DNA of 64,000 nt, taken from positions 62,001-126,000 of the forward strand of contig NZ_BONR01000005.1 of assembly GCF_016862815.1 (NCBI RefSeq), in the 5' to 3' direction. The translations under genes and the position numbers were made by a program. Positions 1 to 64,000 of this stretch are shown here, in pieces. A model generated the notes under the pieces. That model saw nothing but the letters and a program-made list of their open reading frames with translations, did no database searches and had not been told where the DNA came from. Position 1 is the stretch's first letter. Each line of letters starts with the position of its first letter. Source of the DNA: Demequina activiva. GTDB lineage: Bacteria; Actinomycetota; Actinomycetes; Actinomycetales; Demequinaceae.

Positions 1-2
1 AT

Positions 3-248
3 GCCGTCGAGCACGGATTCGAGTCCCGCGAGTTCGGGACGATCACCGTCACCTCGAGCCGTGACGGCGGGCGCCTCGCGGTCGAGATCGCCGATGACGG
101 CGTGGGTCTGGCAGGGGAGCCGTCAGGCCTGGGCTCGCAGATCGTGCGCACGCTCGTCGAGAACGAGCTCTCCGGATCGATCGCCTGGCACCGCACCGAG
201 GTGGGGTCGTCGGTCCGGCTCGAGGCCCGCGTCGACGACGAGCGCTGA
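3..248 (+). CDS. PdtaS-like sensor histidine kinase, C-terminal end (partial)
   Basis: Only the last 81 codons are inside the window; the gene begins before base 1. The translation opens within an N-box, AVEHGFESREFG, then has the G1 motif IADDGVGLAG and the G2 motif GLGSQIVRTLV. This is the ATP-binding domain of the HWE/HisKA_2 class rather than the classical HisKA class. In mycobacteria the kinase PdtaS, which signals to the RNA-binding antiterminator PdtaR, is encoded next to whiB1. The same convergent arrangement here supports a PdtaS-type identity. The sensor part cannot be seen, so the signal is unknown. Confidence 0.8.
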   Translation, partial: AVEHGFESREFGTITVTSSRDGGRLAVEIADDGVGLAGEPSGLGSQIVRTLVENELSGSIAWHRTEVGSSVRLEARVDDER

Positions 249-255
249 GCGGGCG

Positions 256-510
256 CTACTTCGCGGCGCGGCGAGCGCGCGCGGCGCGGCGCTTGAGCGA
301 GCGGCGCTCGTCCTCCGACAGGCCGCCCCAGACACCGGAGTCCTGATTGTGCTCCATGGCCCACTGGAGGCAGGTGTCGCGGACGGGGCAGGTGTTGCAC
401 ACTGCCTTCGCCTTCTCGATCTGCACGAGCGCGGGTCCGGTGTTGCCCACCGGGAAGAACAGCTCGGGGTCGTCAACATCCAGGCAGGCAGCGTTGTTAC
501 GCCAGTCCAT
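256..510 (-). CDS. whiB1: WhiB1-like iron-sulfur transcription factor
   Basis: An 84-residue WhiB protein, the same length as mycobacterial WhiB1. Cys9, Cys38, Cys41 and Cys47 (C-x28-C-x2-C-x5-C) would hold the [4Fe-4S] cluster, followed by the GVWGG turn and a basic tail (RRSLKRRAARARRAAK) expected to touch DNA. Proteins of this group bind the primary sigma factor and sense nitric oxide. The start MDWRNNAACLD is chosen because GGAGGA lies just upstream; an in-frame extension to base 627 has no family similarity. The gene faces the PdtaS-like kinase and is divergent from a small membrane protein. A CRP-like site lies about 130 bases upstream of the start codon. Confidence 0.93.
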   Translation of the reverse strand: MDWRNNAACLDVDDPELFFPVGNTGPALVQIEKAKAVCNTCPVRDTCLQWAMEHNQDSGVWGGLSEDERRSLKRRAARARRAAK

Positions 511-598
511 GATTCCTCCAGGGGGTATCGGAGGCGCGGCAGGGCCCACGAGGGTGGTGGTGGGGTCGTGCCGCGGCCATCGCGGGGTCACTGTGTCG

Positions 599-627
599 AT
601 TTTCTCATTGTTAACAACAGATGACAA
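599..627 (-). promoter_or_regulatory. Putative whiB1 promoter
   Basis: On the minus strand TTGTCA (622-627) and GAAAAT (599-604) are 17 bases apart, a plausible primary-sigma promoter. It would start transcription near base 592 and give a leader of about 80 bases. The -10 element is a weak match. Confidence 0.4.
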
Positions 628-638
628 GGGGTTTCTGC

Positions 639-654
639 TGTGCGATGGTTCACA
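639..654. promoter_or_regulatory. CRP/Cmr-type cAMP receptor protein binding site
   Basis: TGTGCGATGGTTCACA matches the CRP consensus TGTGA-N6-TCACA at nine of ten positions, and the dyad extends one base further each side (C...G). It sits between divergent whiB1 and the small membrane gene, about 54 bases upstream of the inferred whiB1 start point. In M. tuberculosis, CRP (Rv3676) is known to control whiB1 from an upstream site, so conservation of this control is likely. Confidence 0.65.
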
Positions 655-680
655 GTGCTCAGCCGCTACCGTTGTCGCCT

Positions 681-1058
681 ATGGAGTCAACGCGTGAGCA
701 CGTCCCGGCGTTGCGCTGGACCGCCACGGCGATCATCGCGGTCGAGGCCCTCGCGCTGGTGGTCGCCGCGGTGATCTACGTGGCGCGGGCGATCGACGGC
801 GCCGCTCCTGCCGACGCCGCTCTGTCGATCGCGGCGCTCGCACTCGCGGCTGGTGCAGCGCTCGCGGTTGCCGCAGCGGCCTACGCGCGTGGCCGCACGT
901 GGCCGCGCGGCCTTGCCGTCACGTGGCAGCTGCTCCAGATCGCGGCCGGCGTGCTGCTGCTGGAGCTGCTCCTCGCCGCCGGCATCGCGGCGATCGCTGC
1001 CGGCGTCGTGGGCGCCGCCGCCCTGATCGCCGATGCGCGGACTCGCCCGACCGCGTAG
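681..1058 (+). CDS. Small integral membrane protein
   Basis: A 125-residue protein made almost wholly of hydrophobic Ala/Leu/Val segments, with four probable membrane helices (about residues 12-32, 43-65, 75-95 and 97-117) and short polar ends. No catalytic motif is visible. The start MESTREHV is chosen because TACCGT, a likely -10 element, ends eight bases before it, which suggests a leaderless or nearly leaderless message. Mycobacteria also carry a small membrane protein of unknown role near whiB1 (Rv3217c, from memory). Function unknown. Confidence 0.7.
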   Translation: MESTREHVPALRWTATAIIAVEALALVVAAVIYVARAIDGAAPADAALSIAALALAAGAALAVAAAAYARGRTWPRGLAVTWQLLQIAAGVLLLELLLAAGIAAIAAGVVGAAALIADARTRPTA

Positions 1059-1093
1059 GTCCACCCCGAGGCAGGCGCGCGCCGTCCGCGTGC

Positions 1094-3937
1094 TCACCGT
1101 GCCCGCAGCTGCACCGCCGTGGCGACGGCATCGACGATGAGCGCGCAGCGCCCGTCGCGGGGCACGGGCTCCGCGATGCCCTGCCAGCCGCGTGGCGCCA
1201 GCATGCGCAGCGCGCGAGGGCTGGGGTCGAGCAGCAGCACCGCATCCACGGGCGGCACCAGGTGCGGTGCGTCATGGCAGGTCACCGTCGCGTGAGGCAG
1301 GGACGCGGCCACCGCGTCGCGTGCCGCCCCGGCGGCGCCCACGACGGCCACCCGGCCGCGCGGCGCCGTGAGTGTCGAGGCACGGTCTCCGCCCACGGCC
1401 CAGCCACTCTCGACGTGATCCGGCAGCGAGCGCACCCAGCGCTCGGCGGGGTGGTGGTCGCCGTGGCACAGCTGTCCCTCGACCCAGGCGCCACCGATGC
1501 TCAGCCACGCCCTGCCGGGATGCGACGAGGAGAGCGCACGGTCACGAGGAGCTCCCCAGGGTGCGGCCGCGCCGGGATCGTGCCCGGGGATCACGGCGGT
1601 GATCGCAGCGGCGGCGGCGAGCCGGATGGGAGCGTGGGTCGCGCATGCGACGGCGGTGGGCGCTCGCAGCGCCAGGCGTGCCAGGAGCGCGTCAGCGGCG
1701 GCGCCGTCGTCCGCCTGGCCCAACCGCGCCAGCGCCCGCTCGGCGTCGTCGACCACCAGCAGCGCGTCGGACGCGCGCCCCACGAGGTGCACGGTGCGTG
1801 CGGCCTCACGCGGGTCGCTGGGCAGCCAGACCGGCCGCATGCCGACCGCACGCGCCTGCTGAGCGAGAGAGCTCAGCGCACTGGTGCGGCCCGAGCGCGC
1901 CGGCCCCACGATCACCGCCGGGCCGTCGGTGGGGCGCCAGACGACCTCGCGCTGGAGGCGCTCGCGGGGCCAATCGGCGAGCGCGAGCCGCACCTGATCG
2001 CCTGGTGCGGGCTCCCATCGAGCAGGCAACGGCGGCAGCCAGAGCGCCCGGGCCGGCGCCGCTCGTCTCCAGCGACTGGCCGCGACGTGGGCCAGGGAGC
2101 GTCCGGGCGGTGCAGGTGCTCCCACGCGCGAGACCGCCGGGCTCGGATCCGCGATGGGCGCAGCGATCTGCGCCATCTCGACGGCGCCCGCGCGCGAGAT
2201 CAGCGCCCTGCCGGGGATGCCCGGCGGCAGGTCCGCCGCCTCGGGCGTTCCCACCAGGTCACGCGACTCGGCCGCCCCGGCCACCCGCAGTGCGATGGTG
2301 GTCGACACGTTCGCACGCACCTCGGGGGTCACGGCCCCCGCGGGGCGCTGAGTCGCGAGGACCAGGTGCAGGCCCAGCGAGCGCCCCTGAGCCGCGAGCC
2401 GTGCGAGGTCAGGCAGGAAGCTCGGGTGCCGGGTCACGATCTCCTGGTACTCGTCGATCACCACGAGGAGCCGCGCAGGCGCATCGCCGCGTCGCTCCCA
2501 CTCCGCGATCGAGGCGAGGCCGCGCTCGGCGACCGCGCGCTTGCGCGCCGCGAGCTCGGCGCTGAGGGCGTCGATCACCCGTGTCGCCAGCGCACCGTCG
2601 AGATCGGTCAGCACGCCGCACACGCGAGGGAGCGTCAGGCATGAGCGCAGGCCCGCGCCTGCCTTGAAGTCCACGAGCGCGATCTCGAGGTCGGCGGGCG
2701 GGTGCGCGAGGGCGAGCGCCGCGACAAGCGTCTCCAGGGTCACCGACTTGCCGGAGCCGGTGGTGCCGGCGATCAGCAGGTGGGGGCCGTCGGCGTCGAG
2801 GTCGAGCTGCAACGTCGCGGTCGCGGTGCATCCCAGGGTCACGGTCAGCCGTCGCGGCGCGCCTCGCGCCCGCTCCTGCGTCGGCGAGGGCAGGTCCGCC
2901 CACCGCAGCGCCGCGGGCAGTGTGGTGTCACCGCGCGCGGCAGCGGCCGCGCGCGCCCGCGCATCGGCCGTCACCGCGGTCATCGCGAGCGGTGGGAGCG
3001 CGCTCTCCCCGTCCGGCGTGCGCTCGACGCGTCCGTGCGGCCCCACCGCGACGGTGGTGCGGCACCACGTGGGCGCCGTGGCGCCGCGAGGCACGTGCAC
3101 CATGCGGTCCCCGGCGCTCGGCTCGCCCAGCCACCGCATCCACGGCTCCGCCCACGCCTCGCCGGCAGGCGCCCGGCCTCGCTCGACGGCCACGGCACGC
3201 ACGTAGCCGCGGGCCCAGCGATCGTCTCCGACCACCGCCACCGGGCCCTCCGGCGGCCTCCACGGCTCGGCACCGCTCGAGGCGTGTGTGGGGCGGAGGC
3301 GGCGCACGAGCGCCGGCACCAGCATCGCGGCGGGCGCGGCGATGCCCAGGAGCGCCAGGTACCACCGGCCGGTCGCCACGGCGATAATCACGCCTGCGGC
3401 ACCTCCGGCAGCGAGCGTGCCCCACGCAGGCCGTGGGCGCTCCTGCGGCGGCGCGTCCGCCATGCTCGACGGGAGGTCGAGCACCACCACGCTGCGTCCG
3501 AGTCGCAGCGGTTGTCCGCGCGCCAGCCGACGAGCGCCGCGGGTGCCGTTGGACGACCCCGCGTCGCGCACGCGGCCGGTAGGACAGACCAGAGCGTGCC
3601 ACTGGGAGACCGCAGGGTCCGCGAGGCGCAGGTCGCACTCGTCCGAGCGCCCCACCACCACGCCTCGCGGCCCCACCGTGACGGAACCGCCGGCATCGGG
3701 ACCCGCGATCACTCTCAGCGTGGGACCGGACGCACCTGGCGGCGCGCATCGCTCGGGTTCGGGACGAGCGCTGAGGCGCGCGCCGTGGACGAGAGGAGGC
3801 ACTCCCGCGGGATGGTCATCGTCGAGCCGTACCCTCCCGCACCACAGCTCGCTGAGCCCCGCGGCCTGGGCGATCCGCGAGGCAGCGGTGCCGGTGCGGA
3901 CCTCGAGATCGACATCGCCAGGGACTGTCACGCGCAT
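1094..3937 (-). CDS. FHA-domain FtsK/SpoIIIE-type ATPase (EssC/EccC-like)
   Basis: A 947-residue protein. Residues about 73-155 form an FHA domain (VVGRSDECDLRL ... DAGSSNGT), which binds phosphothreonine peptides. Two membrane helices follow at about 172-215. The first ATPase domain has Walker A GTTGSGKS near residue 392 and Walker B LLVVIDEYQE near 494. Two further modules keep remnants of P-loops (VGPARSGRTS and VVGAAGAARDA) and look degenerate. FHA, paired helices and tandem FtsK domains match type VII secretion motors such as EssC more than DNA translocases. No WXG100 substrate or other secretion gene is nearby, so it is an orphan motor here and its cargo is unknown. Confidence 0.85.
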   Translation of the reverse strand: MRVTVPGDVDLEVRTGTAASRIAQAAGLSELWCGRVRLDDDHPAGVPPLVHGARLSARPEPERCAPPGASGPTLRVIAGPDAGGSVTVGPRGVVVGRSDECDLRLADPAVSQWHALVCPTGRVRDAGSSNGTRGARRLARGQPLRLGRSVVVLDLPSSMADAPPQERPRPAWGTLAAGGAAGVIIAVATGRWYLALLGIAAPAAMLVPALVRRLRPTHASSGAEPWRPPEGPVAVVGDDRWARGYVRAVAVERGRAPAGEAWAEPWMRWLGEPSAGDRMVHVPRGATAPTWCRTTVAVGPHGRVERTPDGESALPPLAMTAVTADARARAAAAARGDTTLPAALRWADLPSPTQERARGAPRRLTVTLGCTATATLQLDLDADGPHLLIAGTTGSGKSVTLETLVAALALAHPPADLEIALVDFKAGAGLRSCLTLPRVCGVLTDLDGALATRVIDALSAELAARKRAVAERGLASIAEWERRGDAPARLLVVIDEYQEIVTRHPSFLPDLARLAAQGRSLGLHLVLATQRPAGAVTPEVRANVSTTIALRVAGAAESRDLVGTPEAADLPPGIPGRALISRAGAVEMAQIAAPIADPSPAVSRVGAPAPPGRSLAHVAASRWRRAAPARALWLPPLPARWEPAPGDQVRLALADWPRERLQREVVWRPTDGPAVIVGPARSGRTSALSSLAQQARAVGMRPVWLPSDPREAARTVHLVGRASDALLVVDDAERALARLGQADDGAAADALLARLALRAPTAVACATHAPIRLAAAAAITAVIPGHDPGAAAPWGAPRDRALSSSHPGRAWLSIGGAWVEGQLCHGDHHPAERWVRSLPDHVESGWAVGGDRASTLTAPRGRVAVVGAAGAARDAVAASLPHATVTCHDAPHLVPPVDAVLLLDPSPRALRMLAPRGWQGIAEPVPRDGRCALIVDAVATAVQLRAR

Positions 3938-4000
3938 GCCGCCAGCGTGGCGGTGGCCCTGGGGCGGGCGCGACCCCGGCGGCGGATCTGTGGAGAACTC

Positions 4001-5593
4001 CTAGTCGCCCACGGTGATCGACAGGCGCGCCTCGCCGCTGATCAGACCGTTCGCATCCATGGCCGTGTAGGTCGCGCGGACCGTTCCGGACGCTCCCGGT
4101 GCTGGCGTGAACGTGATCTCGCCCCCGGACGCCTCGAAGGTGCCATCCTCCGTGCTGACGGACGACTGCACGCCGGCGGCGGCGGTGTCGAGGTCGAGCC
4201 CTGCCTCGTCCCAGCCGGCCTCCGCGTACACCTTGTCGTTGGCCAGGACGTTCACCGTGACCGGTGCATCGGCCGTCGTCGTGGCGTAGTCCGTCTCCGC
4301 GAGGGGCGCGAAGCTCTCCCACGCCTCACCGTCGCGCACATGGCGGGTCCAGTTGCCCACGAGGTCGCATGCCGGCCCCGGGCACTTCTGCGTGAAGCCC
4401 ACGCTGTCGGTGGGAGCGGCGATGCTCGCCTCGGGCTGCATGATCCAGAAGTGCGAGCCGTCGCCGCCGGCGTCGTAGAAGGTCTGCAGCCAGTGATCGA
4501 ACACTGCCATGCGCTCGAACTGGTCGATCCATCCGTACTCGCCGATGTAGTACGGCTTGCCGGCCTCCTCCGCGATCTGACCGTGCTGCTCGATCCACCA
4601 CGCTCCCCACTCCTCCCAGTCGTCCGTGGGGGTCGTGGGCTCCCAGTGGTTGGGGTAGACGTGGATGCCGTGCGCGTCGATGTTCGGGTCCTCGAGGAGC
4701 GCCACCGGGTCCGCAGACTCGGTGCAGTTGAACAGCGTGTCCTCGCTGTCGGGCTCGGTGCAGAGGAACCCCTCGCCGCCGAACCCGACCATGTGGTCGG
4801 GGTCGATCGACTTGACGTGAGCCGCCATCTCCTGCGCCCACGCGACGATCATGTCCGAGCCGCATGCGTCGCTCGAGGGGTAGGGGCCGCTGTCCGAGCA
4901 GCGCAGCTCGTTGCCGATCTCCCACAGCATGATGGTGGGATCGTCCTTGTACGCGATGCCGGTGAGGGGGTTGACGCGGTTGAGCAGGTGCGTGACCCAA
5001 TCCTTGTACCAGCCGCGGATGGTCTCATCCGTGAAGAAGTCGTCGTGGTGGTCCAGGCCTGCCCAGCGCACGTACTGGTCGATGCCTCCGAACGCGGTCC
5101 AGTTGTTGACCAGCGGCAGCATGAGCTTCACGTCCCTCTCGCCCGCGGACCAGATCAGGTAGTCGAGCTTGCCGAGCCCGTCGGGTCCGTCGTTGTACGC
5201 AGGGGCGCCCGCCTCCGCGTCCCAGTACTGGAAGTACGTGCCCGGGTTGTTGCCCTCGACGTTCAGGTCGCCGTCCTCGGTGCCGATGTCCAGGAACGCC
5301 CATGCTCGGGCGACCGGCATCGCGCCCTCCTGGAAGGTCTTGAGGTAGACCTCGACCCCGGGCTCCGATTCCAGCATCAGCGTGTACGCGTTCGAGCTGG
5401 CGTAGGAGTAGGGCTCGCCATCGAGCATGAACTGGCCGTCCTCGGCGTGCACGAAGCCCTCCCGTGCCTGGCTCCCGGAGCCGTTCACGATCCCGTAGCC
5501 GATCAGTCCCACGAGCATGAGCGCGGCGATCACGAGCAGCGCGACCCCCACGCGGGCCGATGCGGGGGTGCGGGCAGCGGTGGTGTCAGACAT
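4001..5593 (-). CDS. Secreted or membrane-anchored GH5 endo-beta-mannanase
   Basis: A 530-residue protein. An N-terminal hydrophobic segment (about residues 14-36) is a signal or anchor. The glycoside hydrolase family 5 barrel follows, with acid/base Glu in LWEIGNEL, nucleophile Glu in YYIGEYGW, and motifs typical of mannan endo-1,4-beta-mannosidases. The last 110 residues (NVLANDKVYAE ... YTAMDANGL) form a cadherin/Ig-like repeat module. The start MSDTTAAR has GGAGG seven bases upstream. It should cleave plant mannans outside the cell. It stands alone, with no transporter or regulator for sugars beside it. The exact GH5 subfamily is inferred. Confidence 0.88.
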   Translation of the reverse strand: MSDTTAARTPASARVGVALLVIAALMLVGLIGYGIVNGSGSQAREGFVHAEDGQFMLDGEPYSYASSNAYTLMLESEPGVEVYLKTFQEGAMPVARAWAFLDIGTEDGDLNVEGNNPGTYFQYWDAEAGAPAYNDGPDGLGKLDYLIWSAGERDVKLMLPLVNNWTAFGGIDQYVRWAGLDHHDDFFTDETIRGWYKDWVTHLLNRVNPLTGIAYKDDPTIMLWEIGNELRCSDSGPYPSSDACGSDMIVAWAQEMAAHVKSIDPDHMVGFGGEGFLCTEPDSEDTLFNCTESADPVALLEDPNIDAHGIHVYPNHWEPTTPTDDWEEWGAWWIEQHGQIAEEAGKPYYIGEYGWIDQFERMAVFDHWLQTFYDAGGDGSHFWIMQPEASIAAPTDSVGFTQKCPGPACDLVGNWTRHVRDGEAWESFAPLAETDYATTTADAPVTVNVLANDKVYAEAGWDEAGLDLDTAAAGVQSSVSTEDGTFEASGGEITFTPAPGASGTVRATYTAMDANGLISGEARLSITVGD

Positions 5594-5722
5594 CGTCGTC
5601 CTCCAGGGAGCGGCCGTCGCGGCCGGGTGGCTTGGTGCGCTCGTCATTCTAGGGAGACGGTCGCAACGTTTCGAACGCCTGGTGCGGTTGCTACCGAATC
5701 GTGACCTGGAGGCAGCCCGTCC

Positions 5723-7825
5723 TCACCGCACGCCGAGCGGCTCGACACGTCCGTCGGCGTCCACGACTCCTGCTCGCCAGCGGTAGTCGCGCTCGTAGTA
5801 GCTGCGGGGGATCCCGCCGAGCGTGTACGACGAGTGGCGCACGGACGCGTCCACGACGATGCCCGCCTCGCCCGTCCACGGGACGCTGTCCTCGCCGCGC
5901 GTGAGCACCAGCGGCGACTCGTCCCACGCGGCCGCCATCCCAGCGAGGTTCTCCGCCGACTGGGTGCTGAGCGCCAGCACGACCGGGACGTCGCACATCA
6001 CCCGCAGCCCGCCGTACAGCTCGGATGTGCCCACGAGGACGATGGGACGTCCGGGGGAGAGCGCGCACAGGTCCTGGATCATGTCGCGCGCGCCGATCAT
6101 CTCCCGCGTGGTGACGTTCACCGCCGAGGACACTGGCGTGGGCTGGTCAGGAGTGACCGCGATCCAGGTGGTCAGCGGGAGGCCCACCATCGCCGCCCCC
6201 GTCACGGCACGCAGCACGGCGCGCGTGCGCTCGCGGCTCGCGAGCGCCGCCAGCGCCCAGCCGCCCAGCGCTGCGGCGAGGAGGAATCCGGGCAGCGTGG
6301 CGGGCTCGAAGCGCCGGATCGCCCAGATCTGGTCCGGGATGATCGACGGCCGCACCAGGTACAGCAGGCTGGGAGCGAGGACCGCGCCCAGCGCGATCGC
6401 CCAGCCGCCGCTGCCGCGCAGCGCCCGGACGGCGGCGATGCCGAAGCCCACGACGGCGAGCACGACCAGCGGCCACGTCAGGTAGTACGCGAGCCAGCTC
6501 ATGGTCGACTCCGCATAGGTGCGCGTGGCGTCGATCGGGAGTCCCTGCGCGGCTTGGAAGCTCTCGACCACGCCGTTGGCGAAGGTGTCGCCGTCGGACT
6601 CGGTGCCGCGCCGCGCGACGGTCCACAGCGGGCGCGACGCGAGCACCGTCAGCAGCGCGGCGACGGCGGTCCCGACTCCGACGGCAGCCCGCCCGCCCAT
6701 CGCGGAGCGCAGGCGTGCCACGAGGCGCTCGCCCGCGGCCGATGCGGTCGCCAGGCCGATCAGCACGGTCACCAGGGCGAGGGCGACGTACGCGAGGTTC
6801 AGTGCCGTCGAGCGCTCACCGAGCCGGTCGATGTACTCGCGCGACCACACCTGGAGGGAGACGTACCCCACCCCCACCAGGAGCGCCTGCGGCAGCACGA
6901 AGGCGGCGGCCGCTCTCGCGCGCCACCCTCCGGCCGGGCCCGCCAGCACCACAGCCGCGAGCACTCCCGCGCACGCACCGATCGCGAACGCCGTCCCGTC
7001 GATGCGCACCAGCATGGTCGCTCCACTGGCGAGGCCGCCCGCCGCCAGGAGCGCGAGCGAGCGCTGCTCGATCCCGCGCCAGGCCCACAGCAGGCCGGCG
7101 ATCACGAGCACCAGGGTGAGCGGCTCGGTGTACGCAGGGCGCGACAGCCCGATGTGCGACACCGTGAGGGCGAGAGCGCCCGCGGGCGCGAGCGCTGCGT
7201 ACGGGCCCAGGAAGCGCCTCGCAGCGGCGTAGACGGCGAGGATCCCGATGGCGCCCACGACCACGTTGGCCGCGAGCACCCCCGTGTCGCCGGCGACCCA
7301 CCCCCCGATCGCGATGGTCGCGGGCAGCATCTTCGCGCCCTGGGGTTGGATCACGTCGCCGCGCAGGTTCCAGGCCTCGGAGGCGTCCGGCAGGCTCTGG
7401 GCCCCCGCGGCGGCGGCCTCGACCGCTCCCGCCGCCGGGATGTCCGTGCTGGCATGGTCCACCAGCCACAGTCCCGAGAGCGTGAGGAAGCCGGGGTCCC
7501 GGACCACCAGCAGGTACTCCGCCGCGAGCGCGAAGCCGAGGAGCGTCCACGCAGCCGTGCCGATGACGGCGACGGCGGCCCCTCGCGCCTCAGCGATCGT
7601 GGTCGACGGCGCGGGCGCGAGTGGACGCCATGCGACCACGGCGATCCCGAGCGCCAGCGGCAGCACGGTCCACCAGTGGTGCAGGGACGCCGTGACGGCG
7701 ATGCCGGCGGCGAGGCTCAGGGACACTCCCACCAGGACCAGGCGCTCGGGTGCGGCGGCCAGCGCGCTCCCAGCACGGCCGATGCGCGGCTCCGTCGCTC
7801 GGGCGTCGGAAGGGGAGGGCGTCAC
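5723..7825 (-). CDS. GT-C-type polytopic membrane glycosyltransferase-like protein
   Basis: A 700-residue protein with about a dozen hydrophobic helices, then a soluble C-terminal part of about 150 residues. The first large external loop (VVRDPGFLTLSGLWLV) and the overall plan resemble GT-C enzymes, the dolichyl/polyprenyl-phosphate-sugar mannosyltransferase superfamily. Acceptor and donor cannot be read from the sequence. The GTG start is supported by TACCCT (a likely -10) ending eight bases upstream, so the message may be leaderless. It lies between the mannanase and a divergent two-component system. Confidence 0.6.
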   Translation of the reverse strand: MTPSPSDARATEPRIGRAGSALAAAPERLVLVGVSLSLAAGIAVTASLHHWWTVLPLALGIAVVAWRPLAPAPSTTIAEARGAAVAVIGTAAWTLLGFALAAEYLLVVRDPGFLTLSGLWLVDHASTDIPAAGAVEAAAAGAQSLPDASEAWNLRGDVIQPQGAKMLPATIAIGGWVAGDTGVLAANVVVGAIGILAVYAAARRFLGPYAALAPAGALALTVSHIGLSRPAYTEPLTLVLVIAGLLWAWRGIEQRSLALLAAGGLASGATMLVRIDGTAFAIGACAGVLAAVVLAGPAGGWRARAAAAFVLPQALLVGVGYVSLQVWSREYIDRLGERSTALNLAYVALALVTVLIGLATASAAGERLVARLRSAMGGRAAVGVGTAVAALLTVLASRPLWTVARRGTESDGDTFANGVVESFQAAQGLPIDATRTYAESTMSWLAYYLTWPLVVLAVVGFGIAAVRALRGSGGWAIALGAVLAPSLLYLVRPSIIPDQIWAIRRFEPATLPGFLLAAALGGWALAALASRERTRAVLRAVTGAAMVGLPLTTWIAVTPDQPTPVSSAVNVTTREMIGARDMIQDLCALSPGRPIVLVGTSELYGGLRVMCDVPVVLALSTQSAENLAGMAAAWDESPLVLTRGEDSVPWTGEAGIVVDASVRHSSYTLGGIPRSYYERDYRWRAGVVDADGRVEPLGVR

Positions 7826-7896
7826 AGCGCACCAGGGTAGTCCCGAGGCGCCCAGCCGTCACAGGGTCCGTGTCCGGCGACGCGCCTCGGTCGACA

Positions 7897-7924
7897 TTGC
7901 AAAGTGGGGCGGCGCCGGTAGTGT
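7897..7924 (+). promoter_or_regulatory. Promoter of the two-component operon (leaderless)
   Basis: TTGCAA (7897-7902) and TAGTGT (7919-7924) are 16 bases apart. The -10 ends six bases before the ATG at 7931, so transcription should begin at or next to the start codon. No ribosome binding site is present, as expected for a leaderless message. Confidence 0.6.
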
Positions 7925-7930
7925 GGCCCC

Positions 7931-8608
7931 ATGACGCGAATTGTCTTGGTCGAAGATGACCCGACCATTTCAGAACCCTTGACCCGCGCTTTGGGTCGCG
8001 AAGGCTACGACGTCGAGTGGCACGGCAACGGCATGGGCGGTGTGGGCGCCGCCGACGAGGCGGACCTGGTCATCCTCGACCTGGGCCTTCCTGACATCGA
8101 CGGCGTGGACGTCGCGCGACGCATCCGCGACAAGGGCCTGCAGGTGCCGATCCTCATGCTCACGGCCCGAGCGGACGAGGTCGACCTGGTCGTGGGCCTC
8201 GACGCGGGCGCCGACGACTACGTCACCAAGCCGTTCCGCCTCGCCGAGCTGCTCGCGCGTGTGCGCGCGCTCCTGCGCAGGCGCGTGGCGGAGGACGGGG
8301 GCGCGGAGATGTCGGTGCGCGGCGTGCGCGTCGACGTGGCAGGCCACCGTGCGTTCGTCGACGACCGCGAGCTGCAGCTCAGCGGCAAGGAGTTCGACCT
8401 GCTGCACCTGCTGGTCGCCAACGCCGGTTCCGTGGTCTCGCGCGACACGCTCATGCGCGAGGTGTGGGACGCGGACGCCGGCGCCCCCTCCAAGACGCTG
8501 GACATGCACGTGTCGTGGCTGCGCCGCAAGCTCGGCGACGACGCCTCGGACCCCACCTACATCACCACCGTGCGGGGCATGGGCTTCCGGTTCGAGAACG
8601 ACGAGTAG
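7931..8608 (+). CDS. OmpR-family response regulator
   Basis: A 225-residue regulator. The receiver domain has acidic residues Glu8/Asp9/Asp10, the phosphoacceptor Asp50 in LVILDLGLPD, Thr in MLTARAD and Lys in YVTKPF. A winged-helix DNA-binding domain follows (ELQLSGKEFDLLHLLV ... VSWLRRKLGDD). It is followed nine bases later by its partner kinase and should control genes in response to that kinase. The signal and target genes are not evident. The ATG start fits the leaderless promoter just upstream. Confidence 0.92.
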   Translation: MTRIVLVEDDPTISEPLTRALGREGYDVEWHGNGMGGVGAADEADLVILDLGLPDIDGVDVARRIRDKGLQVPILMLTARADEVDLVVGLDAGADDYVTKPFRLAELLARVRALLRRRVAEDGGAEMSVRGVRVDVAGHRAFVDDRELQLSGKEFDLLHLLVANAGSVVSRDTLMREVWDADAGAPSKTLDMHVSWLRRKLGDDASDPTYITTVRGMGFRFENDE

Positions 8609-8617
8609 GCGCAGGCG

Positions 8618-9928
8618 ATGCGTCGCCGGGTCCTGCAGGCCACCATCTCCGCTCTCGCGGTCGCGGTCATCCTGCTGGGCATCCCGCTGGGATTCTTCTC
8701 CGCGCAGCTGGTCCGCGATGATGCGCTGCGCGACCTCGACCTGCGCACCGGCACCGCCGCTCGCGCGCTCGACGTGCGCTATCGCGCCGGGGAGACCATC
8801 ACCGAGGACAACCTCTCCTCGTACGTGAGCTCGGCCCCCGGGGCCGGCTCGTACATCTACGTGCAGCTGCCGGACGGCACCGAGCTGACCGCGGGAACCG
8901 AGCCCGCATCGGCCTTCTCCGACTCGACCGTGACCGAATCCGGCCTCGTGGTGGTCATGTCCGTGTCGTGGTGGGACGTGTTCTGGCAGGCGGCTCGCTA
9001 CGTGGGCCTGGTGATCGTGCTGGGCACCATCGCCGTGGGCGCCGGGGTGGCGATCGCGATCTGGCAGGCGAACCGGCTCACGGCACCGCTCGTGTACCTC
9101 GCGGCCAGCGCCGAGCAGCTGGGCACGGGCCAGGTGCGCCCGCGCATCGACCGCTCCGGCATCGAGGAGATCGACCAGGTCGCGGACGAGCTGGCCCGCA
9201 GTGCGGACCGCATGGCAGCTCGTCTGGCGGCCGAGCGGCAGTTCGCGTCCGACGCCTCGCACCAGCTGCGCACGCCGCTGACCGCCCTCACCATGCGGCT
9301 CGAGGAGATCGCCGTGACCACCACGCAGGACGAGGTGCGCGAGGAGGCCGACAAGTCCCTCGAGCAGGTCGAGCGCCTCGTGGGCGTGGTCGACGACCTG
9401 CTGGGCCGCTCTCGTCGCGCCCTGGGCTCCGGCACGGAGCTGGTGGTGCTGCGAGACGTGCTGGACCAGCAGCGAGAGGAGTGGGCCCAGGCCTTCGTGG
9501 GGGCGGGCCGTCGCCTGGTCATCCACGACACGGATGCCACGGTGTTCGCCACGCCCGGCGGGCTCGCGCAGGTGCTCGCCACGCTGATCGAGAACTCGCT
9601 GCACCACGGTGGGGGCACCACCTCCGTCACGACCCGCGAGTCCGGCACCAATCACGCGATCGTGATCGAGGTGAGGGACGAGGGGGAGGGCGTGCCGGAG
9701 GAGATCGCGCCCCGCATCTTCGAGCGCGAGGTCACCAGCGGCAAGGGAACTGGACTGGGACTCGCGCTGGCGCGTGACCTCGTCACCGCCGACGGTGGCC
9801 GCCTCGAGCTCGCGCACCGCGTCCCGGCCTCGTTCGCCGTGTTCCTGCAGGGGGTGCCCCACATGGTGGACCTCGACACGGTGGTCCCGCATTCGGGGAC
9901 CGTGCCGCAGCGACGCCGTCAGCGCTGA
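8618..9928 (+). CDS. Membrane sensor histidine kinase
   Basis: A 436-residue kinase with a first membrane helix (about 9-30), a short extracellular sensor of about 85 residues and a second helix (about 122-150). HAMP and a HisKA domain follow, with phosphoacceptor His215 in SDASHQLRTP. The HATPase domain has N-box TLIENSLHHGG and G2 box GTGLGLALARD. It is co-transcribed with the upstream response regulator. The short sensor loop suggests an envelope signal, but nothing identifies a ligand. Its 3' end overlaps the convergent GtrA gene by ten bases. Confidence 0.92.
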   Translation: MRRRVLQATISALAVAVILLGIPLGFFSAQLVRDDALRDLDLRTGTAARALDVRYRAGETITEDNLSSYVSSAPGAGSYIYVQLPDGTELTAGTEPASAFSDSTVTESGLVVVMSVSWWDVFWQAARYVGLVIVLGTIAVGAGVAIAIWQANRLTAPLVYLAASAEQLGTGQVRPRIDRSGIEEIDQVADELARSADRMAARLAAERQFASDASHQLRTPLTALTMRLEEIAVTTTQDEVREEADKSLEQVERLVGVVDDLLGRSRRALGSGTELVVLRDVLDQQREEWAQAFVGAGRRLVIHDTDATVFATPGGLAQVLATLIENSLHHGGGTTSVTTRESGTNHAIVIEVRDEGEGVPEEIAPRIFEREVTSGKGTGLGLALARDLVTADGGRLELAHRVPASFAVFLQGVPHMVDLDTVVPHSGTVPQRRRQR

Positions 9929-10425
9929 GCGCCCGCCTCGGGCCCCTCGGCGGCGCGCGCAGCCTCTCGCGCAGCGGGATCGTCCTCGAACACGAAGACC
10001 GCGTAGCCCGCGTAGCGGGCGATGGTTCCCACGCCGATCCCGATGATCGACGCGACGTTGTCCGCGAGGAGGCTCGTCAGGCCCAGTCCGTGATGACTGA
10101 TCGCCACGACGGCCGCCTCGAGCGCCAATGCCACCGCGTTGACGGCTCCGAACAGCACCACCTCGCGAGCAGGCCGGTGGCGGCTGCCCCCGCGGAACGT
10201 CCACCCGCGGTGCGCCCACCAGGCGAAGGCGATCGACACGAGGGTCGCGATCACCTTCGCGGTCACGACGCGGTCGTCGTCGCCGGCGACCTCGGCACCC
10301 GGCGCCAACGGTCCCGCGCGCAGGAGATTGAACACCGCGAGATTGACCACCACGCCGGTGATGCCGACCGCGCCGAAGCGCGCGAGCTGTCCCGCCCGCT
10401 GCCTGGCCCACGTCGCTGCGCTCAC
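9919..10425 (-). CDS. GtrA-family membrane protein
   Basis: A 168-residue protein with four membrane helices and typical GtrA features: FGAVGITGVVVNLAVFNLL near the start and a WWAHRGWTF motif in the middle. GtrA proteins are thought to help move lipid-linked sugars across the membrane for cell-surface glycosylation. The GTG at 10425 (VSAATWARQ) is preferred. The next upstream ATG at 10461 would overlap the divergent purK start codon and add residues without similarity. A GtrA-like gene also adjoins purK in mycobacteria, as far as I recall. Confidence 0.82.
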   Translation of the reverse strand: MSAATWARQRAGQLARFGAVGITGVVVNLAVFNLLRAGPLAPGAEVAGDDDRVVTAKVIATLVSIAFAWWAHRGWTFRGGSRHRPAREVVLFGAVNAVALALEAAVVAISHHGLGLTSLLADNVASIIGIGVGTIARYAGYAVFVFEDDPAAREAARAAEGPEAGAQR

Positions 10426-10447
10426 GAGCGACGAGCCTAGTCGCCGG

Positions 10448-10453
10448 TAGGGT
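10448..10453 (+). promoter_or_regulatory. Likely -10 element of purK (leaderless)
   Basis: TAGGGT ends six bases before the purK ATG, the spacing seen at other leaderless starts in this window. No clear -35 hexamer is visible 16-18 bases upstream. Confidence 0.45.
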
Positions 10454-10459
10454 TCTGGC

Positions 10460-11605
10460 ATGACCTCCCCCATCGTCGCCGTCATCGGCGGAGGCCAGCT
10501 GGCGCGAATGATGACGCCTGCCGCCACCGCGCTCGGCATCACCCTGCGCATCCTCGTCGAGTCCGACGAGGCGAGCGCCGCCGCCGCGGCCCACGAGACC
10601 GTCGTGGGCCTGCCCACGGACCCCGACGCGGTGCAGCGCGTGCTCGCGTCGCCCCGGCCCGACGTCGTCACCTGGGAGCACGAGCACATCCCCGCGGAGG
10701 TGTTCGAGGCGTGCGAGGCCGCAGGCGTGCCCGCCCGCCCTGGCCTGGGGGCGCTGCGGTTCGCGCAGGACAAGATCGAGATGCGTCGCCGCATGGACCA
10801 GCTGGGGCTGCCCAACCCCGCATGGCGGGAGGTCGCGACGCTCGCTGACATCGAGGAGTTCCTCGCGGCGCACGGTGGCGAGGCCGTGCTCAAGACGGCG
10901 CGTGGCGGCTACGACGGCAAGGGCGTGCGAGTGATCAGCGACGCGGCCGATGCGCGCGACTGGATCGAGTCCGCCGCGGACGGCGGCCCCCGCCTGCTGG
11001 TCGAGCAGAAGGTGCCGTTCGTGCGGGAGCTCGCGGTGCAGATCGCTCGCCGTCCCAGCGGGGATGCCCGCGCGTGGCCGGTCGTGGAGTCGATCCAGCG
11101 CGACGGCGTGTGCTCCGAGGTGACCGCTCCGGCTCCGGGACTCGATCCGACGCTAGCGCGCCAGGCGGAGGGCATCGCCCGCACCATCGCGGCGGAGCTC
11201 GACGTCACCGGAGCGCTCGCGGTCGAGCTCTTCGAGACGGCCGAGGGACTGGTGATCAACGAGCTCGCGATGCGTCCCCACAACTCCGGGCACTGGACCA
11301 TCGACGGCTCCGTCACGAGCCAGTTCGAGCAGCACCTGCGCGCGGTGCTCGACCTGCCGTTGGGCGACACGTCCGCGACCGCGCCGTGGACCGTCATGGC
11401 CAACGTGCTGGGCGGTGCCCGCACGGACCTGCCGTCTGCGCTGGCGGAGACGGCGGACCCGGGCGCCAAGGTGCATCTGTACGGCAAGGGCGTGCGTCCG
11501 GGTCGCAAGGTGGGTCACGTCACCGTGAGCGGGGACGAGGCGGAGAGCACCTATGCGAGGGCAGTCGCCGCCGCGGCTATCGTGAGGGACGGAGGTGCGG
11601 CATGA
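10460..11605 (+). CDS. purK: 5-(carboxyamino)imidazole ribonucleotide synthase PurK
   Basis: A 381-residue ATP-grasp enzyme that carboxylates aminoimidazole ribonucleotide using ATP and bicarbonate in purine synthesis. The N-terminal dinucleotide-like motif [13 protein letters not shown]-type ([13 protein letters not shown] here), the glycine-rich grasp loop [11 protein letters not shown] and the C-terminal [16 protein letters not shown] are diagnostic. Length is normal for the family. It overlaps purE by the ATGA stop/start, so the two are translationally coupled. Confidence 0.97.
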
Positions 11606-12111
11606 CTGAGACGCCCGTGGTGGGGATCGTGATGGGATCCGACTCGGATTGGCCGGTGATGCGCGCGGCCGCCGAGGCGCTCGCGGAGTTCGGCGTGCCG
11701 TACGAGAAGGACGTCGTGTCCGCGCACCGCATGCCGGACGAGATGATCGCGTACGGTCGCGACGCCGCCGCGCGGGGGATCCGGGTGATCATCGCCGGCG
11801 CCGGGGGAGCGGCTCACCTGCCGGGAATGCTCGCCGCGGTGACATCCCTGCCCGTGATCGGCGTTCCGGTGCCGCTCAAGCACCTCGACGGCATGGACTC
11901 GTTGCTGTCGATCGTCCAGATGCCGGCGGGCGTCCCTGTCGCCACGGTGTCGATCGGCGGCGCGCGCAATGCCGGGCTGCTGGCCGTGCGGATCCTGGGA
12001 GCCGGCCACGACGCTGAGGCAGCGGAGCTGCGCGCGAGCATGGATCGCTTCCGGGACGACCTCAGGAAGGTCGCCTACGCCAAGGCGGAGGCGCTCCGCC
12101 AGGAGGACTGA
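11602..12111 (+). CDS. purE: N5-carboxyaminoimidazole ribonucleotide mutase PurE
   Basis: A 169-residue class I PurE, which moves the carboxyl group of N5-CAIR to give CAIR in purine synthesis. The motifs [34 protein letters not shown] and [10 protein letters not shown] line the active site and are intact. Its ATG overlaps the purK stop codon. GC-rich dyad sequence follows the stop, and a convergent LCP gene lies beyond. Confidence 0.97.
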
Positions 12112-12132
12112 GCGCGCGCATCGGCCGCGCGC
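12112..12132. terminator. Possible GC-rich hairpin between convergent genes
   Basis: GCGCGC at 12112-12117 and again at 12127-12132 can pair across a 9-base loop. This could end transcription from both the purE side and the LCP side. There is no T tract. The loop contains a copy of the decamer CGCATCGGCC. Confidence 0.3.
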
Positions 12133-12147
12133 ACTGCAGGCGGCGGG

Positions 12148-13410
12148 CTACGGCACCTCGCACGAGGCGAGGATCTCCGCCTGCGTCTCCCGCAGCGGCT
12201 CCGTCGCGGTGGGAGACGGCACGGGCGTCGAGGACGGCGTCGCGCTGATGGTCGGCGCAGCCGACGGCTCGCCCGACGGGTCTGCGCTCGGCGTCTGCGA
12301 CGGCTCGGCCTCAGGCTCCTCGCCAGGCAGGGGCACGTCGTCGACGATGCTCTGGAACATCTGCTGAGCCTCGTACTCGTTCATCACCACGTCGCCCGAG
12401 CCATCGCCCGCGTACGACCACGGCACCGTGGTGAACGTCAGGTTCGAGGTGTCGAAGCCACGGAGGTGGTACGCCAGCCCCGCGAGATTCGTGATCGAGC
12501 CCAGCTGAGGATCGAGGGTGAGCGACTCGGCTCCCGCGCGCATGAACTGCGTGAGCTCGGGAACGTCCGTGAGCAGGTTCATGCCGAGCGCCTTGCGCGC
12601 GGTGTTCGTCAGCAGCTCGTGCTGGCGATCGATGCGCATGAGGTCCGTGCCGTCGCCCAGCCCGACGCCGGTGCGGGCGCGTGCGAACGCGAGCGCGGTG
12701 GTGCCGTCGAGGACCTGGGGGCCCGCCTCGAGCTCGAGGTTCGCCTTCGACGAGCTCATGTCCTGCGGGATGCACATGGGAACTCCATCGAGGGCATCGA
12801 TCATGCCGATGAAGCCTGCGAAGTCGATCACCACGTAGTGGTTGTTGAACTCGATGCCAGTGAAGTCGGTCACGGTCCGCATCGCGCAGGCGGCCGCCTC
12901 CGCACGATCGCCGTTGACGCCACCGTTGGCGAAGGCGATGTTGAACTTGCCGGTCCATCCGGGCACCACGGAGCCGTCGAACAGCTGACAGTCCGAGATC
13001 CGCACCCGCAGGTCGCGGGGGATCGACATGACGTCGATCCGCGTGCGGTCACCGCTGATGTGCATCACCATGGTGGTGTCGCCGCGCATGCCGTCCGTCA
13101 CGAAGCCACCGATGTTGCCGTTCTGCCCGTTGCGCTCGTCGGAGCCGATCAGCAGGATGTTGATGGGCTCGCCGGCGGCGAAGTCCGTGGGCTCCGCAGC
13201 CTCCTGCGGCTCGCCCTCGGCGTTCGTGGGCGCCGTCAGCGCGCCGATGTCCTGCCGGTCCAGGGCGCCCTGCGCGAGCAGCGCGTAGCTGGCGCCCGCG
13301 ACCACGGTGAAGCCGAGGATCGCAGCGACCGCTGTGCCCATCACCGTCAGAGCGCGATGGCGCGGCGCGTGCGAGGCGTGGCGCGCAAGGGCGCGGCGGC
13401 GTGACGCCAT
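12148..13410 (-). CDS. LytR-CpsA-Psr (LCP) family cell-wall ligase
   Basis: A 420-residue membrane-anchored protein with one helix near residues 22-45 and an extracellular LCP domain. The key region LIGSDERNGQNG, then DTTMVMHISGDRTRIDVMSIPRDL, supplies the acidic and arginine residues that bind polyprenyl pyrophosphate. FAFANGG-type segments and ALAFARARTG complete the fold. The C-terminus is a Ser/Pro/Glu-rich tail of about 70 residues. LCP enzymes attach glycopolymers to peptidoglycan. GGAGGA precedes the ATG. A paralogue lies directly upstream on the same strand, and a putative MtrA box precedes this gene. Confidence 0.93.
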   Translation of the reverse strand: MASRRRALARHASHAPRHRALTVMGTAVAAILGFTVVAGASYALLAQGALDRQDIGALTAPTNAEGEPQEAAEPTDFAAGEPINILLIGSDERNGQNGNIGGFVTDGMRGDTTMVMHISGDRTRIDVMSIPRDLRVRISDCQLFDGSVVPGWTGKFNIAFANGGVNGDRAEAAACAMRTVTDFTGIEFNNHYVVIDFAGFIGMIDALDGVPMCIPQDMSSSKANLELEAGPQVLDGTTALAFARARTGVGLGDGTDLMRIDRQHELLTNTARKALGMNLLTDVPELTQFMRAGAESLTLDPQLGSITNLAGLAYHLRGFDTSNLTFTTVPWSYAGDGSGDVVMNEYEAQQMFQSIVDDVPLPGEEPEAEPSQTPSADPSGEPSAAPTISATPSSTPVPSPTATEPLRETQAEILASCEVP

Positions 13411-13449
13411 TCATTCCTCCGTGAGCGGCTGTGGGGTGAGGCTGAGGAC

Positions 13450-13455
13450 AGGGTA
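13450..13455 (-). promoter_or_regulatory. Putative -10 element of the LCP gene
   Basis: TACCCT on the minus strand, eight bases downstream of the MtrA-type box, would start transcription near 13443 and give a leader of about 33 bases. The box would cover the -35 region. Confidence 0.4.
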
Positions 13456-13463
13456 CCGGCCGG

Positions 13464-13479
13464 GTAACGATTAGGTGAC
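13464..13479 (-). promoter_or_regulatory. MtrA-type box upstream of the LCP gene
   Basis: On the minus strand GTCAC-CTAATC-GTTAC fits two GTNAC repeats with a 6-base spacer, the arrangement I recall for MtrA sites. It lies 54 bases before the LCP start codon and over the -35 position of the best promoter candidate. mtrA itself is in this window. Confidence 0.5.
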
Positions 13480-13493
13480 GGGGAGCGTTCCCG

Positions 13494-14708
13494 TCAGTTG
13501 CGGCACAGAGCGAGGATGTCCTCGACCGACTCCGGCTCGCCAGCGTCCGCAGCGTCATCCGAGGCGGCGTCGGGCGCGGGGGTTGCCGTCGCCTCCTCGG
13601 TCGGCTCGGCCAGGCCGTCATCCCACTCGGAGGTGGAGTCGCCCTGTGCCGCCACCGACAGCGGACGGTCATGACGCAGGTCGTCGAGCATCAGCTCGGC
13701 GTCCGCCGTCATCACGACGTTCAGCCGGTCGTCGGTGTACTCCCACGGGATCGTCGCGAAGGTGAGGTCCTCGGGTCGCAGGCCGCGCAGGTCGTAGGCC
13801 AGCGCGCCCAGATATGACAGCGAGCCCAGCTCGTCGTCCGTGGTGAGCGACTCGGCCCCGGCGCGCACGAACCGCGTCACGGCTGCGGCATCGGCGAAGA
13901 GGTTCTGCGAGCGCGCGGTCCGCACGGTCTGCTCGAGCAGCTGCTGCTGGCGCTGGATGCGCTGCAGGTCGGAGCCGGAGACGTCACCGACCTCCGCAGT
14001 CCGCAGCCGCGCGTAGTTGAGCGCGGTGACGCCGTCGAACACCTGCGGCCCCGGCTCCAGGTCGAGGTGAGCCTTGGAGGACACGATGCGCTCGGGGACG
14101 CACATGGGGATGCCGCCCAGCGCATCGACCATGTCGATGAAGCCCGTGAAGTCCACCACCGCGAAGTGATCGATGCGCAGGTCGAACTGGTCGTGCACCG
14201 TGTTGATCACGCACGCCGCGGCCTCCGCGGCGTCTCCGCCGGAGCCGCCGTTCGAGAAGGCGACGTTGAAGTCGCCGTAGCCGCCACCGACGCGTGTGCC
14301 GTCGTAGAGCGTGCAGTCCGAGATCTCGACCTGGAGGTCGCGGGGGATCGAGACGATCTGCGCACGCTCGCGGTCGCCGGACAGGTGCACGATGATCGTG
14401 GTGTCGTTGCGCATGCCGTCCGCGACGCGGCCGCCGATGTCGCCGTTCTCGCCCGTGCGGACGTCCGAGCCCATGAGCAGGAGGTTGAGCGGCTGACCGT
14501 CCGTGTGCTCGACGGGGGTGTCGGGGGACGTGCTGACCAGCGAGTCGATGTCCGCGGCGGTGATCGATGCGCTCACCGAGCTGGCGAGCGACTGGGCGAA
14601 CACGATCGCGAAGCCGAGCGCCGCCGCGACCGCCACCGCAAGGATGCGGCCGATGGACTGCGAGCGAGCACGGCTGCCGTGGCGTACCGGCGCTGCGCCT
14701 CGTGTCAC
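13494..14708 (-). CDS. Second LytR-CpsA-Psr (LCP) family cell-wall ligase
   Basis: A 404-residue paralogue of the neighbouring LCP protein. It has a membrane helix at about 22-42, LLMGSDVRTGENGDIGG, the core NDTTIIVHLSGDRERAQIVS with IPRDL, and ALNYARLRT. A Glu/Ala-rich tail of about 75 residues ends the protein. It should transfer a lipid-linked glycopolymer to peptidoglycan. The GTG start follows GGAAGGAG. Two tandem LCP genes suggest either two polymers or backup for one. The 83-base gap to the next LCP gene holds a separate promoter region. Confidence 0.93.
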   Translation of the reverse strand: MTRGAAPVRHGSRARSQSIGRILAVAVAAALGFAIVFAQSLASSVSASITAADIDSLVSTSPDTPVEHTDGQPLNLLLMGSDVRTGENGDIGGRVADGMRNDTTIIVHLSGDRERAQIVSIPRDLQVEISDCTLYDGTRVGGGYGDFNVAFSNGGSGGDAAEAAACVINTVHDQFDLRIDHFAVVDFTGFIDMVDALGGIPMCVPERIVSSKAHLDLEPGPQVFDGVTALNYARLRTAEVGDVSGSDLQRIQRQQQLLEQTVRTARSQNLFADAAAVTRFVRAGAESLTTDDELGSLSYLGALAYDLRGLRPEDLTFATIPWEYTDDRLNVVMTADAELMLDDLRHDRPLSVAAQGDSTSEWDDGLAEPTEEATATPAPDAASDDAADAGEPESVEDILALCRN

Positions 14709-14790
14709 ACCCGCTCCTTCCGCGTCAACGCACCAGTGTAGGGGGACCGCGCCGTGCCGCCCTGGAGCCCGGACCGCGGCCCTGTCGGGA

Positions 14791-14796
14791 TAGTCT
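14791..14796 (+). promoter_or_regulatory. Likely -10 element of the GT2 gene (leaderless)
   Basis: TAGTCT ends seven bases before the GTG at 14804, favouring that codon as a leaderless start over the ATG nine bases further on. Confidence 0.45.
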
Positions 14797-14803
14797 GCGA
14801 GGC

Positions 14804-15799
14804 GTGATCGACATGCCCGCCCTCCCCGAGCTTCCGCCCGTGAGCGTCGTGATGCCGGTGAGGAACGAGGCGCGCGCGCTCGAGGACGCCGTGCGCGCGG
14901 TCCTGGAGACGGGATACGCAGGGGACGTCGAGGTGGTCATCGCCGTGGGGCCGTCGACTGACGGCACCGAGGACATCGCCGCGTCTCTCGCTCGCGATCC
15001 CCGGGTCACCGTTGTCGACAACCCGAGCGGGCGGACGCCGCAGGCGCTCAACCTCGCCATCGCCGCTTCGTCGCACGATGTCGTGGTGCGCATGGACGGC
15101 CATGCGCACATGCCGACCGGCTACCTCGCGCTGGCCGTCGATGCGCTCCGACGCACGGGAGCGGCCAACGTGGGCGGGCGCATGGTGCCGACGGCCACGG
15201 AGCCGTTCGCGCAGGCGGTGGCAGTCGCGATGGCCTCGCGCGTGGGCCTCGGCGGCGCCGGCCACCGCCAAGGGGGCGTCGAAGGGCCCGCGGACTCGGT
15301 CTATCTGGGCTCGTTCAGACGCGCCGCCCTGGCGGACGTGGAGGGCTACGACGAGCACTTCGTGCGCGCGCAGGACTGGGAGCTCAACCGACGGCTGCGC
15401 GAGGCCGGCCACGAGGTGTGGTTCGTGCCGGACATGGCAGTGCCGTACACGCCGCGCAGCACCTGGCGGGCGCTCGCGCGGCAGTTCTTCACCTCCGGGC
15501 AATGGCGCCGCGAGGTGGTGCGACGCCATCCGGGGACGCGCTCCGCGCGCTATCTCGCGGCCCCGGTCGCGACCGTGGCCGTCGCGATCTCCCTCATTTC
15601 TGGGACTGTTCTCGCGGTCGCCGGGAGCGCCTGGGCGCTGCTGGCATTCGCCCCAGCAGCGGCGTACTTCGTGGGCGTCCTCGGTGCATCGGCCCTGCTG
15701 CTTCCCCGTACGGGGGTGCCAGCGGCCCTGCGCATGCCCCTCGTGCTGCCGACCATGCACCTGGCGTGGGGCCTGGGCTTCCTGCGAGGCGTGCGCTAG
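14804..15799 (+). CDS. Family 2 glycosyltransferase with C-terminal membrane helices
   Basis: A 331-residue enzyme. The GT-A fold has VSVVMPVRNEARALEDAV at the nucleotide-sugar site, VRMDGHAHMP at the metal-binding DXD-like position and AQDWELNRRLREAGH as the acceptor/catalytic region. Two or three hydrophobic segments in the last 90 residues anchor it. It probably extends a lipid-linked cell-surface saccharide. Start choice is GTG at 14804 (leaderless promoter) or ATG at 14813 (weak GAGG upstream). It stands opposite the LCP genes and before whiB2. Sugar specificity is unknown. Confidence 0.85.
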   Translation: MIDMPALPELPPVSVVMPVRNEARALEDAVRAVLETGYAGDVEVVIAVGPSTDGTEDIAASLARDPRVTVVDNPSGRTPQALNLAIAASSHDVVVRMDGHAHMPTGYLALAVDALRRTGAANVGGRMVPTATEPFAQAVAVAMASRVGLGGAGHRQGGVEGPADSVYLGSFRRAALADVEGYDEHFVRAQDWELNRRLREAGHEVWFVPDMAVPYTPRSTWRALARQFFTSGQWRREVVRRHPGTRSARYLAAPVATVAVAISLISGTVLAVAGSAWALLAFAPAAAYFVGVLGASALLLPRTGVPAALRMPLVLPTMHLAWGLGFLRGVR

Positions 15800-15806
15800 T
15801 CTCGGC

Positions 15807-15835
15807 TTGACGCATAGGGATAACAACGGTGTAAT
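15807..15835 (+). promoter_or_regulatory. Strong whiB2 promoter
   Basis: TTGACG (15807-15812) and TGTAAT (15830-15835) are exactly 17 bases apart, the best primary-sigma promoter I see in this window. Transcription should begin near 15842, about 38 bases before the whiB2 start. Confidence 0.7.
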
Positions 15836-15842
15836 TCCTACA

Positions 15843-15858
15843 AGCAGGATCTCCTGCT
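15843..15858. promoter_or_regulatory. Palindrome at the whiB2 transcription start
   Basis: AGCAGGA-TC-TCCTGCT is a perfect 7-base dyad starting at the predicted transcription start. It could be a repressor operator or a short hairpin at the 5' end of the message. Confidence 0.45.
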
Positions 15859-15879
15859 GTGGCGATCGGAGGACGGCCC

Positions 15880-16200
15880 ATGTGGAATATCTACGGTGGC
15901 GCAGTGCCCTCGGACGCGGACAAGCCGGCGCCAACCCTGGCCGCTGTGGTCGACATCTTCGACGCCGTCGAGGACGACGGACCGCTGTCGTGGCAGGAGC
16001 GTGCGCTGTGCGCTCAGACAGACCCCGAGGCCTTCTTCCCTGAGAAGGGCGGGTCCACCCGCGAGGCCAAGAAGGTGTGCGCGTCGTGCGACGTGCGATC
16101 CGAGTGCCTCGACTACGCGCTCGCGAACGACGAGCGCTTCGGCATCTGGGGTGGGCTGTCGGAGCGCGAGCGGCGCAAGCTCAAGCGCCGCGCTGTCTGA
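15880..16200 (+). CDS. whiB2: WhiB2/WhmD-like iron-sulfur transcription factor
   Basis: A 106-residue WhiB protein with Cys44, Cys67, Cys70 and Cys76 for the iron-sulfur cluster, then the GIWGG turn and a basic C-terminal tail (RERRKLKRRAV). The longer N-terminus and its position beside phosphomannomutase, DUF3499 and ahcY genes match the WhiB2/WhmD group, which controls septation and division in mycobacteria and sporulation septation in Streptomyces (WhiB). GGAGGA lies seven bases before the ATG. A strong promoter with an adjacent palindrome suggests tight control. Confidence 0.9.
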   Translation: MWNIYGGAVPSDADKPAPTLAAVVDIFDAVEDDGPLSWQERALCAQTDPEAFFPEKGGSTREAKKVCASCDVRSECLDYALANDERFGIWGGLSERERRKLKRRAV

Positions 16201-16224
16201 CCGGCTGGCCTGCGTGGGGACGGC

Positions 16225-19200
16225 ATGAGTCCCGCGCGCATCATCGTGCGCGCGGTGATGGTCACGGACGGCCGCTCTCCTCACCTCGCGGCCGCCCTCG
16301 ACGCCGTCCTGTCCCAGGACCCCGCGCCCGATGCGGTGCATCTCGCGCTCGTCGCTGATCTCGATCCGCCCGCAGCCGGCTGGGACCCGCGCGTGGAGGT
16401 TCAGCGCGTGGACGCCCCTGACTACGGAGCGGCCGTCCAGCAGATCCTCGACCAGCACGAGGGCGACGGCTCCGAGCTGATCTGGCTTCTCCACGACGAC
16501 ATGGCGCCGATGCCGGGCTCGCTCGCCGCGCTCACGGCCACCGCGCGCAAGCGCCAGCTCGCCGGAGTCGTGGGAGCGGCGCAGGTGCAGTGGGACGCCC
16601 CCGACCGTCTGGTGGGGCTCGGCACCACGACCACCAGGGTCGGTGCCCGTCGCATCGGACTGGTCGAGCGCGACGACGTCGATCAGGGCCAGTACGCCGA
16701 GCGCGACGACGTGCTCGCGGTGTCCCTCGGCGGCGCGCTGGTGCGTCGTGAGCTGTGGGATGTCCTCGGAGCGCCCCAGGCGGACCCCGAGGGGTGGACG
16801 GCGAGTCTCGACTACTGCCGCCGCGCGTGGCGCGCAGGGTTCGATGTGGTCGCCGTTCCCCACGCCCGGATTCGCCACAGCCAGGAGAGGCTCTACGGCC
16901 GCCGTGACGGCGCTGGCGGGGGACGCCGTGCGACGTACGGGACGCGGCGCGCGGCCGAATGGTTCCACGCGTGCGTCTACGCCCCGTGGTGGGCGCCGCC
17001 GTTCCTCGTCCTCTGGGCGATCCTCGCCAGCCTCGCGCGAGCGGTGCTCCGCATCGCTCAGAACGAGCCGCGCCTGCTGATCGCGGACCTGCTGGTGCCG
17101 TGGCGGCTGCTGGGTCTGCTCCTTCGCCTCCCGTCGGCCCGCGCCCGTGCTCGGCGCGCAGGGCGGTCGACGGCCGCCGAGCTCCGCCTGCTCGCCGGCC
17201 CCCGGCAGGTGGCCCGGCATGTCCGTGCGCTCGAGTGGGGTGCGCGCAGCCGCATCGCGGCTCGCCAGGCCCCGAGCGATGCCGTGCGCGCCGAGCTGGC
17301 AGGCCTGGCCACGCGGCGTCGCCTCGCGCTCGCCACCCTCGCGCTCGCGCTCGTCTCCCTCAGCGTGTCGCTCCACCCCTCGTGGCTGCCCGGCCTGGTG
17401 CGAGGTCAGATGCTCACCGGGTCGATCCTGGGGGTCACCGACACGAGCCTGGGCGTCCTGTGGGATCGAGCGCTCACGGGCTGGAGCGACCAGGCGTTCG
17501 GTGCCCCGGCCATCGACGGCGGACTTGCGACGCTCCTGCTTCCCTTCGCTGCGGCGCCGGGAGGGCTCGCCGTGTGGCTGGGAGCCTTCCTGCTGCTCGC
17601 GCCGCTGCTCGCCGGGCTCACGGCGTGGGCGGCGACCGGCGCGTTCACGAGGTCGCTCTGGGCGCGAGGACTCGCCGCTGCGGCCTACGCGCTGTGGCCC
17701 ATCGCCCTCGAGTCCGCCGCCGCCGGTCGCGTGGGCGCGGTGATCGTCCACGTCGTGGCCCCTCTCGCCGTGCTGGGACTCGTTCGAGCGGGCGGCTGGC
17801 ATCGGCCGGAGTCGCTCAGCGACGGCGCCCAGCACCCGCCTGCCGTGCGCGCCTCGCGCAGCGCCGCGATGGGCGCCGCGGCCGCCCTGGCCATCGTCGT
17901 CATGGCCTCTCCAGTGCTGCTGGTGCTCGTGCTCGTCGTGGTCGCCATCGCTGGCACGGCAGCGGGTCGGGCGCGGTGGCGGGTGTGGGGGGCCGCGCTG
18001 CCCCCGCTCGCCGTGTCCGGAGCCTCGCTCGCGGCAGCGCTGGGCACGGGTCTCGCCTCTGGCCAGGCCTGGGCGATCCTCGCGCGCGAGCCTGGGCCGT
18101 CCGGCCAGGCCGAGGCGCTCTCGGCTGCAGATCTGCTGCTGGGAGGGATCGGCGAGACGGGGAGCGTGCCCGCGCCGTTCGTCTGGGCGCTGCGTGCCCT
18201 GCCTGTCCTCATGCTCGCGGCCGCGGTCGCCGGAGCGCTCGTGGGTCGCCGGCGGTGGCTGAGCGCAGGCGCGCTCGGCTCCGTCGCGGTGGCGGTGCTC
18301 GCCGCGACCGCCGTCCAGGGACTCACCCTCTCACCCGACGCCGGTGCCGACTCCCCGGCCCCATCGGGGTGGTACGGCTCCGCGATGAGCATCGCGGCGC
18401 TCGGGTCGATCGTGGTCGCCGCGGCCGCGTGGCGGCCGCATGCCGCCGATCGCCCCGGCGGCATGCGACGCGCGACCGCCGTCGTGGCGATCATCGTCGT
18501 CGCGGGCGCGGCGGTGGGATCTGCCGCGGCGCAGGTGTGGCCCGGACGCGCAGCGCTCGGCGACGTCTCACCGGCGGACGCGGATGTGCTGCCCTTGGTC
18601 GCTGCCCTCGAGCAGGGCACGGATCAACGTCAACGCGTGCTGGTGCTCGACTCGGACCCGGACGGAGTGGTCTTTGCCGTGCTGGGCACCGACGGCGCCG
18701 ATGCCGTGTCCACGGCGGGCACGCTGCTGGACTCGGGACAGGCGGCGGTGCGCGGACCGGACTCGCCGCCGTTGCCAGGACCCGCCTCGCTCAGCGACGC
18801 GGTCGCCGCCCTCGTCGCGGGACGCGACGAGGGCATCGACGCGCTCGCCCAGTGGGGAATCGGAGTCCTCGTGGCCGCGCCGGGCGCGGACGGCATCGCG
18901 GACGTGCTCGCGCAGAGCCCCGACCTGCGGCTCATGGGAGCGGCGGATCGTGGAACGTCATGGCGAGTGGGCGCCGCGGAGGGTGACGCACGGGTCAGCC
19001 GTGCCACGTTCGTGGGTCCGGACACTGTCCCGGTCTCCGTCCCGATGGGCAGGACCGCGGCCGACTGGCAGGCCCCGGCCGCCGGAACGCTCGTGATCGC
19101 GGAGGCCGCGGACGATGCCTGGACCGCCACACTCGACGGGGCGCCGCTCGCCGGCACCGGCGACGAGCTGGGGCGGCAGGTGTTCTCTGTGCCCGAGGCT

Positions 19201-19332
19201 GGGCACGTGCACGTCCAGTACGACGACCGCACCTATCGCGTGTGGTTCTGGGCAGGCGTCGTGACGGTCGCGTGGTCGCTCGTCGCGGCGATCCCGGTGC
19301 CGTCGCGCCGCGCCCGTGAGGAGGACTCCTGA
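16225..19332 (+). CDS. Large membrane glycosyltransferase (GT2 domain plus polytopic region)
   Basis: A 1035-residue protein. Residues 1 to about 230 form a GT2 domain, with the metal-binding motif in LIWLLHDDMAPMPG and VVAVPHARIRHS near its end. About 12 hydrophobic helices follow between residues 250 and 780, then a soluble extracytoplasmic region and a last helix near 1015. Such proteins are widespread between whiB2 and DUF5719 genes in Micrococcales and are thought to build a cell-wall glycan; the substrate is unknown. The stop overlaps the next gene as TGATG. Confidence 0.82.
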   Translation: MSPARIIVRAVMVTDGRSPHLAAALDAVLSQDPAPDAVHLALVADLDPPAAGWDPRVEVQRVDAPDYGAAVQQILDQHEGDGSELIWLLHDDMAPMPGSLAALTATARKRQLAGVVGAAQVQWDAPDRLVGLGTTTTRVGARRIGLVERDDVDQGQYAERDDVLAVSLGGALVRRELWDVLGAPQADPEGWTASLDYCRRAWRAGFDVVAVPHARIRHSQERLYGRRDGAGGGRRATYGTRRAAEWFHACVYAPWWAPPFLVLWAILASLARAVLRIAQNEPRLLIADLLVPWRLLGLLLRLPSARARARRAGRSTAAELRLLAGPRQVARHVRALEWGARSRIAARQAPSDAVRAELAGLATRRRLALATLALALVSLSVSLHPSWLPGLVRGQMLTGSILGVTDTSLGVLWDRALTGWSDQAFGAPAIDGGLATLLLPFAAAPGGLAVWLGAFLLLAPLLAGLTAWAATGAFTRSLWARGLAAAAYALWPIALESAAAGRVGAVIVHVVAPLAVLGLVRAGGWHRPESLSDGAQHPPAVRASRSAAMGAAAALAIVVMASPVLLVLVLVVVAIAGTAAGRARWRVWGAALPPLAVSGASLAAALGTGLASGQAWAILAREPGPSGQAEALSAADLLLGGIGETGSVPAPFVWALRALPVLMLAAAVAGALVGRRRWLSAGALGSVAVAVLAATAVQGLTLSPDAGADSPAPSGWYGSAMSIAALGSIVVAAAAWRPHAADRPGGMRRATAVVAIIVVAGAAVGSAAAQVWPGRAALGDVSPADADVLPLVAALEQGTDQRQRVLVLDSDPDGVVFAVLGTDGADAVSTAGTLLDSGQAAVRGPDSPPLPGPASLSDAVAALVAGRDEGIDALAQWGIGVLVAAPGADGIADVLAQSPDLRLMGAADRGTSWRVGAAEGDARVSRATFVGPDTVPVSVPMGRTAADWQAPAAGTLVIAEAADDAWTATLDGAPLAGTGDELGRQVFSVPEAGHVHVQYDDRTYRVWFWAGVVTVAWSLVAAIPVPSRRAREEDS

Positions 19333-20633
19333 TGATCCGCATGGTCGCCACCGCGGTGGCTCTGGCCTGCGTGCTCGGCGCAGCGACGCTCGCGGCGCCA
19401 GAGCCCGGAGGCGAGGGCGGTGCGACCGCGGTGGTGCCCATCGCTCCCGTCCGGCAGCCGCTGGCGTGCCCGGGCCCTCTCGAGATTCCCGTCGGAGCGA
19501 TCTCATCAGGGGACGAGGTGCTCGACTCGGGTTCAGCGGACGTGACCTACGACGTCACTCCGACTGGACGCCCCGTGGGCGCAGGCGTCGCCGTGGATGC
19601 GCCGCAGGCGGTGAGCGTGGAGCGCGTGGGCACGGGCGACATCGCCGGGCTCGCCGGCGTAGGCTGCACCCCGCCGGCTCAGGACCAGTGGCTGGTGGGC
19701 GGCTCCACGGCACTCGGCGCCAGCGCACGACTCGTGCTCACCAACCCCACCGCATCGGCCGTCCGTGCGCGGGTGCAGATCTACGGACCGGGCGGACTCG
19801 CGGAGCAGGACGCCTCGGTGCTGCTGGGCCCCGACAGCCAGGGCACGCTCCTGCTCGAGTCGATCGCTCCCGAGGTGACGGCCACCGCGGTGCACATCCG
19901 TGCGGAAGGCGTCGGTGTGAGCGCTGCGCTGCAGGACTCGCGGCTCGACGGCTTCACGGCGGCCGGGACGGACTGGGTGTCCCCGGTGGAGCCGGCCACG
20001 TCGCTCGCGATCCCCGTCGCCGGCGCGTCGACCGATGATGCGCCGGCCTCCGTGTCGCTGATGGCCCCCGACGGCGCGGAGGTCACGCTCGCGCTCGTGA
20101 CGGAGGACGGCCCGCAGCCGTGGCTGGGCGACGAGGCGGTGGTCCTCGAGCCCGGTGTCGTGACCGAGATCCAGGTGCCTGTGGCCGCACTCGCGGCGAT
20201 CCAGATCGAGGCCACCGCGCCCGTGGTCGCCGGGGCTCGTGTGCTGGTGGCGCGCGACGCACCCCTCGACGATGGCTCGCTGGCGTTCGATCATGCGTGG
20301 ACGGGCGGCCAGGACGTGAGCGAGACGCGCAGCCGCGCCCTGGTGGTGCCCGACGCGGACGTGACGCTGGTCGCGACCTCTCCCGCTGGCGGCACCTTCA
20401 CGGCTGAGATCGACGGCGAGACGGTGTCCGTGGACCTCGGCGCTGGTGTGCTGGCGTCGCTGCCGGGCTCCTGGGAGCCCGGGACGGTCATCACGAGCTC
20501 CCACGCTGCCGCGTGGGCGCTGCTCGTGACGGACGCCGACGCGGGCTTCATCACCACCGTGGAGCCGGTGGTGACCGAGCTCGACGGACGGGACGTCACG
20601 GTGACCGTCGGCAGCTACCCGCTCGTGCCGTAG
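19332..20633 (+). CDS. DUF5719 family exported protein
   Basis: A 433-residue protein with a signal peptide (about residues 1-25, ending LAAPEPGG), then beta-rich sequence without recognisable catalytic motifs. Repeated short Ig-like stretches are visible (ASARLVLTNPTASAVRARVQ, and later APVVAGARVLVARD). It is translationally coupled to the large glycosyltransferase, and the pairing is conserved in Micrococcales, so the two probably work together at the cell surface. Biochemical role unknown. Its 3' end overlaps the convergent metallopeptidase-family gene by 19 bases. Confidence 0.75.
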   Translation: MIRMVATAVALACVLGAATLAAPEPGGEGGATAVVPIAPVRQPLACPGPLEIPVGAISSGDEVLDSGSADVTYDVTPTGRPVGAGVAVDAPQAVSVERVGTGDIAGLAGVGCTPPAQDQWLVGGSTALGASARLVLTNPTASAVRARVQIYGPGGLAEQDASVLLGPDSQGTLLLESIAPEVTATAVHIRAEGVGVSAALQDSRLDGFTAAGTDWVSPVEPATSLAIPVAGASTDDAPASVSLMAPDGAEVTLALVTEDGPQPWLGDEAVVLEPGVVTEIQVPVAALAAIQIEATAPVVAGARVLVARDAPLDDGSLAFDHAWTGGQDVSETRSRALVVPDADVTLVATSPAGGTFTAEIDGETVSVDLGAGVLASLPGSWEPGTVITSSHAAAWALLVTDADAGFITTVEPVVTELDGRDVTVTVGSYPLVP

Positions 20634-21019
20634 TCCGGATCCACGTCCTCGGGAGCACGCCCCACCACCGCCGCCACCTGCTCGGCCAGCACGTCGCGCA
20701 CCAGCGATCGCACGTGCCCGTCCTCGACGCGCAGCTCGATGGGTCGCCGGTACAGCACCACGCGGGTGGGCTGCCCCAGCTCGGACGGGAACACGCGTCC
20801 CAGCGGCACCCCGTCCTCCCAGGGAGTCGGGTCCGAGGGCGGCACATCCTCCGACGCGAAGTCGATGCGGCCCCACGCCCGTCCCCAGCGCGGCTCCAGA
20901 CGCTCGGCGGCGTCGCGCACCTCGTCGTCGAAGACCTCGGCTCGGGTCCGGTAGGCGGGAGCGTCGTACGGAAGGAGGGGTCGGCGCAGCCCGCGCTCGT
21001 GCCGGTCCCTGCGTCTCAT
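20615..21019 (-). CDS. Metallopeptidase-family (zincin-like) protein lacking the zinc motif
   Basis: A 134-residue protein whose genomic place, between DUF5719 and DUF3499, is that of the small metallopeptidase family (Rv3259 in M. tuberculosis, from memory). The segment expected to hold HExxH reads VRDVLAEQVAAVVG, with no histidine pair, so zinc binding and proteolysis are doubtful. The start MRRRDRHERG is the second in-frame ATG; the longer form to 21052 lacks similarity. The basic N-terminus and acidic centre look soluble. Family assignment rests mainly on synteny. Confidence 0.6.
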   Translation of the reverse strand: MRRRDRHERGLRRPLLPYDAPAYRTRAEVFDDEVRDAAERLEPRWGRAWGRIDFASEDVPPSDPTPWEDGVPLGRVFPSELGQPTRVVLYRRPIELRVEDGHVRSLVRDVLAEQVAAVVGRAPEDVDPDYGTSG

Positions 21020-21090
21020 GCCGCCCACGCTACCCGCGCATCGGCGTGGCACTCGGGTACGACCCGTCCGCGAGGGTAGCGTCCGGAGGC

Positions 21091-21444
21091 GTGAAGTCGA
21101 CGCGTCAGTGCTCTCGCACCATCTGTGACCGCCCCGCTGCGGCGACGCTCACCTACGTCTACGCGGACTCGACCGTGGTGGTCGGTCAGCTCGCCGCCCA
21201 GGCCGAGCCCCACAGCTACGACCTGTGCGCCCTGCACGCCGAGCGCTTCTCCGCGCCGCGCGGCTGGGACGTGGTCCACATCCACCAGGAGTTCGTCGAC
21301 TCGGGCCCGTCTCCGGACGATCTCGACGCGCTCGCACGTGCCGTTCGCGAAGCGGGACGACCGCGTGTGGCCGCCGTGCCCCCGCCGCCGCTGGCATCCG
21401 AGCCGCGCCGCGGACATCTGAGGGTCGTCTCAGGAGACGCCTGA
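21091..21444 (+). CDS. DUF3499 family protein
   Basis: A 117-residue protein with CSRTICDRPAAATLTYVYAD near the N-terminus and a second half-site YDLCALHAERFSAPRGW. The paired Cys/His clusters suggest a small zinc-ribbon-like fold. The family occurs only in Actinobacteria and nearly always beside phosphomannomutase; its role is unknown. The GTG start is supported by GGAGG immediately upstream and TAGCGT (a likely -10) eight bases before. A longer ATG start at 21046 is possible but less likely. Confidence 0.8.
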   Translation: MKSTRQCSRTICDRPAAATLTYVYADSTVVVGQLAAQAEPHSYDLCALHAERFSAPRGWDVVHIHQEFVDSGPSPDDLDALARAVREAGRPRVAAVPPPPLASEPRRGHLRVVSGDA

Positions 21445-21447
21445 CGC

Positions 21448-21453
21448 TAACCT
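21448..21453 (+). promoter_or_regulatory. Likely -10 element of manB (leaderless)
   Basis: TAACCT ends six bases before the GTG start at 21460. No Shine-Dalgarno sequence is present, which fits a leaderless message. Confidence 0.5.
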
Positions 21454-21459
21454 GAGCGC

Positions 21460-22878
21460 GTGACGACACGACCTGACCTCAGTGGCCTCATCAAGTCCTA
21501 CGACGTCCGCGGAATCGTGGGCGACACCCTCACGGTCGACGTCGCGCGCGCCATCGGCGCGGCGTTCGCGGACCGCGTGGTGATTCCCGACGGCGAGACC
21601 GAGGTCGTGATCGGGCGCGACATGCGCGACTCCGGTCCGTCGCTCGTGGCGGCGGTGGCCGACGGCCTGCGCGACCGCGGCGTGGACGTCATCGACATCG
21701 GCATGTGCTCCACGGACGGTCTCTATCACGCCTCGGGCGCCCTCGAACGACCGGGCGTCATGGTCACCGCCTCCCACAATCCGGCCGCCTACAACGGCAT
21801 GAAGATGTGCCGCAGGCTGGCCCGCGCCGTGGGGGAGAACACCGGCCTGGGCGACGTGCGGGAGACCGCCGCGGAGCTGCTCGCGGACGGCATCCCCGTC
21901 GCAGCGGAGCGGGGCACGCTGGTCCGGCGGGACATGCTCGCGGAGTACGGGGCCTACCTGCGTTCGCTTGTGGATCTGAGCGAGGTGCGTCCCCTCACGG
22001 TGGTCGTGGACGCCGCGAACGCGATGGCGGGCCACACGGTGCCCGCGGTGCTCGGCACCGACGCCGGACTGCCCGAGCTGCCCCTGACGATCATCCCGCT
22101 GTACTTCGAGCTGGACGGCTCGTTCCCCAATCACGAGGCCAATCCGCTCGATCCCGCGAACCTCGTGGACCTGCAGGCCGCGGTTCGCGAGCACGGCGCA
22201 GACATCGGGCTGGCCTTCGACGGAGACGCCGATCGCTGCTTCGCCGTCGACGAGCGAGGCGAGGTGGTGCCCGCGTCCGCCATCACGGCCCTGGTGGGGC
22301 TGCGCGAGTCCGCCCGCGAGATCGCTGAGGGGCGCACGCCCACCGTGATCCACAACCTGATCTCCTCGCGAGCGGTGCCCGAGCAGCTCGCTGCGGCAGG
22401 CGCGGTTCCGGTGCGCTCCCGTGTGGGGCACAGCTACATCAAGGCCGAGATGGCGCGTCTGGACGCGGTGTTCGGTGGAGAGCACTCGGCGCACTTCTAC
22501 TTCCGCGACTTCTACTTCGCGGACTCGGGCATGCTCGCGGCCCTGCACGTGCTCGCGGCGCTGGGGGAGCAGCCGGGAACCCTGTCCGAGCTGCTCGAGT
22601 CGTACAGCCCGTACGCCGCCTCCGGCGAGATCAACTCGACGGTCGAGGACGTCCCGGCCGCCATCGCGCGCGTGCGTGCGACCTTCGAGGGCGACGGCGT
22701 CGAGGTGGATGACATGGACGGGCTCACGTTCTCGCACTGGTCGAGCGAGCCGCGCTGGTGGTTCAACGTCCGTCCGTCGAACACGGAGCCGCTGCTGCGA
22801 CTCAACGTCGAGGCGGCAGACGCAGACCAGATGGAGCAGGTGCGCGACGCGGTCCTCGGCGTGATTCGGCAGGCCTGA
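21460..22878 (+). CDS. manB: Phosphomannomutase/phosphoglucomutase
   Basis: A 472-residue alpha-D-phosphohexomutase that interconverts mannose-6-phosphate and mannose-1-phosphate, the precursor of GDP-mannose for mannosylated lipids and polymers. The catalytic phosphoserine loop TASHNPAAYNG, metal-binding FDGDADRCF, sugar-binding GGEHSAHFYF and the phosphate-binding RPSNTEP are all present. Length is standard. The gene runs with a cation transporter and ahcY, almost without gaps. It would feed the glycosyltransferases encoded in the preceding 7 kb. Confidence 0.94.
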   Translation: MTTRPDLSGLIKSYDVRGIVGDTLTVDVARAIGAAFADRVVIPDGETEVVIGRDMRDSGPSLVAAVADGLRDRGVDVIDIGMCSTDGLYHASGALERPGVMVTASHNPAAYNGMKMCRRLARAVGENTGLGDVRETAAELLADGIPVAAERGTLVRRDMLAEYGAYLRSLVDLSEVRPLTVVVDAANAMAGHTVPAVLGTDAGLPELPLTIIPLYFELDGSFPNHEANPLDPANLVDLQAAVREHGADIGLAFDGDADRCFAVDERGEVVPASAITALVGLRESAREIAEGRTPTVIHNLISSRAVPEQLAAAGAVPVRSRVGHSYIKAEMARLDAVFGGEHSAHFYFRDFYFADSGMLAALHVLAALGEQPGTLSELLESYSPYAASGEINSTVEDVPAAIARVRATFEGDGVEVDDMDGLTFSHWSSEPRWWFNVRPSNTEPLLRLNVEAADADQMEQVRDAVLGVIRQA

Positions 22879-22879
22879 G

Positions 22880-23830
22880 ATGTCCGCCGAGGGCGGCACC
22901 AAGGCGATCGTCGCGGCGCTGAGCGCCAACCTCGGCATCGGCGCCACCAAGTTCGCCGCGTGGGCGCTCACCGGGTCCTCCTCGATGCTGGCGGAGGCGA
23001 TCCACTCGGTGGCGGACTCCGGCAACCAGGTGCTGCTGCTCGTGGGCGGCCGTCAGGCTCGCAAGGAGGCCACGCCGGAGCACCCCTTCGGGTACGCCCG
23101 CAACCGCTACTACTACGCCTTCCTGGTCGCCGTGGTGCTCTTCCTCCTCGGCGGCGTGTTCGCCCTCTGGGAGGCGTGGCACAAGTTCCAGCACCCCGAG
23201 CCCATCGAGTCGTGGAAGTGGGTGCCGGTCGTGGTGCTCGTGGTCGCGATCGGCCTGGAGAGCCTGAGCCTGCGCACCGCTGTCATCGAGTCCAACAAGG
23301 TGCGGGGCACGCTCGGATGGGCGCGCTTCATCCGCAGGTCGCGTTCGCCCGAGCTGCCGGTGATCCTGCTCGAGGACCTCGGAGCCCTGGTGGGGCTCGT
23401 CTTCGCGCTGTTCGGAGTCTCCATGACGCTGATCACCGACGACGGCGTCTGGGACGCCCTCGGCACCGCGATGATCGGGCTGCTGCTGCTCGTCATCTCG
23501 ATCATCCTGGCGCGGGAGACCAAGTCCATGCTGCTGGGGGAGTCCGCGACTCCCGAGGACATCGCCGCGATCCGCGCCGCCTTCGACGCCTCGCACCTGG
23601 GCGACATCATCCACCTGCGCACGATGCACCTGGGTCCGGACGACGTCATGATCGCCGCTAAGGTGGGCCTCGCGGCGGGCGCCACCATCGAGCAGATCGC
23701 TGAGCACGTGGATGACGCGGAACGTCGCGTTCGCGACGCCGTGCCGGCGGCGCGCCTGATCTTCATCGAGCCGGACCTGCGCCACGCGGTCGCGGCTGCC
23801 CACGACACCCCCAAGGAGAATCACGAGTGA
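22880..23830 (+). CDS. Cation diffusion facilitator family transporter
   Basis: A 316-residue protein with five or six membrane helices. The metal-binding HSVADSGNQ in helix 2, [14 protein letters not shown] after it, and EDLGALVGL in a later helix are CDF signatures. A cytoplasmic C-terminal domain of about 90 residues follows. These proteins export zinc, iron, manganese or related ions in exchange for protons; the metal cannot be predicted from these motifs. The stop overlaps the ahcY start (GTGA), giving translational coupling. Confidence 0.9.
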
Positions 23831-25272
23831 CCACGGTCGAGCACATCATCGCGGACCTTGCGCTGGCCGAGTCCGGCCGCCACCAGATCCGTCTGGCCGA
23901 GCAGGAGATGCCGGGGCTCATGGCGCTGCGCGAGGAGTTCGGCGACTCTCAGCCGCTCGCCGGAGCGCGCATCGCCGGCTCGCTGCACATGACCACCCAG
24001 ACTGCGGTGCTCATCGAGACGCTGACGGCCCTGGGCGCGCAGGTGCGCTGGGCCTCGTGCAACATCTTCTCGACGCAGGACGATGCCGCTGCCGCCGTCG
24101 TGGTGGGTCCCGGCACGTTCTCCGCGCCGAGCGGCGTCCCGGTGTTCGCCGTCAAGGGCGAGACCATCCGCGAGTACTGGCAGTACACGGACAGGATCCT
24201 CACGTGGGACGGGCACGACGGACCCACCATCATCCTCGACGACGGCGGCGACGCCACGCTGCTGGTCCACGAGGGCGTGAAGGCGGAGAAGGCCGGTCAC
24301 GTGCCGCCGCCGCTCGAGGAGGAGGACCCGGCCTACAACATCGAGGTCGAGGGCATGCGCCACGTCCTGCGCGCCTCGCTGGAGCAGGACCCCACCCGGT
24401 TCACACGGATGGCCGCCGGCATCGTGGGGGTGAGCGAGGAGACCACCACGGGCGTGCATCGGCTGGACCAGATGCACGCGCGAGGCGAGCTGCTGTTCCC
24501 CGCGATCAACGTCAACGACTCCGTCACCAAGTCCAAGTTCGACAACCGCTACGGCATCCGTCACTCGCTGCCCGACGGCATCAACCGCGCCACGGACGTC
24601 CTCATGGGCGGCAAGGTCGCGTTCGTCGCGGGCTACGGGGACGTGGGCAAGGGCGCTGCAGAGGCGCTGCGAGGCCAGGGCGCGCGCGTGATCGTCTCCG
24701 AGGTGGACCCCATCTGCGCGCTGCAGGCGGCGATGGACGGCTACGAGGTGGCTCGCATCGAGGACGTCGTGGACCGCGCGGACTTCTTCATCACGACCAC
24801 CGGCAACAAGGACATCATCAGGGTCGAGCACATGGCCGCCATGAAGGACAAGGCGATCGTGGGCAACGTGGGGCACTTCGACAACGAGATCGACATGGCG
24901 GGCCTGGCGCGCTCCGGCGCGAAGCATCAGCCCATCAAGCCCCAGGTGGACGAGTGGACGTTCGCCGACGGCCACAGCGTCATCATCCTGTCCGAGGGCC
25001 GCCTCCTGAACCTCGGCAATGCGACGGGCCACCCGAGCTTCGTGATGAGCACGTCCTTCGCCAACCAGGTGCTCGCTCAGATCGAGCTGTGGGTGAACCT
25101 GGAGGCGTACCCGTTGGGCGTGCATCGCCTGCCCAAGGTGCTCGACGAGAAGGTCGCGCGCTCGCACCTCGACGCCCTGGGAGTCCGTCTCACGGAGCTC
25201 ACCGAGGACCAGGCCGACTACCTGGGCCTTCCGCAGCACGGCCCGTTCAAGCCGGACCACTACCGCTACTGA
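23827..25272 (+). CDS. ahcY: Adenosylhomocysteinase
   Basis: A 481-residue enzyme that hydrolyses S-adenosylhomocysteine to adenosine and homocysteine, removing the product inhibitor of methyltransferases. The NAD-binding loop [13 protein letters not shown], substrate residues in [25 protein letters not shown] and the C-terminal PDHYRY dimer-closing tail are intact. The SAHH insert typical of bacterial enzymes is present in the first half ([19 protein letters not shown]). GTG start overlapping the upstream transporter stop. Confidence 0.97.
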
Positions 25273-25302
25273 CCCCCGCCGTCGGGCGCCGCGCGGCGTC
25301 GA

Positions 25303-26130
25303 TCAGTTGACCACGTCGGGCACGCCGTACGGGAGGACGTCGAGGCGGGTGGCCTCCGCATCGGCCCTCGCACGGCGCCGCTCCTCGATGCCGTGCTCGC
25401 GCCGTCCGCGCTCGGCGAGCACGGCCGCCACGAGGTCCTCGGGATGCGTGTGCGCCGGCGGCGGCGGGGACACGTAGTCGCTCATGCGCCCGCTCAGCTC
25501 GGTCGCCAGGCGCGCGCGGGACCCGGGGTGCAGGGTGGCAGCGCGTGCGAGGAACATGCGGCAGGTCAGCGCGAAGCCGTCCGGCAGGCGAGCGATGTCA
25601 GCGTTGCGCGCCCACGCCGCCAGGTGCGGCGGCATCTGCACCGGCGGCAGCGCACGGGTGCTGCCACGCACCCGCATCGCGTACGTGCCGGCGAGCATGT
25701 CGCCCAGCCGCTTGGCGCGGGCGCTCAGCACGGACACCGTGATCGCGAGCACGCCCAGGGTCAGGAACACCTCGACCAGTCCGGTGAGCGATCGCGCGAA
25801 CGCGTGGCGGAAGGAGATGGGACCGCCGTCGTCCCGCACCACCCGCAGCCCGCACGCGAGCCGCCCCACGGAGCGCCCGCGGGTGAAGGTCTCCACCACT
25901 GCGGGGACCACGATCAGCATGATCGCGACCGTGCCGATCATGACCGCTCGCTGGATCGCGGCGTTGGCGAGCAGCGTCGCGCCCGCCATCCACAGCGTCA
26001 GCATCAGCGTGGGCACGCCGTAGACCAGCAGATCGATGACCCCGGAGAGCATCCGGTTGGTCACGGCGGCGGCACCCGTGCTGAGCGCGACGCCCTCTCC
26101 CGTGAGGATCTCGTCGTCCATGGGATCCAT
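25303..26130 (-). CDS. RDD family membrane protein
   Basis: A 275-residue protein with the RDD signature: NRMLSGVIDLLVYG in the first helix, then RSVGRLACGLRVVRDDGG and FARSLTG. Three or four helices lie in the first 150 residues; the remaining 120 residues are soluble and charged. RDD proteins are associated with ion or osmolyte traffic, but no function is fixed. It is divergent from a SpoIIM-like gene with 41 bases between; the RDD/SpoIIM/DUF58/MoxR set is a common actinobacterial neighbourhood. The start could also be the ATG nine bases downstream (26121). Confidence 0.85.
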   Translation of the reverse strand: MDPMDDEILTGEGVALSTGAAAVTNRMLSGVIDLLVYGVPTLMLTLWMAGATLLANAAIQRAVMIGTVAIMLIVVPAVVETFTRGRSVGRLACGLRVVRDDGGPISFRHAFARSLTGLVEVFLTLGVLAITVSVLSARAKRLGDMLAGTYAMRVRGSTRALPPVQMPPHLAAWARNADIARLPDGFALTCRMFLARAATLHPGSRARLATELSGRMSDYVSPPPPAHTHPEDLVAAVLAERGRREHGIEERRRARADAEATRLDVLPYGVPDVVN

Positions 26131-26171
26131 GCCTGCGCCTCTCGCTCGCCGTTCTATGGCATCGTAGCGGC

Positions 26172-27167
26172 GTGGACATCGACGCCTTCTCGCGCTCGCG
26201 CGAGGACCGCTGGCGCAGGCTCGAGGACCTGTCGCGCCGGCGCAGCCTCACCGGCCAGGAGGCTGACGAGCTCACGCGGCTGTACCAGGCGACCTCCGGC
26301 GACCTCTCCGCGCTGCGCTCCGCGGCGCCCGAGCCGGGACTCGTCACCCGCCTGTCGATCACGCTGGCGAACGCCCGCGTGTGGCTCACCGGCGCCCACG
26401 AGGTCTCGACCAGGGGCGTGCGGCAGTACCTGACGCTGGGACTGGCCGCCGCCTTCTACCGCGTGCGCTGGTGGGGCGTCGCCGTGCTGATCGCGGTCGT
26501 CGCGGGCGGTGCGCTGTCCGCGTGGTGGACCGTCACGCATCCCGAGGCGCTGGCGCTGGTGGGCGACGCCGAGACCCGCGCCGCGATCGCCAATGGCGAG
26601 TTCGCGAACTACTACTACGAGTACGACTCGTCGAGCTTCGCGGCATCGGTGTGGACCAACAACGGTCTGATCGCCCTCCAGTGCATCGCTCTGGGCGTCA
26701 CCGGCGTGTACCCCTTGATCCTCCTGTACAACACCGTGATCCAGCTGGGCGTCGCGGCGGCGATCATGGCGGAGGCGGGCCTGCTCGACATCTTCTTCCA
26801 GCTGATCATCCCGCACGGCCTGCTGGAGCTCAGCGCGGTGTTCGTGGCGGCGGGAGCAGGACTGCGCCTGTTCTGGACCATGCTCGTGCCGGGGAGCCGA
26901 CCGCGCGGACGTGCTCTCGCTGAGGAGGGCCGCATCGCCGTGAGCGTCGGCATCGGCCTGGTGGGAGTGCTGTTCCTGTCCGGGCTCATCGAGGGCTTCA
27001 TCACCGGATCAGACCTGCTGTGGCCCGTCAAGATCGCGATCGGCGCTCTCGCGTTCGTCGCGTTCTGGATCTACGTGTTCGTGGTGGGGCGCTACGCGGT
27101 GGCCGCGCAGGTGACGGGCGACACCGATGGCGACTTCGCCACGGACCAGGCGGCGCTCGCGGGCTGA
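26172..27167 (+). CDS. SpoIIM-like (stage II sporulation protein M) membrane protein
   Basis: A 331-residue protein with an N-terminal cytoplasmic helical region (EDRWRRLEDLSRRRSLTGQEADEL-type), then five or six membrane helices. The SpoIIM/DUF95 signature is NNGLIALQCIALGVTGVYP and LIIPHGLLELSAVFVAAGAG. In Bacillus SpoIIM belongs to the peptidoglycan-degrading engulfment machine; in non-sporulating Actinobacteria its role is unknown, though it travels with MoxR and DUF58 genes. GTG start; CATCGT six bases upstream may be a weak -10. Confidence 0.87.
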   Translation: MDIDAFSRSREDRWRRLEDLSRRRSLTGQEADELTRLYQATSGDLSALRSAAPEPGLVTRLSITLANARVWLTGAHEVSTRGVRQYLTLGLAAAFYRVRWWGVAVLIAVVAGGALSAWWTVTHPEALALVGDAETRAAIANGEFANYYYEYDSSSFAASVWTNNGLIALQCIALGVTGVYPLILLYNTVIQLGVAAAIMAEAGLLDIFFQLIIPHGLLELSAVFVAAGAGLRLFWTMLVPGSRPRGRALAEEGRIAVSVGIGLVGVLFLSGLIEGFITGSDLLWPVKIAIGALAFVAFWIYVFVVGRYAVAAQVTGDTDGDFATDQAALAG

Positions 27168-27217
27168 GGCGCGCGTCGCCTCGTGGTCACGCCCCGCCCG
27201 GCCGATGCGCGGTCCGG

Positions 27218-28510
27218 CTACAGGCGCCCGGACGCCTTGAGCGCGAGGTAGCGGTCCGCCAGGGCGGGCGCGAGGTCGTCCGGAAGCGCGGTCAGCACCT
27301 CGGCGCCGAGCTCGCGGACCCGAGCAGCGATCGCGTCGCTCTCGACGGCCGTGCGCGCGGCGGCCGCTGCCGCGTAGTAGTCGTGCGCATCGTCCCGCCC
27401 GGCCTCGAGCGCCGCGAGCTCGGGGTCGTCGACGGACGCGACCACGACGGCGTGCTTGGCGCTGATCGCGGCGACGGTGTCGAGAAGCCCGCCGTCGACC
27501 GCGGACGGATCCAGCGTCGTCAGCAGCACCACGAGCGCGCGCTGCGACAGCCGGCTCTGCACGAGGCGTGCGATCGCGGGCCAGTCGGGCTCGACGAGTG
27601 CGGGCTCCGCGGTGGCGAGCGCGTTCGCGAGCGCCGGCATCACGGCGGGCCCTCCGGTGCCGAGAGCGCGGGCGCGCTCCACGCGATCGAACGCGCTCAC
27701 CTGGACGCGGTCGCCTGCCTTGGTGGCGAGGGCGGTCAGCAGGAGGGTCCCCTCGATCGACGCATCCAGGCGCGGAGCGTCGCCCACGCGGGCCGCGGAC
27801 AGCCGTGACGTGTCGAGCACGATCATGACCCGACGGTCGCGTTCCGGGCGGTACGTCTTGACCATGACGTCCGCGCGACGGGCGGACGCGCGCCAGTCGA
27901 TGGACCGGACGTCGTCCCCGATGACGTACTCGCGCAGCGAGTCGAACTCGGAGCCCGCGCCCTTGAGCTGCACCGCGGTCTGACCGTCGATCTCCCGCAG
28001 CCGCGCCAGCCGTGAGGGCAGGTGCTTGCGTGACGCGAACTCGGGCAGCACCCGCAGCGTCGCGGGAGCCTCGAGGGAGCGCTGGCGACCGGCGAGCCTG
28101 AACGGACCGGTGGTGCGGATGGTGACCAGGTCCGCGTCGCGGTCGCCGCGGCGAGTGGGGAGCATGGGGGTCGACAGCCGGACGGAGTCGCCTGCCCGCA
28201 GCGCGACTCGATGCCGGTTCGCGCTCGCCCCTGCGGACGGCTGCCATGCGTCGCGCACGGTCGCGCGCACGCGCCGACCGCCGGTGTTGACGACGTCGAG
28301 CGTGGTCGCGGTGCGCTCGGTCAGACGCACCGATCCGGGAACGGTGCGGCGCACGCCCAGCACGCGCGGGCGCGGGGCGAGCAGCGCGTCGAGTCCGGCG
28401 AGAGCGAGAGCGCCGAGCAGCCACAGCCAGGCGAAGGTGCGATCCTGCGCCCAGGCCGCGGGGATGGTCCCCACGGCGACCAGGGCGACGGTCCAGCCGG
28501 TGATGTACAT
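27218..28510 (-). CDS. DUF58 domain protein (MoxR partner)
   Basis: A 430-residue protein. Two membrane helices lie in the first 50 residues. The DUF58 core has SEFDSLREYVIGDDVRSIDWRASAR, followed by a VWA-like part with VMIVLDTSR that could bind a metal through a MIDAS-like site. DUF58 proteins are the usual partners of MoxR ATPases, which are thought to load or remodel them. Three bases separate it from the MoxR gene, so it is the last gene of a five-gene operon. Confidence 0.9.
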   Translation of the reverse strand: MYITGWTVALVAVGTIPAAWAQDRTFAWLWLLGALALAGLDALLAPRPRVLGVRRTVPGSVRLTERTATTLDVVNTGGRRVRATVRDAWQPSAGASANRHRVALRAGDSVRLSTPMLPTRRGDRDADLVTIRTTGPFRLAGRQRSLEAPATLRVLPEFASRKHLPSRLARLREIDGQTAVQLKGAGSEFDSLREYVIGDDVRSIDWRASARRADVMVKTYRPERDRRVMIVLDTSRLSAARVGDAPRLDASIEGTLLLTALATKAGDRVQVSAFDRVERARALGTGGPAVMPALANALATAEPALVEPDWPAIARLVQSRLSQRALVVLLTTLDPSAVDGGLLDTVAAISAKHAVVVASVDDPELAALEAGRDDAHDYYAAAAAARTAVESDAIAARVRELGAEVLTALPDDLAPALADRYLALKASGRL

Positions 28511-28513
28511 GGC

Positions 28514-29599
28514 TCAGCGCGGCACGGGCACGGAGGCCAGCACGGACTGCAGCACGGCGGCGCTGGTGACGCCCTCGAGCTCGGCCTCCGCGCGCATCTG
28601 GATGCGGTGCCCCAGCGTCCACTCGGCGAGCGCCTTGACGTCGTCGGGGGTGACGAACGTGCCTCCACGCATCCACGCCCACGCGCGCGCGGTGCTCAGC
28701 AGCGCGGTGGCGCCTCGCGGAGACGCTCCGAGGGCCACCGACGGCGCCTCGCGGGTCGCGCGGCACAGATCGACCACGTACTGCGCGACCTCGCGGGAGA
28801 CCGCGACGCGTGCGACGGCCTCCCGGCCCGCGTCGAGGTCCGCGAGCGACGCGACTGCGGACACCCCGGCGGCGTCGAGGTTGCGCGCGTCGAATCCCGC
28901 CGCGTGACGCAGCAGCACGTCGGTCTCCGCGTCACGCGCAGGGAGCGGGACGGGCAGCTTCATCAGGAAGCGGTCCACCTGCGCCTCCGGCAGGGGATAG
29001 GTGCCCTCGTACTCGACGGGGTTCTGGGTGGCGATGACCATGAACGGCTCGGGAAGCGCCTTGGCCTCGCCGTCGACGGTCACCTGACGCTCCTCCATCG
29101 CCTCCAGCAGGGCCGACTGCGTCTTGGGGGGCGTGCGGTTGATCTCGTCCGCGAGGAGGAGGTTGGTGAAGACCGGCCCCTCGCGGAACGAGAACGCGGC
29201 GCTGCGGGCGTCGTAGACGAGCGAGCCGGTGACGTCGCCTGGCATGAGGTCAGGCGTGAACTGCACGCGGCTGAAGTCCAGGCTCACGGTGTGCGACAGC
29301 GTGCGCACCAGCAGCGTCTTCGCGACGCCAGGCACGCCCTCGAGCAGCACGTGCCCGCGGCACAGGAGCGCGATCACGAGGCCGGTGACGATCTGGTCCT
29401 GGCCCACCACGGCCTTGCCCACCTCGGCGCGCAGTGCGCTGAGCGAGGCGCGCGCATCGGCCGCGTCGTCCGAGGGTGCGCTCGGCTCCTCGCCCTCGGC
29501 CTGAGCGACGGTGGGTGCCACGGCGCCGGCCGATGCGTCCTCGGGGGGCGTCTCGGCCTCGTCAGGCGCGGTGACAGGGTTCTCAGGGGTCTCGGTCAC
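28514..29599 (-). CDS. MoxR-family AAA+ ATPase
   Basis: A 361-residue protein. An acidic Pro/Ala-rich leader of about 45 residues precedes the AAA+ domain. Walker A is GVPGVAKTLLV near residue 88, Walker B LLLADEINRTPPKTQSALLEAMEE, and sensor IATQNPVEYEGTYPLPEAQVDRFL follows the MoxR pattern. It probably acts as a chaperone that activates the DUF58 protein encoded downstream. The GTG start overlaps the stop of the upstream gene (GTGA). An in-frame reading far upstream is another frame of the neighbouring gene. Confidence 0.93.
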   Translation of the reverse strand: MTETPENPVTAPDEAETPPEDASAGAVAPTVAQAEGEEPSAPSDDAADARASLSALRAEVGKAVVGQDQIVTGLVIALLCRGHVLLEGVPGVAKTLLVRTLSHTVSLDFSRVQFTPDLMPGDVTGSLVYDARSAAFSFREGPVFTNLLLADEINRTPPKTQSALLEAMEERQVTVDGEAKALPEPFMVIATQNPVEYEGTYPLPEAQVDRFLMKLPVPLPARDAETDVLLRHAAGFDARNLDAAGVSAVASLADLDAGREAVARVAVSREVAQYVVDLCRATREAPSVALGASPRGATALLSTARAWAWMRGGTFVTPDDVKALAEWTLGHRIQMRAEAELEGVTSAAVLQSVLASVPVPR

Positions 29600-30801
29600 G
29601 GTCGGTGAACCTCGCTTTCCAGGGTGTCGAGCTCGTCGATGACGGACATGAACGCGGCGTCGCCCGCAGGGGCGTCGCCGTACAGGATGCGGTGAACGTC
29701 GCGCGGGTCCCTCTGGGCCGCGCGGGCGACAGCGCTCACGAGAGCCTCGGAGCCCGCTGAGCGCGGCACCCCCAGGCGCCGTCCCATGCGCATCGCGGCG
29801 CGGGCGCGCATCGCTGCCGCCGCGCGTCCGCTCGCCTGTGCGCGGCGGTAGAGGCGGGCGCGCCCGCGGGTGGCCTCGGAGGCGCGCACCTCGACGGGCA
29901 GGGGCTCTCGCACCAGGCGCCCGAAGCGTCGCGCCCGCCACAGCGCCGCCACCGCGACCGTCATGCCCAGCATGAACATCACCGGGCCGAACGCGGGCGG
30001 CAGGAAGTCGGGGTTCGCCACGAGCTCCGAGGGTGGCGCCGCGCCGTCGTCGCCGGAGCCGCTCCACGTGAGAGTGCTCGGATCGAATGGGTCGCCCACG
30101 TACCAGATCACGGTCGGGTGGCGTCCGAGCATCCGCAGTCCCAGGGCGGCGTGGCCGCGCTCGTCGAGGTGCTCGTTGGTGATCGTGGGCCACGACGCCA
30201 GGACGGCGATGCGTCGCTCGCCCTGGTCGATGACCGCGTAGGCGGCCTCGCCGTCGCCGTTCTCGAAGCAGGTCTCGGCCGTCGAGCGGGCGCCCGCGAT
30301 GACGGCCTCCTCGAGCTGCTGGACCTCGCCCGCGGCCTGCGCATCGGGATCAGAGCACTGCGCGGGAACGATCTCCTGGTCGAGCGACCAGGTCACCCTG
30401 AGCCCCGTGTCCAGGTCGTCGAGCAGCTCCTGCGAGGGGCGGACCAGCACGAGGTCACCCGGATACTCGGCGATCGAGTCCCGCTGATAGTCCGCGAGGA
30501 ACGTGGAGTCCGCGATCACCAGCGTGGAGGTGGCCGGGCTGGTGACGCGCGCCCCTGCGAGGGTGTCGCTCTGGCGCACGTCGACGCCCTGCGCCCTGAG
30601 GATCTGCGCGATCGCCCGCGTGCCGTCCTCGGACGCGTTGCCGGTCGACAGCGTCACGTAGTCCTCGGGCCGCGACGTCCACACCAGCGTCGCGATGAGA
30701 GCCACGAACAGCACCGCGGCGACGATGGCCAGCGGGCGTCGGCGTGCGCTCGCGACCACCCCTGGCCCCTGGGTCGCGTGGTGGAGCTCCGTGGTGCTCA
30801 C
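29596..30801 (-). CDS. DUF4350 domain membrane protein
   Basis: A 401-residue protein with one membrane helix near residues 25-45. An extracytoplasmic DUF4350 region follows, with GTRAIAQILRAQGVDVR and STLVIADSTFLADY, resembling the ThuA/GATase-like fold of such proteins. A second helix lies near residue 275 and a basic Arg/Ala-rich cytoplasmic tail ends the protein. It sits between DUF4129 and MoxR genes and overlaps both by four bases, so it is likely part of one membrane complex with them. No enzymatic role can be assigned. Confidence 0.82.
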   Translation of the reverse strand: MSTTELHHATQGPGVVASARRRPLAIVAAVLFVALIATLVWTSRPEDYVTLSTGNASEDGTRAIAQILRAQGVDVRQSDTLAGARVTSPATSTLVIADSTFLADYQRDSIAEYPGDLVLVRPSQELLDDLDTGLRVTWSLDQEIVPAQCSDPDAQAAGEVQQLEEAVIAGARSTAETCFENGDGEAAYAVIDQGERRIAVLASWPTITNEHLDERGHAALGLRMLGRHPTVIWYVGDPFDPSTLTWSGSGDDGAAPPSELVANPDFLPPAFGPVMFMLGMTVAVAALWRARRFGRLVREPLPVEVRASEATRGRARLYRRAQASGRAAAAMRARAAMRMGRRLGVPRSAGSEALVSAVARAAQRDPRDVHRILYGDAPAGDAAFMSVIDELDTLESEVHRP

Positions 30802-31427
30802 GACGGTGCCGCCTCGGTGCGCCGGTACGACTCGACCGCGGTGAAGGTCGCCTCCGCGTGGCGCGCCTGCGCCTCGCTCAGGCCACCGGCGCCGTAGCGG
30901 GCGCGGTCGAACGCATCGGCGTCCATGGAGATCTCCGCGCGGGCGCGCGGCACCGCGTCGCCCACGCGCAGCGCCGCCTCGTGAGCCGTGACGCCGGGAG
31001 AGTCGAGGATCGCGCCGCGCTCGAGCTCGAGCCGCACCGCCGCGCGGAACCACTCCACGACGGCGAGATCCCAGTCGCCGCGGGACTGCGCGTCGCGTGC
31101 GCTGTCCCGGATCTGTCGCCACGGGCGGGAGTCGTCGTCGAACACGGCGCCCGCGCTGGCGCCCTGGCGCGACCGCCGCAGCGGCCCCAGGACCAGCCAG
31201 GTGATGAGCGCGAGCGCGGCCGCCACGATGAGTCCCACGACTAGCGCGCCGGGGATGCCGAGCGAGCCGCCCGCGTCACCGATGCGGTCGAACAGGTCGC
31301 CCAGCCAGTCCCACAGGGCGTCGAGCGAGAAGCCCGAGCCCTCGCGGTACTCAGGCTTGGCGAGCTCGTCGACCGCCCACTCGCGGGCCGTGTCGGCATC
31401 GGGGTCGACCGGGACGTCCAGGAGCAT
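30798..31427 (-). CDS. DUF4129 domain membrane protein
   Basis: A 209-residue protein with one central membrane helix (about residues 62-84) and a C-terminal cytoplasmic DUF4129 region (WDLAVVEWFRAAVRLELERG, then TAHEAALRVG). In many bacteria DUF4129 is fused to transglutaminase-like proteins in MoxR/DUF58 operons. Here it is a separate short gene that overlaps the DUF4350 gene by four bases. Role unknown; it is probably a structural part of the operon's membrane complex. Confidence 0.82.
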   Translation of the reverse strand: MLLDVPVDPDADTAREWAVDELAKPEYREGSGFSLDALWDWLGDLFDRIGDAGGSLGIPGALVVGLIVAAALALITWLVLGPLRRSRQGASAGAVFDDDSRPWRQIRDSARDAQSRGDWDLAVVEWFRAAVRLELERGAILDSPGVTAHEAALRVGDAVPRARAEISMDADAFDRARYGAGGLSEAQARHAEATFTAVESYRRTEAAPS

Positions 31428-31431
31428 CGGC

Positions 31432-32580
31432 TCAGCGCCCGGCCGCCGCGGCCGCGCGGGCCTCCGCCGCTCGCGCGAGGTCGAGGTCGAAGCCCTCGTG
31501 GCGCATCCTCATGTCCGTGTACAGCAGCGCGAACACGGATCCCATGTACGAGTACAGCAGCACGGAGGAGACCAGGAACGTGATGCCGTACGCCACGAAG
31601 TAGGTGACCGCCAGCACCGCCATGTTGTCGGGGGCCACGAACAGCGCCGCGAGCGAGGCGATCTGGCCTGCCTGCTGGAGCACCCCCACCACCACGTTGA
31701 TGAGCAGCGCGGTCACGAACACGATCAGCACGGTCCACCAGAACCTGCCCTTGAGCAGCCGCACCGTGCGCTTGATCGCGGCGATGGCGCCCAGCCCCTC
31801 GAGCACCACCATGGCGCGGGCGATGCCCTGAAGGATGGTCACGACCAGCCCCGCCGGCAGCAGCAGCACGAAGGCGAGCAGCACCGTGAGCACGATGGTC
31901 GCGCCGGTCGAGTCCCCGGCGGCGAGCCCCAGCAGCAGCGGCAGGGCGACGACGACGATCAGCGCCACGTACACCACGGTGCTCGCGATGTAGAGCACGA
32001 GGAGCGAGCCCAGCCTGCGCCGCATCTGCGTCCATGCCGTCCCCAGGCCGATGCGCTCGCCCAGCACCGCCCTCGCGACGCCTGGCGCGACGATCGAGCT
32101 CGAGAGCACGTCCGCGAGGAGCGTGGCGACCAGCGCGAGCACGAGCATCGCGACGGTCTGGCCGTTGATGCCGGACACCGAGGGGGTGGAGTCCAGCAGA
32201 CCCAGCTGGGGGTCGGTGAAGAGCAGCCATGTGGCGGTCACGGAGATCAGGCCCGCGACGAGCGCGAACAGCAGCGGCCCTCCCAGGACCACCGCGCGAT
32301 TGAAGCGCATCGCCTTGAACGGCACGGCGAGGAAGTCGCCGAACGTGAGCGGGCGCAGCGGGATGATGCCTGGCTGCCACGAACGGTAGGTGGGCGCTGG
32401 CGCGGGAGGCGCATGCGGGTGCGACGCGGGCGTCCCCTGTCCGCCCGGACCGGGCGGTGGCGGCGTGGCCGGTGCGCTCCAGCCCTGCGCGGTGGGCGAG
32501 TCGTGCGCGGAGGGCGGCGTCCAGCCCGCGTCCGGCTGCGGCGGGGCGTCTGCGGCCCCGCGTGACGTGCTGTCGCTCAC
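31432..32580 (-). CDS. Polytopic membrane protein, first gene of the MoxR operon
   Basis: A 382-residue protein. The first 75 residues are Pro/Gly/Ala-rich and probably disordered. About six hydrophobic helices follow, with the conserved-looking IIPLRPLTFGDFLAVPFKAM before the first and ALLYTDMRMRHEGFDLDL after the last. That C-terminal pattern matches the glycerophosphoryl diester phosphodiesterase membrane-domain family of proteins, which have no known activity. The GTG start follows AGGAGG. It is divergent from mtrA, with 97 bases between. Confidence 0.78.
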   Translation of the reverse strand: MSDSTSRGAADAPPQPDAGWTPPSAHDSPTAQGWSAPATPPPPGPGGQGTPASHPHAPPAPAPTYRSWQPGIIPLRPLTFGDFLAVPFKAMRFNRAVVLGGPLLFALVAGLISVTATWLLFTDPQLGLLDSTPSVSGINGQTVAMLVLALVATLLADVLSSSIVAPGVARAVLGERIGLGTAWTQMRRRLGSLLVLYIASTVVYVALIVVVALPLLLGLAAGDSTGATIVLTVLLAFVLLLPAGLVVTILQGIARAMVVLEGLGAIAAIKRTVRLLKGRFWWTVLIVFVTALLINVVVGVLQQAGQIASLAALFVAPDNMAVLAVTYFVAYGITFLVSSVLLYSYMGSVFALLYTDMRMRHEGFDLDLARAAEARAAAAAGR

Positions 32581-32665
32581 TGCACCTCCTGGTCGACTCG
32601 GCCCATCCTGCCATGACTGCTCGGACCGCAGCGGCGGTGCGCGCCGTGCGGGAGCGGGCCCGTGG

Positions 32666-32671
32666 CAAGAT
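32666..32671 (+). promoter_or_regulatory. Possible -10 element of mtrA (leaderless)
   Basis: CAAGAT ends six bases before the mtrA ATG, the same spacing as at other leaderless starts here. The first base departs from TANNNT, so this is a weak call. Confidence 0.3.
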
Positions 32672-32677
32672 GGCTCC

Positions 32678-33361
32678 ATGACGGCACGCATCCTGGTGGT
32701 CGACGATGATCCTGCTGTCGCGGAGATGACCGGAATCGTCCTGCGCGGCGACGGCTTCGAGCCGGTCTTCTGCGACCACGGCGACCACGCCCTGGCGGCG
32801 TTTCGCGAGCAGGCTCCCGACGTGATCCTGCTCGACCTCATGCTGCCAGGCAAGAGCGGCATCGACATCTGCCGCGAGATCCGCGCCGAGTCCGGCGTGC
32901 CGATCATCATGCTGACCGCGAAGTCCGACACCGTCGACGTGGTGCTGGGCCTCGAGTCCGGTGCCGACGACTACATCCCCAAGCCCTTCAAGCCGCGCGA
33001 GCTCATCGCTCGCGTGCGTGCTCGGCTGCGCCGCAACGACAACGCCGTGCCGGCCGTCGTGCGCATCGGAGACCTGGAGATCGATGTGACAGGTCACCGG
33101 GTGACGCGCGGAGGCGAGGTGATCCCGCTCACGCCGCTGGAGTTCGACGTGCTCGTCACCCTGGCCAGGGCGCCCGGCCAGGTGTTCACGCGCGAGGTGC
33201 TGCTCGAGGACGTCTGGGGCTACCGCCACGCGGCGGACACCCGCCTGGTCAACGTCCACATCCAGCGCTTGCGCGCCAAGGTCGAGCGCGACCCGGAGAA
33301 CCCCGAGATCATCCAGACGGTGCGCGGCGTGGGCTACAAGGCGGGCTCGCACGAGCCGTGA
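32678..33361 (+). CDS. mtrA: Response regulator MtrA
   Basis: A 227-residue OmpR-family regulator. The receiver has Asp9-Asp11 and the phosphoacceptor Asp53 in VILLDLMLPGKSG; the output winged helix contains LTPLEFDVLVTLARAPGQVFTRE and VNVHIQRLRAKVE. Sequence and the mtrA-mtrB-lpqB gene order identify it. MtrA governs cell-wall hydrolases, division and replication genes in Actinobacteria. Its stop overlaps the mtrB start (GTGA). GTNAC-type boxes elsewhere in this window are candidate targets. Confidence 0.97.
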   Translation: MTARILVVDDDPAVAEMTGIVLRGDGFEPVFCDHGDHALAAFREQAPDVILLDLMLPGKSGIDICREIRAESGVPIIMLTAKSDTVDVVLGLESGADDYIPKPFKPRELIARVRARLRRNDNAVPAVVRIGDLEIDVTGHRVTRGGEVIPLTPLEFDVLVTLARAPGQVFTREVLLEDVWGYRHAADTRLVNVHIQRLRAKVERDPENPEIIQTVRGVGYKAGSHEP

Positions 33362-35022
33362 GGATGACGGCGCGGTCCGTGGGCGCCGCCGTGGTGGCGC
33401 CGCTGCGCACTGCGGTGCGGCGATGGACCCGATCGATGTCGCTGCGCGTGGTGGTCTCCACGCTCGTGGTGGGCATCGGGACCGTGGTGCTGCTGGGCGC
33501 GTACGTCACCACTGACATCCGCGACGGGCTGGTCGACGACCGCGTGGAGACCGTCCTGGCGGAGAGCGCCCGCGACGCCGCGACCGCGCAGGAGCGCGCG
33601 GACACGTCGACGGCGGCGAACCCGGCGGATCTGCAGCAGTTCGTCTACGACCTGCAGCTCGAGCTGCGTGCGCTGGGCGGGCAGAGCCGTGGGCTGGTGA
33701 TGCTGCGCAGCCCCGACAACACCTCGGCCGTGCCGCTCACCATCGGTGAGTCGACCACGGACCTGCGCTTCGTGGTGTCCGCCGCGATGCGCGAGGCCGT
33801 CGAGGAGGGCGTCACGCAGCCGTGGCAGTTCGTGAGCCTGCCGGGGACCGACGACCCGGGCGTAGTGGTGGGCAGCCCGCTCGAGATCCCGGTCGCGGGG
33901 CCCTTCGAGCTGTACTTCGTGTATTCGCTCGCGAACGAGGCCGCCACGCTGTCGCTGATCCAGCAGGTGCTGGCGATCGGCGCGGTGGTGCTGGTGGCGC
34001 TGGTGGTGGCGATGACCTGGTTCGTCACCCTGCAGGCGGTCCGCCCGGTGCGGCAGGCGGCGCGGGTCGCATCGCGGTTGGCGGAGGGCCGCCTGAGCGA
34101 GCGGATGACGGTGCGCGGCCACGACGAGATGGCCACCCTGGCGCAGACCTTCAACGAGATGGCGGAGTCGCTCCAGCGGCAGATCACGCGCATGGAGGAC
34201 CTGTCGCGCCTGCAGCGCAGGTTCGTCTCCGACGTCTCGCACGAGCTGCGGACGCCGCTGACCACGATCCGCATGGCGTCGGACGTGCTCCACGATGCGC
34301 GCGCAGACTTTCCCCCTCACGTGTCTCGCTCCGCGGAGCTGCTGAGCACGCAGCTCGACCGCTTCGAGGCGCTGCTGAGCGATCTGCTGGAGATCTCCCG
34401 CATCGATGCGGGCGCCGCGCAGCTCGAGTTCGAGGAGGTGGACCTCGCCGATGTGGTGCGCGACGAGGTCGAGGCGGTCGCTCCTATCGCTCAGGACATG
34501 GGCGTCGAGCTGCGGCTGCACATCGGGCCCGGCGCCCACACCGCGTCGATCGACAGGCCGCGGGTGGGGCGCATCGTGCGCAACCTCCTGTCCAACGCCA
34601 TCGAGCACTGCCAGGACCGGCCCGTCGACATCGCGGTCGCCGCGAACCGGCGCGGCGTGGCCGTGGTGGTGCGCGACTACGGACTCGGCCTGACCCCTCA
34701 CCAGATGGAACGGGTCTTCGACCGCTTCTGGCGAGCGGACTCCGCGCGGGCGCGCACCATGGGCGGCACGGGCCTGGGCCTGTCGATCGCCCGTGAGGAC
34801 GCCATGCTTCACGACGGCACGCTCGAGGCGTGGGGCTCCCCCGGCCAGGGCGCGAGCTTCCGGCTGCTGCTGCCGCGAACGTCGGAGGGACTCGGCAAGA
34901 ACTCGCCGCTCAAGCTGGTGCTGCGGGAGCGCGAGTTCGCCGATGTCGGACCGCAGGTCGCGCTCGCGGTGCCGACGCTTCCGCGCAGCGGGCGCGAGCA
35001 GGATGCCGAGGTGGCGCCATGA
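33358..35022 (+). CDS. mtrB: Sensor histidine kinase MtrB
   Basis: A 554-residue kinase. Two membrane helices (about 34-56 and 200-225) flank an extracellular sensor of about 145 residues. HAMP, HisKA with His295 in SDVSHELRTPLTT, and a HATPase domain with NLLSNAIEHC and GTGLGLSIARED follow. MtrB localises to septa in mycobacteria and phosphorylates MtrA. The GTG start overlaps mtrA and the TGA overlaps lpqB, so all three genes are translationally coupled. Confidence 0.96.
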   Translation: MRMTARSVGAAVVAPLRTAVRRWTRSMSLRVVVSTLVVGIGTVVLLGAYVTTDIRDGLVDDRVETVLAESARDAATAQERADTSTAANPADLQQFVYDLQLELRALGGQSRGLVMLRSPDNTSAVPLTIGESTTDLRFVVSAAMREAVEEGVTQPWQFVSLPGTDDPGVVVGSPLEIPVAGPFELYFVYSLANEAATLSLIQQVLAIGAVVLVALVVAMTWFVTLQAVRPVRQAARVASRLAEGRLSERMTVRGHDEMATLAQTFNEMAESLQRQITRMEDLSRLQRRFVSDVSHELRTPLTTIRMASDVLHDARADFPPHVSRSAELLSTQLDRFEALLSDLLEISRIDAGAAQLEFEEVDLADVVRDEVEAVAPIAQDMGVELRLHIGPGAHTASIDRPRVGRIVRNLLSNAIEHCQDRPVDIAVAANRRGVAVVVRDYGLGLTPHQMERVFDRFWRADSARARTMGGTGLGLSIAREDAMLHDGTLEAWGSPGQGASFRLLLPRTSEGLGKNSPLKLVLREREFADVGPQVALAVPTLPRSGREQDAEVAP

Positions 35023-36746
35023 GGCTGCGAGGGCTCGCGATCATGTGCGCCGCCGTCCTTGCGTTGGCGGCGTGCGCCTCGATCCCGGACTCCGGTCCGG
35101 TCAACGAGGGCGACGCGGACGTGTCGCCCGTCGAGCCGCTGGTGCCCATCCAGGAGGGGCCCAACCCCGGCGACGACCCCGAGGCGATCGTCCGCGGCTT
35201 CCTCACCGCATCCGCGGGCGGGGTCGCGACGGACTTCTCGGTCGCGCGCGAGTTCCTCACGGAGGAGGCCGCGGCCCAGTGGGACCCCACCGTCCAGACC
35301 CTCGTCTACGACTCGGGAACCGTGACGCCCGACTGGGACGAGCCGAGCCGGACCGTGACCTACGAGGTTCCCCTCGCATCGGCCGTCGACGAGTCGGGGC
35401 GCCGCGTCGACGCTGCGGGCGACGAGGTCGCGCGCCTGGAGTTCACCGTGGCGCTGGACGACGACGATCAGTGGCGCATCTCGCGACTCGAGGACGGCGT
35501 GCTGCTGACGCAGGCGAACTTCGACCGGTTCTTCCGCCCCGTGGATCTGGTGTTCGCCACGGCGGACCGCACCACGATCGTGCCGGAGCTGCGGTGGCTC
35601 CCGGACAACAACGTGGCGACGTCCGCGGCCCGCGAGCTCATCGAGGGGCCGTCCACCTGGCTCGCTGACGCGGTGCTCACCGGCTTCCCGGCGACCGCCG
35701 CGCTCGCGGTCGAGTCGGTGGTGGTCAGCGGCGGCGTCGCGACCGTGGACCTCACGGTGCAGTCGGCCGGCACGGCGGACGAGCGGGCCCTGGCCGAGGA
35801 GCAGATGCGCCAGACCCTGACGGGGCTGCCGTCCGTGACGGACGTGGACGTGCGCATCGGCGGGCTGCCCATCGCGGGCGACGGCTCCATCGCGCTCGCC
35901 ACGGCCCCGGTGCCCGAAGAGACGGCTGCCGCGATCGTGAACGATCAGCTGGGGATGTGGGACGGCGAGGACCTGTTCGTGGGCCCGCTGGCCTCCGGCG
36001 GGCTCGGCGAGGGGTCCTACGGCGTGGCGATGGCGTACGACGGCGGCACGGTGGCGTTCGTGAGGGGTGGCAGCGCGCTCGTGACCACGCCGTCGCTCGG
36101 TGCCGCGGGAACGGTGCTGGTCGAGGCGACGAGCGGCCTCGGTGAGCCCACGGGCCTGCTCGAGGCGCAGACGGTGCGTACGGGCGATGCGCTCGTGTCG
36201 CCCTCCTACGACCGCCACGGCTACCTGTGGACCGCGGAGCGGACGGGCGCCGGAGGGCTGGTCGCGGTGGCCCCGGACGGCACGTCGGTGGAGCTGGCCA
36301 GCGAGTGGCTCCAGACCCGTTCTGTCATTGGCCTGTCGGTGTCGCGGGACGACGCGCGACTGGCCGTGATCTCCCGCTCGGGTGGGCAGCCGGCTGTCGA
36401 GCTGGCCGCGATCGTGCGCGACGCAGACGGCGCTCCGCTGAGCCTGGGGGAGCCGATCTCCGCCGGCGCCGGCGTGGGCGCAGGGGTCGACGTGGTGTGG
36501 GTCGACGACACGACGGTGGGCGTGCTGGGCGAGCCGCTCGACGGCTCGCCCTCACCGCTGTGGCTGGTCCAGGTGGGGGGCGGCACGTCGACGATTCTGT
36601 CCGTGAGGCAAGCCGTCGACATGGCGGTGCGCTCGGGCGAGTCGACAGTGCTGGTGGTCGCCGCGGACGGCACCGTCGAGGAACGCTCGGGGTCCTCCTG
36701 GGCGCCGGTCACGCAAGGCGTGGCCGAGCTCGCGTACTCGGGCTGA
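35019..36746 (+). CDS. lpqB: Lipoprotein LpqB, MtrB accessory protein
   Basis: A 575-residue lipoprotein. The signal peptide ends in lipobox LAAC at residue 19. A GerMN-like domain lies in the first half and a beta-propeller-like repeat region in the second (SVELASEWLQTRSVIGLSVS, ARLAVISRSGG). LpqB contacts the extracellular domain of MtrB and tunes signalling. The start ATGAGGCTGCG overlaps the mtrB stop as ATGA; longer in-frame readings upstream lie within mtrB. Confidence 0.95.
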   Translation: MRLRGLAIMCAAVLALAACASIPDSGPVNEGDADVSPVEPLVPIQEGPNPGDDPEAIVRGFLTASAGGVATDFSVAREFLTEEAAAQWDPTVQTLVYDSGTVTPDWDEPSRTVTYEVPLASAVDESGRRVDAAGDEVARLEFTVALDDDDQWRISRLEDGVLLTQANFDRFFRPVDLVFATADRTTIVPELRWLPDNNVATSAARELIEGPSTWLADAVLTGFPATAALAVESVVVSGGVATVDLTVQSAGTADERALAEEQMRQTLTGLPSVTDVDVRIGGLPIAGDGSIALATAPVPEETAAAIVNDQLGMWDGEDLFVGPLASGGLGEGSYGVAMAYDGGTVAFVRGGSALVTTPSLGAAGTVLVEATSGLGEPTGLLEAQTVRTGDALVSPSYDRHGYLWTAERTGAGGLVAVAPDGTSVELASEWLQTRSVIGLSVSRDDARLAVISRSGGQPAVELAAIVRDADGAPLSLGEPISAGAGVGAGVDVVWVDDTTVGVLGEPLDGSPSPLWLVQVGGGTSTILSVRQAVDMAVRSGESTVLVVAADGTVEERSGSSWAPVTQGVAELAYSG

Positions 36747-36824
36747 GGGGCCCAGCGCGTCCCCAGGACGGCCGATGCGCGCTCGTGTCCTCAGCCGGCG
36801 CACCGTCGCGCTGCGGTGGCTCGC

Positions 36825-37583
36825 ATGAGCGCCCAGCCTGGGGTCATGAGACCTGCGACTGCGGGGCGCGCCCTCGCCCAGGCGGTGCGTGACCTCGCGC
36901 GCGTGGTGGTTCCCGTGGCGTGCCCCGGATGCTCGGAGCCGGACGTGCGGCTGTGCGGGGCGTGCGCCGCGGCCTGGCACGAGCCGCCGGTGCGGGTGGA
37001 GACCTGCGCGCCGCGCCTGGACATCGAGGGTCGGGCGGGCCTGCCGGTGTGGTCGATCGCCGCGCACGACGGTCCGGTGGCGGGCGTGGTGGGCTCGTGG
37101 AAGGACGGGGCGCGGCGCGACCTCGACGGATGGCTGGCGACGTCGATGACGCGCGCGTGCCGTGTCGTGGGCGCCGAGCTGGCCGCAGCAGGCGTGCGCT
37201 CCGTGGCCGTGGTGCCGGCGCCGGCGCGCGCAGCGAGCACGCGGCGCCGGGGCGTCGACCTGCCGTGGATCCTCGCTCGCGGCGCCGCAGCCGGGCTCAG
37301 GCAGTCAGGCCTGCAGGCACAGGTGGTGCGGGCGCTGCGCATCGGCGCGGGGGAGTCCCGCGGCAGCTCGGCTCGCGGTCGCTGGCGCGATGCGAGCAGG
37401 TCGGTGACCTGTCGCGTCGCGCCGGCCCACGCGGTCCTGCTCGTGGACGACGTCCTCACCACCGGCGCCACGCTCGCGGCGTGTGCGGGGGCGCTGGAGG
37501 GGCGCGGCGGGAGCGCGATCGGGGCGGTCACGGCAACGTTCGTCGACACTGGTCGCGCCGATCCGGCGCGGGGTCTAGGGTGA
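36825..37583 (+). CDS. ComF-like phosphoribosyltransferase-domain protein
   Basis: A 252-residue protein. An N-terminal four-cysteine zinc finger (CPGCSEPDVRLCGAC) is followed by a type I phosphoribosyltransferase fold ending in the PRPP loop AVLLVDDVLTTGATLAACAG. This is the ComF/GntX family, needed for DNA uptake in competent bacteria; actinobacterial members beside lpqB and hpf have no proven role. Start candidates are GTG 36816, ATG 36825 and ATG 36846; the middle one is chosen because a GGTGG stretch lies about six bases upstream. Confidence 0.85.
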   Translation: MSAQPGVMRPATAGRALAQAVRDLARVVVPVACPGCSEPDVRLCGACAAAWHEPPVRVETCAPRLDIEGRAGLPVWSIAAHDGPVAGVVGSWKDGARRDLDGWLATSMTRACRVVGAELAAAGVRSVAVVPAPARAASTRRRGVDLPWILARGAAAGLRQSGLQAQVVRALRIGAGESRGSSARGRWRDASRSVTCRVAPAHAVLLVDDVLTTGATLAACAGALEGRGGSAIGAVTATFVDTGRADPARGLG

Positions 37584-37707
37584 GGAGCAGACGACGACTG
37601 TCGTCACCTTCCAGACAGTTGGAGGTGATGCCGCAGGCGCACAGAACGCGCCGCCACCACCCCTGCCATGGCCGCCTGGCCGCCCCGCTGCTGAAGGAGT
37701 TTTCACC

Positions 37708-38379
37708 ATGGACATCGCGATCGTCGGACGCCACACGAAGGTCTCTGAGGACATGCGCCAGAAGATCTTCGAGAGGATGGAGAAGGTCGAGTCGCTCGCT
37801 CCCCGTGCCACCCGTGCAGAGATCAACGTGGTGCATGAGCGCAATCCGCGCCTGGCCTCCGATCGCGAGAGGGTCGAGATCACGCTCCACGACCACGGGG
37901 TGATCCGCGCAGAGGCCGCCGCAGACGATCGTCACGTCGCCCTCGAACGCGCGTCCGCACGCATCGTCGAGCAGCTGCGCCGGCAGCACGAGCGCCGCGC
38001 GAAGCGCCACAACAGCAAGCCTTCCCTGCACGCGGTGGTCGCGCAGGACCTCGCAGCCGACGGCACGGATGCGCGGTCGGGGTCCTCGGAGGAGGAGCGC
38101 GTCGAGAGCGTGGAGTCCTGGGAGGGCGCGCCCCACGACGCCACCGTGGAGGTTCCGGTAGACGGGACCCCCATCACCATCCGCTCCAAGACGCACAAGG
38201 CCTCGCCGATCACCGTCGCCGAGGCCATCGACCAGATGGAGCTCGTGGGCCACGACTTCTACCTGTTCCTCGACGCGGACTCAGGACTCGCATCGGCCGT
38301 CTACCGTCGTCGCGGCTGGACCTACGGCGTGATCCGCATTGAGGACGAGACCGAGAGCGCCGGCCGCGAGAGCGCCTGA
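37708..38379 (+). CDS. hpf: Long-form ribosome hibernation promoting factor
   Basis: A 223-residue protein. The N-terminal S30AE domain (MDIAIVGRHTKVSEDMRQKI ...) binds the decoding region of the 30S subunit. A charged linker (110-155) leads to the C-terminal dimerisation domain (SKTHKASPITVAEAIDQM, VYRRRGWTYGVIRIE) that pairs ribosomes as 100S dimers. This long form is usual in Actinobacteria. GAAGGAG lies seven bases before the ATG. The 124-base leader contains a GACGAC/GTCGTC dyad of unknown meaning. Confidence 0.95.
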   Translation: MDIAIVGRHTKVSEDMRQKIFERMEKVESLAPRATRAEINVVHERNPRLASDRERVEITLHDHGVIRAEAAADDRHVALERASARIVEQLRRQHERRAKRHNSKPSLHAVVAQDLAADGTDARSGSSEEERVESVESWEGAPHDATVEVPVDGTPITIRSKTHKASPITVAEAIDQMELVGHDFYLFLDADSGLASAVYRRRGWTYGVIRIEDETESAGRESA

Positions 38380-38422
38380 CCTGGCGGTGCGGCATCGCCG
38401 AGGCGGTGCCGTACCGCGCCAG

Positions 38423-38428
38423 TAGTCT
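38423..38428 (+). promoter_or_regulatory. Likely -10 element of the EamA transporter (leaderless)
   Basis: TAGTCT ends six bases before the GTG start at 38435. Confidence 0.5.
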
Positions 38429-38434
38429 CACGGA

Positions 38435-39319
38435 GTGCGCACCCGTGACTTCATGCTCGTCGTCCTCGCGGCGACCCTGTGGGGCACCGGCGGCGTGCTC
38501 GGCACCGTGCTGTCCGACGGCGGCGCGGTCCCGCCCGCGTCGGTGGCGATGTGGCGCATGCTCATCGCGGGGGTGGTGCTCACCGGCTGGGTGCTGCTGC
38601 GAGGAGGGATCGGACGCCTCGACCGTCCCGCGCGCACGCGCATCCTGCTCACCGGTGGACTCACGGGCCTGTTCGAGGTCCTGTACTTCACCGGGATCTC
38701 GCTCGCGGGAGTGGGCCTCGCGACCCTCGTGGCGATCGGCTCGGCCCCGGTGTGGGTCGCGGTCGGGGATGCCGTGCGCGAGCGGTCGTGGCCACCGCTG
38801 CGCTCCTTGGGCGCGCTGGCCCTGGCGCTCGCAGGCCTGCTCGCGCTCCTGGGATCGTCGCTGGGAGCATCGGACCGCGCGATCGCCGGTGTCCTCGTGT
38901 CGCTCCTCACGGGCGCGTCCTTCGCCGCGGTGACAGTGCTGAACCGCAGCCCGGTGCCGGGACTCACGACGGTCCGTCTCACGGCGCTGTCCTTCCTGTC
39001 GGGAGGCGTCATGCTGCTGCCAGTGGCCGCCGTGCTCGGCTGGGGCGTCCCGGCTGGGGTGGAGGCCTGGACGGTGGCGCTGGCCATGGGCATCGGCTCG
39101 ACGGCGCTCGCGTACGTCGCCTATCTGTCCGGTCTGGTCACGGTGCCGCCGTTCGTGGCCACCGTCGTGACCCTGCTGGAGCCGCTCGTGGCCGCGGTCC
39201 TGGGCGCGATCGTGTTCGCGGAGCGGCTGGGCTGGTGGGGAGCCCTCGGAGGTCTCGCGCTCGCGGGCGCGGTGGTGCTGTTGCGCCCTCAGCGAGACGA
39301 ACCGGCGACGGTGCCGTGA
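38435..39319 (+). CDS. EamA-family (DMT) transporter
   Basis: A 294-residue membrane protein with ten predicted helices in two EamA repeats; the first opens with FMLVVLAATLWGTGGVLG and the second spans about residues 150-285 (IAGVLVSLLTGASFAAVTVL). Drug/metabolite transporter family members export amino acids, purines or other small metabolites. The substrate is unknown. The GTG start fits a leaderless promoter. The gene lies between hpf and secA but has its own promoter. Confidence 0.88.
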   Translation: MRTRDFMLVVLAATLWGTGGVLGTVLSDGGAVPPASVAMWRMLIAGVVLTGWVLLRGGIGRLDRPARTRILLTGGLTGLFEVLYFTGISLAGVGLATLVAIGSAPVWVAVGDAVRERSWPPLRSLGALALALAGLLALLGSSLGASDRAIAGVLVSLLTGASFAAVTVLNRSPVPGLTTVRLTALSFLSGGVMLLPVAAVLGWGVPAGVEAWTVALAMGIGSTALAYVAYLSGLVTVPPFVATVVTLLEPLVAAVLGAIVFAERLGWWGALGGLALAGAVVLLRPQRDEPATVP

Positions 39320-39324
39320 CCGCC

Positions 39325-39330
39325 TACGAT
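39325..39330 (+). promoter_or_regulatory. Putative -10 element of secA
   Basis: TACGAT would start transcription near 39337, leaving a 26-base leader that carries AGGAG before the GTG start. No -35 element is recognisable. Confidence 0.35.
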
Positions 39331-39362
39331 GGTGGACGGATTCGAATCGCTAGGAGTTGCAC

Positions 39363-42185
<2,823 letters not shown>

Positions 42186-42199
42186 CGCGGGTCCCCTGA

Positions 42200-42586
42200 C
42201 TACCCCAGGTGGATCTCGGTCACCAGCCACCGGCCGGTGACGTCCTCGAGGCGCATGGCGACTGGCCGGACGCGGCCGTCGACCTCGACCACGATCGCGA
42301 CCTCAGCCGCTGTCGCTGAGACGCGGCACGAGCGGGCGCGCCGCACGGAGACCGTCCCAGGCGACCGTCGGGAGGCTCGGCGCGCCAGGGAGCGCTGTCG
42401 GGCGACCTGTGCGAACACGGAGGGCTCCACCCAGCGCACGTAGGCATCGAGGCTGGTGCCACCGAGAACCGCCTCCATCGCCGCCTTGGCCACCGTGCAG
42501 GCCAAAGGAGTGGGGTCGCCCAGCACGCGGCGCTGTCGAGCGTACGGACGGACGCTCGACACGGCGTACGCGGGCTGGGCGCTCAT
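42200..42586 (-). CDS. Rv3235 family protein
   Basis: A 128-residue protein of the actinobacterial Rv3235/DUF6459 family, found near secA. The recognisable parts are CTVAKAAMEAVLGGTSLDAYVRW and the C-terminal beta strands EVAIVVEVDGRVRPVAMRL with TGRWLVTEIHLG. The family is sometimes annotated from its NTF2-like fold; no enzymatic activity is known. The ATG chosen (MSAQPAYAV) overlaps the stop of the upstream LysM gene as ATGA, so the two are co-expressed. The stop lies 15 bases from the convergent secA stop. Confidence 0.8.
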   Translation of the reverse strand: MSAQPAYAVSSVRPYARQRRVLGDPTPLACTVAKAAMEAVLGGTSLDAYVRWVEPSVFAQVARQRSLARRASRRSPGTVSVRRARSCRVSATAAEVAIVVEVDGRVRPVAMRLEDVTGRWLVTEIHLG

Positions 42587-43341
42587 CGCCGCCACCCCGC
42601 GGGCAGGGTCAGCTCGTCTCCGGGATGGATGAGCGCGGGGTCATCGCCGATGCTCGAGCGGTTGATGCTGTAGAGCTCGGGCCACGCCGCGGTCACCTCG
42701 GCATCGGTGCCGCCGGTGACCCGAGCCGTGATGCTCCACAGCGACTCGCCTGGCTCGACGCGATGGACCCCGCGATCCTCGGGCGGACGTGGTGCGCTCG
42801 CCTGATCCTCGTCACGTGGACCGGAGCCGTCGCTCTCGGCGGGTGGGTCGGCCGCCGCCTGGCGCGGCGGCGCCGCGTCCACCGAGGGCTGCACCCATCC
42901 CGCGTCCGGTGCCTGTGCACTGCGCGGCGCCACCCAACCGGCGTCGATCGGTGCGGGAGTGCTCTCTGATCCGTCGGTGGGCAGGGGTGCGGAGGCCGCG
43001 GGGATCGCGAGGCCCGTGAGCGCAGAGCCCGAGACGGCGATCGCGACCACGCGACGCCATGCGGCGGGGCTGGCGCGTTCAGCCAGCCGGCGAGCGCGCG
43101 AGTGCACGGGTGCGACGGTCATCGCGAGCGTGGTTGCGGTGAGGACGAGTGAGGTGGCGGCCCCGGCCACGGCCGCCGCCGCCACCAGGATGTCGGCGAT
43201 GGCCGCAGCGGGGGAGCCCAGTCCGCCCACTGCCGCCGCGGCTTGGACCGCCAGGAGCCAGCCGATCGCCGGGGTGAAGAGGACGGCGACGATGGCGGCC
43301 AGCCGCTGGAGGCGCGTTCCGGGGGATCGGCGGGAGCTCAT
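42583..43341 (-). CDS. LysM-domain membrane protein
   Basis: A 252-residue protein. Two hydrophobic segments (about 13-35 and 41-68) and a third near 90-105 are followed by a Pro/Ala-rich extracytoplasmic linker. A C-terminal LysM repeat (HRVEPGESLWSITARVTGG ... NRSSIGDDPALIHPGDELTLP) would bind peptidoglycan glycans. It is coupled to the Rv3235-like gene. The upstream region carries two ATCAAAC direct repeats, unusually AT-rich for this genome. The likely role is wall association near the Sec machinery, but this is inference. Confidence 0.82.
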   Translation of the reverse strand: MSSRRSPGTRLQRLAAIVAVLFTPAIGWLLAVQAAAAVGGLGSPAAAIADILVAAAAVAGAATSLVLTATTLAMTVAPVHSRARRLAERASPAAWRRVVAIAVSGSALTGLAIPAASAPLPTDGSESTPAPIDAGWVAPRSAQAPDAGWVQPSVDAAPPRQAAADPPAESDGSGPRDEDQASAPRPPEDRGVHRVEPGESLWSITARVTGGTDAEVTAAWPELYSINRSSIGDDPALIHPGDELTLPAGWRR

Positions 43342-43358
43342 GGGTGACCCTTCGTCTC

Positions 43359-43375
43359 GTTTGATGCTGTTTGAT
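43359..43375 (-). promoter_or_regulatory. Tandem ATCAAAC repeats upstream of the LysM gene
   Basis: On the minus strand ATCAAAC occurs twice with a 3-base spacer (43369-43375 and 43359-43365), one helical turn apart, 18 bases before the LysM gene start. Such head-to-tail repeats suit a regulator that binds cooperatively on one DNA face. No known consensus is recognised. Confidence 0.4.
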
Positions 43376-43461
43376 ACCTGTAGATATACACGAGTCGCGT
43401 TTTGTCGTCCATGGCGACGTGTCTGTGGCTGTGGAGAAAGCCGCGCCCTAGGTTGGGTTCC

Positions 43462-43968
43462 ATGCGATGGGAAGCACTGTTCCGCGATCTCGAGGCTCAG
43501 GCGGACGCTCAGGCTGACGAGCAGTGGCGTCACGAGGTGGCGGAGCGCACGCGCGGAGAGCGTGCGAGCGTGACGGTGGCCGCGCGCGTGGCCGCGGCAC
43601 GGGGAGGGTCCGTGAGTGCCGTGCTGCGCGACGGCACCCGGGTGAGTGGAGTGCTGGTCGACTCGGGAGGGGATTGGGCTCTTGTGACGGACGGCGGGCG
43701 CCAGCACCTGGTGTCGCTGGCCTCAGTGGCGGTGCTCGACGGACTGCCACGCCGTGCGGACGTGCTGAGCGCCGTCGAGAGCAGGCTCAGCATCGCGCAC
43801 GCCTTGCGTGCGCTGAGTCGTGAGCGGGCGCGGGTCGCGGTGCGCACCGGGGTCGAGGTGGCTGGCGTGATCGTCGGCGTGGGCGCGGATCACATCAACG
43901 TGCTCACGGACGCGGGCGTGACGACGACGGTCCCGCTGGCCTCGATCCTCGAGGTGGCGCAGGGCTAG
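43462..43968 (+). CDS. Conserved actinobacterial hypothetical protein
   Basis: A 168-residue protein beginning MRWEALFRDLEAQADAQADE, a motif I recall from small Micrococcales proteins sometimes mislabelled as Fis-type regulators. Two similar beta-rich halves (VSAVLRDGTRVSGVLVDSGG and VAVRTGVEVAGVIVGVGAD) look like an Sm-like or SH3-like duplication around a helical middle. No DNA-binding helix-turn-helix is evident. The start is the ATG at 43462; the 20-residue in-frame extension to 43402 has no similarity. It overlaps the convergent HTH gene by four bases. Confidence 0.7.
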   Translation: MRWEALFRDLEAQADAQADEQWRHEVAERTRGERASVTVAARVAAARGGSVSAVLRDGTRVSGVLVDSGGDWALVTDGGRQHLVSLASVAVLDGLPRRADVLSAVESRLSIAHALRALSRERARVAVRTGVEVAGVIVGVGADHINVLTDAGVTTTVPLASILEVAQG

Positions 43969-44183
43969 GCGTCCGCGCCGCGTGCCTGCGCGGCCCGGCG
44001 ACGAGAGGCCTCGTACTGGCGCTCGATGTAGCCCTCCAGCTCGGTGGCCTCGACGCGCCACACGCCCCTACCGCCTACCTGGATGGCAGGAAGATCGCCC
44101 GATCGCACGAGCGCATAGGCCTGCTGAGAGGAGATGTTGAGCGCTTCCTGGACGTCGTCCAGGGTGAGGAAACGGGGGCTCAT
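43965..44183 (-). CDS. Small helix-turn-helix (MerR/excisionase-like) DNA-binding protein
   Basis: A 72-residue protein with a winged HTH_17 domain: FLTLDDVQEALNISSQQAYALV, then RSGDLPAIQVGGRGVWRVE, followed by a charged helical tail. Excisionase-family proteins of this size recognise AT-rich direct repeats. The neighbourhood is core chromosome with no integrase, so it is more likely a housekeeping regulator than a phage excisionase. The start ATG at 44183 is supported by the alignment of the HTH at the N-terminus. Confidence 0.8.
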   Translation of the reverse strand: MSPRFLTLDDVQEALNISSQQAYALVRSGDLPAIQVGGRGVWRVEATELEGYIERQYEASRRRAAQARGADA

Positions 44184-44310
44184 GCCGACATTCTCGCATG
44201 GGGCCGTGAGGAGGCCGGGATTGTCCACAGGGCCTTGGCAACACCGTGAACTCTGGGCAGGATAGGCGCGAACGACATCGCCGCGCGCGGCATGGACGGC
44301 TGGGGGGAAC

Positions 44311-44934
44311 ATGGCTGACGACGGCTCGGTCGCCGGGAGGCTGCGCCGGCCCACGTGGCGCGATCCTCGGCTCCTGGTGGGCATCCTGCTGATGACGGTC
44401 GCGGTCGTCGGAGTCGCGGCTGCCGTGAGGGCTGCGGACCAGACCGAGCCGCACTACGTCGCGGCCCGCACGCTCGTGCCAGGGACGGTGATCGACCGGG
44501 AGGATCTCGACGTCGTTCGGGTCCGCATCGAGGACGGCGCCTACCTTCCCGTCGACACTGCCCAGCCGTGGGGTGACGTGGTGACCCGCACGGTGGCGGC
44601 AGGCGAGCTGGTCCCACAGTCCTCCGTGGAGCCCGAGGGAGCCTATGACGGGCGCGTGATCGGGGTGGTCGCGCACGCTCCCCTCGCCCCGGACCTCGTC
44701 GCAGGAGCGACGGTCGATCTGTGGATCGCACCACCAGCGTCCGATGCGCTGCCGACCGCCTCGCTGGTCGCGGAGAACGTGGTGGTCGCCGACGTGGACC
44801 GGGACAGCGGGGGCTTCGCGGTGTCGGGCGGCCAGACCGTCTACCTCGCTGTGCCGCAGGACCAGGTGCAGGCGGTGCTCGATGCGCTCAGCGCAGGCGG
44901 CGACGTCACGATCGTGGGCCGCGGAGGCTCGTGA
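44311..44934 (+). CDS. SAF-domain membrane protein (CpaB/RcpC-like)
   Basis: A 207-residue protein with an N-terminal membrane helix (about 22-43) and an extracytoplasmic SAF domain (YVAARTLVPGTVIDREDLDVV). Family relatives are CpaB/RcpC pilus-assembly proteins and antifreeze-like sugar-binding domains. The stop overlaps the next gene, which encodes a CpaE-like ATPase, but no Flp pilin, TadA motor or secretin gene is near. The ATG follows a GGGGGAAC stretch. Confidence 0.8.
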   Translation: MADDGSVAGRLRRPTWRDPRLLVGILLMTVAVVGVAAAVRAADQTEPHYVAARTLVPGTVIDREDLDVVRVRIEDGAYLPVDTAQPWGDVVTRTVAAGELVPQSSVEPEGAYDGRVIGVVAHAPLAPDLVAGATVDLWIAPPASDALPTASLVAENVVVADVDRDSGGFAVSGGQTVYLAVPQDQVQAVLDALSAGGDVTIVGRGGS

Positions 44935-46178
44935 TGGCTGCCATCGGCGTCATCATCGCCGTGGCGGCTCGCGACGAGGGCGAGCTCGCCGCCGCCATCG
45001 ACGCGCACCCGCGGCTCGCGGTGGTGCGCCGATGCGCGGACCTCGCGGAGGCCGTGGGCGCTGCGCGTGCCGGTGTCGCCGGCGCGGTGGTGGTCGCGGA
45101 GCAGCCGCGCCTCACCAGGGATTCCGTCGCGGCGCTGCTGGACAGCGGGGTCGCAGTCATCGGAGTGCCGTCGACGCCTGAGGCCGGCGAGCAGCTGCGC
45201 GCGGTCGGTCTCGGCACCGTCGTGCCCGCAGGAGCCGACGCGCAGGTGGTCGCGAACGAGATCGTGGGCGCGATGGCGCTGCGGGCGGCCGTGCAACCGC
45301 GGGCGCAGGACGGCGCGAGGGACCGTGGTGAGCCCGGAACCCTCGTCGCCGTGTGGGGGCCGGCCGGTGCGCCTGGCCGCACCACGATCGCTGTCAACCT
45401 CGCGGCCGAGCATGCGCGTCGCGGTTCCCGCACTCTCGTGGTGGACGCGGATGTCTACGGCGGCGCCGTCGCTCAGGCACTGGGCCTCACGGACGAGGTG
45501 GCTGGCGTCGCCGGCGCCGTGCGTGAGGCCCAGCACGGCTCGATCGATGCGGCGATCATCGAGCGGCACAGCATCGAGGCACTGCCTGGCCTGTGGGCTC
45601 TCACCGGCATCACTCGAGCGGAGCGGTGGGCGGAGCTCGCGCCGTCGGCCACGACGGAGGTGCTCCGAGCGGCGTGCCGAGCCTTCGACGCCGTGGTCGT
45701 GGATGTGGGCTTCTCGCTCGAGAGCGCGGGGCCACTCGGCTCCGAAGGGATGCCGGAGCGCAACGGGGTGACGCTGGCGGTGCTCGCGGTGGCGGACCAC
45801 GTGGTCGCCGTCGGCGGTGCGGAGCCCCTGTCCATGCAGCGACTGATCCACGGGATCGGTGCGCTGCGGGAGAGCATGGACGGCGAGCCGACCGTCGTGG
45901 TCAACAAGGTGCGCGCGGACGTGGCTGGGCCCCGGCCGGCCGAGGCGGTCGCGGACCTGCTCGCGCGATTCGCGTCCGTCGACCGCATTCGCGTGGTGCC
46001 CTGGGATCCCGCCGCGTGCGACGCCGCAGCCATGACGGGACGGGTGCTGGCGGAATGCGCACCGCGCTCGAAGGCGCGCAAGGCCATCGCGGGCCTTGCG
46101 GAGGCGGTCCTGCCCGCTTCCGCCACGTCCGCGCCGCCGCGTCGTCCCCGCATGGCGACGGCGCCGGTGGGACACTGA
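44934..46178 (+). CDS. CpaE/MinD-like P-loop ATPase
   Basis: A 414-residue protein. The first 130 residues resemble an atypical receiver domain. A deviant Walker A, VWGPAGAPGRTTIAVNLA, matches the CpaE/ParA pattern, except that the first ParA-type lysine position reads Ala-Pro and the usual GK[ST] lysine is Arg (GRTT). LVVDADVYGG and VVVDVGFSLE follow as Walker A' and B. Such proteins position pilus or secretion machines on the membrane. The ATG overlaps the SAF gene stop (TGATG), and GGAGG lies upstream, so the two act together. Confidence 0.78.
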   Translation: MAAIGVIIAVAARDEGELAAAIDAHPRLAVVRRCADLAEAVGAARAGVAGAVVVAEQPRLTRDSVAALLDSGVAVIGVPSTPEAGEQLRAVGLGTVVPAGADAQVVANEIVGAMALRAAVQPRAQDGARDRGEPGTLVAVWGPAGAPGRTTIAVNLAAEHARRGSRTLVVDADVYGGAVAQALGLTDEVAGVAGAVREAQHGSIDAAIIERHSIEALPGLWALTGITRAERWAELAPSATTEVLRAACRAFDAVVVDVGFSLESAGPLGSEGMPERNGVTLAVLAVADHVVAVGGAEPLSMQRLIHGIGALRESMDGEPTVVVNKVRADVAGPRPAEAVADLLARFASVDRIRVVPWDPAACDAAAMTGRVLAECAPRSKARKAIAGLAEAVLPASATSAPPRRPRMATAPVGH

Positions 46179-46182
46179 ACGC

Positions 46183-46617
46183 ATGCGCGTGTATGTGCCC
46201 GTGACCCTGTCCGACCTCCCGGCGGCCCTGTCGGGCCGGTGGGAGCCCCAGTCGGGCTACGCGGTCACTGGGAGGCTGCTGGACATCGCGGTGGACGACG
46301 ACGAGGAGCTGCTGGCCGAGCAGGTGCGAGACATCGCAGCAGTCGATGCGGTGCTGGAGCTGCGCTCGCCGCGCCGCGCGGTGGTGGTGGTCGACTACCC
46401 GCGTGCGGACGTCACGCCGGTGCCGAACGGCCACCCGGCGGCGGTCGCGCTCGAAGGCCGCGTGGATCCCAGCACGATTGCGTGCGCGTTCGTGGACGAG
46501 CAGGACGCCGCGAAGGACGGCGCCGCCGCAGCCACCGGGGACGGGGAGGCGCTCGACCGGCTCGAGATGCGGGACCTGCTGTGGTTCGACGCGACCGAGA
46601 TCGACGCGATCGACTGA
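46183..46617 (+). CDS. DUF6912 family protein
   Basis: A 144-residue acidic protein that opens MRVYVPVTLSDLPAALSGRW, typical of the actinobacterial DUF6912 family. The rest contains RAVVVVDYPRADVTPV and a C-terminal LLWFDATEIDAI. No motifs of known activity. It lies five bases after the CpaE-like ATPase and may be co-transcribed, and is convergent with hisN. Confidence 0.75.
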   Translation: MRVYVPVTLSDLPAALSGRWEPQSGYAVTGRLLDIAVDDDEELLAEQVRDIAAVDAVLELRSPRRAVVVVDYPRADVTPVPNGHPAAVALEGRVDPSTIACAFVDEQDAAKDGAAAATGDGEALDRLEMRDLLWFDATEIDAID

Positions 46618-46626
46618 GGCCGAGCC

Positions 46627-47421
46627 TCAGCGCCGGTTGAGGATGTCCGCCACCGGCAGGTGCAGCGCACCGTTGGTCGCGAGAGCGTCGCCGCCAAAGG
46701 GTCCAGGCGTTCCGGACAGCGACGTGAAGTGGCCGCCGGCCTCCTCCACGATGGGCACCAGAGCCGCCATGTCGTACAGCTCCAGCTCCGGCTCGCACGC
46801 GATGTCGACCAGGCCCTGCGCCACCATCATGTAGCTGAGGAAGTCGCCGTACGCGCGCGTGCGCCACACCGATCGGGTGAGGTCGAGGAACGGCTCGAGC
46901 ATGTCGCGCTCCTCCCATCCGCTCAGCGACGAGTACGAGAGGCTGGCCTCCGCCATGTCCGTGACCGTGGAGACGCCGATGGGGCGCGCCTTGCGCATGC
47001 TGGTCCCGATCCAGGCGCCGTCGCCTCGAGCGGCGAACCAACGGGCACCCAGGGCCGGAGCGCTCACGACGCCCATGACCGGATCGCCGTCGTCCAGCAA
47101 TGCGATGAGGGTGCCCCACACGGACACGCTGCGGATGTAGTTCTTGGTGCCGTCGATGGGGTCCAGGACCCACTGGCGCGGGCCGCCCCCCTTCGAGCCG
47201 AACTCCTCGCCGTACACCGCATCGTCCGGGCGCTCGCTGTCCAGGTAGCGGCGGATCATGAGCTCCGCCTCGCGGTCCACCGCGGTGACGGGCGTGTCGT
47301 CCGCCTTCAACTCGATCGTGAGGCGATCCGATGCGAAGTTCGCGAGCGTGAGCCTGTCGACGTCGTCCGCGATCTTCATCGCGAGCGCGAGGTCGTCCGC
47401 ATACTCTCCCCGGGGCTGCAT
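46627..47421 (-). CDS. hisN: Histidinol-phosphatase (inositol monophosphatase-like)
   Basis: A 264-residue member of the inositol monophosphatase superfamily. Metal sites are GEEFGSKGG, WVLDPIDGTKNYIR and ELYDMAALVPIVEEAGG. The KNYIRSV sequence and the position next to aroA and rsgA match the actinobacterial HisN group, which removes phosphate from histidinol-phosphate in histidine synthesis. A general inositol phosphatase role cannot be ruled out. Confidence 0.85.
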   Translation of the reverse strand: MQPRGEYADDLALAMKIADDVDRLTLANFASDRLTIELKADDTPVTAVDREAELMIRRYLDSERPDDAVYGEEFGSKGGGPRQWVLDPIDGTKNYIRSVSVWGTLIALLDDGDPVMGVVSAPALGARWFAARGDGAWIGTSMRKARPIGVSTVTDMAEASLSYSSLSGWEERDMLEPFLDLTRSVWRTRAYGDFLSYMMVAQGLVDIACEPELELYDMAALVPIVEEAGGHFTSLSGTPGPFGGDALATNGALHLPVADILNRR

Positions 47422-47447
47422 GGCACCAGGCTAGCGGCTGCCAGGCT

Positions 47448-48464
47448 CTACCAGGCGTCAGCCTGAGCGCGGCTCGCCAGCAGGCGTCTGATGGAGTCCA
47501 CCCGCGCATGCTGATCCGGCGTGGAGGCCCACGCGTCGAGCTCGCATCCGGCCTCGGCGGACTCGTGCATGCACCCACGCGGGCAACGCTCGGCGGCGGC
47601 CTCCGCGACGTCAGGGAAGGCGGCGATGAAGTGCTCCGGGTCCACGTGCGCGAGGCCGAAGGACCGCACCCCAGGGGTGTCGACGATCCACCCACCGCCG
47701 GGCAGCTCGATCGCGATCGCAGAGCTCGAGGTGTGCCGCCCTCGCCCGGTCACATCGTTGACGCCGCCGGTCGCGCGATCCGCCAGCGGAGCGAGCGCGT
47801 TGACCAGTGTCGACTTGCCCACGCCCGAGTACCCCACGAACACGGAGGTGGTGTCGAGGATCTCCGTGCGCAGGCGCTCGGCGCCGTCGATCACGCGGGT
47901 GCCGTCGGGCTCCGTGCGCATCGCCGTCTCGATCACCGTGACACCCAGCGGCTCGTACGCGGCCCTCAGCGGATCGGCGCTGTCCAGGTCCGCCTTGGTG
48001 AGCACCAGGATCGCTCGCATGCGGGCGTCGAACGCCGCCACCAGGCAGCGGTCGATCATGCGGGGATTGGGCTCCGGGTCCTGCAACGCGGTGACGATCG
48101 CCAGCTGCTGCGCATTCGCGACGATCACCTTCTCCGCGGTCTCCGCATCATCCGCGGTGCGCCGCAGCGAGTTGTCGCGCTCGTCGCGACGGACGATGCG
48201 GGCGAGCGTGCCGTCCGATCCGGAGGTGTCGCCCACGACGGAGACGCGGTCACCGATCACCAGGCCGCGCCGCCCCAGCTCGCGAGCCTTGACAGCAGTG
48301 ACGTCCTGGCCGTCGCCCAGCCGCACCGCGATGCGCCCGCGGTCCACGCCGATCACGACGCCCGCGACCGCATCGTCGTGCGCGGGACGGCGCTTCGAGC
48401 GCGGCCGCGAGCCCCGCCGGTTGGGGCGCACCCGGGCGTCAGACTCGTCGTACTCGCGCCTCAC
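47448..48464 (-). CDS. rsgA: Ribosome small subunit-dependent GTPase RsgA
   Basis: A 338-residue circularly permuted GTPase that checks late 30S assembly. It has an OB-fold (about 30-95), G4 LTKAD, G1 VGYSGVGKSTLVNAL, G3 DTPGVRSFG, and a zinc-knuckle C-terminus CPRGCMHESAEAGC. The basic N-terminal extension (RPNRRGSRPRSKRR) should contact rRNA. The GTG start overlaps the aroA stop (GTGA), making aroA-rsgA a coupled pair as in other Actinobacteria. Confidence 0.95.
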   Translation of the reverse strand: MRREYDESDARVRPNRRGSRPRSKRRPAHDDAVAGVVIGVDRGRIAVRLGDGQDVTAVKARELGRRGLVIGDRVSVVGDTSGSDGTLARIVRRDERDNSLRRTADDAETAEKVIVANAQQLAIVTALQDPEPNPRMIDRCLVAAFDARMRAILVLTKADLDSADPLRAAYEPLGVTVIETAMRTEPDGTRVIDGAERLRTEILDTTSVFVGYSGVGKSTLVNALAPLADRATGGVNDVTGRGRHTSSSAIAIELPGGGWIVDTPGVRSFGLAHVDPEHFIAAFPDVAEAAAERCPRGCMHESAEAGCELDAWASTPDQHARVDSIRRLLASRAQADAW

Positions 48465-49771
48465 GCCCGCAGCATCGCCTTCCACATGTCCGGGAAGTCC
48501 GGCATGGTCTTGGCGGTGGTCCCCACGTTCAGCACCTGCAGCCCCGGGACCGCGAGGCCCAGGATCGCGGCGAAGGTCGCCATGCGGTGATCGTGGTACG
48601 TCTCGAGAGCCGCGGGCTGGAGCCCGCCGGCGGGAAGCCCCTCGAACGTGAGGGAGTCGTCCCCGGCGACGCAGCGCCCGCCGGCGCGGTCCACCTCGGC
48701 GGCGATCGCCGCCAGCCGGTCCGTCTCGTGCCCGCGCAGGTGGCCGATCCCGGTGAGCACGCTGGGGGAGTCCGCGAGGGCGCACAGCGCGGCGATGGTG
48801 GGAGTGATCTCACCTGCGGGGCCCAGGTCCGCCTCGATGCCGTGGATCACGCCGCCGGGCGCCGTCACCGTCATGACATCGCCCTCGAGGTTGCAGGTGG
48901 CGCCCATGCGCTCGAGCAGCTCGGGATACAGCGCGCCCGGCTGCGTGGTGGACCGAGGCCACCCCGGGATCCGGACGGTGCCGCCCGCCACGAGGGCAGC
49001 GGCCATGAAGGGGCCGGCGTTGGACAGGTCGGGCTCGACGCGCACATCGCCCAGCAGCACTGGCCCGGGCCGCACGATCCAGGTGCGCTCGTCCGGCTGC
49101 TCCACCTGCACCCCGGCATCACGCAGGGTCGCGCACGTCATGTCGATGTGCGGCAGGCTCGGGAGCGTCTCGCCTACGTGTCGCACCGTCAGCCCGTGAG
49201 GCACCCGCGCGGCGACCAGCAGCAGTCCGGTGACGAACTGCGAGCTCGCGCTCGAGTCCACCTCCACGCTCGCGGGGACCTCGGAGGGAGGCGTCACCGT
49301 GAACGGCAGGGTGCCACGGCCGCCGTCCTCCACGGTCGCGCCCAGCGCGCGCAGCGCGTCGAGCAGCGGCCCCATGGGGCGCACGCGGGCGCCCTCGTCG
49401 CCATCGAACGTGACGGGCGCATCGGCCAGCAGCACCAGCGGCGGGACGAACCGCATCACCGTGCCGGCGAGCCCGCAGTCCACGTGCACGCCGCCACGCA
49501 GGGGCCCGGGCGTGATCCGCCACTGAGCCGTCGCATCGTCGATCCCCACGCCCATGCTGCGCAGCGCTGCGGCCATCAGGGAGCTGTCGCGCGAGCGGAG
49601 ACCGCCGGTGAGCGTGACGGGAGAGTCGGCGAGCGCCGCGAGCACCAGGAAGCGGTTGGTGAGCGACTTGGAGCCCGGCACATCGACCGTGGCGTCGAGC
49701 CGTCCCGCCGCTGCGGGGGCGTCCCAGAGCTGTCCGGGACCGGTACCGCGAGTGGGCGCGGCTGCGCTCAC
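48461..49771 (-). CDS. aroA: 3-phosphoshikimate 1-carboxyvinyltransferase (EPSP synthase)
   Basis: A 436-residue enzyme that joins shikimate-3-phosphate and phosphoenolpyruvate in aromatic amino acid synthesis. PGSKSLTNRFLVLAALAD near the N-terminus, DCGLAGTVMRFVPPL for phosphate binding and YHDHRMATFAAILGL at the C-terminus are conserved. GTG start overlapping the stop of the DoxX gene (GTGA). It is the middle gene of the DoxX-aroA-rsgA run. Confidence 0.96.
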   Translation of the reverse strand: MSAAAPTRGTGPGQLWDAPAAAGRLDATVDVPGSKSLTNRFLVLAALADSPVTLTGGLRSRDSSLMAAALRSMGVGIDDATAQWRITPGPLRGGVHVDCGLAGTVMRFVPPLVLLADAPVTFDGDEGARVRPMGPLLDALRALGATVEDGGRGTLPFTVTPPSEVPASVEVDSSASSQFVTGLLLVAARVPHGLTVRHVGETLPSLPHIDMTCATLRDAGVQVEQPDERTWIVRPGPVLLGDVRVEPDLSNAGPFMAAALVAGGTVRIPGWPRSTTQPGALYPELLERMGATCNLEGDVMTVTAPGGVIHGIEADLGPAGEITPTIAALCALADSPSVLTGIGHLRGHETDRLAAIAAEVDRAGGRCVAGDDSLTFEGLPAGGLQPAALETYHDHRMATFAAILGLAVPGLQVLNVGTTAKTMPDFPDMWKAMLRA

Positions 49772-50274
49772 TTCTTGAGCTTCTTGGACGCCTTGGCGCT
49801 CAACACCTCAGCCTTGGCGGCCGCCTTGTCCTTCTTGGCAGCCAGCTTGTCCTTCTTGGCCTTGGCGCGCTCCTTGCGGCGAGGGCTGTGCCCGGCCGAT
49901 GCGGCGAGCAGCGTGCCGCCGAACAGCGACACGTTCTTGAGGAACAGCTCGAGCTGCTCCTCACGCTTCTGCTCGTCGGTCTCGAGCCAGAACGGACGCG
50001 CCGTGGCGACCGTGGCGGCGGTGAGCCCCGCGAGCACCAGGCCGGCGGTGCGCGGCGTGCGCGACAGTGCGAGGACCGTCGCAGCGGCGATCGACACGGC
50101 CCCGTGCACCTTCACCAGATCCGTGGTCCTGACGTCCTCGAGGCCGGCTTCCTTGAGCAGCGGCTCGACCACGGGGGCGGCGCGTTCCGCTCGCTTCTCG
50201 GGCTCCAGGACGGACTGGACTCCGCCGTAGACGAACCAGGTGGCGAGCAGGGGTCGGGCGAGGTGTCGGAACAT
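49768..50274 (-). CDS. DoxX-family membrane protein
   Basis: A 168-residue protein with four hydrophobic segments. It begins MFRHLARPLLATWFVYGGVQ, with LVKVHGAVSIAAATVLAL in the middle, and ends in a Lys/Ala-rich tail (AKAKKDKLAAKKDKAAAKAE) of nearly 40 residues. DoxX proteins associate with thiol and redox balance in mycobacteria. The gene is divergent from sigH, which controls the oxidative thiol response, so shared control through the 219-base gap is plausible. The strongly basic tail is unusual and may bind nucleic acid or phospholipid head groups. Confidence 0.78.
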   Translation of the reverse strand: MFRHLARPLLATWFVYGGVQSVLEPEKRAERAAPVVEPLLKEAGLEDVRTTDLVKVHGAVSIAAATVLALSRTPRTAGLVLAGLTAATVATARPFWLETDEQKREEQLELFLKNVSLFGGTLLAASAGHSPRRKERAKAKKDKLAAKKDKAAAKAEVLSAKASKKLKK

Positions 50275-50370
50275 GCTCCCTACGCTATCAACCCGCGCGC
50301 CCGGCGCACAGGGCAGACGTGTCCTCGTCCGCACCGTTCGCACCACACGCCGTATCAGGCGCCCCCGGAG

Positions 50371-50386
50371 GTCACATTCTGGTGAC
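50371..50386. promoter_or_regulatory. GTCAC-N6-GTGAC box upstream of sigH
   Basis: GTCAC-ATTCTG-GTGAC fits the GTNAC-N6-GTNAC pattern recalled for MtrA. It is also a perfect inverted repeat (GGTCAC/GTGACC), so another dimeric regulator is possible. It ends two bases before the sigH promoter -35 element. Confidence 0.45.
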
Positions 50387-50388
50387 CC

Positions 50389-50416
50389 GGGAATGCTTGC
50401 TCCTTCAACCGTGTTG
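50389..50416 (+). promoter_or_regulatory. SigH/SigR-type autoregulatory promoter
   Basis: GGGAAT (50389-50394) and GTTG (50413-50416) are separated by exactly 18 bases, the consensus for promoters read by sigma-R/sigma-H, the thiol-stress factor. Transcription should begin near 50422, about 70 bases before the likely start codon, so the factor probably activates its own gene. Confidence 0.82.
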
Positions 50417-50493
50417 AGCGGGTCATGATGGCCACCGCAATCCGTCCGCCGCGTGATGCGAGCGACGCCCACGCTGGAGTAGGCTCGCGCATC

Positions 50494-51108
50494 ATGACCG
50501 ACGCGCAGCTGGACTTCGAGACCGAGGCCCTGTCCTACATGGACCAGCTCTTCGCGGCGGCGCTGCGGATGACGCGACACCGTTCCGACGCCGAGGACCT
50601 GGTGCAGGAGACGTACGCCAAGGCCTTCGCCGCGCAGGACAAGTTCAAGCCCGGCACCAACCTCAAGGCATGGCTGTACCGCATCCAGACCAACGCCTTC
50701 ATCAACACGTACCGCAAGAAGCAGCGCCAGCCCAAGGTGTCCGACGCCGAGCAGGTCGAGGACTGGCAGATCGCCGCAGCCGCCGAGCACACCAGCTCAG
50801 GCCTCGCGTCCGCCGAGCAGGAGGCGCTCGACCAGATCGGCGACGACGAGATCAAGCGTGCGCTCGCCGATCTGCCGGAGGACTTCCGCATGGCCGTCTA
50901 CCTGAGCGACGTCGAGGGCTTCGCCTACAAGGAGATCGCCGAGATCATGGACACGCCCGTGGGCACCGTCATGTCGCGGCTGCATCGCGGACGAAAACTT
51001 CTGAGAGAGAAGCTGAGAGAGTACGCGGCCGAGCGCGGCATCTACGACAAGCGCCCTGCCACCAAGAAGGACAGTGGGGAGGTGTGCCATGCCCGGAAGG
51101 GAGTGTGA
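50494..51108 (+). CDS. sigH: SigH/SigR-type ECF sigma factor for thiol stress
   Basis: A 204-residue sigma factor from the ATG at 50494. Region 2 ([26 protein letters not shown], then [20 protein letters not shown]) melts and recognises the -10; region 4 ([24 protein letters not shown]) recognises the -35. Its neighbour encodes a zinc anti-sigma factor, and a matching promoter lies upstream. An in-frame start at 50425 would add 23 residues (MMATAIRPP...). It is very close to the predicted transcription start, so a long form could arise only from an upstream promoter. Confidence 0.93.
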
Positions 51109-51331
51109 GGAGGCCCTCGATCGACTGTTCGAATACATCGATGACGAGCTGCCTGACGACGAGCTTCGGCGGATCGGCGATCACCTGAAGACGTGCCCGC
51201 CCTGCGAGGCGGAGCACAAGATCAAGGAAAAGATCAAGAATCTGACGTCGCGCACCGGCGGCGACGCCGCGCCCGAGGAGCTGCGCCAACGCATCCTCGC
51301 GTCGATCCGCAGCGCACGCGACGACCACTGA
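51089..51331 (+). CDS. rshA: Zinc-binding anti-sigma factor RshA/RsrA
   Basis: An 80-residue redox switch. Cys6, His32, Cys36 and Cys39 reproduce the RsrA zinc ligands and their spacing (HLKTCPPC core). When the thiols oxidise to a disulfide, zinc is lost and the sigma factor is freed. GGGGAGG precedes the ATG by six bases. It overlaps the sigma-factor gene by 20 bases, ensuring coupled synthesis. The C-terminal half is charged and helical. Confidence 0.95.
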
Positions 51332-51378
51332 CGTCGCTGCGCGAAGCCCGTGCCCGCATCGACGGTCCGGGCATGCGA

Positions 51379-51409
51379 AAGGCCGCATCGGTGACACCGA
51401 TGCGGCCTT
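51379..51409. terminator. Bidirectional terminator hairpin after rshA
   Basis: A perfect 15-base-pair inverted repeat: arms 51379-51393 and 51395-51409, each reading AAGGCCGCATCGGTG toward the centre. It separates the convergent rshA and bL37 genes. There is no U-tract, as is common in Actinobacteria. Each arm contains CGCATCGG, the core of the decamer repeated across the window. Confidence 0.8.
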
Positions 51410-51420
51410 CTGCTCGCCTG

Positions 51421-51495
51421 TCAGGCGTTGGGGCGCTTGCCGTGGTTGGCTCCGCCCTTGGCACGCGCCTTGCGCTTGCGGCCTCGCTTGCTCAT
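51421..51495 (-). CDS. Ribosomal protein bL37
   Basis: A 24-residue, strongly basic protein, MSKRGRKRKARAKGG followed by ANHGKRPNA. The ANHGKRPN ending is the hallmark of bL37, a tiny protein of the large ribosomal subunit first seen in mycobacterial ribosome structures. AAGGGGG precedes the ATG. It is too short for most gene finders. It lies just beyond the rshA terminator and is convergent with it. Confidence 0.85.
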   Translation of the reverse strand: MSKRGRKRKARAKGGANHGKRPNA

Positions 51496-51628
51496 CGGGA
51501 TCCCCCTTTCTTTGGCAGGGTACGGCTGTGAAGAAGACTATCTATCTTCCCACACTCCACTTCCGTCCGTGCGCGGGCGCAGCTAGCCTCCCCTCAAGAC
51601 CACGCCCCTGAGTGCCGATGGAGTTCCC

Positions 51629-52717
51629 GTGAGCGATCAGCCTGTTTCCGTCATCCCGTTCCTGCACGCGCTCGCGAGCACGGGCGGCTCCGACCTGCAC
51701 TGCAAAGTGGGCTCCGCCCCCCGCATCCGCGTCGACGGCCGTCTGCGCAAGCTCCAGGTGCCGCCGCTCACGCCAGCGGACACCCGCAACATGGTCGCGC
51801 AGGTGCTGCCCGAGGACCTCGTGGCGCAGTTCCGCGACACCCACGAGGCCGACTTCGCGTTCTCCCTGTCCGGCGTGGGGCGCTTCCGCGTGAACGCCTA
51901 CGTCGCGCGCGGCACCGACTGCCTGGTGTTCCGCCGCGTCGCCGTGGGCGCGACGCCCATGGAGGACCTCGGGCTGCCGGCGGTGATCGCGGACCTCGCT
52001 CTCGAGCCGCGCGGGCTGGTGCTCGTCACGGGCCCCACGGGATCCGGCAAGACCACCACGCTGGCGTCGATGATCGACCTCATCAACACCTACCGCGAGG
52101 TCAACATCATCACCATCGAGGACCCGATCGAGGTCCTCCACAGCGACAAGAAGGCGATCATCTCGCAGCGCGAGGTGCGCTCCGACACCCTCGACTTCAC
52201 CAACGCGCTGCGCGGCGCCATGCGTCAGGACCCGGACGTCATCATGGTGGGCGAGATGCGCGACATCGAGACCGTGCGCGCCGCACTGTCCGCCGCGGAG
52301 ACCGGCCACCTGGTGCTCGCGACCCTGCACACCGTGGATGCGCAGGACACGATCAACCGCATCATCGATTTCTTCACCCCCCACGAGCAGTCCCAGGTGC
52401 GCGCGACCCTGTCGCAGACGCTTCGCGGCATCATCTCGCAGCGCCTGGTGCGGCGCGGCGACGGCTCCGGCCGCACGCTCGCCGCGGAGGTCATGGTCAA
52501 CCACGGGCGCATCGCGGAGGCGATCGTCGACCCGTCCAGCCAGCCGCCCATCGCGGACCTCATCGCCGAGGGCGACTACTACAAGATGCAGACCTTCGAC
52601 CAGCACCTGTTCCAGCTGGTGCAGGAGCAGATGGTCAGCGTCGACGATGCCGTCGCGATCGCCACGCGCCCCCACGATCTGCTGGTGAGCCTGCGCAACG
52701 CGGGCGTGATCGTCTAG
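51629..52717 (+). CDS. pilT: PilT-like type IV pilus retraction ATPase
   Basis: A 362-residue secretion/pilus ATPase. Walker A GPTGSGKTTTLASM at about 134-147, Asp box IITIEDPIEVLH, Walker B DPDVIMVGEMRD and His box TGHLVLATLHT are all complete. The N-terminal PAS-like domain (GGSDLHCKVGSAPRIRVDGRL) and the C-terminal region match PilT rather than PilB or TadA. PilT pulls pili back, powering motility or DNA uptake. No pilin or pilus-assembly gene is in the window, so partners must be elsewhere. GTG start. Confidence 0.9.
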   Translation: MSDQPVSVIPFLHALASTGGSDLHCKVGSAPRIRVDGRLRKLQVPPLTPADTRNMVAQVLPEDLVAQFRDTHEADFAFSLSGVGRFRVNAYVARGTDCLVFRRVAVGATPMEDLGLPAVIADLALEPRGLVLVTGPTGSGKTTTLASMIDLINTYREVNIITIEDPIEVLHSDKKAIISQREVRSDTLDFTNALRGAMRQDPDVIMVGEMRDIETVRAALSAAETGHLVLATLHTVDAQDTINRIIDFFTPHEQSQVRATLSQTLRGIISQRLVRRGDGSGRTLAAEVMVNHGRIAEAIVDPSSQPPIADLIAEGDYYKMQTFDQHLFQLVQEQMVSVDDAVAIATRPHDLLVSLRNAGVIV

Positions 52718-52816
52718 CGGCTGCGAAGCTCCGCGCCTGTCGGCCCGACCTGTCCTGCTGGGCAGGAACGGCGCAGAGCGCAGACCGAGTCCTGAGGCTC
52801 CTGCCAGGGGATGGAG

Positions 52817-53428
52817 TCAGTCCCGCTGCGCGACGGTGGGGTCGATCCCCAGCCACTCGTGCCACTGGGAGTGCAGCACCAGCCAGGCCATGAGGCCGTA
52901 GCCGGCCTGCAGCGGCAGCTCGCCGCCGGACGTGTCCATGTCCGTGGCCCACTGGTCGTGCCGCGCGAGCGGGCCGTACATGTCGACGTAGGGCACGTCG
53001 CGCCGGGTGGCGGACTCCTCGCACAGCGCCGCGTACTCGGCGATGGCTCGGCGGTCCACGGCGGCGATGGGCGGTGGTCCCACGAGCATCGCCTTGAGGC
53101 CCAGCGCCGATGCGCGGTCGAGCGTGTTCGCCAGGTGCAGCCGGGTCATGGTGGGGGAGACGCCCTGAGACACGTCGTGGCGGCCGATCGCGACCACCAC
53201 GTGGTCGCTGCCCGTGGACTCCTCGGCAGGACCGCGGCGCCGCAGCACCTCGTCATCCCAGCGGCTAGCGAGCTCGCCGGTGGTCTCTCGTGGCACGGCG
53301 AGCGTGTGGAAGCGCAGGTCCGCGCTCAGCGGCAGCGTCCGCGCGACCACGCGCCCCGACCATCCCAGCGCCTTGGGGTCTCCGTGGCCCGCGACCAGCT
53401 CGTCGCCCACGAAGAACACGTTCCTCAT
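52817..53428 (-). CDS. SGNH/GDSL-fold protein, catalytically degenerate
   Basis: A 203-residue protein with the SGNH outline. The first block reads [19 protein letters not shown], whereas active relatives have GDS(L/I). The nucleophilic serine is replaced by glutamate. The block V Asp-x-x-His pair is also absent ([12 protein letters not shown]). It retains the block II/III-like [14 protein letters not shown]. So it is probably not a hydrolase and may bind a ligand or partner. It overlaps kgd by four bases (ATGA), suggesting co-expression with that enzyme. Confidence 0.8.
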
Positions 53429-56400
53429 CGCGACAGCGCCCTCGTCACCAGGTCCTCCTGCTCCTCCTTGTGACGCGAGCTGAGTCCGGAGGCGGGGGAG
53501 GCGGCGGCGGGGCGGGTGATGCCCGTGACCTCACGGCCCAGCGCGTTGGGCAGCGCGTGGGAGAGGTACGTCCATCCGCCCTGGTTGCGAGGCTCCTCCT
53601 GGACCCACCTGAGGGGCGCATCGCCGTATGGGGCGAGCGCCTTCTCGAGAGCGTCGTGGTCGAGCGGGTACAGCTGCTCGAGCCGCAGGATGGCCGTCGA
53701 CGTGTCGCCGGACTTGTCGCGCTGCGCGGCCAGGTCGTAGTAGACCTTTCCGGCGCACAGCAGCACGCGATCCACGCCTGCGGGGTCCACGGTGTCGCCG
53801 ATGACCGGCTCGAAGGTGCCGGTGGTGAAGTCCTCGACCGCGGACTGCGCCGCACGCAGTCGCAGCATCGACTTGGGCGTGAAGACGATCAGCGGGCGCC
53901 GCGGGCGGTCATACGCCTGGCGCCGCAGCAGGTGGAAGTAGCTCGCAGGGGTGGAGGGCATCGCGGCGATCATGTTGTCCTCCGCGCACAGCTGCAGGAA
54001 GCGCTCGACGCGGGCGGACGAGTGGTCCGGACCCTGGCCCTCGTAGCCGTGCGGCAGCAGCAGCACCACGGAGGAGGACTGCCCCCACTTCTGCTCGGCG
54101 GAGGAGATGAACTCGTCGATGATGGTCTGCGCGCCGTTGACGAAGTCGCCGAACTGCGCCTCCCACAGCGTCAGTGCATCGGGCCGCTCGACCGAGTAGC
54201 CGTACTCGAAGCCCACCACCGCGTACTCGCTCAGCGACGAGTCGTAGATGTGCAGCGGCGCCTGGTCTGCGGTCAGGTAGCGCAGCGGCGCCCACTCGGC
54301 GCCGGTGGCGCGATCGTGGAACACGGCGTGGCGCTGCACGAAGGTGCCGCGGCGCGTGTCCTGCCCCGACATGCGCACCGGGACGCCCTCCTGGAGCAGC
54401 GTGCCGAACGCGAGGATCTCGCCGTAGCCCCAGTCGATGCCGCCTTCCCGGGTCATGGCCTCGCGGCGCTCGAGCAGCTTCGCGAGCTTGGGGTGCACCG
54501 CGAAGCCCTGAGGCGGGCGCGTGTGCGCGCGGCCCACGCGCTCGATCTGACCGGGGCTCGCCGCCGTCTGCCAGCCCACCATCATGCCGGCGTCGGAGGA
54601 CTGCGAGCTGGGCAGCTCGAGGCCGGAGATGGACTCCGTGTCCGTCCCCTGGAAGCCGTCGCGAGTCTCGATGAAGACGCGCTCGAGCTGGGCGAGGTAG
54701 TCCTGCGACACGGCCTCGGCCTCGTCCTCGGTGATGTCGCCACGCCGGATCAGCGCCTCGGTGTAGAGGTGGCGCACCGAGCGCTTGGCCTCGATGAGGT
54801 CGTACATGCGCGGCTGCGTCATCGAGGGGTCGTCGCCCTCGTTGTGGCCGCGGCGGCGGTAGCAGACCATGTCGATGATGACGTCCCGACCGAACGCCTC
54901 GCGGTACTCGAACGCCAGCCGGGCGGCGCGCACGCAGGCCTCCGGGTCGTCGCCGTTCACGTGGAAGATCGGGATCTGGTAGCCCTTGGCGATGTCCGTG
55001 CAGTACCGCGTCGAACGCGAGTCGCCAGGCCCGGTGGTGAAGCCCACCTGGTTGTTGATGATGACGTGGACCGTGCCACCAGTGGCGTAGCCGCGCAGCC
55101 CTGCCAGGTTGAGGGTCTCCATCACCACCCCCTGGCCGGCGAAGGCCGCGTCGCCGTGCACCAGCACGGGCAGGACGGGGAAGCCGTCCGTGGCCGGGTC
55201 GGCGGACAGCTGGTCGAGCTTGGCTCGCACGATGCCCTCGAGCACCGGATTGACCGCCTCGAGGTGCGAGGGGTTGGCCGCCAGGTAGACGTTGGTGGTC
55301 TCGCCGGACTCCGCGGTGAAGGTTCCCTCGGTGCCGAGGTGGTACTTCACGTCGCCCGAGCCCTGGACGGAGCCGGGAACGGCGGTGCCGTCGAACTCGG
55401 AGAAGATCTGCGAGTAGCTCTTGCCGGCGAGGTTCGCGAGCACGTTGAGGCGCCCGCGGTGCGCCATGCCGATGCACACCTCCTGGATGCCGGCCACGGC
55501 GGCCGCGGACATCACGGAGTCGAGCAGCGGGATCAGGGACTCGCCGCCCTCGAGCGAGAAGCGCTTCTGGCCCACGTACTTGGTCTGCAGGAAGGCCTCG
55601 AAGGCCTCCGCGGCGTTGAGGCGGCGCAGCACTCGCAGGTGCTCCTCGCGGGTGGGCTTGGTGTAGCCCTTCTCGAGGCGCTCCTGGAGCCAGGCGCGCT
55701 GAGCGCGGTCCGCGATGTGCATGTACTCGACGCCCACGGTGCGGCAGTACGCGTCGCGCAGGCGACCCAGGACGTCACGCATCTTCCAGGTGTTCTGGCC
55801 GCCGAACCCGCCGGTGGCGTAGTGGCGGTCCAGGTCCCACAGGGTGAGGCCATGGGTCTGGACGTCGAGGTCGGGGTGCTTGCGCAGCCGGGTGGACAGC
55901 GGGTCGACGTCCGCCATCAGGTGGCCGCGCGAGCGGTAGGCGTGGATGAGCTCGGCGATGCGCGCGGGCTTCGCGGCCTCCGCCTCCTCGTTGGTCGCCG
56001 AGTCCTGGACCCAGCGCACGGGCTCGTAGGGCACGCGCAGGGCCACGAACACGCGGTCCCAGAACCCGTCGAGTCCCAGCAGCTTCTTGTGCACGAGCGC
56101 GAGGAACTCGCCGGACTGGGCGCCCTGGATGACGCGGTGGTCGTAGGTCGAGGTGAGGGTCATCACCTTGGACACGCCCAGGCGGGCGATGGTCTCGTTG
56201 GAGGCGCCCTGGTACTCGGCGGGGTAGTCCATCGAGCCCACGCCGATGATCGCGCCCTGGCCCTCCATGAGGCGCGGCACGGAATGCACCGTGCCGATGG
56301 TGCCCGGGTTGGTGAGCGTGATGGTGGTGCCCTGGAAGTCCCCGGCTTGGAGCGCTCCGGTGCGCGCCTTGCGGACGATGTCCTCGTACGCGGACCAGAA

Positions 56401-57267
56401 CTTCGCGAAGTCCATCCGGTCCGCGTCCTTGACGTTCGGCACCAGGAGCTGGCGTACGCCGTCGCCCTTGTCGAGGTCGATCGCGAGCCCGAAGTTGACG
56501 TGCTCTGGAGTGCGGATCGCGGGCTTGCCCTCGTCCTGCGCGTAGGCGACGTTCATCGCGGGCTGCTCGGTGAGCGCCTCGACGATCGCGTAGCCGATGA
56601 GGTGCGTGAAGCTGACCTTGCCGCCTCGGGTGCGCGACAGGTGGTTGTTGATGACCGTGCGGTTGTCCATCAGCAGCTTGGCCGGGATGGTGCGCACCGA
56701 CGTGGCGGTGGGGACGGAGAGGCTGGCCTCCATGTTGGTGACCACGCGGGCCGCGGGACCCCGCAGGCGCGACAGGCCGTGCTCGACGTCCTTGGCGGCC
56801 AGGGCCTGGTGGTCGTGGCTCTGGAGGTACGCGGCCGTGGGAGCCTGCGCCGTCGCGATGGGCTGCGTCGCGGTCGACTCGACGTCCGCCTCCGGAGCCG
56901 GGCTGTCGTCTGCCTTCGCGGCGGTGGCGTCCACCTGTGCGGCGGGCGTGGGCATCTCCTGCGTCGAGGGCTGCTCGATGCGGGGGCGTGCGGTTCCGGC
57001 GGCCGATGCGCTGGGCGCTGCGGGCGCGGACGCCTGGGCGGGCGCGGGGCTCGGCTCGCTCGCGGGAGCGGGAGCGCTGGCCGGCTCGGCCTCGGCGGCG
57101 GAGTCGACCGCAGTGGCTGACGGCTCCGCGGCTGGCGCCGCGCTCGGGCTCGACGGCGTGGATCCTGAGGCGTCTGCGCCGAGGATCAGGGAGGCGACGG
57201 AGGGTGCTCCGGCGCTCCGGGTGACGGTGGTGCGGTCAGTATCTGGCGCGCTGGTGTCGGTGGACAC
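53425..57267 (-). CDS. kgd: Multifunctional 2-oxoglutarate enzyme Kgd
   Basis: A 1280-residue enzyme fusing an E2-like succinyltransferase domain (about 170-380, with [14 protein letters not shown]) to a thiamine-dependent E1 domain (about 440-1280, with [12 protein letters not shown] and [12 protein letters not shown]). It converts 2-oxoglutarate to succinate semialdehyde, succinyl-CoA or hydroxy-oxoadipate in the TCA cycle. The usual N-terminal E1 segment NEWLVEEMY-type is missing: the protein opens with about 130 low-complexity Ala/Ser/Pro residues. A TGA lies ten codons upstream of the GTG start, so no longer form exists. Confidence 0.95.
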
Positions 57268-57379
57268 GTCCGGGGCCGCTCGCTTTCTTGGCGCTCATGC
57301 GTCGATGACAACTGTGTACTGGCATTCTCCAGCCTAAACGCCTCACCTGAGTGCCGCGTGCCACGATTTGGGAGAATCG

Positions 57380-58192
57380 TTATGCGATGTCCCGCCGGAA
57401 CGTCACGAGCCAGCCGATCACGCCCGCGATGGCCGCGTAGCCGAGCAGCACGGCGAAGCCCGCCCACGGCGACAGCAGGTCTCCGGCGCCCACACTGGTG
57501 TAGAAGCTGGCGCCAGCCATCGCCTCGCCGGCCGCGCCTGGCAGGAACTTCGCGGCGCCGGCGACGGGCTCGATGAAGGCGAGCGCGACGCGGACGATGG
57601 GCTCCACGAGCTGCGTCCAGCCCAGCAGCACCACGATCACCACCACCTGGTTGGTGAGCGCGGACCCGAAGCCCACGCCCACGACGCCCCAGACGGTGAG
57701 CGCGACGACGCTCATGCCGAGCATCTGCCACACCTCGACGCTGTCCAGTCCCGTGGGCTCACCGCCGAGCATCAAGGCGCCGGCACCCACTGCGACGCCG
57801 CTGGCCATGCCCACGACGCCGTAGAGCAGCGCGAAGGGCAGCACCGCGATGAACTTGGCGGCGATCACGCGCGCGCGGCTGGGCGCGAGCAGCAGCGTGG
57901 TGTCGATGGTGCGATGCCGGAACTCGCTGGTGACCGCCAGCGCGCCCAGGATCACCGGGAACACGTAGCCGAACGAGACCGGGAGAGAGTAGACCGTGCG
58001 GGCGGTCTCCAGCGGATCCATCATCACGGGCTCGCCCGTCGCGCTGGTGCCGCCGAGCTCGTCCGCGAAGGCGAAGGAGAAGGCGATCGAGCCGGTGATG
58101 AAGGCGACGCCGACCGCCATGGAGATGAGCAGCACCCACCACAGTCGCGTCGAGCGGAGCTTGCGCAGCTCGGAGGTGATCGCGGCGCTCAT
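57380..58192 (-). CDS. ABC-2-type transporter permease
   Basis: A 270-residue membrane protein with six helices and the ABC-2 pattern: SELRKLRSTRLWWVLLISMAV at the N-terminus, EFRHRTIDTTLLLAPSR between helices 2 and 3. It overlaps the upstream ATPase gene by four bases, so the two form one exporter. Substrates of this subgroup range from antibiotics to lipids; none can be inferred here. Confidence 0.88.
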   Translation of the reverse strand: MSAAITSELRKLRSTRLWWVLLISMAVGVAFITGSIAFSFAFADELGGTSATGEPVMMDPLETARTVYSLPVSFGYVFPVILGALAVTSEFRHRTIDTTLLLAPSRARVIAAKFIAVLPFALLYGVVGMASGVAVGAGALMLGGEPTGLDSVEVWQMLGMSVVALTVWGVVGVGFGSALTNQVVVIVVLLGWTQLVEPIVRVALAFIEPVAGAAKFLPGAAGEAMAGASFYTSVGAGDLLSPWAGFAVLLGYAAIAGVIGWLVTFRRDIA

Positions 58193-59091
58193 ACGATCGA
58201 CTCCGTCCCGGTGAGGCCCAGGAAGACGCTCTCGAGGCTCTCACCGGCCTCGCTCAGGCCATGCACCTCGAGCCCGTCGGCGTATGCCGCCGCGCCCACG
58301 TCCGCCGCCGAGACGCCAGCGATGCTCGCCTGCCCGGCGCGTTCGATGACGCCGGACTCAGGGAAGCGTGCACGCACGAAGTCTGCAAGAGCGTCGGTGG
58401 CGGGCGAGACCAGCCGGACCGCGGGCCGCGCGAGGGCGCGCAGCTGCGCGAGGGACGACTGGTGGCGCAGCGCGCCCGACGCGATGATCACCACGTCGTC
58501 CACGGTCTGCTCGACCTCGGACAGCAGGTGAGAGCTGAGCAGCACCGTGCCACCGGAGTCCGCGAAGTGACGCAGGAACGACCGCAGCCACTTGATGCCG
58601 GCAGGGTCCAGGCCGTTCGCGGACTCGTCGAGCACCAGCACGCTCGGGTCGCCCAGCAGCGCGGTGGCCAGGCCCAGTCGCTGGCGCATGCCCAGCGAGT
58701 AGCCCCCCACGCGGCGCCGGGCCGCATCGGTCATGCCGACGGCCTCGAGCACCTCGTCGCACCGTGCGTCGCTCGCCCCCACCAGGGGGGCGTAGGCGCG
58801 CAGATGCTCGCGTGCCGTCCTGCCGGGGTGGAACGCTCCCTCGAAGTGCGCGCCCACGATCGCCCCGGGACGCGCGTGCTGGGCGTAGCCGCGGCCGCCG
58901 ATGGTCGCGGAGCCGGCTGTCGCAGCCACCAGCCCCACGAGGATGCGCAGCGTGGTCGACTTGCCGGCGCCGTTGGGCCCCAGGAACCCGGTGACCCGGC
59001 CCGGCTCAGCGGTGAAGGAGAGGTCGTCGACGGCGGTGATGGTGCCGTACCGCTTGGTCAGAGAGGCGACCTCGACGGCGCGTTGCTCCAT
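58189..59091 (-). CDS. ABC transporter ATP-binding protein
   Basis: A 300-residue ATPase with Walker A LGPNGAGKSTTLR near residue 40, signature YSLGMRQRLGLATALL, Walker B VLVLDESANGLDP and H-loop LLSSHLLSEV. The Walker B glutamate is kept, but the following proline of the common DEPxNGLDP is Ser. About 80 residues follow the ATPase core, as in drug/antibiotic exporters of the DrrA type. Partner of the permease encoded immediately downstream. Confidence 0.92.
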   Translation of the reverse strand: MEQRAVEVASLTKRYGTITAVDDLSFTAEPGRVTGFLGPNGAGKSTTLRILVGLVAATAGSATIGGRGYAQHARPGAIVGAHFEGAFHPGRTAREHLRAYAPLVGASDARCDEVLEAVGMTDAARRRVGGYSLGMRQRLGLATALLGDPSVLVLDESANGLDPAGIKWLRSFLRHFADSGGTVLLSSHLLSEVEQTVDDVVIIASGALRHQSSLAQLRALARPAVRLVSPATDALADFVRARFPESGVIERAGQASIAGVSAADVGAAAYADGLEVHGLSEAGESLESVFLGLTGTESIV

Positions 59092-59179
59092 GCTGCACTC
59101 CTCCTTGGTGGGCTCCCCGCCGATGCTAACGGCTGCTGGCTATGCTGGTCGTCACTATGGACTCTGACTGTCAGCCGTC

Positions 59180-60490
59180 ATGATCACGGCCTGGCTGCTC
59201 GTCGGGCTCGGCGTGCTGCTCACCCTCGGTACGGCCGTGTTCGTCGCCGCCGAGTTCTCGCTCGTGGCCCTCGATCCTGCGCATGTCGACGACTCCGACC
59301 GCAAGGGGCGGCGCGTGCGCGCGGCCCTGGGACGGCTGTCGACCCAGCTGTCCGGGGCCCAGGTGGGCATCACGCTCACCACGATCCTGCTGGGCTACAC
59401 CGCGCAGCCTGCGCTCGTCGAACTGCTCGAGGTGCCGCTGTCCTCGACGCCGCTGGCCCGTGCCGCGGTCGCGGGTGTCGCCGGCGTCGCGTCCCTGGTG
59501 ATCGTCAATGCCTTCTCGATGATCGTCGGCGAGCTCGTCCCCAAGAACGCTGCGCTCGCGGACCCGATGCGCACGGCGCGCACGGTGTCGCCGTGGATGA
59601 TGGGCTTCACGACCGCGCTGCGTCCGCTGATCTCGCTGCTCAACCGCACGGCGAACGCGATCCTGCGCTCGATGGGCGTCGAGCCGCGTGAGGAGCTGTC
59701 CGGCGGGCGATCGCCGCAGGAGCTCGCCGCGCTCGTGAGGCGCAGCGCGGAGGCGGGGACGCTCGCCCCGTCGACAGCGCTGCTGCTCAAGAACACGATC
59801 GACCTGGATGCGCTGACGGCGATCGACGTGATGACGGACAGGACCCGGCTGCAGACTCTCGCGCGCGACGCCACCGCCGCGGACGTGATGGCGATCGCTC
59901 GGGCCTCGGGGCATTCGCGGTTCCCAGTGCTGAGCGACGGCATCGACGACGTCCTGGGCCTGGTGCACCTGCGAGCGGCCATCGCCGTGCCATTCCACGA
60001 GCGCGATCGCACGCCTGTCGCCCAGCTCATGGTCGAGGCGCCGCGGATCCCGGAGACCATGCAGATGCGCCCGCTGCTGATCGAGCTGCGCGGGCTGGGC
60101 CCGCAGTGCGCGCTGGTGGTCGACGAGTATGGCGGCACGTCGGGCATGGTGACCCTGGAGGACGTGGTCGAGGAGCTCGTCGGCGAGGTCGCGGACGAGC
60201 ACGACCGGCGTCGCGCGGCCGCCCACCGCAGCCCGGGCGGTGCCTGGGTGGTGCCCGGGGATCTGCGCCCCGACGAGGTCGAGGAGCTCACCTCCTTGTC
60301 CATCCCGGAGTCGCCGGCGTACGAGACGGTCGCGGGCTTCGTGATGGCCACCCTGGGCCGGGTGGCGGACGTGGGCGACGAGGTCGTGTGCGAGGACGCG
60401 CGCATTCGCGTCGAGCGCATGGACGGGCGTCGCATCGACCGCGTGCGCCTCACGCCCTTCCCGAAGGAAGACGTGGAGGAGCGCACGTGA
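59180..60490 (+). CDS. CNNM/CorC-family (hemolysin-related) transporter protein
   Basis: A 436-residue protein. The DUF21/CNNM membrane domain (about 1-180) has AAEFSLVALDPAHVDD and MIVGELVPKNAALADP. Two CBS repeats span about 195-325 (FPVLSDGIDDVLGLVHL and VVDEYGGTSGMVTLEDVVEEL), and a CorC_HlyC domain (about 345-430) ends it. Such proteins mediate magnesium efflux; the old hemolysin label is misleading. TATGCT about 34 bases before the ATG is the probable -10. The stop overlaps the next, paralogous gene (GTGA). Confidence 0.92.
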   Translation: MITAWLLVGLGVLLTLGTAVFVAAEFSLVALDPAHVDDSDRKGRRVRAALGRLSTQLSGAQVGITLTTILLGYTAQPALVELLEVPLSSTPLARAAVAGVAGVASLVIVNAFSMIVGELVPKNAALADPMRTARTVSPWMMGFTTALRPLISLLNRTANAILRSMGVEPREELSGGRSPQELAALVRRSAEAGTLAPSTALLLKNTIDLDALTAIDVMTDRTRLQTLARDATAADVMAIARASGHSRFPVLSDGIDDVLGLVHLRAAIAVPFHERDRTPVAQLMVEAPRIPETMQMRPLLIELRGLGPQCALVVDEYGGTSGMVTLEDVVEELVGEVADEHDRRRAAAHRSPGGAWVVPGDLRPDEVEELTSLSIPESPAYETVAGFVMATLGRVADVGDEVVCEDARIRVERMDGRRIDRVRLTPFPKEDVEERT

Positions 60491-61536
60491 GCCTGGGCAT
60501 GGTGCTGATCGTCGTGGGCCTCCTGCTGGCGAACGCCTTCTTCGTGGGCGCGGAGTTCGCGGTGATCTCTGCGCGACGCAGCTCCATCGAGCCGCGGGCG
60601 GAGGCGGGCTCGCGGTCCGCGCGCACGGTGCTGTGGGCGATGGAGAACGTCTCGCTGATGCTGGCCTGCGCACAGCTGGGCATCACGGTGTGCTCGGTGT
60701 CGCTGGGCGTGGTCGCCGAGCCCGCCATCGCGCACGCCCTCGAGGGGCCCCTGCACGCGCTCGGAGTGCCCGAAGGCGCCTCTCACGTGCTCGCCGTCGC
60801 GATCGCGCTCACCGTCGTCGTAGGTCTGCACGTGGTCGTGGGCGAGATGGTCCCCAAGAACGCCGCAGTGTCCAGCCCTGACCGCGCGGCGCTGGTGTTC
60901 GGTCCGCCGCTGGTGTGGATCGCGCGAGTGCTGCGCCCCATCATCGGGGCGTTGAACTGGATCGCGAACGGCATCCTGCGCCTGGCGCGCATCGAGCCGC
61001 GCGACGAGGTCACCAGCGCGTTCACGGCTGACGAGGTGCACTCGATCGTCGAGCGGTCGAGCGAGGAGGGAACGCTGTCGGATCCGTCCGGCCTGCTGAC
61101 AGGCGCGATCGAGTTCTCGGACCACACCGCCGCTGACGTGATGGTGCCCGTGGCCGCGGTGACGGGAGTCGAGGCCGGCGTGAGCGTGGACGAGTTCGAG
61201 CGCGCGGTGGCCGAGTCGGGCTACTCGCGGCTGCCGGTCAGCGATGGCGGACGGTTCGTGGGCTACCTCCACGTCAAGGACACGCTGTTCGCGCGTCCCG
61301 GCGAGCGGGAGGAGCCCATCCAGGAATGGCGGGTGCGGGATCTGCCAGTCGTGGCGCCCGCGGACGAGGTCGAGACCATCCTCGCGTTGATGCGCAACTC
61401 AGGCGCCCATCTCGCCTCGGTCGAGGCCGATGGAGCACCCGTGGGGCTGGTGTTCCTGGAGGACATCATCGAGGAGCTGGTAGGCGAGGTGCGCGACTCG
61501 ATGGCGCGCGAGCAGGCGCGTCCGGGCACCCGCTGA
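60487..61536 (+). CDS. Second CNNM-family protein without CorC domain
   Basis: A 349-residue paralogue of the preceding protein. The DUF21 domain (VGAEFAVISARRSSIEPRAE, GEMVPKNAAVSSPD) and two CBS repeats (YSRLPVSDGGRFVGYLHVKD, VFLEDIIEELVGEV) are present, but the protein stops right after the second CBS, so the CorC domain is lacking. The tandem long/short pairing is common in Actinobacteria and suggests a heterodimer in which only one chain has the C-terminal domain. GTG start overlapping the previous stop. Confidence 0.9.
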   Translation: MSLGMVLIVVGLLLANAFFVGAEFAVISARRSSIEPRAEAGSRSARTVLWAMENVSLMLACAQLGITVCSVSLGVVAEPAIAHALEGPLHALGVPEGASHVLAVAIALTVVVGLHVVVGEMVPKNAAVSSPDRAALVFGPPLVWIARVLRPIIGALNWIANGILRLARIEPRDEVTSAFTADEVHSIVERSSEEGTLSDPSGLLTGAIEFSDHTAADVMVPVAAVTGVEAGVSVDEFERAVAESGYSRLPVSDGGRFVGYLHVKDTLFARPGEREEPIQEWRVRDLPVVAPADEVETILALMRNSGAHLASVEADGAPVGLVFLEDIIEELVGEVRDSMAREQARPGTR

Positions 61537-61601
61537 TCGCGAAACTTTCGCGCTGACCGTGTGGAGTGGGCAACACGAACGGGTCCCGGGCTGGCCTCAT
61601 C

Positions 61602-61617
61602 GTTACCGTTTGGTTAC
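61602..61617 (+). promoter_or_regulatory. MtrA-type box upstream of the M15 carboxypeptidase
   Basis: GTTAC-CGTTTG-GTTAC is a perfect pair of GTTAC direct repeats with a 6-base spacer, the form recalled for MtrA sites. It lies 69 bases before the GTG start of a cell-wall carboxypeptidase, a class of gene known to be MtrA-controlled in other Actinobacteria. TACACT (61615-61620), a possible -10, overlaps its end. Confidence 0.6.
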
Positions 61618-61629
61618 ACTCGCTCGAAA

Positions 61630-61652
61630 GGTTCGGAACACTGTTCGGAACC
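61630..61652. promoter_or_regulatory. Double GTTCGGAAC palindrome upstream of the M15 gene
   Basis: Two copies of GTTCGGAAC (61631-61639 and 61643-61651), each a near-palindrome, are separated by three bases and flanked by G and C, so the whole 23-base block is also a dyad. It lies between the MtrA-type box and the start codon, overlapping the likely transcription start. It is a good candidate repressor operator. Confidence 0.5.
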
Positions 61653-61686
61653 GATCCGATGGCAGACCACTCCTCTGGAGGCTCGT

Positions 61687-62532
61687 GTGAGCTCAGACGC
61701 TGATGCCCTGGCGCCCGTGCCAGCGCACCGCTCGCGTCGCGTTCGCCGGATCAAGGAGACCCAGGAGATCCAGGTCCGCACCACGCACCGGCGCCGCAAG
61801 GTCCTGACGCGCACGGGTGTGCTCGCCGGATTCGCGCTCGCCATGGTGGTGTACCCGATCATGGGCACCATCGCACCCGGCGCGGGAGCGGTGGAGGCCG
61901 TCCCGGGCGTGGTCGAGGGCCAGGCGCCGTCGACGGCCCGCGCGCTGCTGGGCGATGGTCCGCAGCTGCTGGACACCGAGCTGCCGCTGCCCTCTCCCGA
62001 GTCCGGCACGGCCGTGCTCGCCGCCGCCTCGCAGTACGACATCAGCCAGTACCTGCCCGACTGCGACCCGACGCTCGGGTGGGAGGGCCGCAACGGCCGC
62101 CTCAGCGAGGACTCGCTGTGCTCGGTCGGTGGAGGCGAGAGGCTGCGCAACGACGCCGCGGTCGCATTCGCCGAGCTCAACCACCGCTTCAAGCTGGAGT
62201 TCGGCCGCGACATCTGCCTGAGCGACTCCTACCGCACGCTGTCGGGCCAGTACGCGACCAAGGCCACTCAGGGCTGGCTCGCCGCGACGCCGGGCAAGTC
62301 GGTGCACGGCTGGGGCCTGGCGATCGACCTGTGCCGTTCCGACGCCAGCGGCTACACCAAGTCCTGGCTCGAGGAGAACGGCCGCATGTGGGGCTGGGTC
62401 AACCCCGGCTGGGCCAAGTCCTCCAAGTGGGAGCCATGGCACTGGGAGTACCTCCCGGGCACGGATCACCTGGGCGTGTACGAGTCCGGCTACTGGAGCT
62501 CGGGCGACCCGTACCGCTCCACCCGCGGCTGA
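61687..62532 (+). CDS. M15-family D-alanyl-D-alanine carboxypeptidase
   Basis: A 281-residue exported protein. A basic cytoplasmic leader (about 1-40) precedes one hydrophobic signal/anchor segment (about 45-65). The M15/VanY-type catalytic domain occupies about 115-281, with SDSYRTLSGQYATKA, zinc ligands in SVHGWGLAIDLC (His, Asp) and EPWHWEY (His). It should trim D-alanine from peptidoglycan stems. The GTG start (VSSDADALAP) follows GGAGG by five bases. Two operator-like motifs lie upstream. Confidence 0.88.
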   Translation: MSSDADALAPVPAHRSRRVRRIKETQEIQVRTTHRRRKVLTRTGVLAGFALAMVVYPIMGTIAPGAGAVEAVPGVVEGQAPSTARALLGDGPQLLDTELPLPSPESGTAVLAAASQYDISQYLPDCDPTLGWEGRNGRLSEDSLCSVGGGERLRNDAAVAFAELNHRFKLEFGRDICLSDSYRTLSGQYATKATQGWLAATPGKSVHGWGLAIDLCRSDASGYTKSWLEENGRMWGWVNPGWAKSSKWEPWHWEYLPGTDHLGVYESGYWSSGDPYRSTRG

Positions 62533-62558
62533 CGCCGCGCCTGGCTCACCGACCAGCA

Positions 62559-62580
62559 GGCCCGGCCCCGCAGCCGGGCC
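62559..62580. terminator. Terminator hairpin between convergent M15 and GIN genes
   Basis: GGCCCGGC (62559-62566) and GCCGGGCC (62573-62580) form an 8-base-pair stem with a six-base loop, ten bases before the convergent lipoprotein stop. The short TTCGTCGTG after it is only weakly T-rich. Confidence 0.65.
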
Positions 62581-62589
62581 TTCGTCGTG

Positions 62590-63270
62590 TCAGTCGGCGT
62601 TCGGCTCTCGAGCATGCACGCCGCCTGCCCCGCTCACATCTGCGTTCACCTGCGCTCCGCCCGCATGACGAACGTCCCCGAGGCCTGACAGGTCGACGTC
62701 GAGGCGCTGCGAGGCCACGAGGTCGACGTCCCCTGCGCCGGACAGATCCACCCTGGCGGTCGCGACCTCCAGCCCCGTCGTGTCGATGTCGCCCGCGCCG
62801 TCGAGCGAGAGGTCGAGGGTGTCCGCGCGGCCCGCGGCCGTGACGTCTCCCGCTCCGGTGAGCTCGATCGCGAACGTCGCGGCGTCGATGCCGGACACCT
62901 CTATCGTGCCCGCGCCGGAGAGCTCGACCGCGTCGAGAACGGGCACGGTGATGAGGTAGCGGATGCTGCTGTCCGGCCCGTCGAACGTCCACGGTGCGCC
63001 GTCGAGCCGCAACGTCCCCTCGCTCACGCGGGCGCGGGTGCGATCGAGCAGGGCGGTGTCCGCCGTCACCGTGACCGAGGCCTCGGGTCCCACGGTGACG
63101 GCGACGTCTGCGGCGCCGTTCAGCTCGATGCGCGAGAACTCGTCGACGGCCACCGTGCGTGTCTCGGTGGCGCCATCCAGGTCCGTCGGAAGGGCCGAGC
63201 AACCGGCGAGCATCAGGGCGGTCACGCTCGCGGCGACGGCCACGGCGGTGGGGCGGGTGGTGAACATCAT
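62590..63270 (-). CDS. Head-GIN-domain (DUF2807) lipoprotein
   Basis: A 226-residue lipoprotein with lipobox LAGC at residues 21-24. The GIN/DUF2807 domain is a right-handed beta-helix-like series of short strands: FSRIELNGAADVAVTVG at the start, and repeats of the type LSGAGTIEVSG, LTGAGDVTAAG, LDGAGDIDTTG and LSGAGDVDLVA. Such proteins occur on the outside of the cell; their role is unknown, though some link to signalling through anti-sigma factors. The next in-frame ATG is one codon later. Confidence 0.85.
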   Translation of the reverse strand: MMFTTRPTAVAVAASVTALMLAGCSALPTDLDGATETRTVAVDEFSRIELNGAADVAVTVGPEASVTVTADTALLDRTRARVSEGTLRLDGAPWTFDGPDSSIRYLITVPVLDAVELSGAGTIEVSGIDAATFAIELTGAGDVTAAGRADTLDLSLDGAGDIDTTGLEVATARVDLSGAGDVDLVASQRLDVDLSGLGDVRHAGGAQVNADVSGAGGVHAREPNAD

Positions 63271-63321
63271 GTCGGCTCCTGTTCGGGACGTTGCTTCGAG
63301 ACGCCTCAGACGCTACGGACC

Positions 63322-63344
63322 GCGCGGGGTCCCGCGCATCGGCC
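63322..63344. other. Hairpin plus decamer in the ald upstream region
   Basis: GCGCGGG (63322-63328) and CCCGCGC (63331-63337) form a 7-base dyad with a two-base centre, and the decamer CGCATCGGCC (63335-63344) continues from its right arm. It lies between the divergent GIN lipoprotein gene and ald. The rest of this 261-base gap shows no gene. Confidence 0.35.
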
Positions 63345-63531
63345 GTGAGAGCCGTTGCGCGCATCCAGCGGGTGATGTGCCTTCACCCCTGCGAGGGAGT
63401 GTCGCCGCGCGCCGCGACAGCAGATGTAGCAGGCTGGAAGCACACGGGCAGCGGGCCGCGATCCGGCTCGAACCCGCTCGCCGACGGCCCTGGCCACCTG
63501 CCCGGGCTGCGGTTCGCGAGAAGGAGGCGGC

Positions 63532-64000
63532 ATGCGCATCGGCGTTCCGAAGGAGATCAAGAACCGCGAGACGCGGGTGGCCCTCACTCCCGAGGGAGCG
63601 CGGAGGCTGGTCGAGGCGGGCCATGACGTGCTGGTGCAGTCAGGCGCGGGCGCCGCGGCGTTCCTGACCGATGCCGCGTATGCCGACGCGGGTGCGAGGC
63701 TGGGCAGCGCGGAGGAGGCCTGGGCTCAGGACCTCGTGCTCAAGGTCAAGGAGCCGGTCCCCGACGAGTTCCCGCTGCTGCGCGACAACGTGCTCTTCAC
63801 GTTCCTGCACCTGGCCGCGAACGAGCCTCTCGCCGCCGCGCTCGTCGAGGCACGCACCACTGCGCTGTCCTATGACACGGTGCAGCTCGCGGACGGCTCG
63901 CTCCCGCTGCTGACGCCCATGAGCGTGATCGCGGGCAGACTCGCGACGCTCGCGGGCGGGTACCACCTGCTGAGCTCGCAGGGCGGCCGCGGCGTGCTGC
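63532..64000 (+). CDS. ald: Alanine dehydrogenase, N-terminal part (runs off window)
   Basis: The first 156 codons of alanine dehydrogenase, which reversibly converts alanine and NAD to pyruvate, ammonia and NADH. MRIGVPKEIKNRETRVALTP, LVLKVKEPVPDEFPLL and LLTPMSVIAGRLA are family signatures. AGGAGG lies five bases before the ATG. The NAD-binding centre and C-terminus are outside the window. Confidence 0.95.
   Translation, partial: MRIGVPKEIKNRETRVALTPEGARRLVEAGHDVLVQSGAGAAAFLTDAAYADAGARLGSAEEAWAQDLVLKVKEPVPDEFPLLRDNVLFTFLHLAANEPLAAALVEARTTALSYDTVQLADGSLPLLTPMSVIAGRLATLAGGYHLLSSQGGRGVL

Follow-up and report, generated by a model that had tools for sequence, protein, structure and literature searches.

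Our analysis of a 64-kb stretch of Demequina activiva DNA (the window), extended to a further 400 kb, the whole genome and related genomes, points to the decamer CGCATCGGCC as a genome-wide self-recognition word resembling a DNA-uptake sequence, with related dialects in sister clades, a reading to which we assign a probability of about 0.5. A codon-preserving test, clade dialects, positional conservation and dialect replacement suggest a maintained, recognized word, in line with the selected genomic word that the sequence-only reading had proposed. A putative receptor of the competence machinery that recognizes DNA by its sequence would read the word, and DNA of the same clade would then be taken up preferentially. 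Biased uptake, together with homologous recombination of word-bearing fragments, would restore and multiply perfect copies, and an altered receptor preference could shift the dialect. Such a mode of action would parallel that of the DUS of Neisseriaceae and the USS of Pasteurellaceae, in a Gram-positive actinobacterium.

Abundance and placement of the word

The window holds 21 perfect copies of CGCATCGGCC between positions 2960 and 63344, a recount identical to the earlier one. Ten are on the forward strand (2960–2969, 8905–8914, 12117–12126, 19751–19760, 25357–25366, 29453–29462, 35375–35384, 38289–38298, 49418–49427 and 63335–63344) and 11 on the reverse strand (5555–5564, 6737–6746, 7777–7786, 10945–10954, 27200–27209, 29528–29537, 32046–32055, 36770–36779, 41576–41585, 49894–49903 and 57001–57010). 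The initial estimate of 0.65 expected copies, or a roughly 30-fold excess, was of the right order; relative to dinucleotide shuffles of the window (mean 1.20, maximum 4, none of 100 reaching 21) the excess is about 17-fold. Genome-wide, 862 copies occur in 2.47 Mb (438 and 424 by strand), against 20 of the reversed word, which served as control.

Could codon usage, dipeptide preference or base composition lie behind this abundance? Three codon contexts, Ala-Asp-Ala, Ala-Ser-Ala and Arg-Ile-Gly, do hold most coding copies, as had been noticed from the window, and in related genomes of other dialects CGCATCGGCC often exceeds the reversed control. The codon-preserving and other-decamer tests covered 464 kb of the 2.47-Mb genome (the window and a further 400 kb), the former with 405 genes from a purpose-written simple caller. 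Here, 115 coding copies stand against a mean of 10.97 and a maximum of 16 in 40 codon-preserving shuffles, and the excess is stronger still between genes, with 50 copies against a mean of 0.95 and a maximum of 3 in 20 first-order Markov simulations. In addition, the 138 genomes from other genera of the same order contain only 1 to 152 copies each. The shuffles and these low outside counts refute an origin in codon usage or composition, to which we give practically no credence, and the initial claim that codon preference is no explanation stands.

Among all coding decamers in the 464 kb, CGCATCGGCC has the highest z (30.7), and the nine decamers ranked 2 to 10 are all shift-overlaps of it. Rather than many composition-matched decamers being equally enriched, the runner-up of matched composition is only GCATCGGCCC, itself a shifted form of the word (23 copies, where 2.8 are expected). 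One-mismatch forms at core positions 2–7 number 79, whereas a third-order Markov model predicts 92, and this shortage beside 165 perfect copies is compatible with active restoration.

The word is denser in intergenic DNA (0.76 per kb) than in coding DNA (0.29 per kb), and within intergenic DNA its density is 1.30 per kb in convergent, 1.03 in tandem and 0.39 in divergent regions. Of 16 neighboring pairs less than 150 bp apart in the 400 kb, 14 are inverted; the copies at 29453 and 29528 form such inverted partners in the window. Inverted pairs among some intergenic copies are what one might expect if the copies were relics of a mobile or REP-like family of repeats. Such an origin is nevertheless disfavored and scarcely credible to us, as 115 of the 165 copies lie inside genes, almost all of them in three codon registers, a search of the flanks revealed no long consensus, and aligned homologous sites differ by substitutions.

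Our gene calls place five of the window's copies between genes, with the proviso that the simple caller leaves start sites, and hence some intergenic labels, uncertain. The copy at 12117 lies between the convergent AIR carboxylase and LytR_cpsA_psr genes (ends at 12111 and 12148), that at 27200 is flanked by convergent called genes with ends at 27167 and 27218, that at 36770 directly follows an LpqB-type gene ending at 36746, and the remaining two are at 57001 and 63335. The copy at 57001 is probably coding, because it falls inside a longer KGD reading frame (53425–57267), which leaves the four intergenic copies originally counted. Named genes also contain copies, at 38289 within the S30AE (HPF) gene (37708–38379) and at 41576 within secA. 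The proposed GC-rich dyads beside the copies gained no support from the four window stretches that we folded as RNA: three around intergenic copies and one around a close pair, they fold no better than dinucleotide shuffles (z of +0.23, −0.52, +1.27 and −0.52). No copy of the word occurs in a 13.6-kb island of low GC that carries PbeA/PbeC-type defence genes, where about five are expected.

Chi motifs are likewise short, over-represented and different among lineages, traits that the word would share if an AdnAB, AddAB or RecBCD enzyme used it as a Chi-like signal for recombination. Chi, however, is polar with replication, and known Chi sites are shorter than this word. The two strands carry near-equal numbers of copies in each of eight 50-kb blocks and in the window, upholding the absence of strand skew where it was assessed; whole-genome strand totals, such as 603 and 600 in genome G015, are no test of polarity, as the two replichores cancel. 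Together with the length of the word and its enrichment in intergenic DNA, this lack of polarity makes a Chi-like function very improbable.

Dialects and their replacement at homologous sites

In one Demequina clade, CGCATCGGCC is the core of a longer word, roughly GCGCATCGGCCG. Many relatives have related words, CGCATCGTCC, [A/G]GCATCGGCC and AGCGTCGG[G/C]C, which we refer to, with CGCATCGGCC as A, as dialects B, C and D, and all share the core GC[A/G]TCG. In a census of 44 Demequina genomes, we asked which of the four counted patterns is most frequent in each. Dialect A is commonest in six genomes (667–1203 copies), B in 15 (711–1564 copies), C in 13 (327–1269 copies) and D in one (1201 copies), the C and D patterns each comprising two words, while nine genomes have a weak or unclear word or none. 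The dialects mostly agree with a species tree built on three proteins in 31 genomes, four of the 35 (G041, G005, G010 and G012) having been left out for missing or short genes, and the B and D patterns occur in two clades each. The names LeuS, LepA and HolA are our assignments, made from sequence and neighborhood rather than from a family search.

By the codon null, G003, G043 and G026 have no clear word, G026 still containing 308 copies of the D pattern; a search for a word in G003, G043 and G044 likewise gave no clear one. A negative from a small sample carries little weight, because G020, strongly B by whole-genome count, is unremarkable in a 40-kb sample.

Word sites are conserved at homologous positions, a test that the sequence-only reading had proposed: across eight disjoint pairs of genomes sharing a dialect, the partner has the same sequence at 36 of 59 word sites, compared with 64 of 200 flanking 10-mers. 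Comparisons across dialects drew on ComEC-region loci only, in 28 of 35 sampled genomes, with overlapping genome pairs, such that the sites are not independent. Where A-dialect sites align to C-dialect genomes (149 cases), the C word is present at 36 and the A word at 10, the background being 0.0003 per 10-mer; among 211 A-dialect sites aligned to B genomes, 12 have the B word and five the A word. None of 47 A-dialect sites aligned to G003, G043 or G026 carries an A, B or C word. B sites in A genomes (n = 176) show 24 B and 12 A words, and C sites in B genomes (n = 401) show 23 C, 15 B and nine A words. When B genomes are compared with A or C genomes, the local dialect thus prevails at some kinds of site only. 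In the stray B genome G028, main-clade B sites are kept in two of nine, two of eight and one of nine cases, hardly better than controls at about 16%.

Comparison with known uptake sequences

To our knowledge, sequence-specific DNA uptake is well established only in the Neisseriaceae and Pasteurellaceae. The USS of Pasteurellaceae resembles the Demequina word in its similar density, its occurrence in both orientations and its clade variants. Of two papers on USS (PMC1626085, PMC2346458), the latter states that one orientation of known uptake sequences is commoner in reading frame, whereas the Demequina word favors none, with 56 sense and 59 antisense coding copies.

The parallels with the DUS of Neisseriaceae, as described by Frye et al. 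(2013, PMC3630211), extend further. There too, a short, non-palindromic word is present in hundreds to more than 1000 copies, related dialects share a common core and follow phylogeny, and the copies form inverted pairs and are both genic and intergenic; both groups also have competence genes alongside a type IV pilus locus. The systems differ in that the Demequina host is a Gram-positive actinobacterium and its core is GC[A/G]TCG rather than CTG, that the one minor pilin compared in Demequina (PilX) does not track dialect, and that the few Demequina sites folded are no better than shuffles at forming hairpins. HIP1 of cyanobacteria (PMC4390886) is likewise a very frequent short word, but it is a palindrome tied to orphan methyltransferases, while the Demequina word has clade dialects and is not palindromic (its reverse complement is GGCCGATGCG), which disfavors a HIP1-like reading.

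For actinobacteria, a precedent is the Flp-pilus-dependent natural transformation of Micrococcus luteus (PMC4322843), in which competence operates through comEA and comEC, genes also present here; its pilus is of the Flp/Tad kind, whereas the locus identified in Demequina is for a type IV pilus. The phrase 'uptake sequence' is absent from the main text of that paper, and the phrases we sought on such words in other taxa have no match in PMC1939737. Among the papers listed by our literature searches, none reported uptake-like words in Actinobacteria or gave data on uptake or transformation in Demequina.

Competence genes and the putative reader

What might read the word? In Demequina, comEA, comEC, pilB, pilC, pilM and two pilT genes are recognizable, several of them by matches below the NCBIfam cut-offs, and the type IV pilus locus has the order pilB-pilT-pilC-pilin-pilM. 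The early suggestion of DNA uptake is strengthened by these genes, short of proof. Of the two window genes that had kept it in view, the one taken for pilT (51629–52717, forward strand) indeed encodes a PilT-family type IV pilus ATPase, its T2SSE protein matching TIGR01420 with 434.6 bits, above the cut-off of 319.1. The other, a possible comF (36816–37583, forward strand), is less certain: its position between the LpqB and HPF genes presumably fits comF, and its phosphoribosyltransferase match is weak, below the Pfam cut-off. Taken alone, a comF at this position does not point to competence. ComEC, matched in 46 of 47 genomes of the family, is weak support for uptake, because 10 of 14 control genomes match too.

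ComEC, ComEA and PilM are all present in G003, G043 and G026, despite their lack of a clear word by the codon null. Conversely, five Intrasporangiaceae genomes and one of Microbacterium are rich in another word and gave no PilM match, which leaves the type IV pilus unsupported as a general requirement; if their words reflect the same phenomenon, the general reader must be something other than a type IV pilus.

Both problems would dissolve if the word were instead bound by a chromosomal protein (a nucleoid, segregation or repair factor) or recognized by a methylase, and were maintained by selection or a linked repair bias, mechanisms likewise considered for HIP1 of cyanobacteria. Enrichment, dialects, positional conservation and the absence of polarity fit this explanation equally well, and the dialects would mirror the evolution of that protein. 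A typical orphan methylase, however, would not read a non-palindromic word symmetrically, and individual selection on about 860 separate sites would be demanding. Dense convergent regions and inverted close pairs are, moreover, traits described for DUS (PMC3630211). We consider a chromosomal reader possible, if somewhat doubtful; were it real, a protein shaping whole genomes would await discovery.

Returning to uptake, we tentatively suggest that several Micrococcales families may have their own self-recognition words and a putative receptor independent of the type IV pilus, amounting either to self-specific DNA uptake in Gram-positive bacteria or to a new self-marking system, with dialects limiting gene exchange between species. 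Candidate family words are the GCATCG-core dialects of Demequina, GTATGCCG in Intrasporangiaceae and GGATGCCG in Microbacterium; CTGCCCGTAC-type words from Cellulomonas, Cellulosimicrobium and Oerskovia loci failed the filter for dispersed copies on both strands and were discarded as dialects. By analogy, the Flp system of Micrococcus luteus is a possible model for families lacking a type IV pilus. If the words act like DUS or USS, self-selective DNA exchange would also occur in high-GC Gram-positive bacteria, and dialects would act within a genus as barriers between its species.

Demequina, with at least four dialects across 44 related genomes, offers a natural experiment for the receptor search and for the study of word change. 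The minor-pilin-like PilX is not supported as the dialect receptor, since very different PilX types occur with a distribution that does not follow dialect: a PilX query from G009 matches that of its tree neighbor G014, also strongly B, with 29% over half its length. ComEA likewise gains no support, no column joining the stray B genomes G020 and G028 to the main B clade against G003, G043 and G026. ComEC has eight such linking columns and one in the reverse sense, a weak lead that tree relationships could yield.

Abundance, anatomy and placement of the decamer

Our counts in the genome of Demequina activiva (2.47 Mb, 7 contigs) revealed 438 + 424 copies of the decamer CGCATCGGCC, compared with 20 of the reversed word. 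The sequence-only reading had counted 21 perfect copies in the window and had argued that codon preference does not account for them; the recount agrees (10 copies on the plus strand, 11 on the minus), and the second claim is borne out over 464 kb (the window plus 400 kb), which hold 165 copies. With coding and intergenic sequence divided by our own gene calls, 115 copies lie within genes, where 40 codon-preserving shuffles average 11.0 and never exceed 16, and 50 are intergenic, against 0.95 expected under a first-order Markov model. When coding decamers are ranked by z, the nine that come next are each a shifted version of CGCATCGGCC. Outside the genus the word is found 1 to 152 times per genome (138 of 149 genomes drawn from the order, the remaining 11 belonging to the genus).

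The flanks weakly lengthen the word to about GCGCATCGGCCG, and the top intergenic words reach further upstream (CCCGCGCATCGGCCG). One-mismatch forms show no excess at positions 2–7 (GCATCG; 79 versus about 92 expected) and some excess at positions 1, 8, 9 and 10. The lack of strand skew noted earlier extends to all eight 50-kb blocks, in which copies are nearly equal on both strands, and relative to transcription 56 are sense and 59 antisense. Copies are spaced nearly at random (CV 1.12), close pairs excepted: of 16 such pairs, 14 are inverted. Intergenic sequence carries 0.76 copies per kb and genes 0.29; among intergenic regions the figure is 1.30 between convergent, 1.03 between tandem and 0.39 between divergent genes. 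One close pair and three intergenic copies from the window folded no better than their shuffles. The window also encodes, at 1094–3937, an FHA-domain protein with an FtsK/EccC-like ATPase region, with scores below family cut-offs.

Dialects within the genus

Across 47 family genomes, 44 of them from the genus, counts of CGCATCGGCC within Demequina span 16 to 1203, and many of the poor genomes hold a related word (samples of 33–140 kb, 35 genomes). Assigning each genome to the commonest of four patterns in whole-genome counts gave dialect B, CGCATCGTCC, in 15 genomes (711–1564 copies); C, [A/G]GCATCGGCC, in 13 (327–1269); A, CGCATCGGCC, in six (667–1203); and D, AGCGTCGG[G/C]C, in one (1201), the C and D patterns comprising two words each. 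In nine of the 44 genomes the word is weak, unclear or absent; the word of one of these, G022, appears to be GGCATCGTCC, with 11 copies over 40 kb, and two others, G026 and G034, hold 308 and 255 copies of the D pattern. Because dialect words read as ordinary codons, the reversed word is a poor baseline here, and we prefer genomes of other dialects: CGCATCGGCC ranges from 72 to 483 copies across the 15 B genomes and from 51 to 671 across the 13 C genomes, so that in some genomes the two dialects A and C overlap. SecA of the window is 79–81% identical to that of two named Demequina strains, and one of these strains, NBRC 110055, has 13 copies of GGCATCGGCC in a 23-kb locus.

A tree built from three conserved proteins of 31 genomes places the A genomes in one clade adjoining four C genomes; the remaining C genomes lie deeper, and the B genomes mostly form one group. 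The exceptions are two B genomes, G020 and G028, placed among G026, G003 and G043; the D pattern is found at two places.

Fate of the word at homologous sites

Are the sites themselves retained? Within dialects, the partner genome matches exactly at 36 of 59 word sites, compared with 64 of 200 flanking 10-mers (eight disjoint pairs, Fisher p about 1e-4), with the opposite trend in two pairs (G000/G027, 1/5; G008/G017, 0/3). When all overlapping, hence non-independent, pairs are counted, retention is 444 of 930 for B sites (20% for control 10-mers) and 34 of 75 for A sites (14% for controls). Main-clade B sites are kept hardly better than controls (about 16%) in the stray B genome G028 (2/9, 2/8 and 1/9), which suggests that its words arose separately.

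Between dialects, compared in the ComEC regions of 28 genomes, A sites in C genomes carry the C word in 36 of 149 cases and the A word in 10, and C sites in A genomes the A word in 36 of 153 and the C word in 13. A sites in B genomes carry B in 12 of 211 and A in 5; B sites in C genomes carry C in 15 of 300, A in 3 and B in 1. These counts indicate that sites are often retained while their letters shift to the dialect of the genome they lie in, an effect clearest for A and C, whose words are one base apart. Two comparisons run contrary to this: B sites aligned to A genomes (B 24/176, A 12) and C sites aligned to B genomes (C 23/401, B 15, A 9). In G003, G043 and G026, an A, B or C word stands at 0 of 47 A sites, 0 of 99 B sites and 5 of 84 C sites.

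Competence genes and words in other Micrococcales

Among known systems the DUS of Neisseriaceae comes closest: PMC3630211 describes eight dialects with a common CTG core, tracking phylogeny, and inverted pairs; uptake sequences are also the subject of PMC2346458. Assignment as a DUS would call for an uptake effect and a receptor, and from sequence we put the odds that the Demequina word is DUS-like at about even. Among the matches listed from open-licence PubMed Central, no paper concerned uptake sequences in Actinobacteria. A self-mark agrees with foreign islands that lack the word, as at L013:1-12823, a GC-poor stretch with ParB-like, DNA methylase, PbeA, PbeC, sigma-factor and RtcB genes. 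This largest low-GC gap in 400 kb (13.6 kb, GC 0.62 versus 0.70) has 0 copies versus about 5 expected; evidence from one such island is anecdotal, however, and GC is normal in the longest word gap (13.8 kb).

The genome has comEA adjoining comEC, and a pilus locus with pilB, pilT, pilC, pilins and pilM, whose further genes we read, by place and appearance, as prepilin peptidase (the peptidase-like protein had no NCBIfam match), pilN and pilO. NCBIfam cut-offs are exceeded by the two PilT proteins, by the N-terminal domain of ComEC and by the pilin N-terminal motif; PilB and PilM fall just below, and PilC, ComEA and full-length ComEC further below. ComEC matches occur in 46 of 47 family genomes, yet 10 of 14 control genomes have one as well. 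In three genomes the comEC match is in two pieces (G037:C1:2039413-2040200, G010:C1:296957-297743 and G022:C1:423579-424363), which may reflect either a sequencing error or a genuine break in the gene. In a ComEC alignment of 28 genomes, eight columns group G020/G028 with the B clade and apart from G003/G043/G026, and one does the reverse.

Several observations count against an uptake signal. G003, G043 and G026 retain ComEC, ComEA and PilM, yet the codon null brings out no clear word in them. PilX, encoded in the pilus locus, occurs as widely differing types whose distribution does not track dialect. Minor pilins beside the conserved pilB/T/C (L229, L230, L231, L233) diverge strongly between Demequina species, with at least two types.

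GKATGCCG was counted against its reversed control in 44 named genomes of other Micrococcales. Enrichment is strong in five Intrasporangiaceae (2149–4252 versus 262–951), one Microbacterium (4547 versus 276) and one Cryobacterium (genome of L074; 1873 versus 267); it is weaker in one Leifsonia (genome of L062; 1399 versus 301) and about 1.1- to 3.7-fold in the other 36. GTATGCCG is dispersed on both strands at the Intrasporangiaceae loci L046, L047, L049, L053 and L060, and GGATGCCG is dispersed at the Microbacterium locus L104 (29 copies in 22.5 kb). A PilM search found no match in these five Intrasporangiaceae and the Microbacterium, again counting against an uptake role. Transformation of Micrococcus luteus uses Flp pili, according to PMC4322843, so a Flp/Tad route is possible. 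PilM matches are present in the Cryobacterium, the Leifsonia and several Cellulomonas relatives, the last showing no dispersed word in their 21–23-kb loci. The CTGCCCGTAC / CTGGCCGTAC repeats (L044, L050, L069) did not pass a filter that required dispersed copies on both strands and are therefore probably locally clustered. Loci L051, L065, L094 and L096 yielded further dispersed words, among them CGCCGTCCG in a Kineosporiaceae MAG, CCGACGGCG in Ruaniaceae, CCATGGCAC in Glutamicibacter and CCCCCTTCG in Janibacter.
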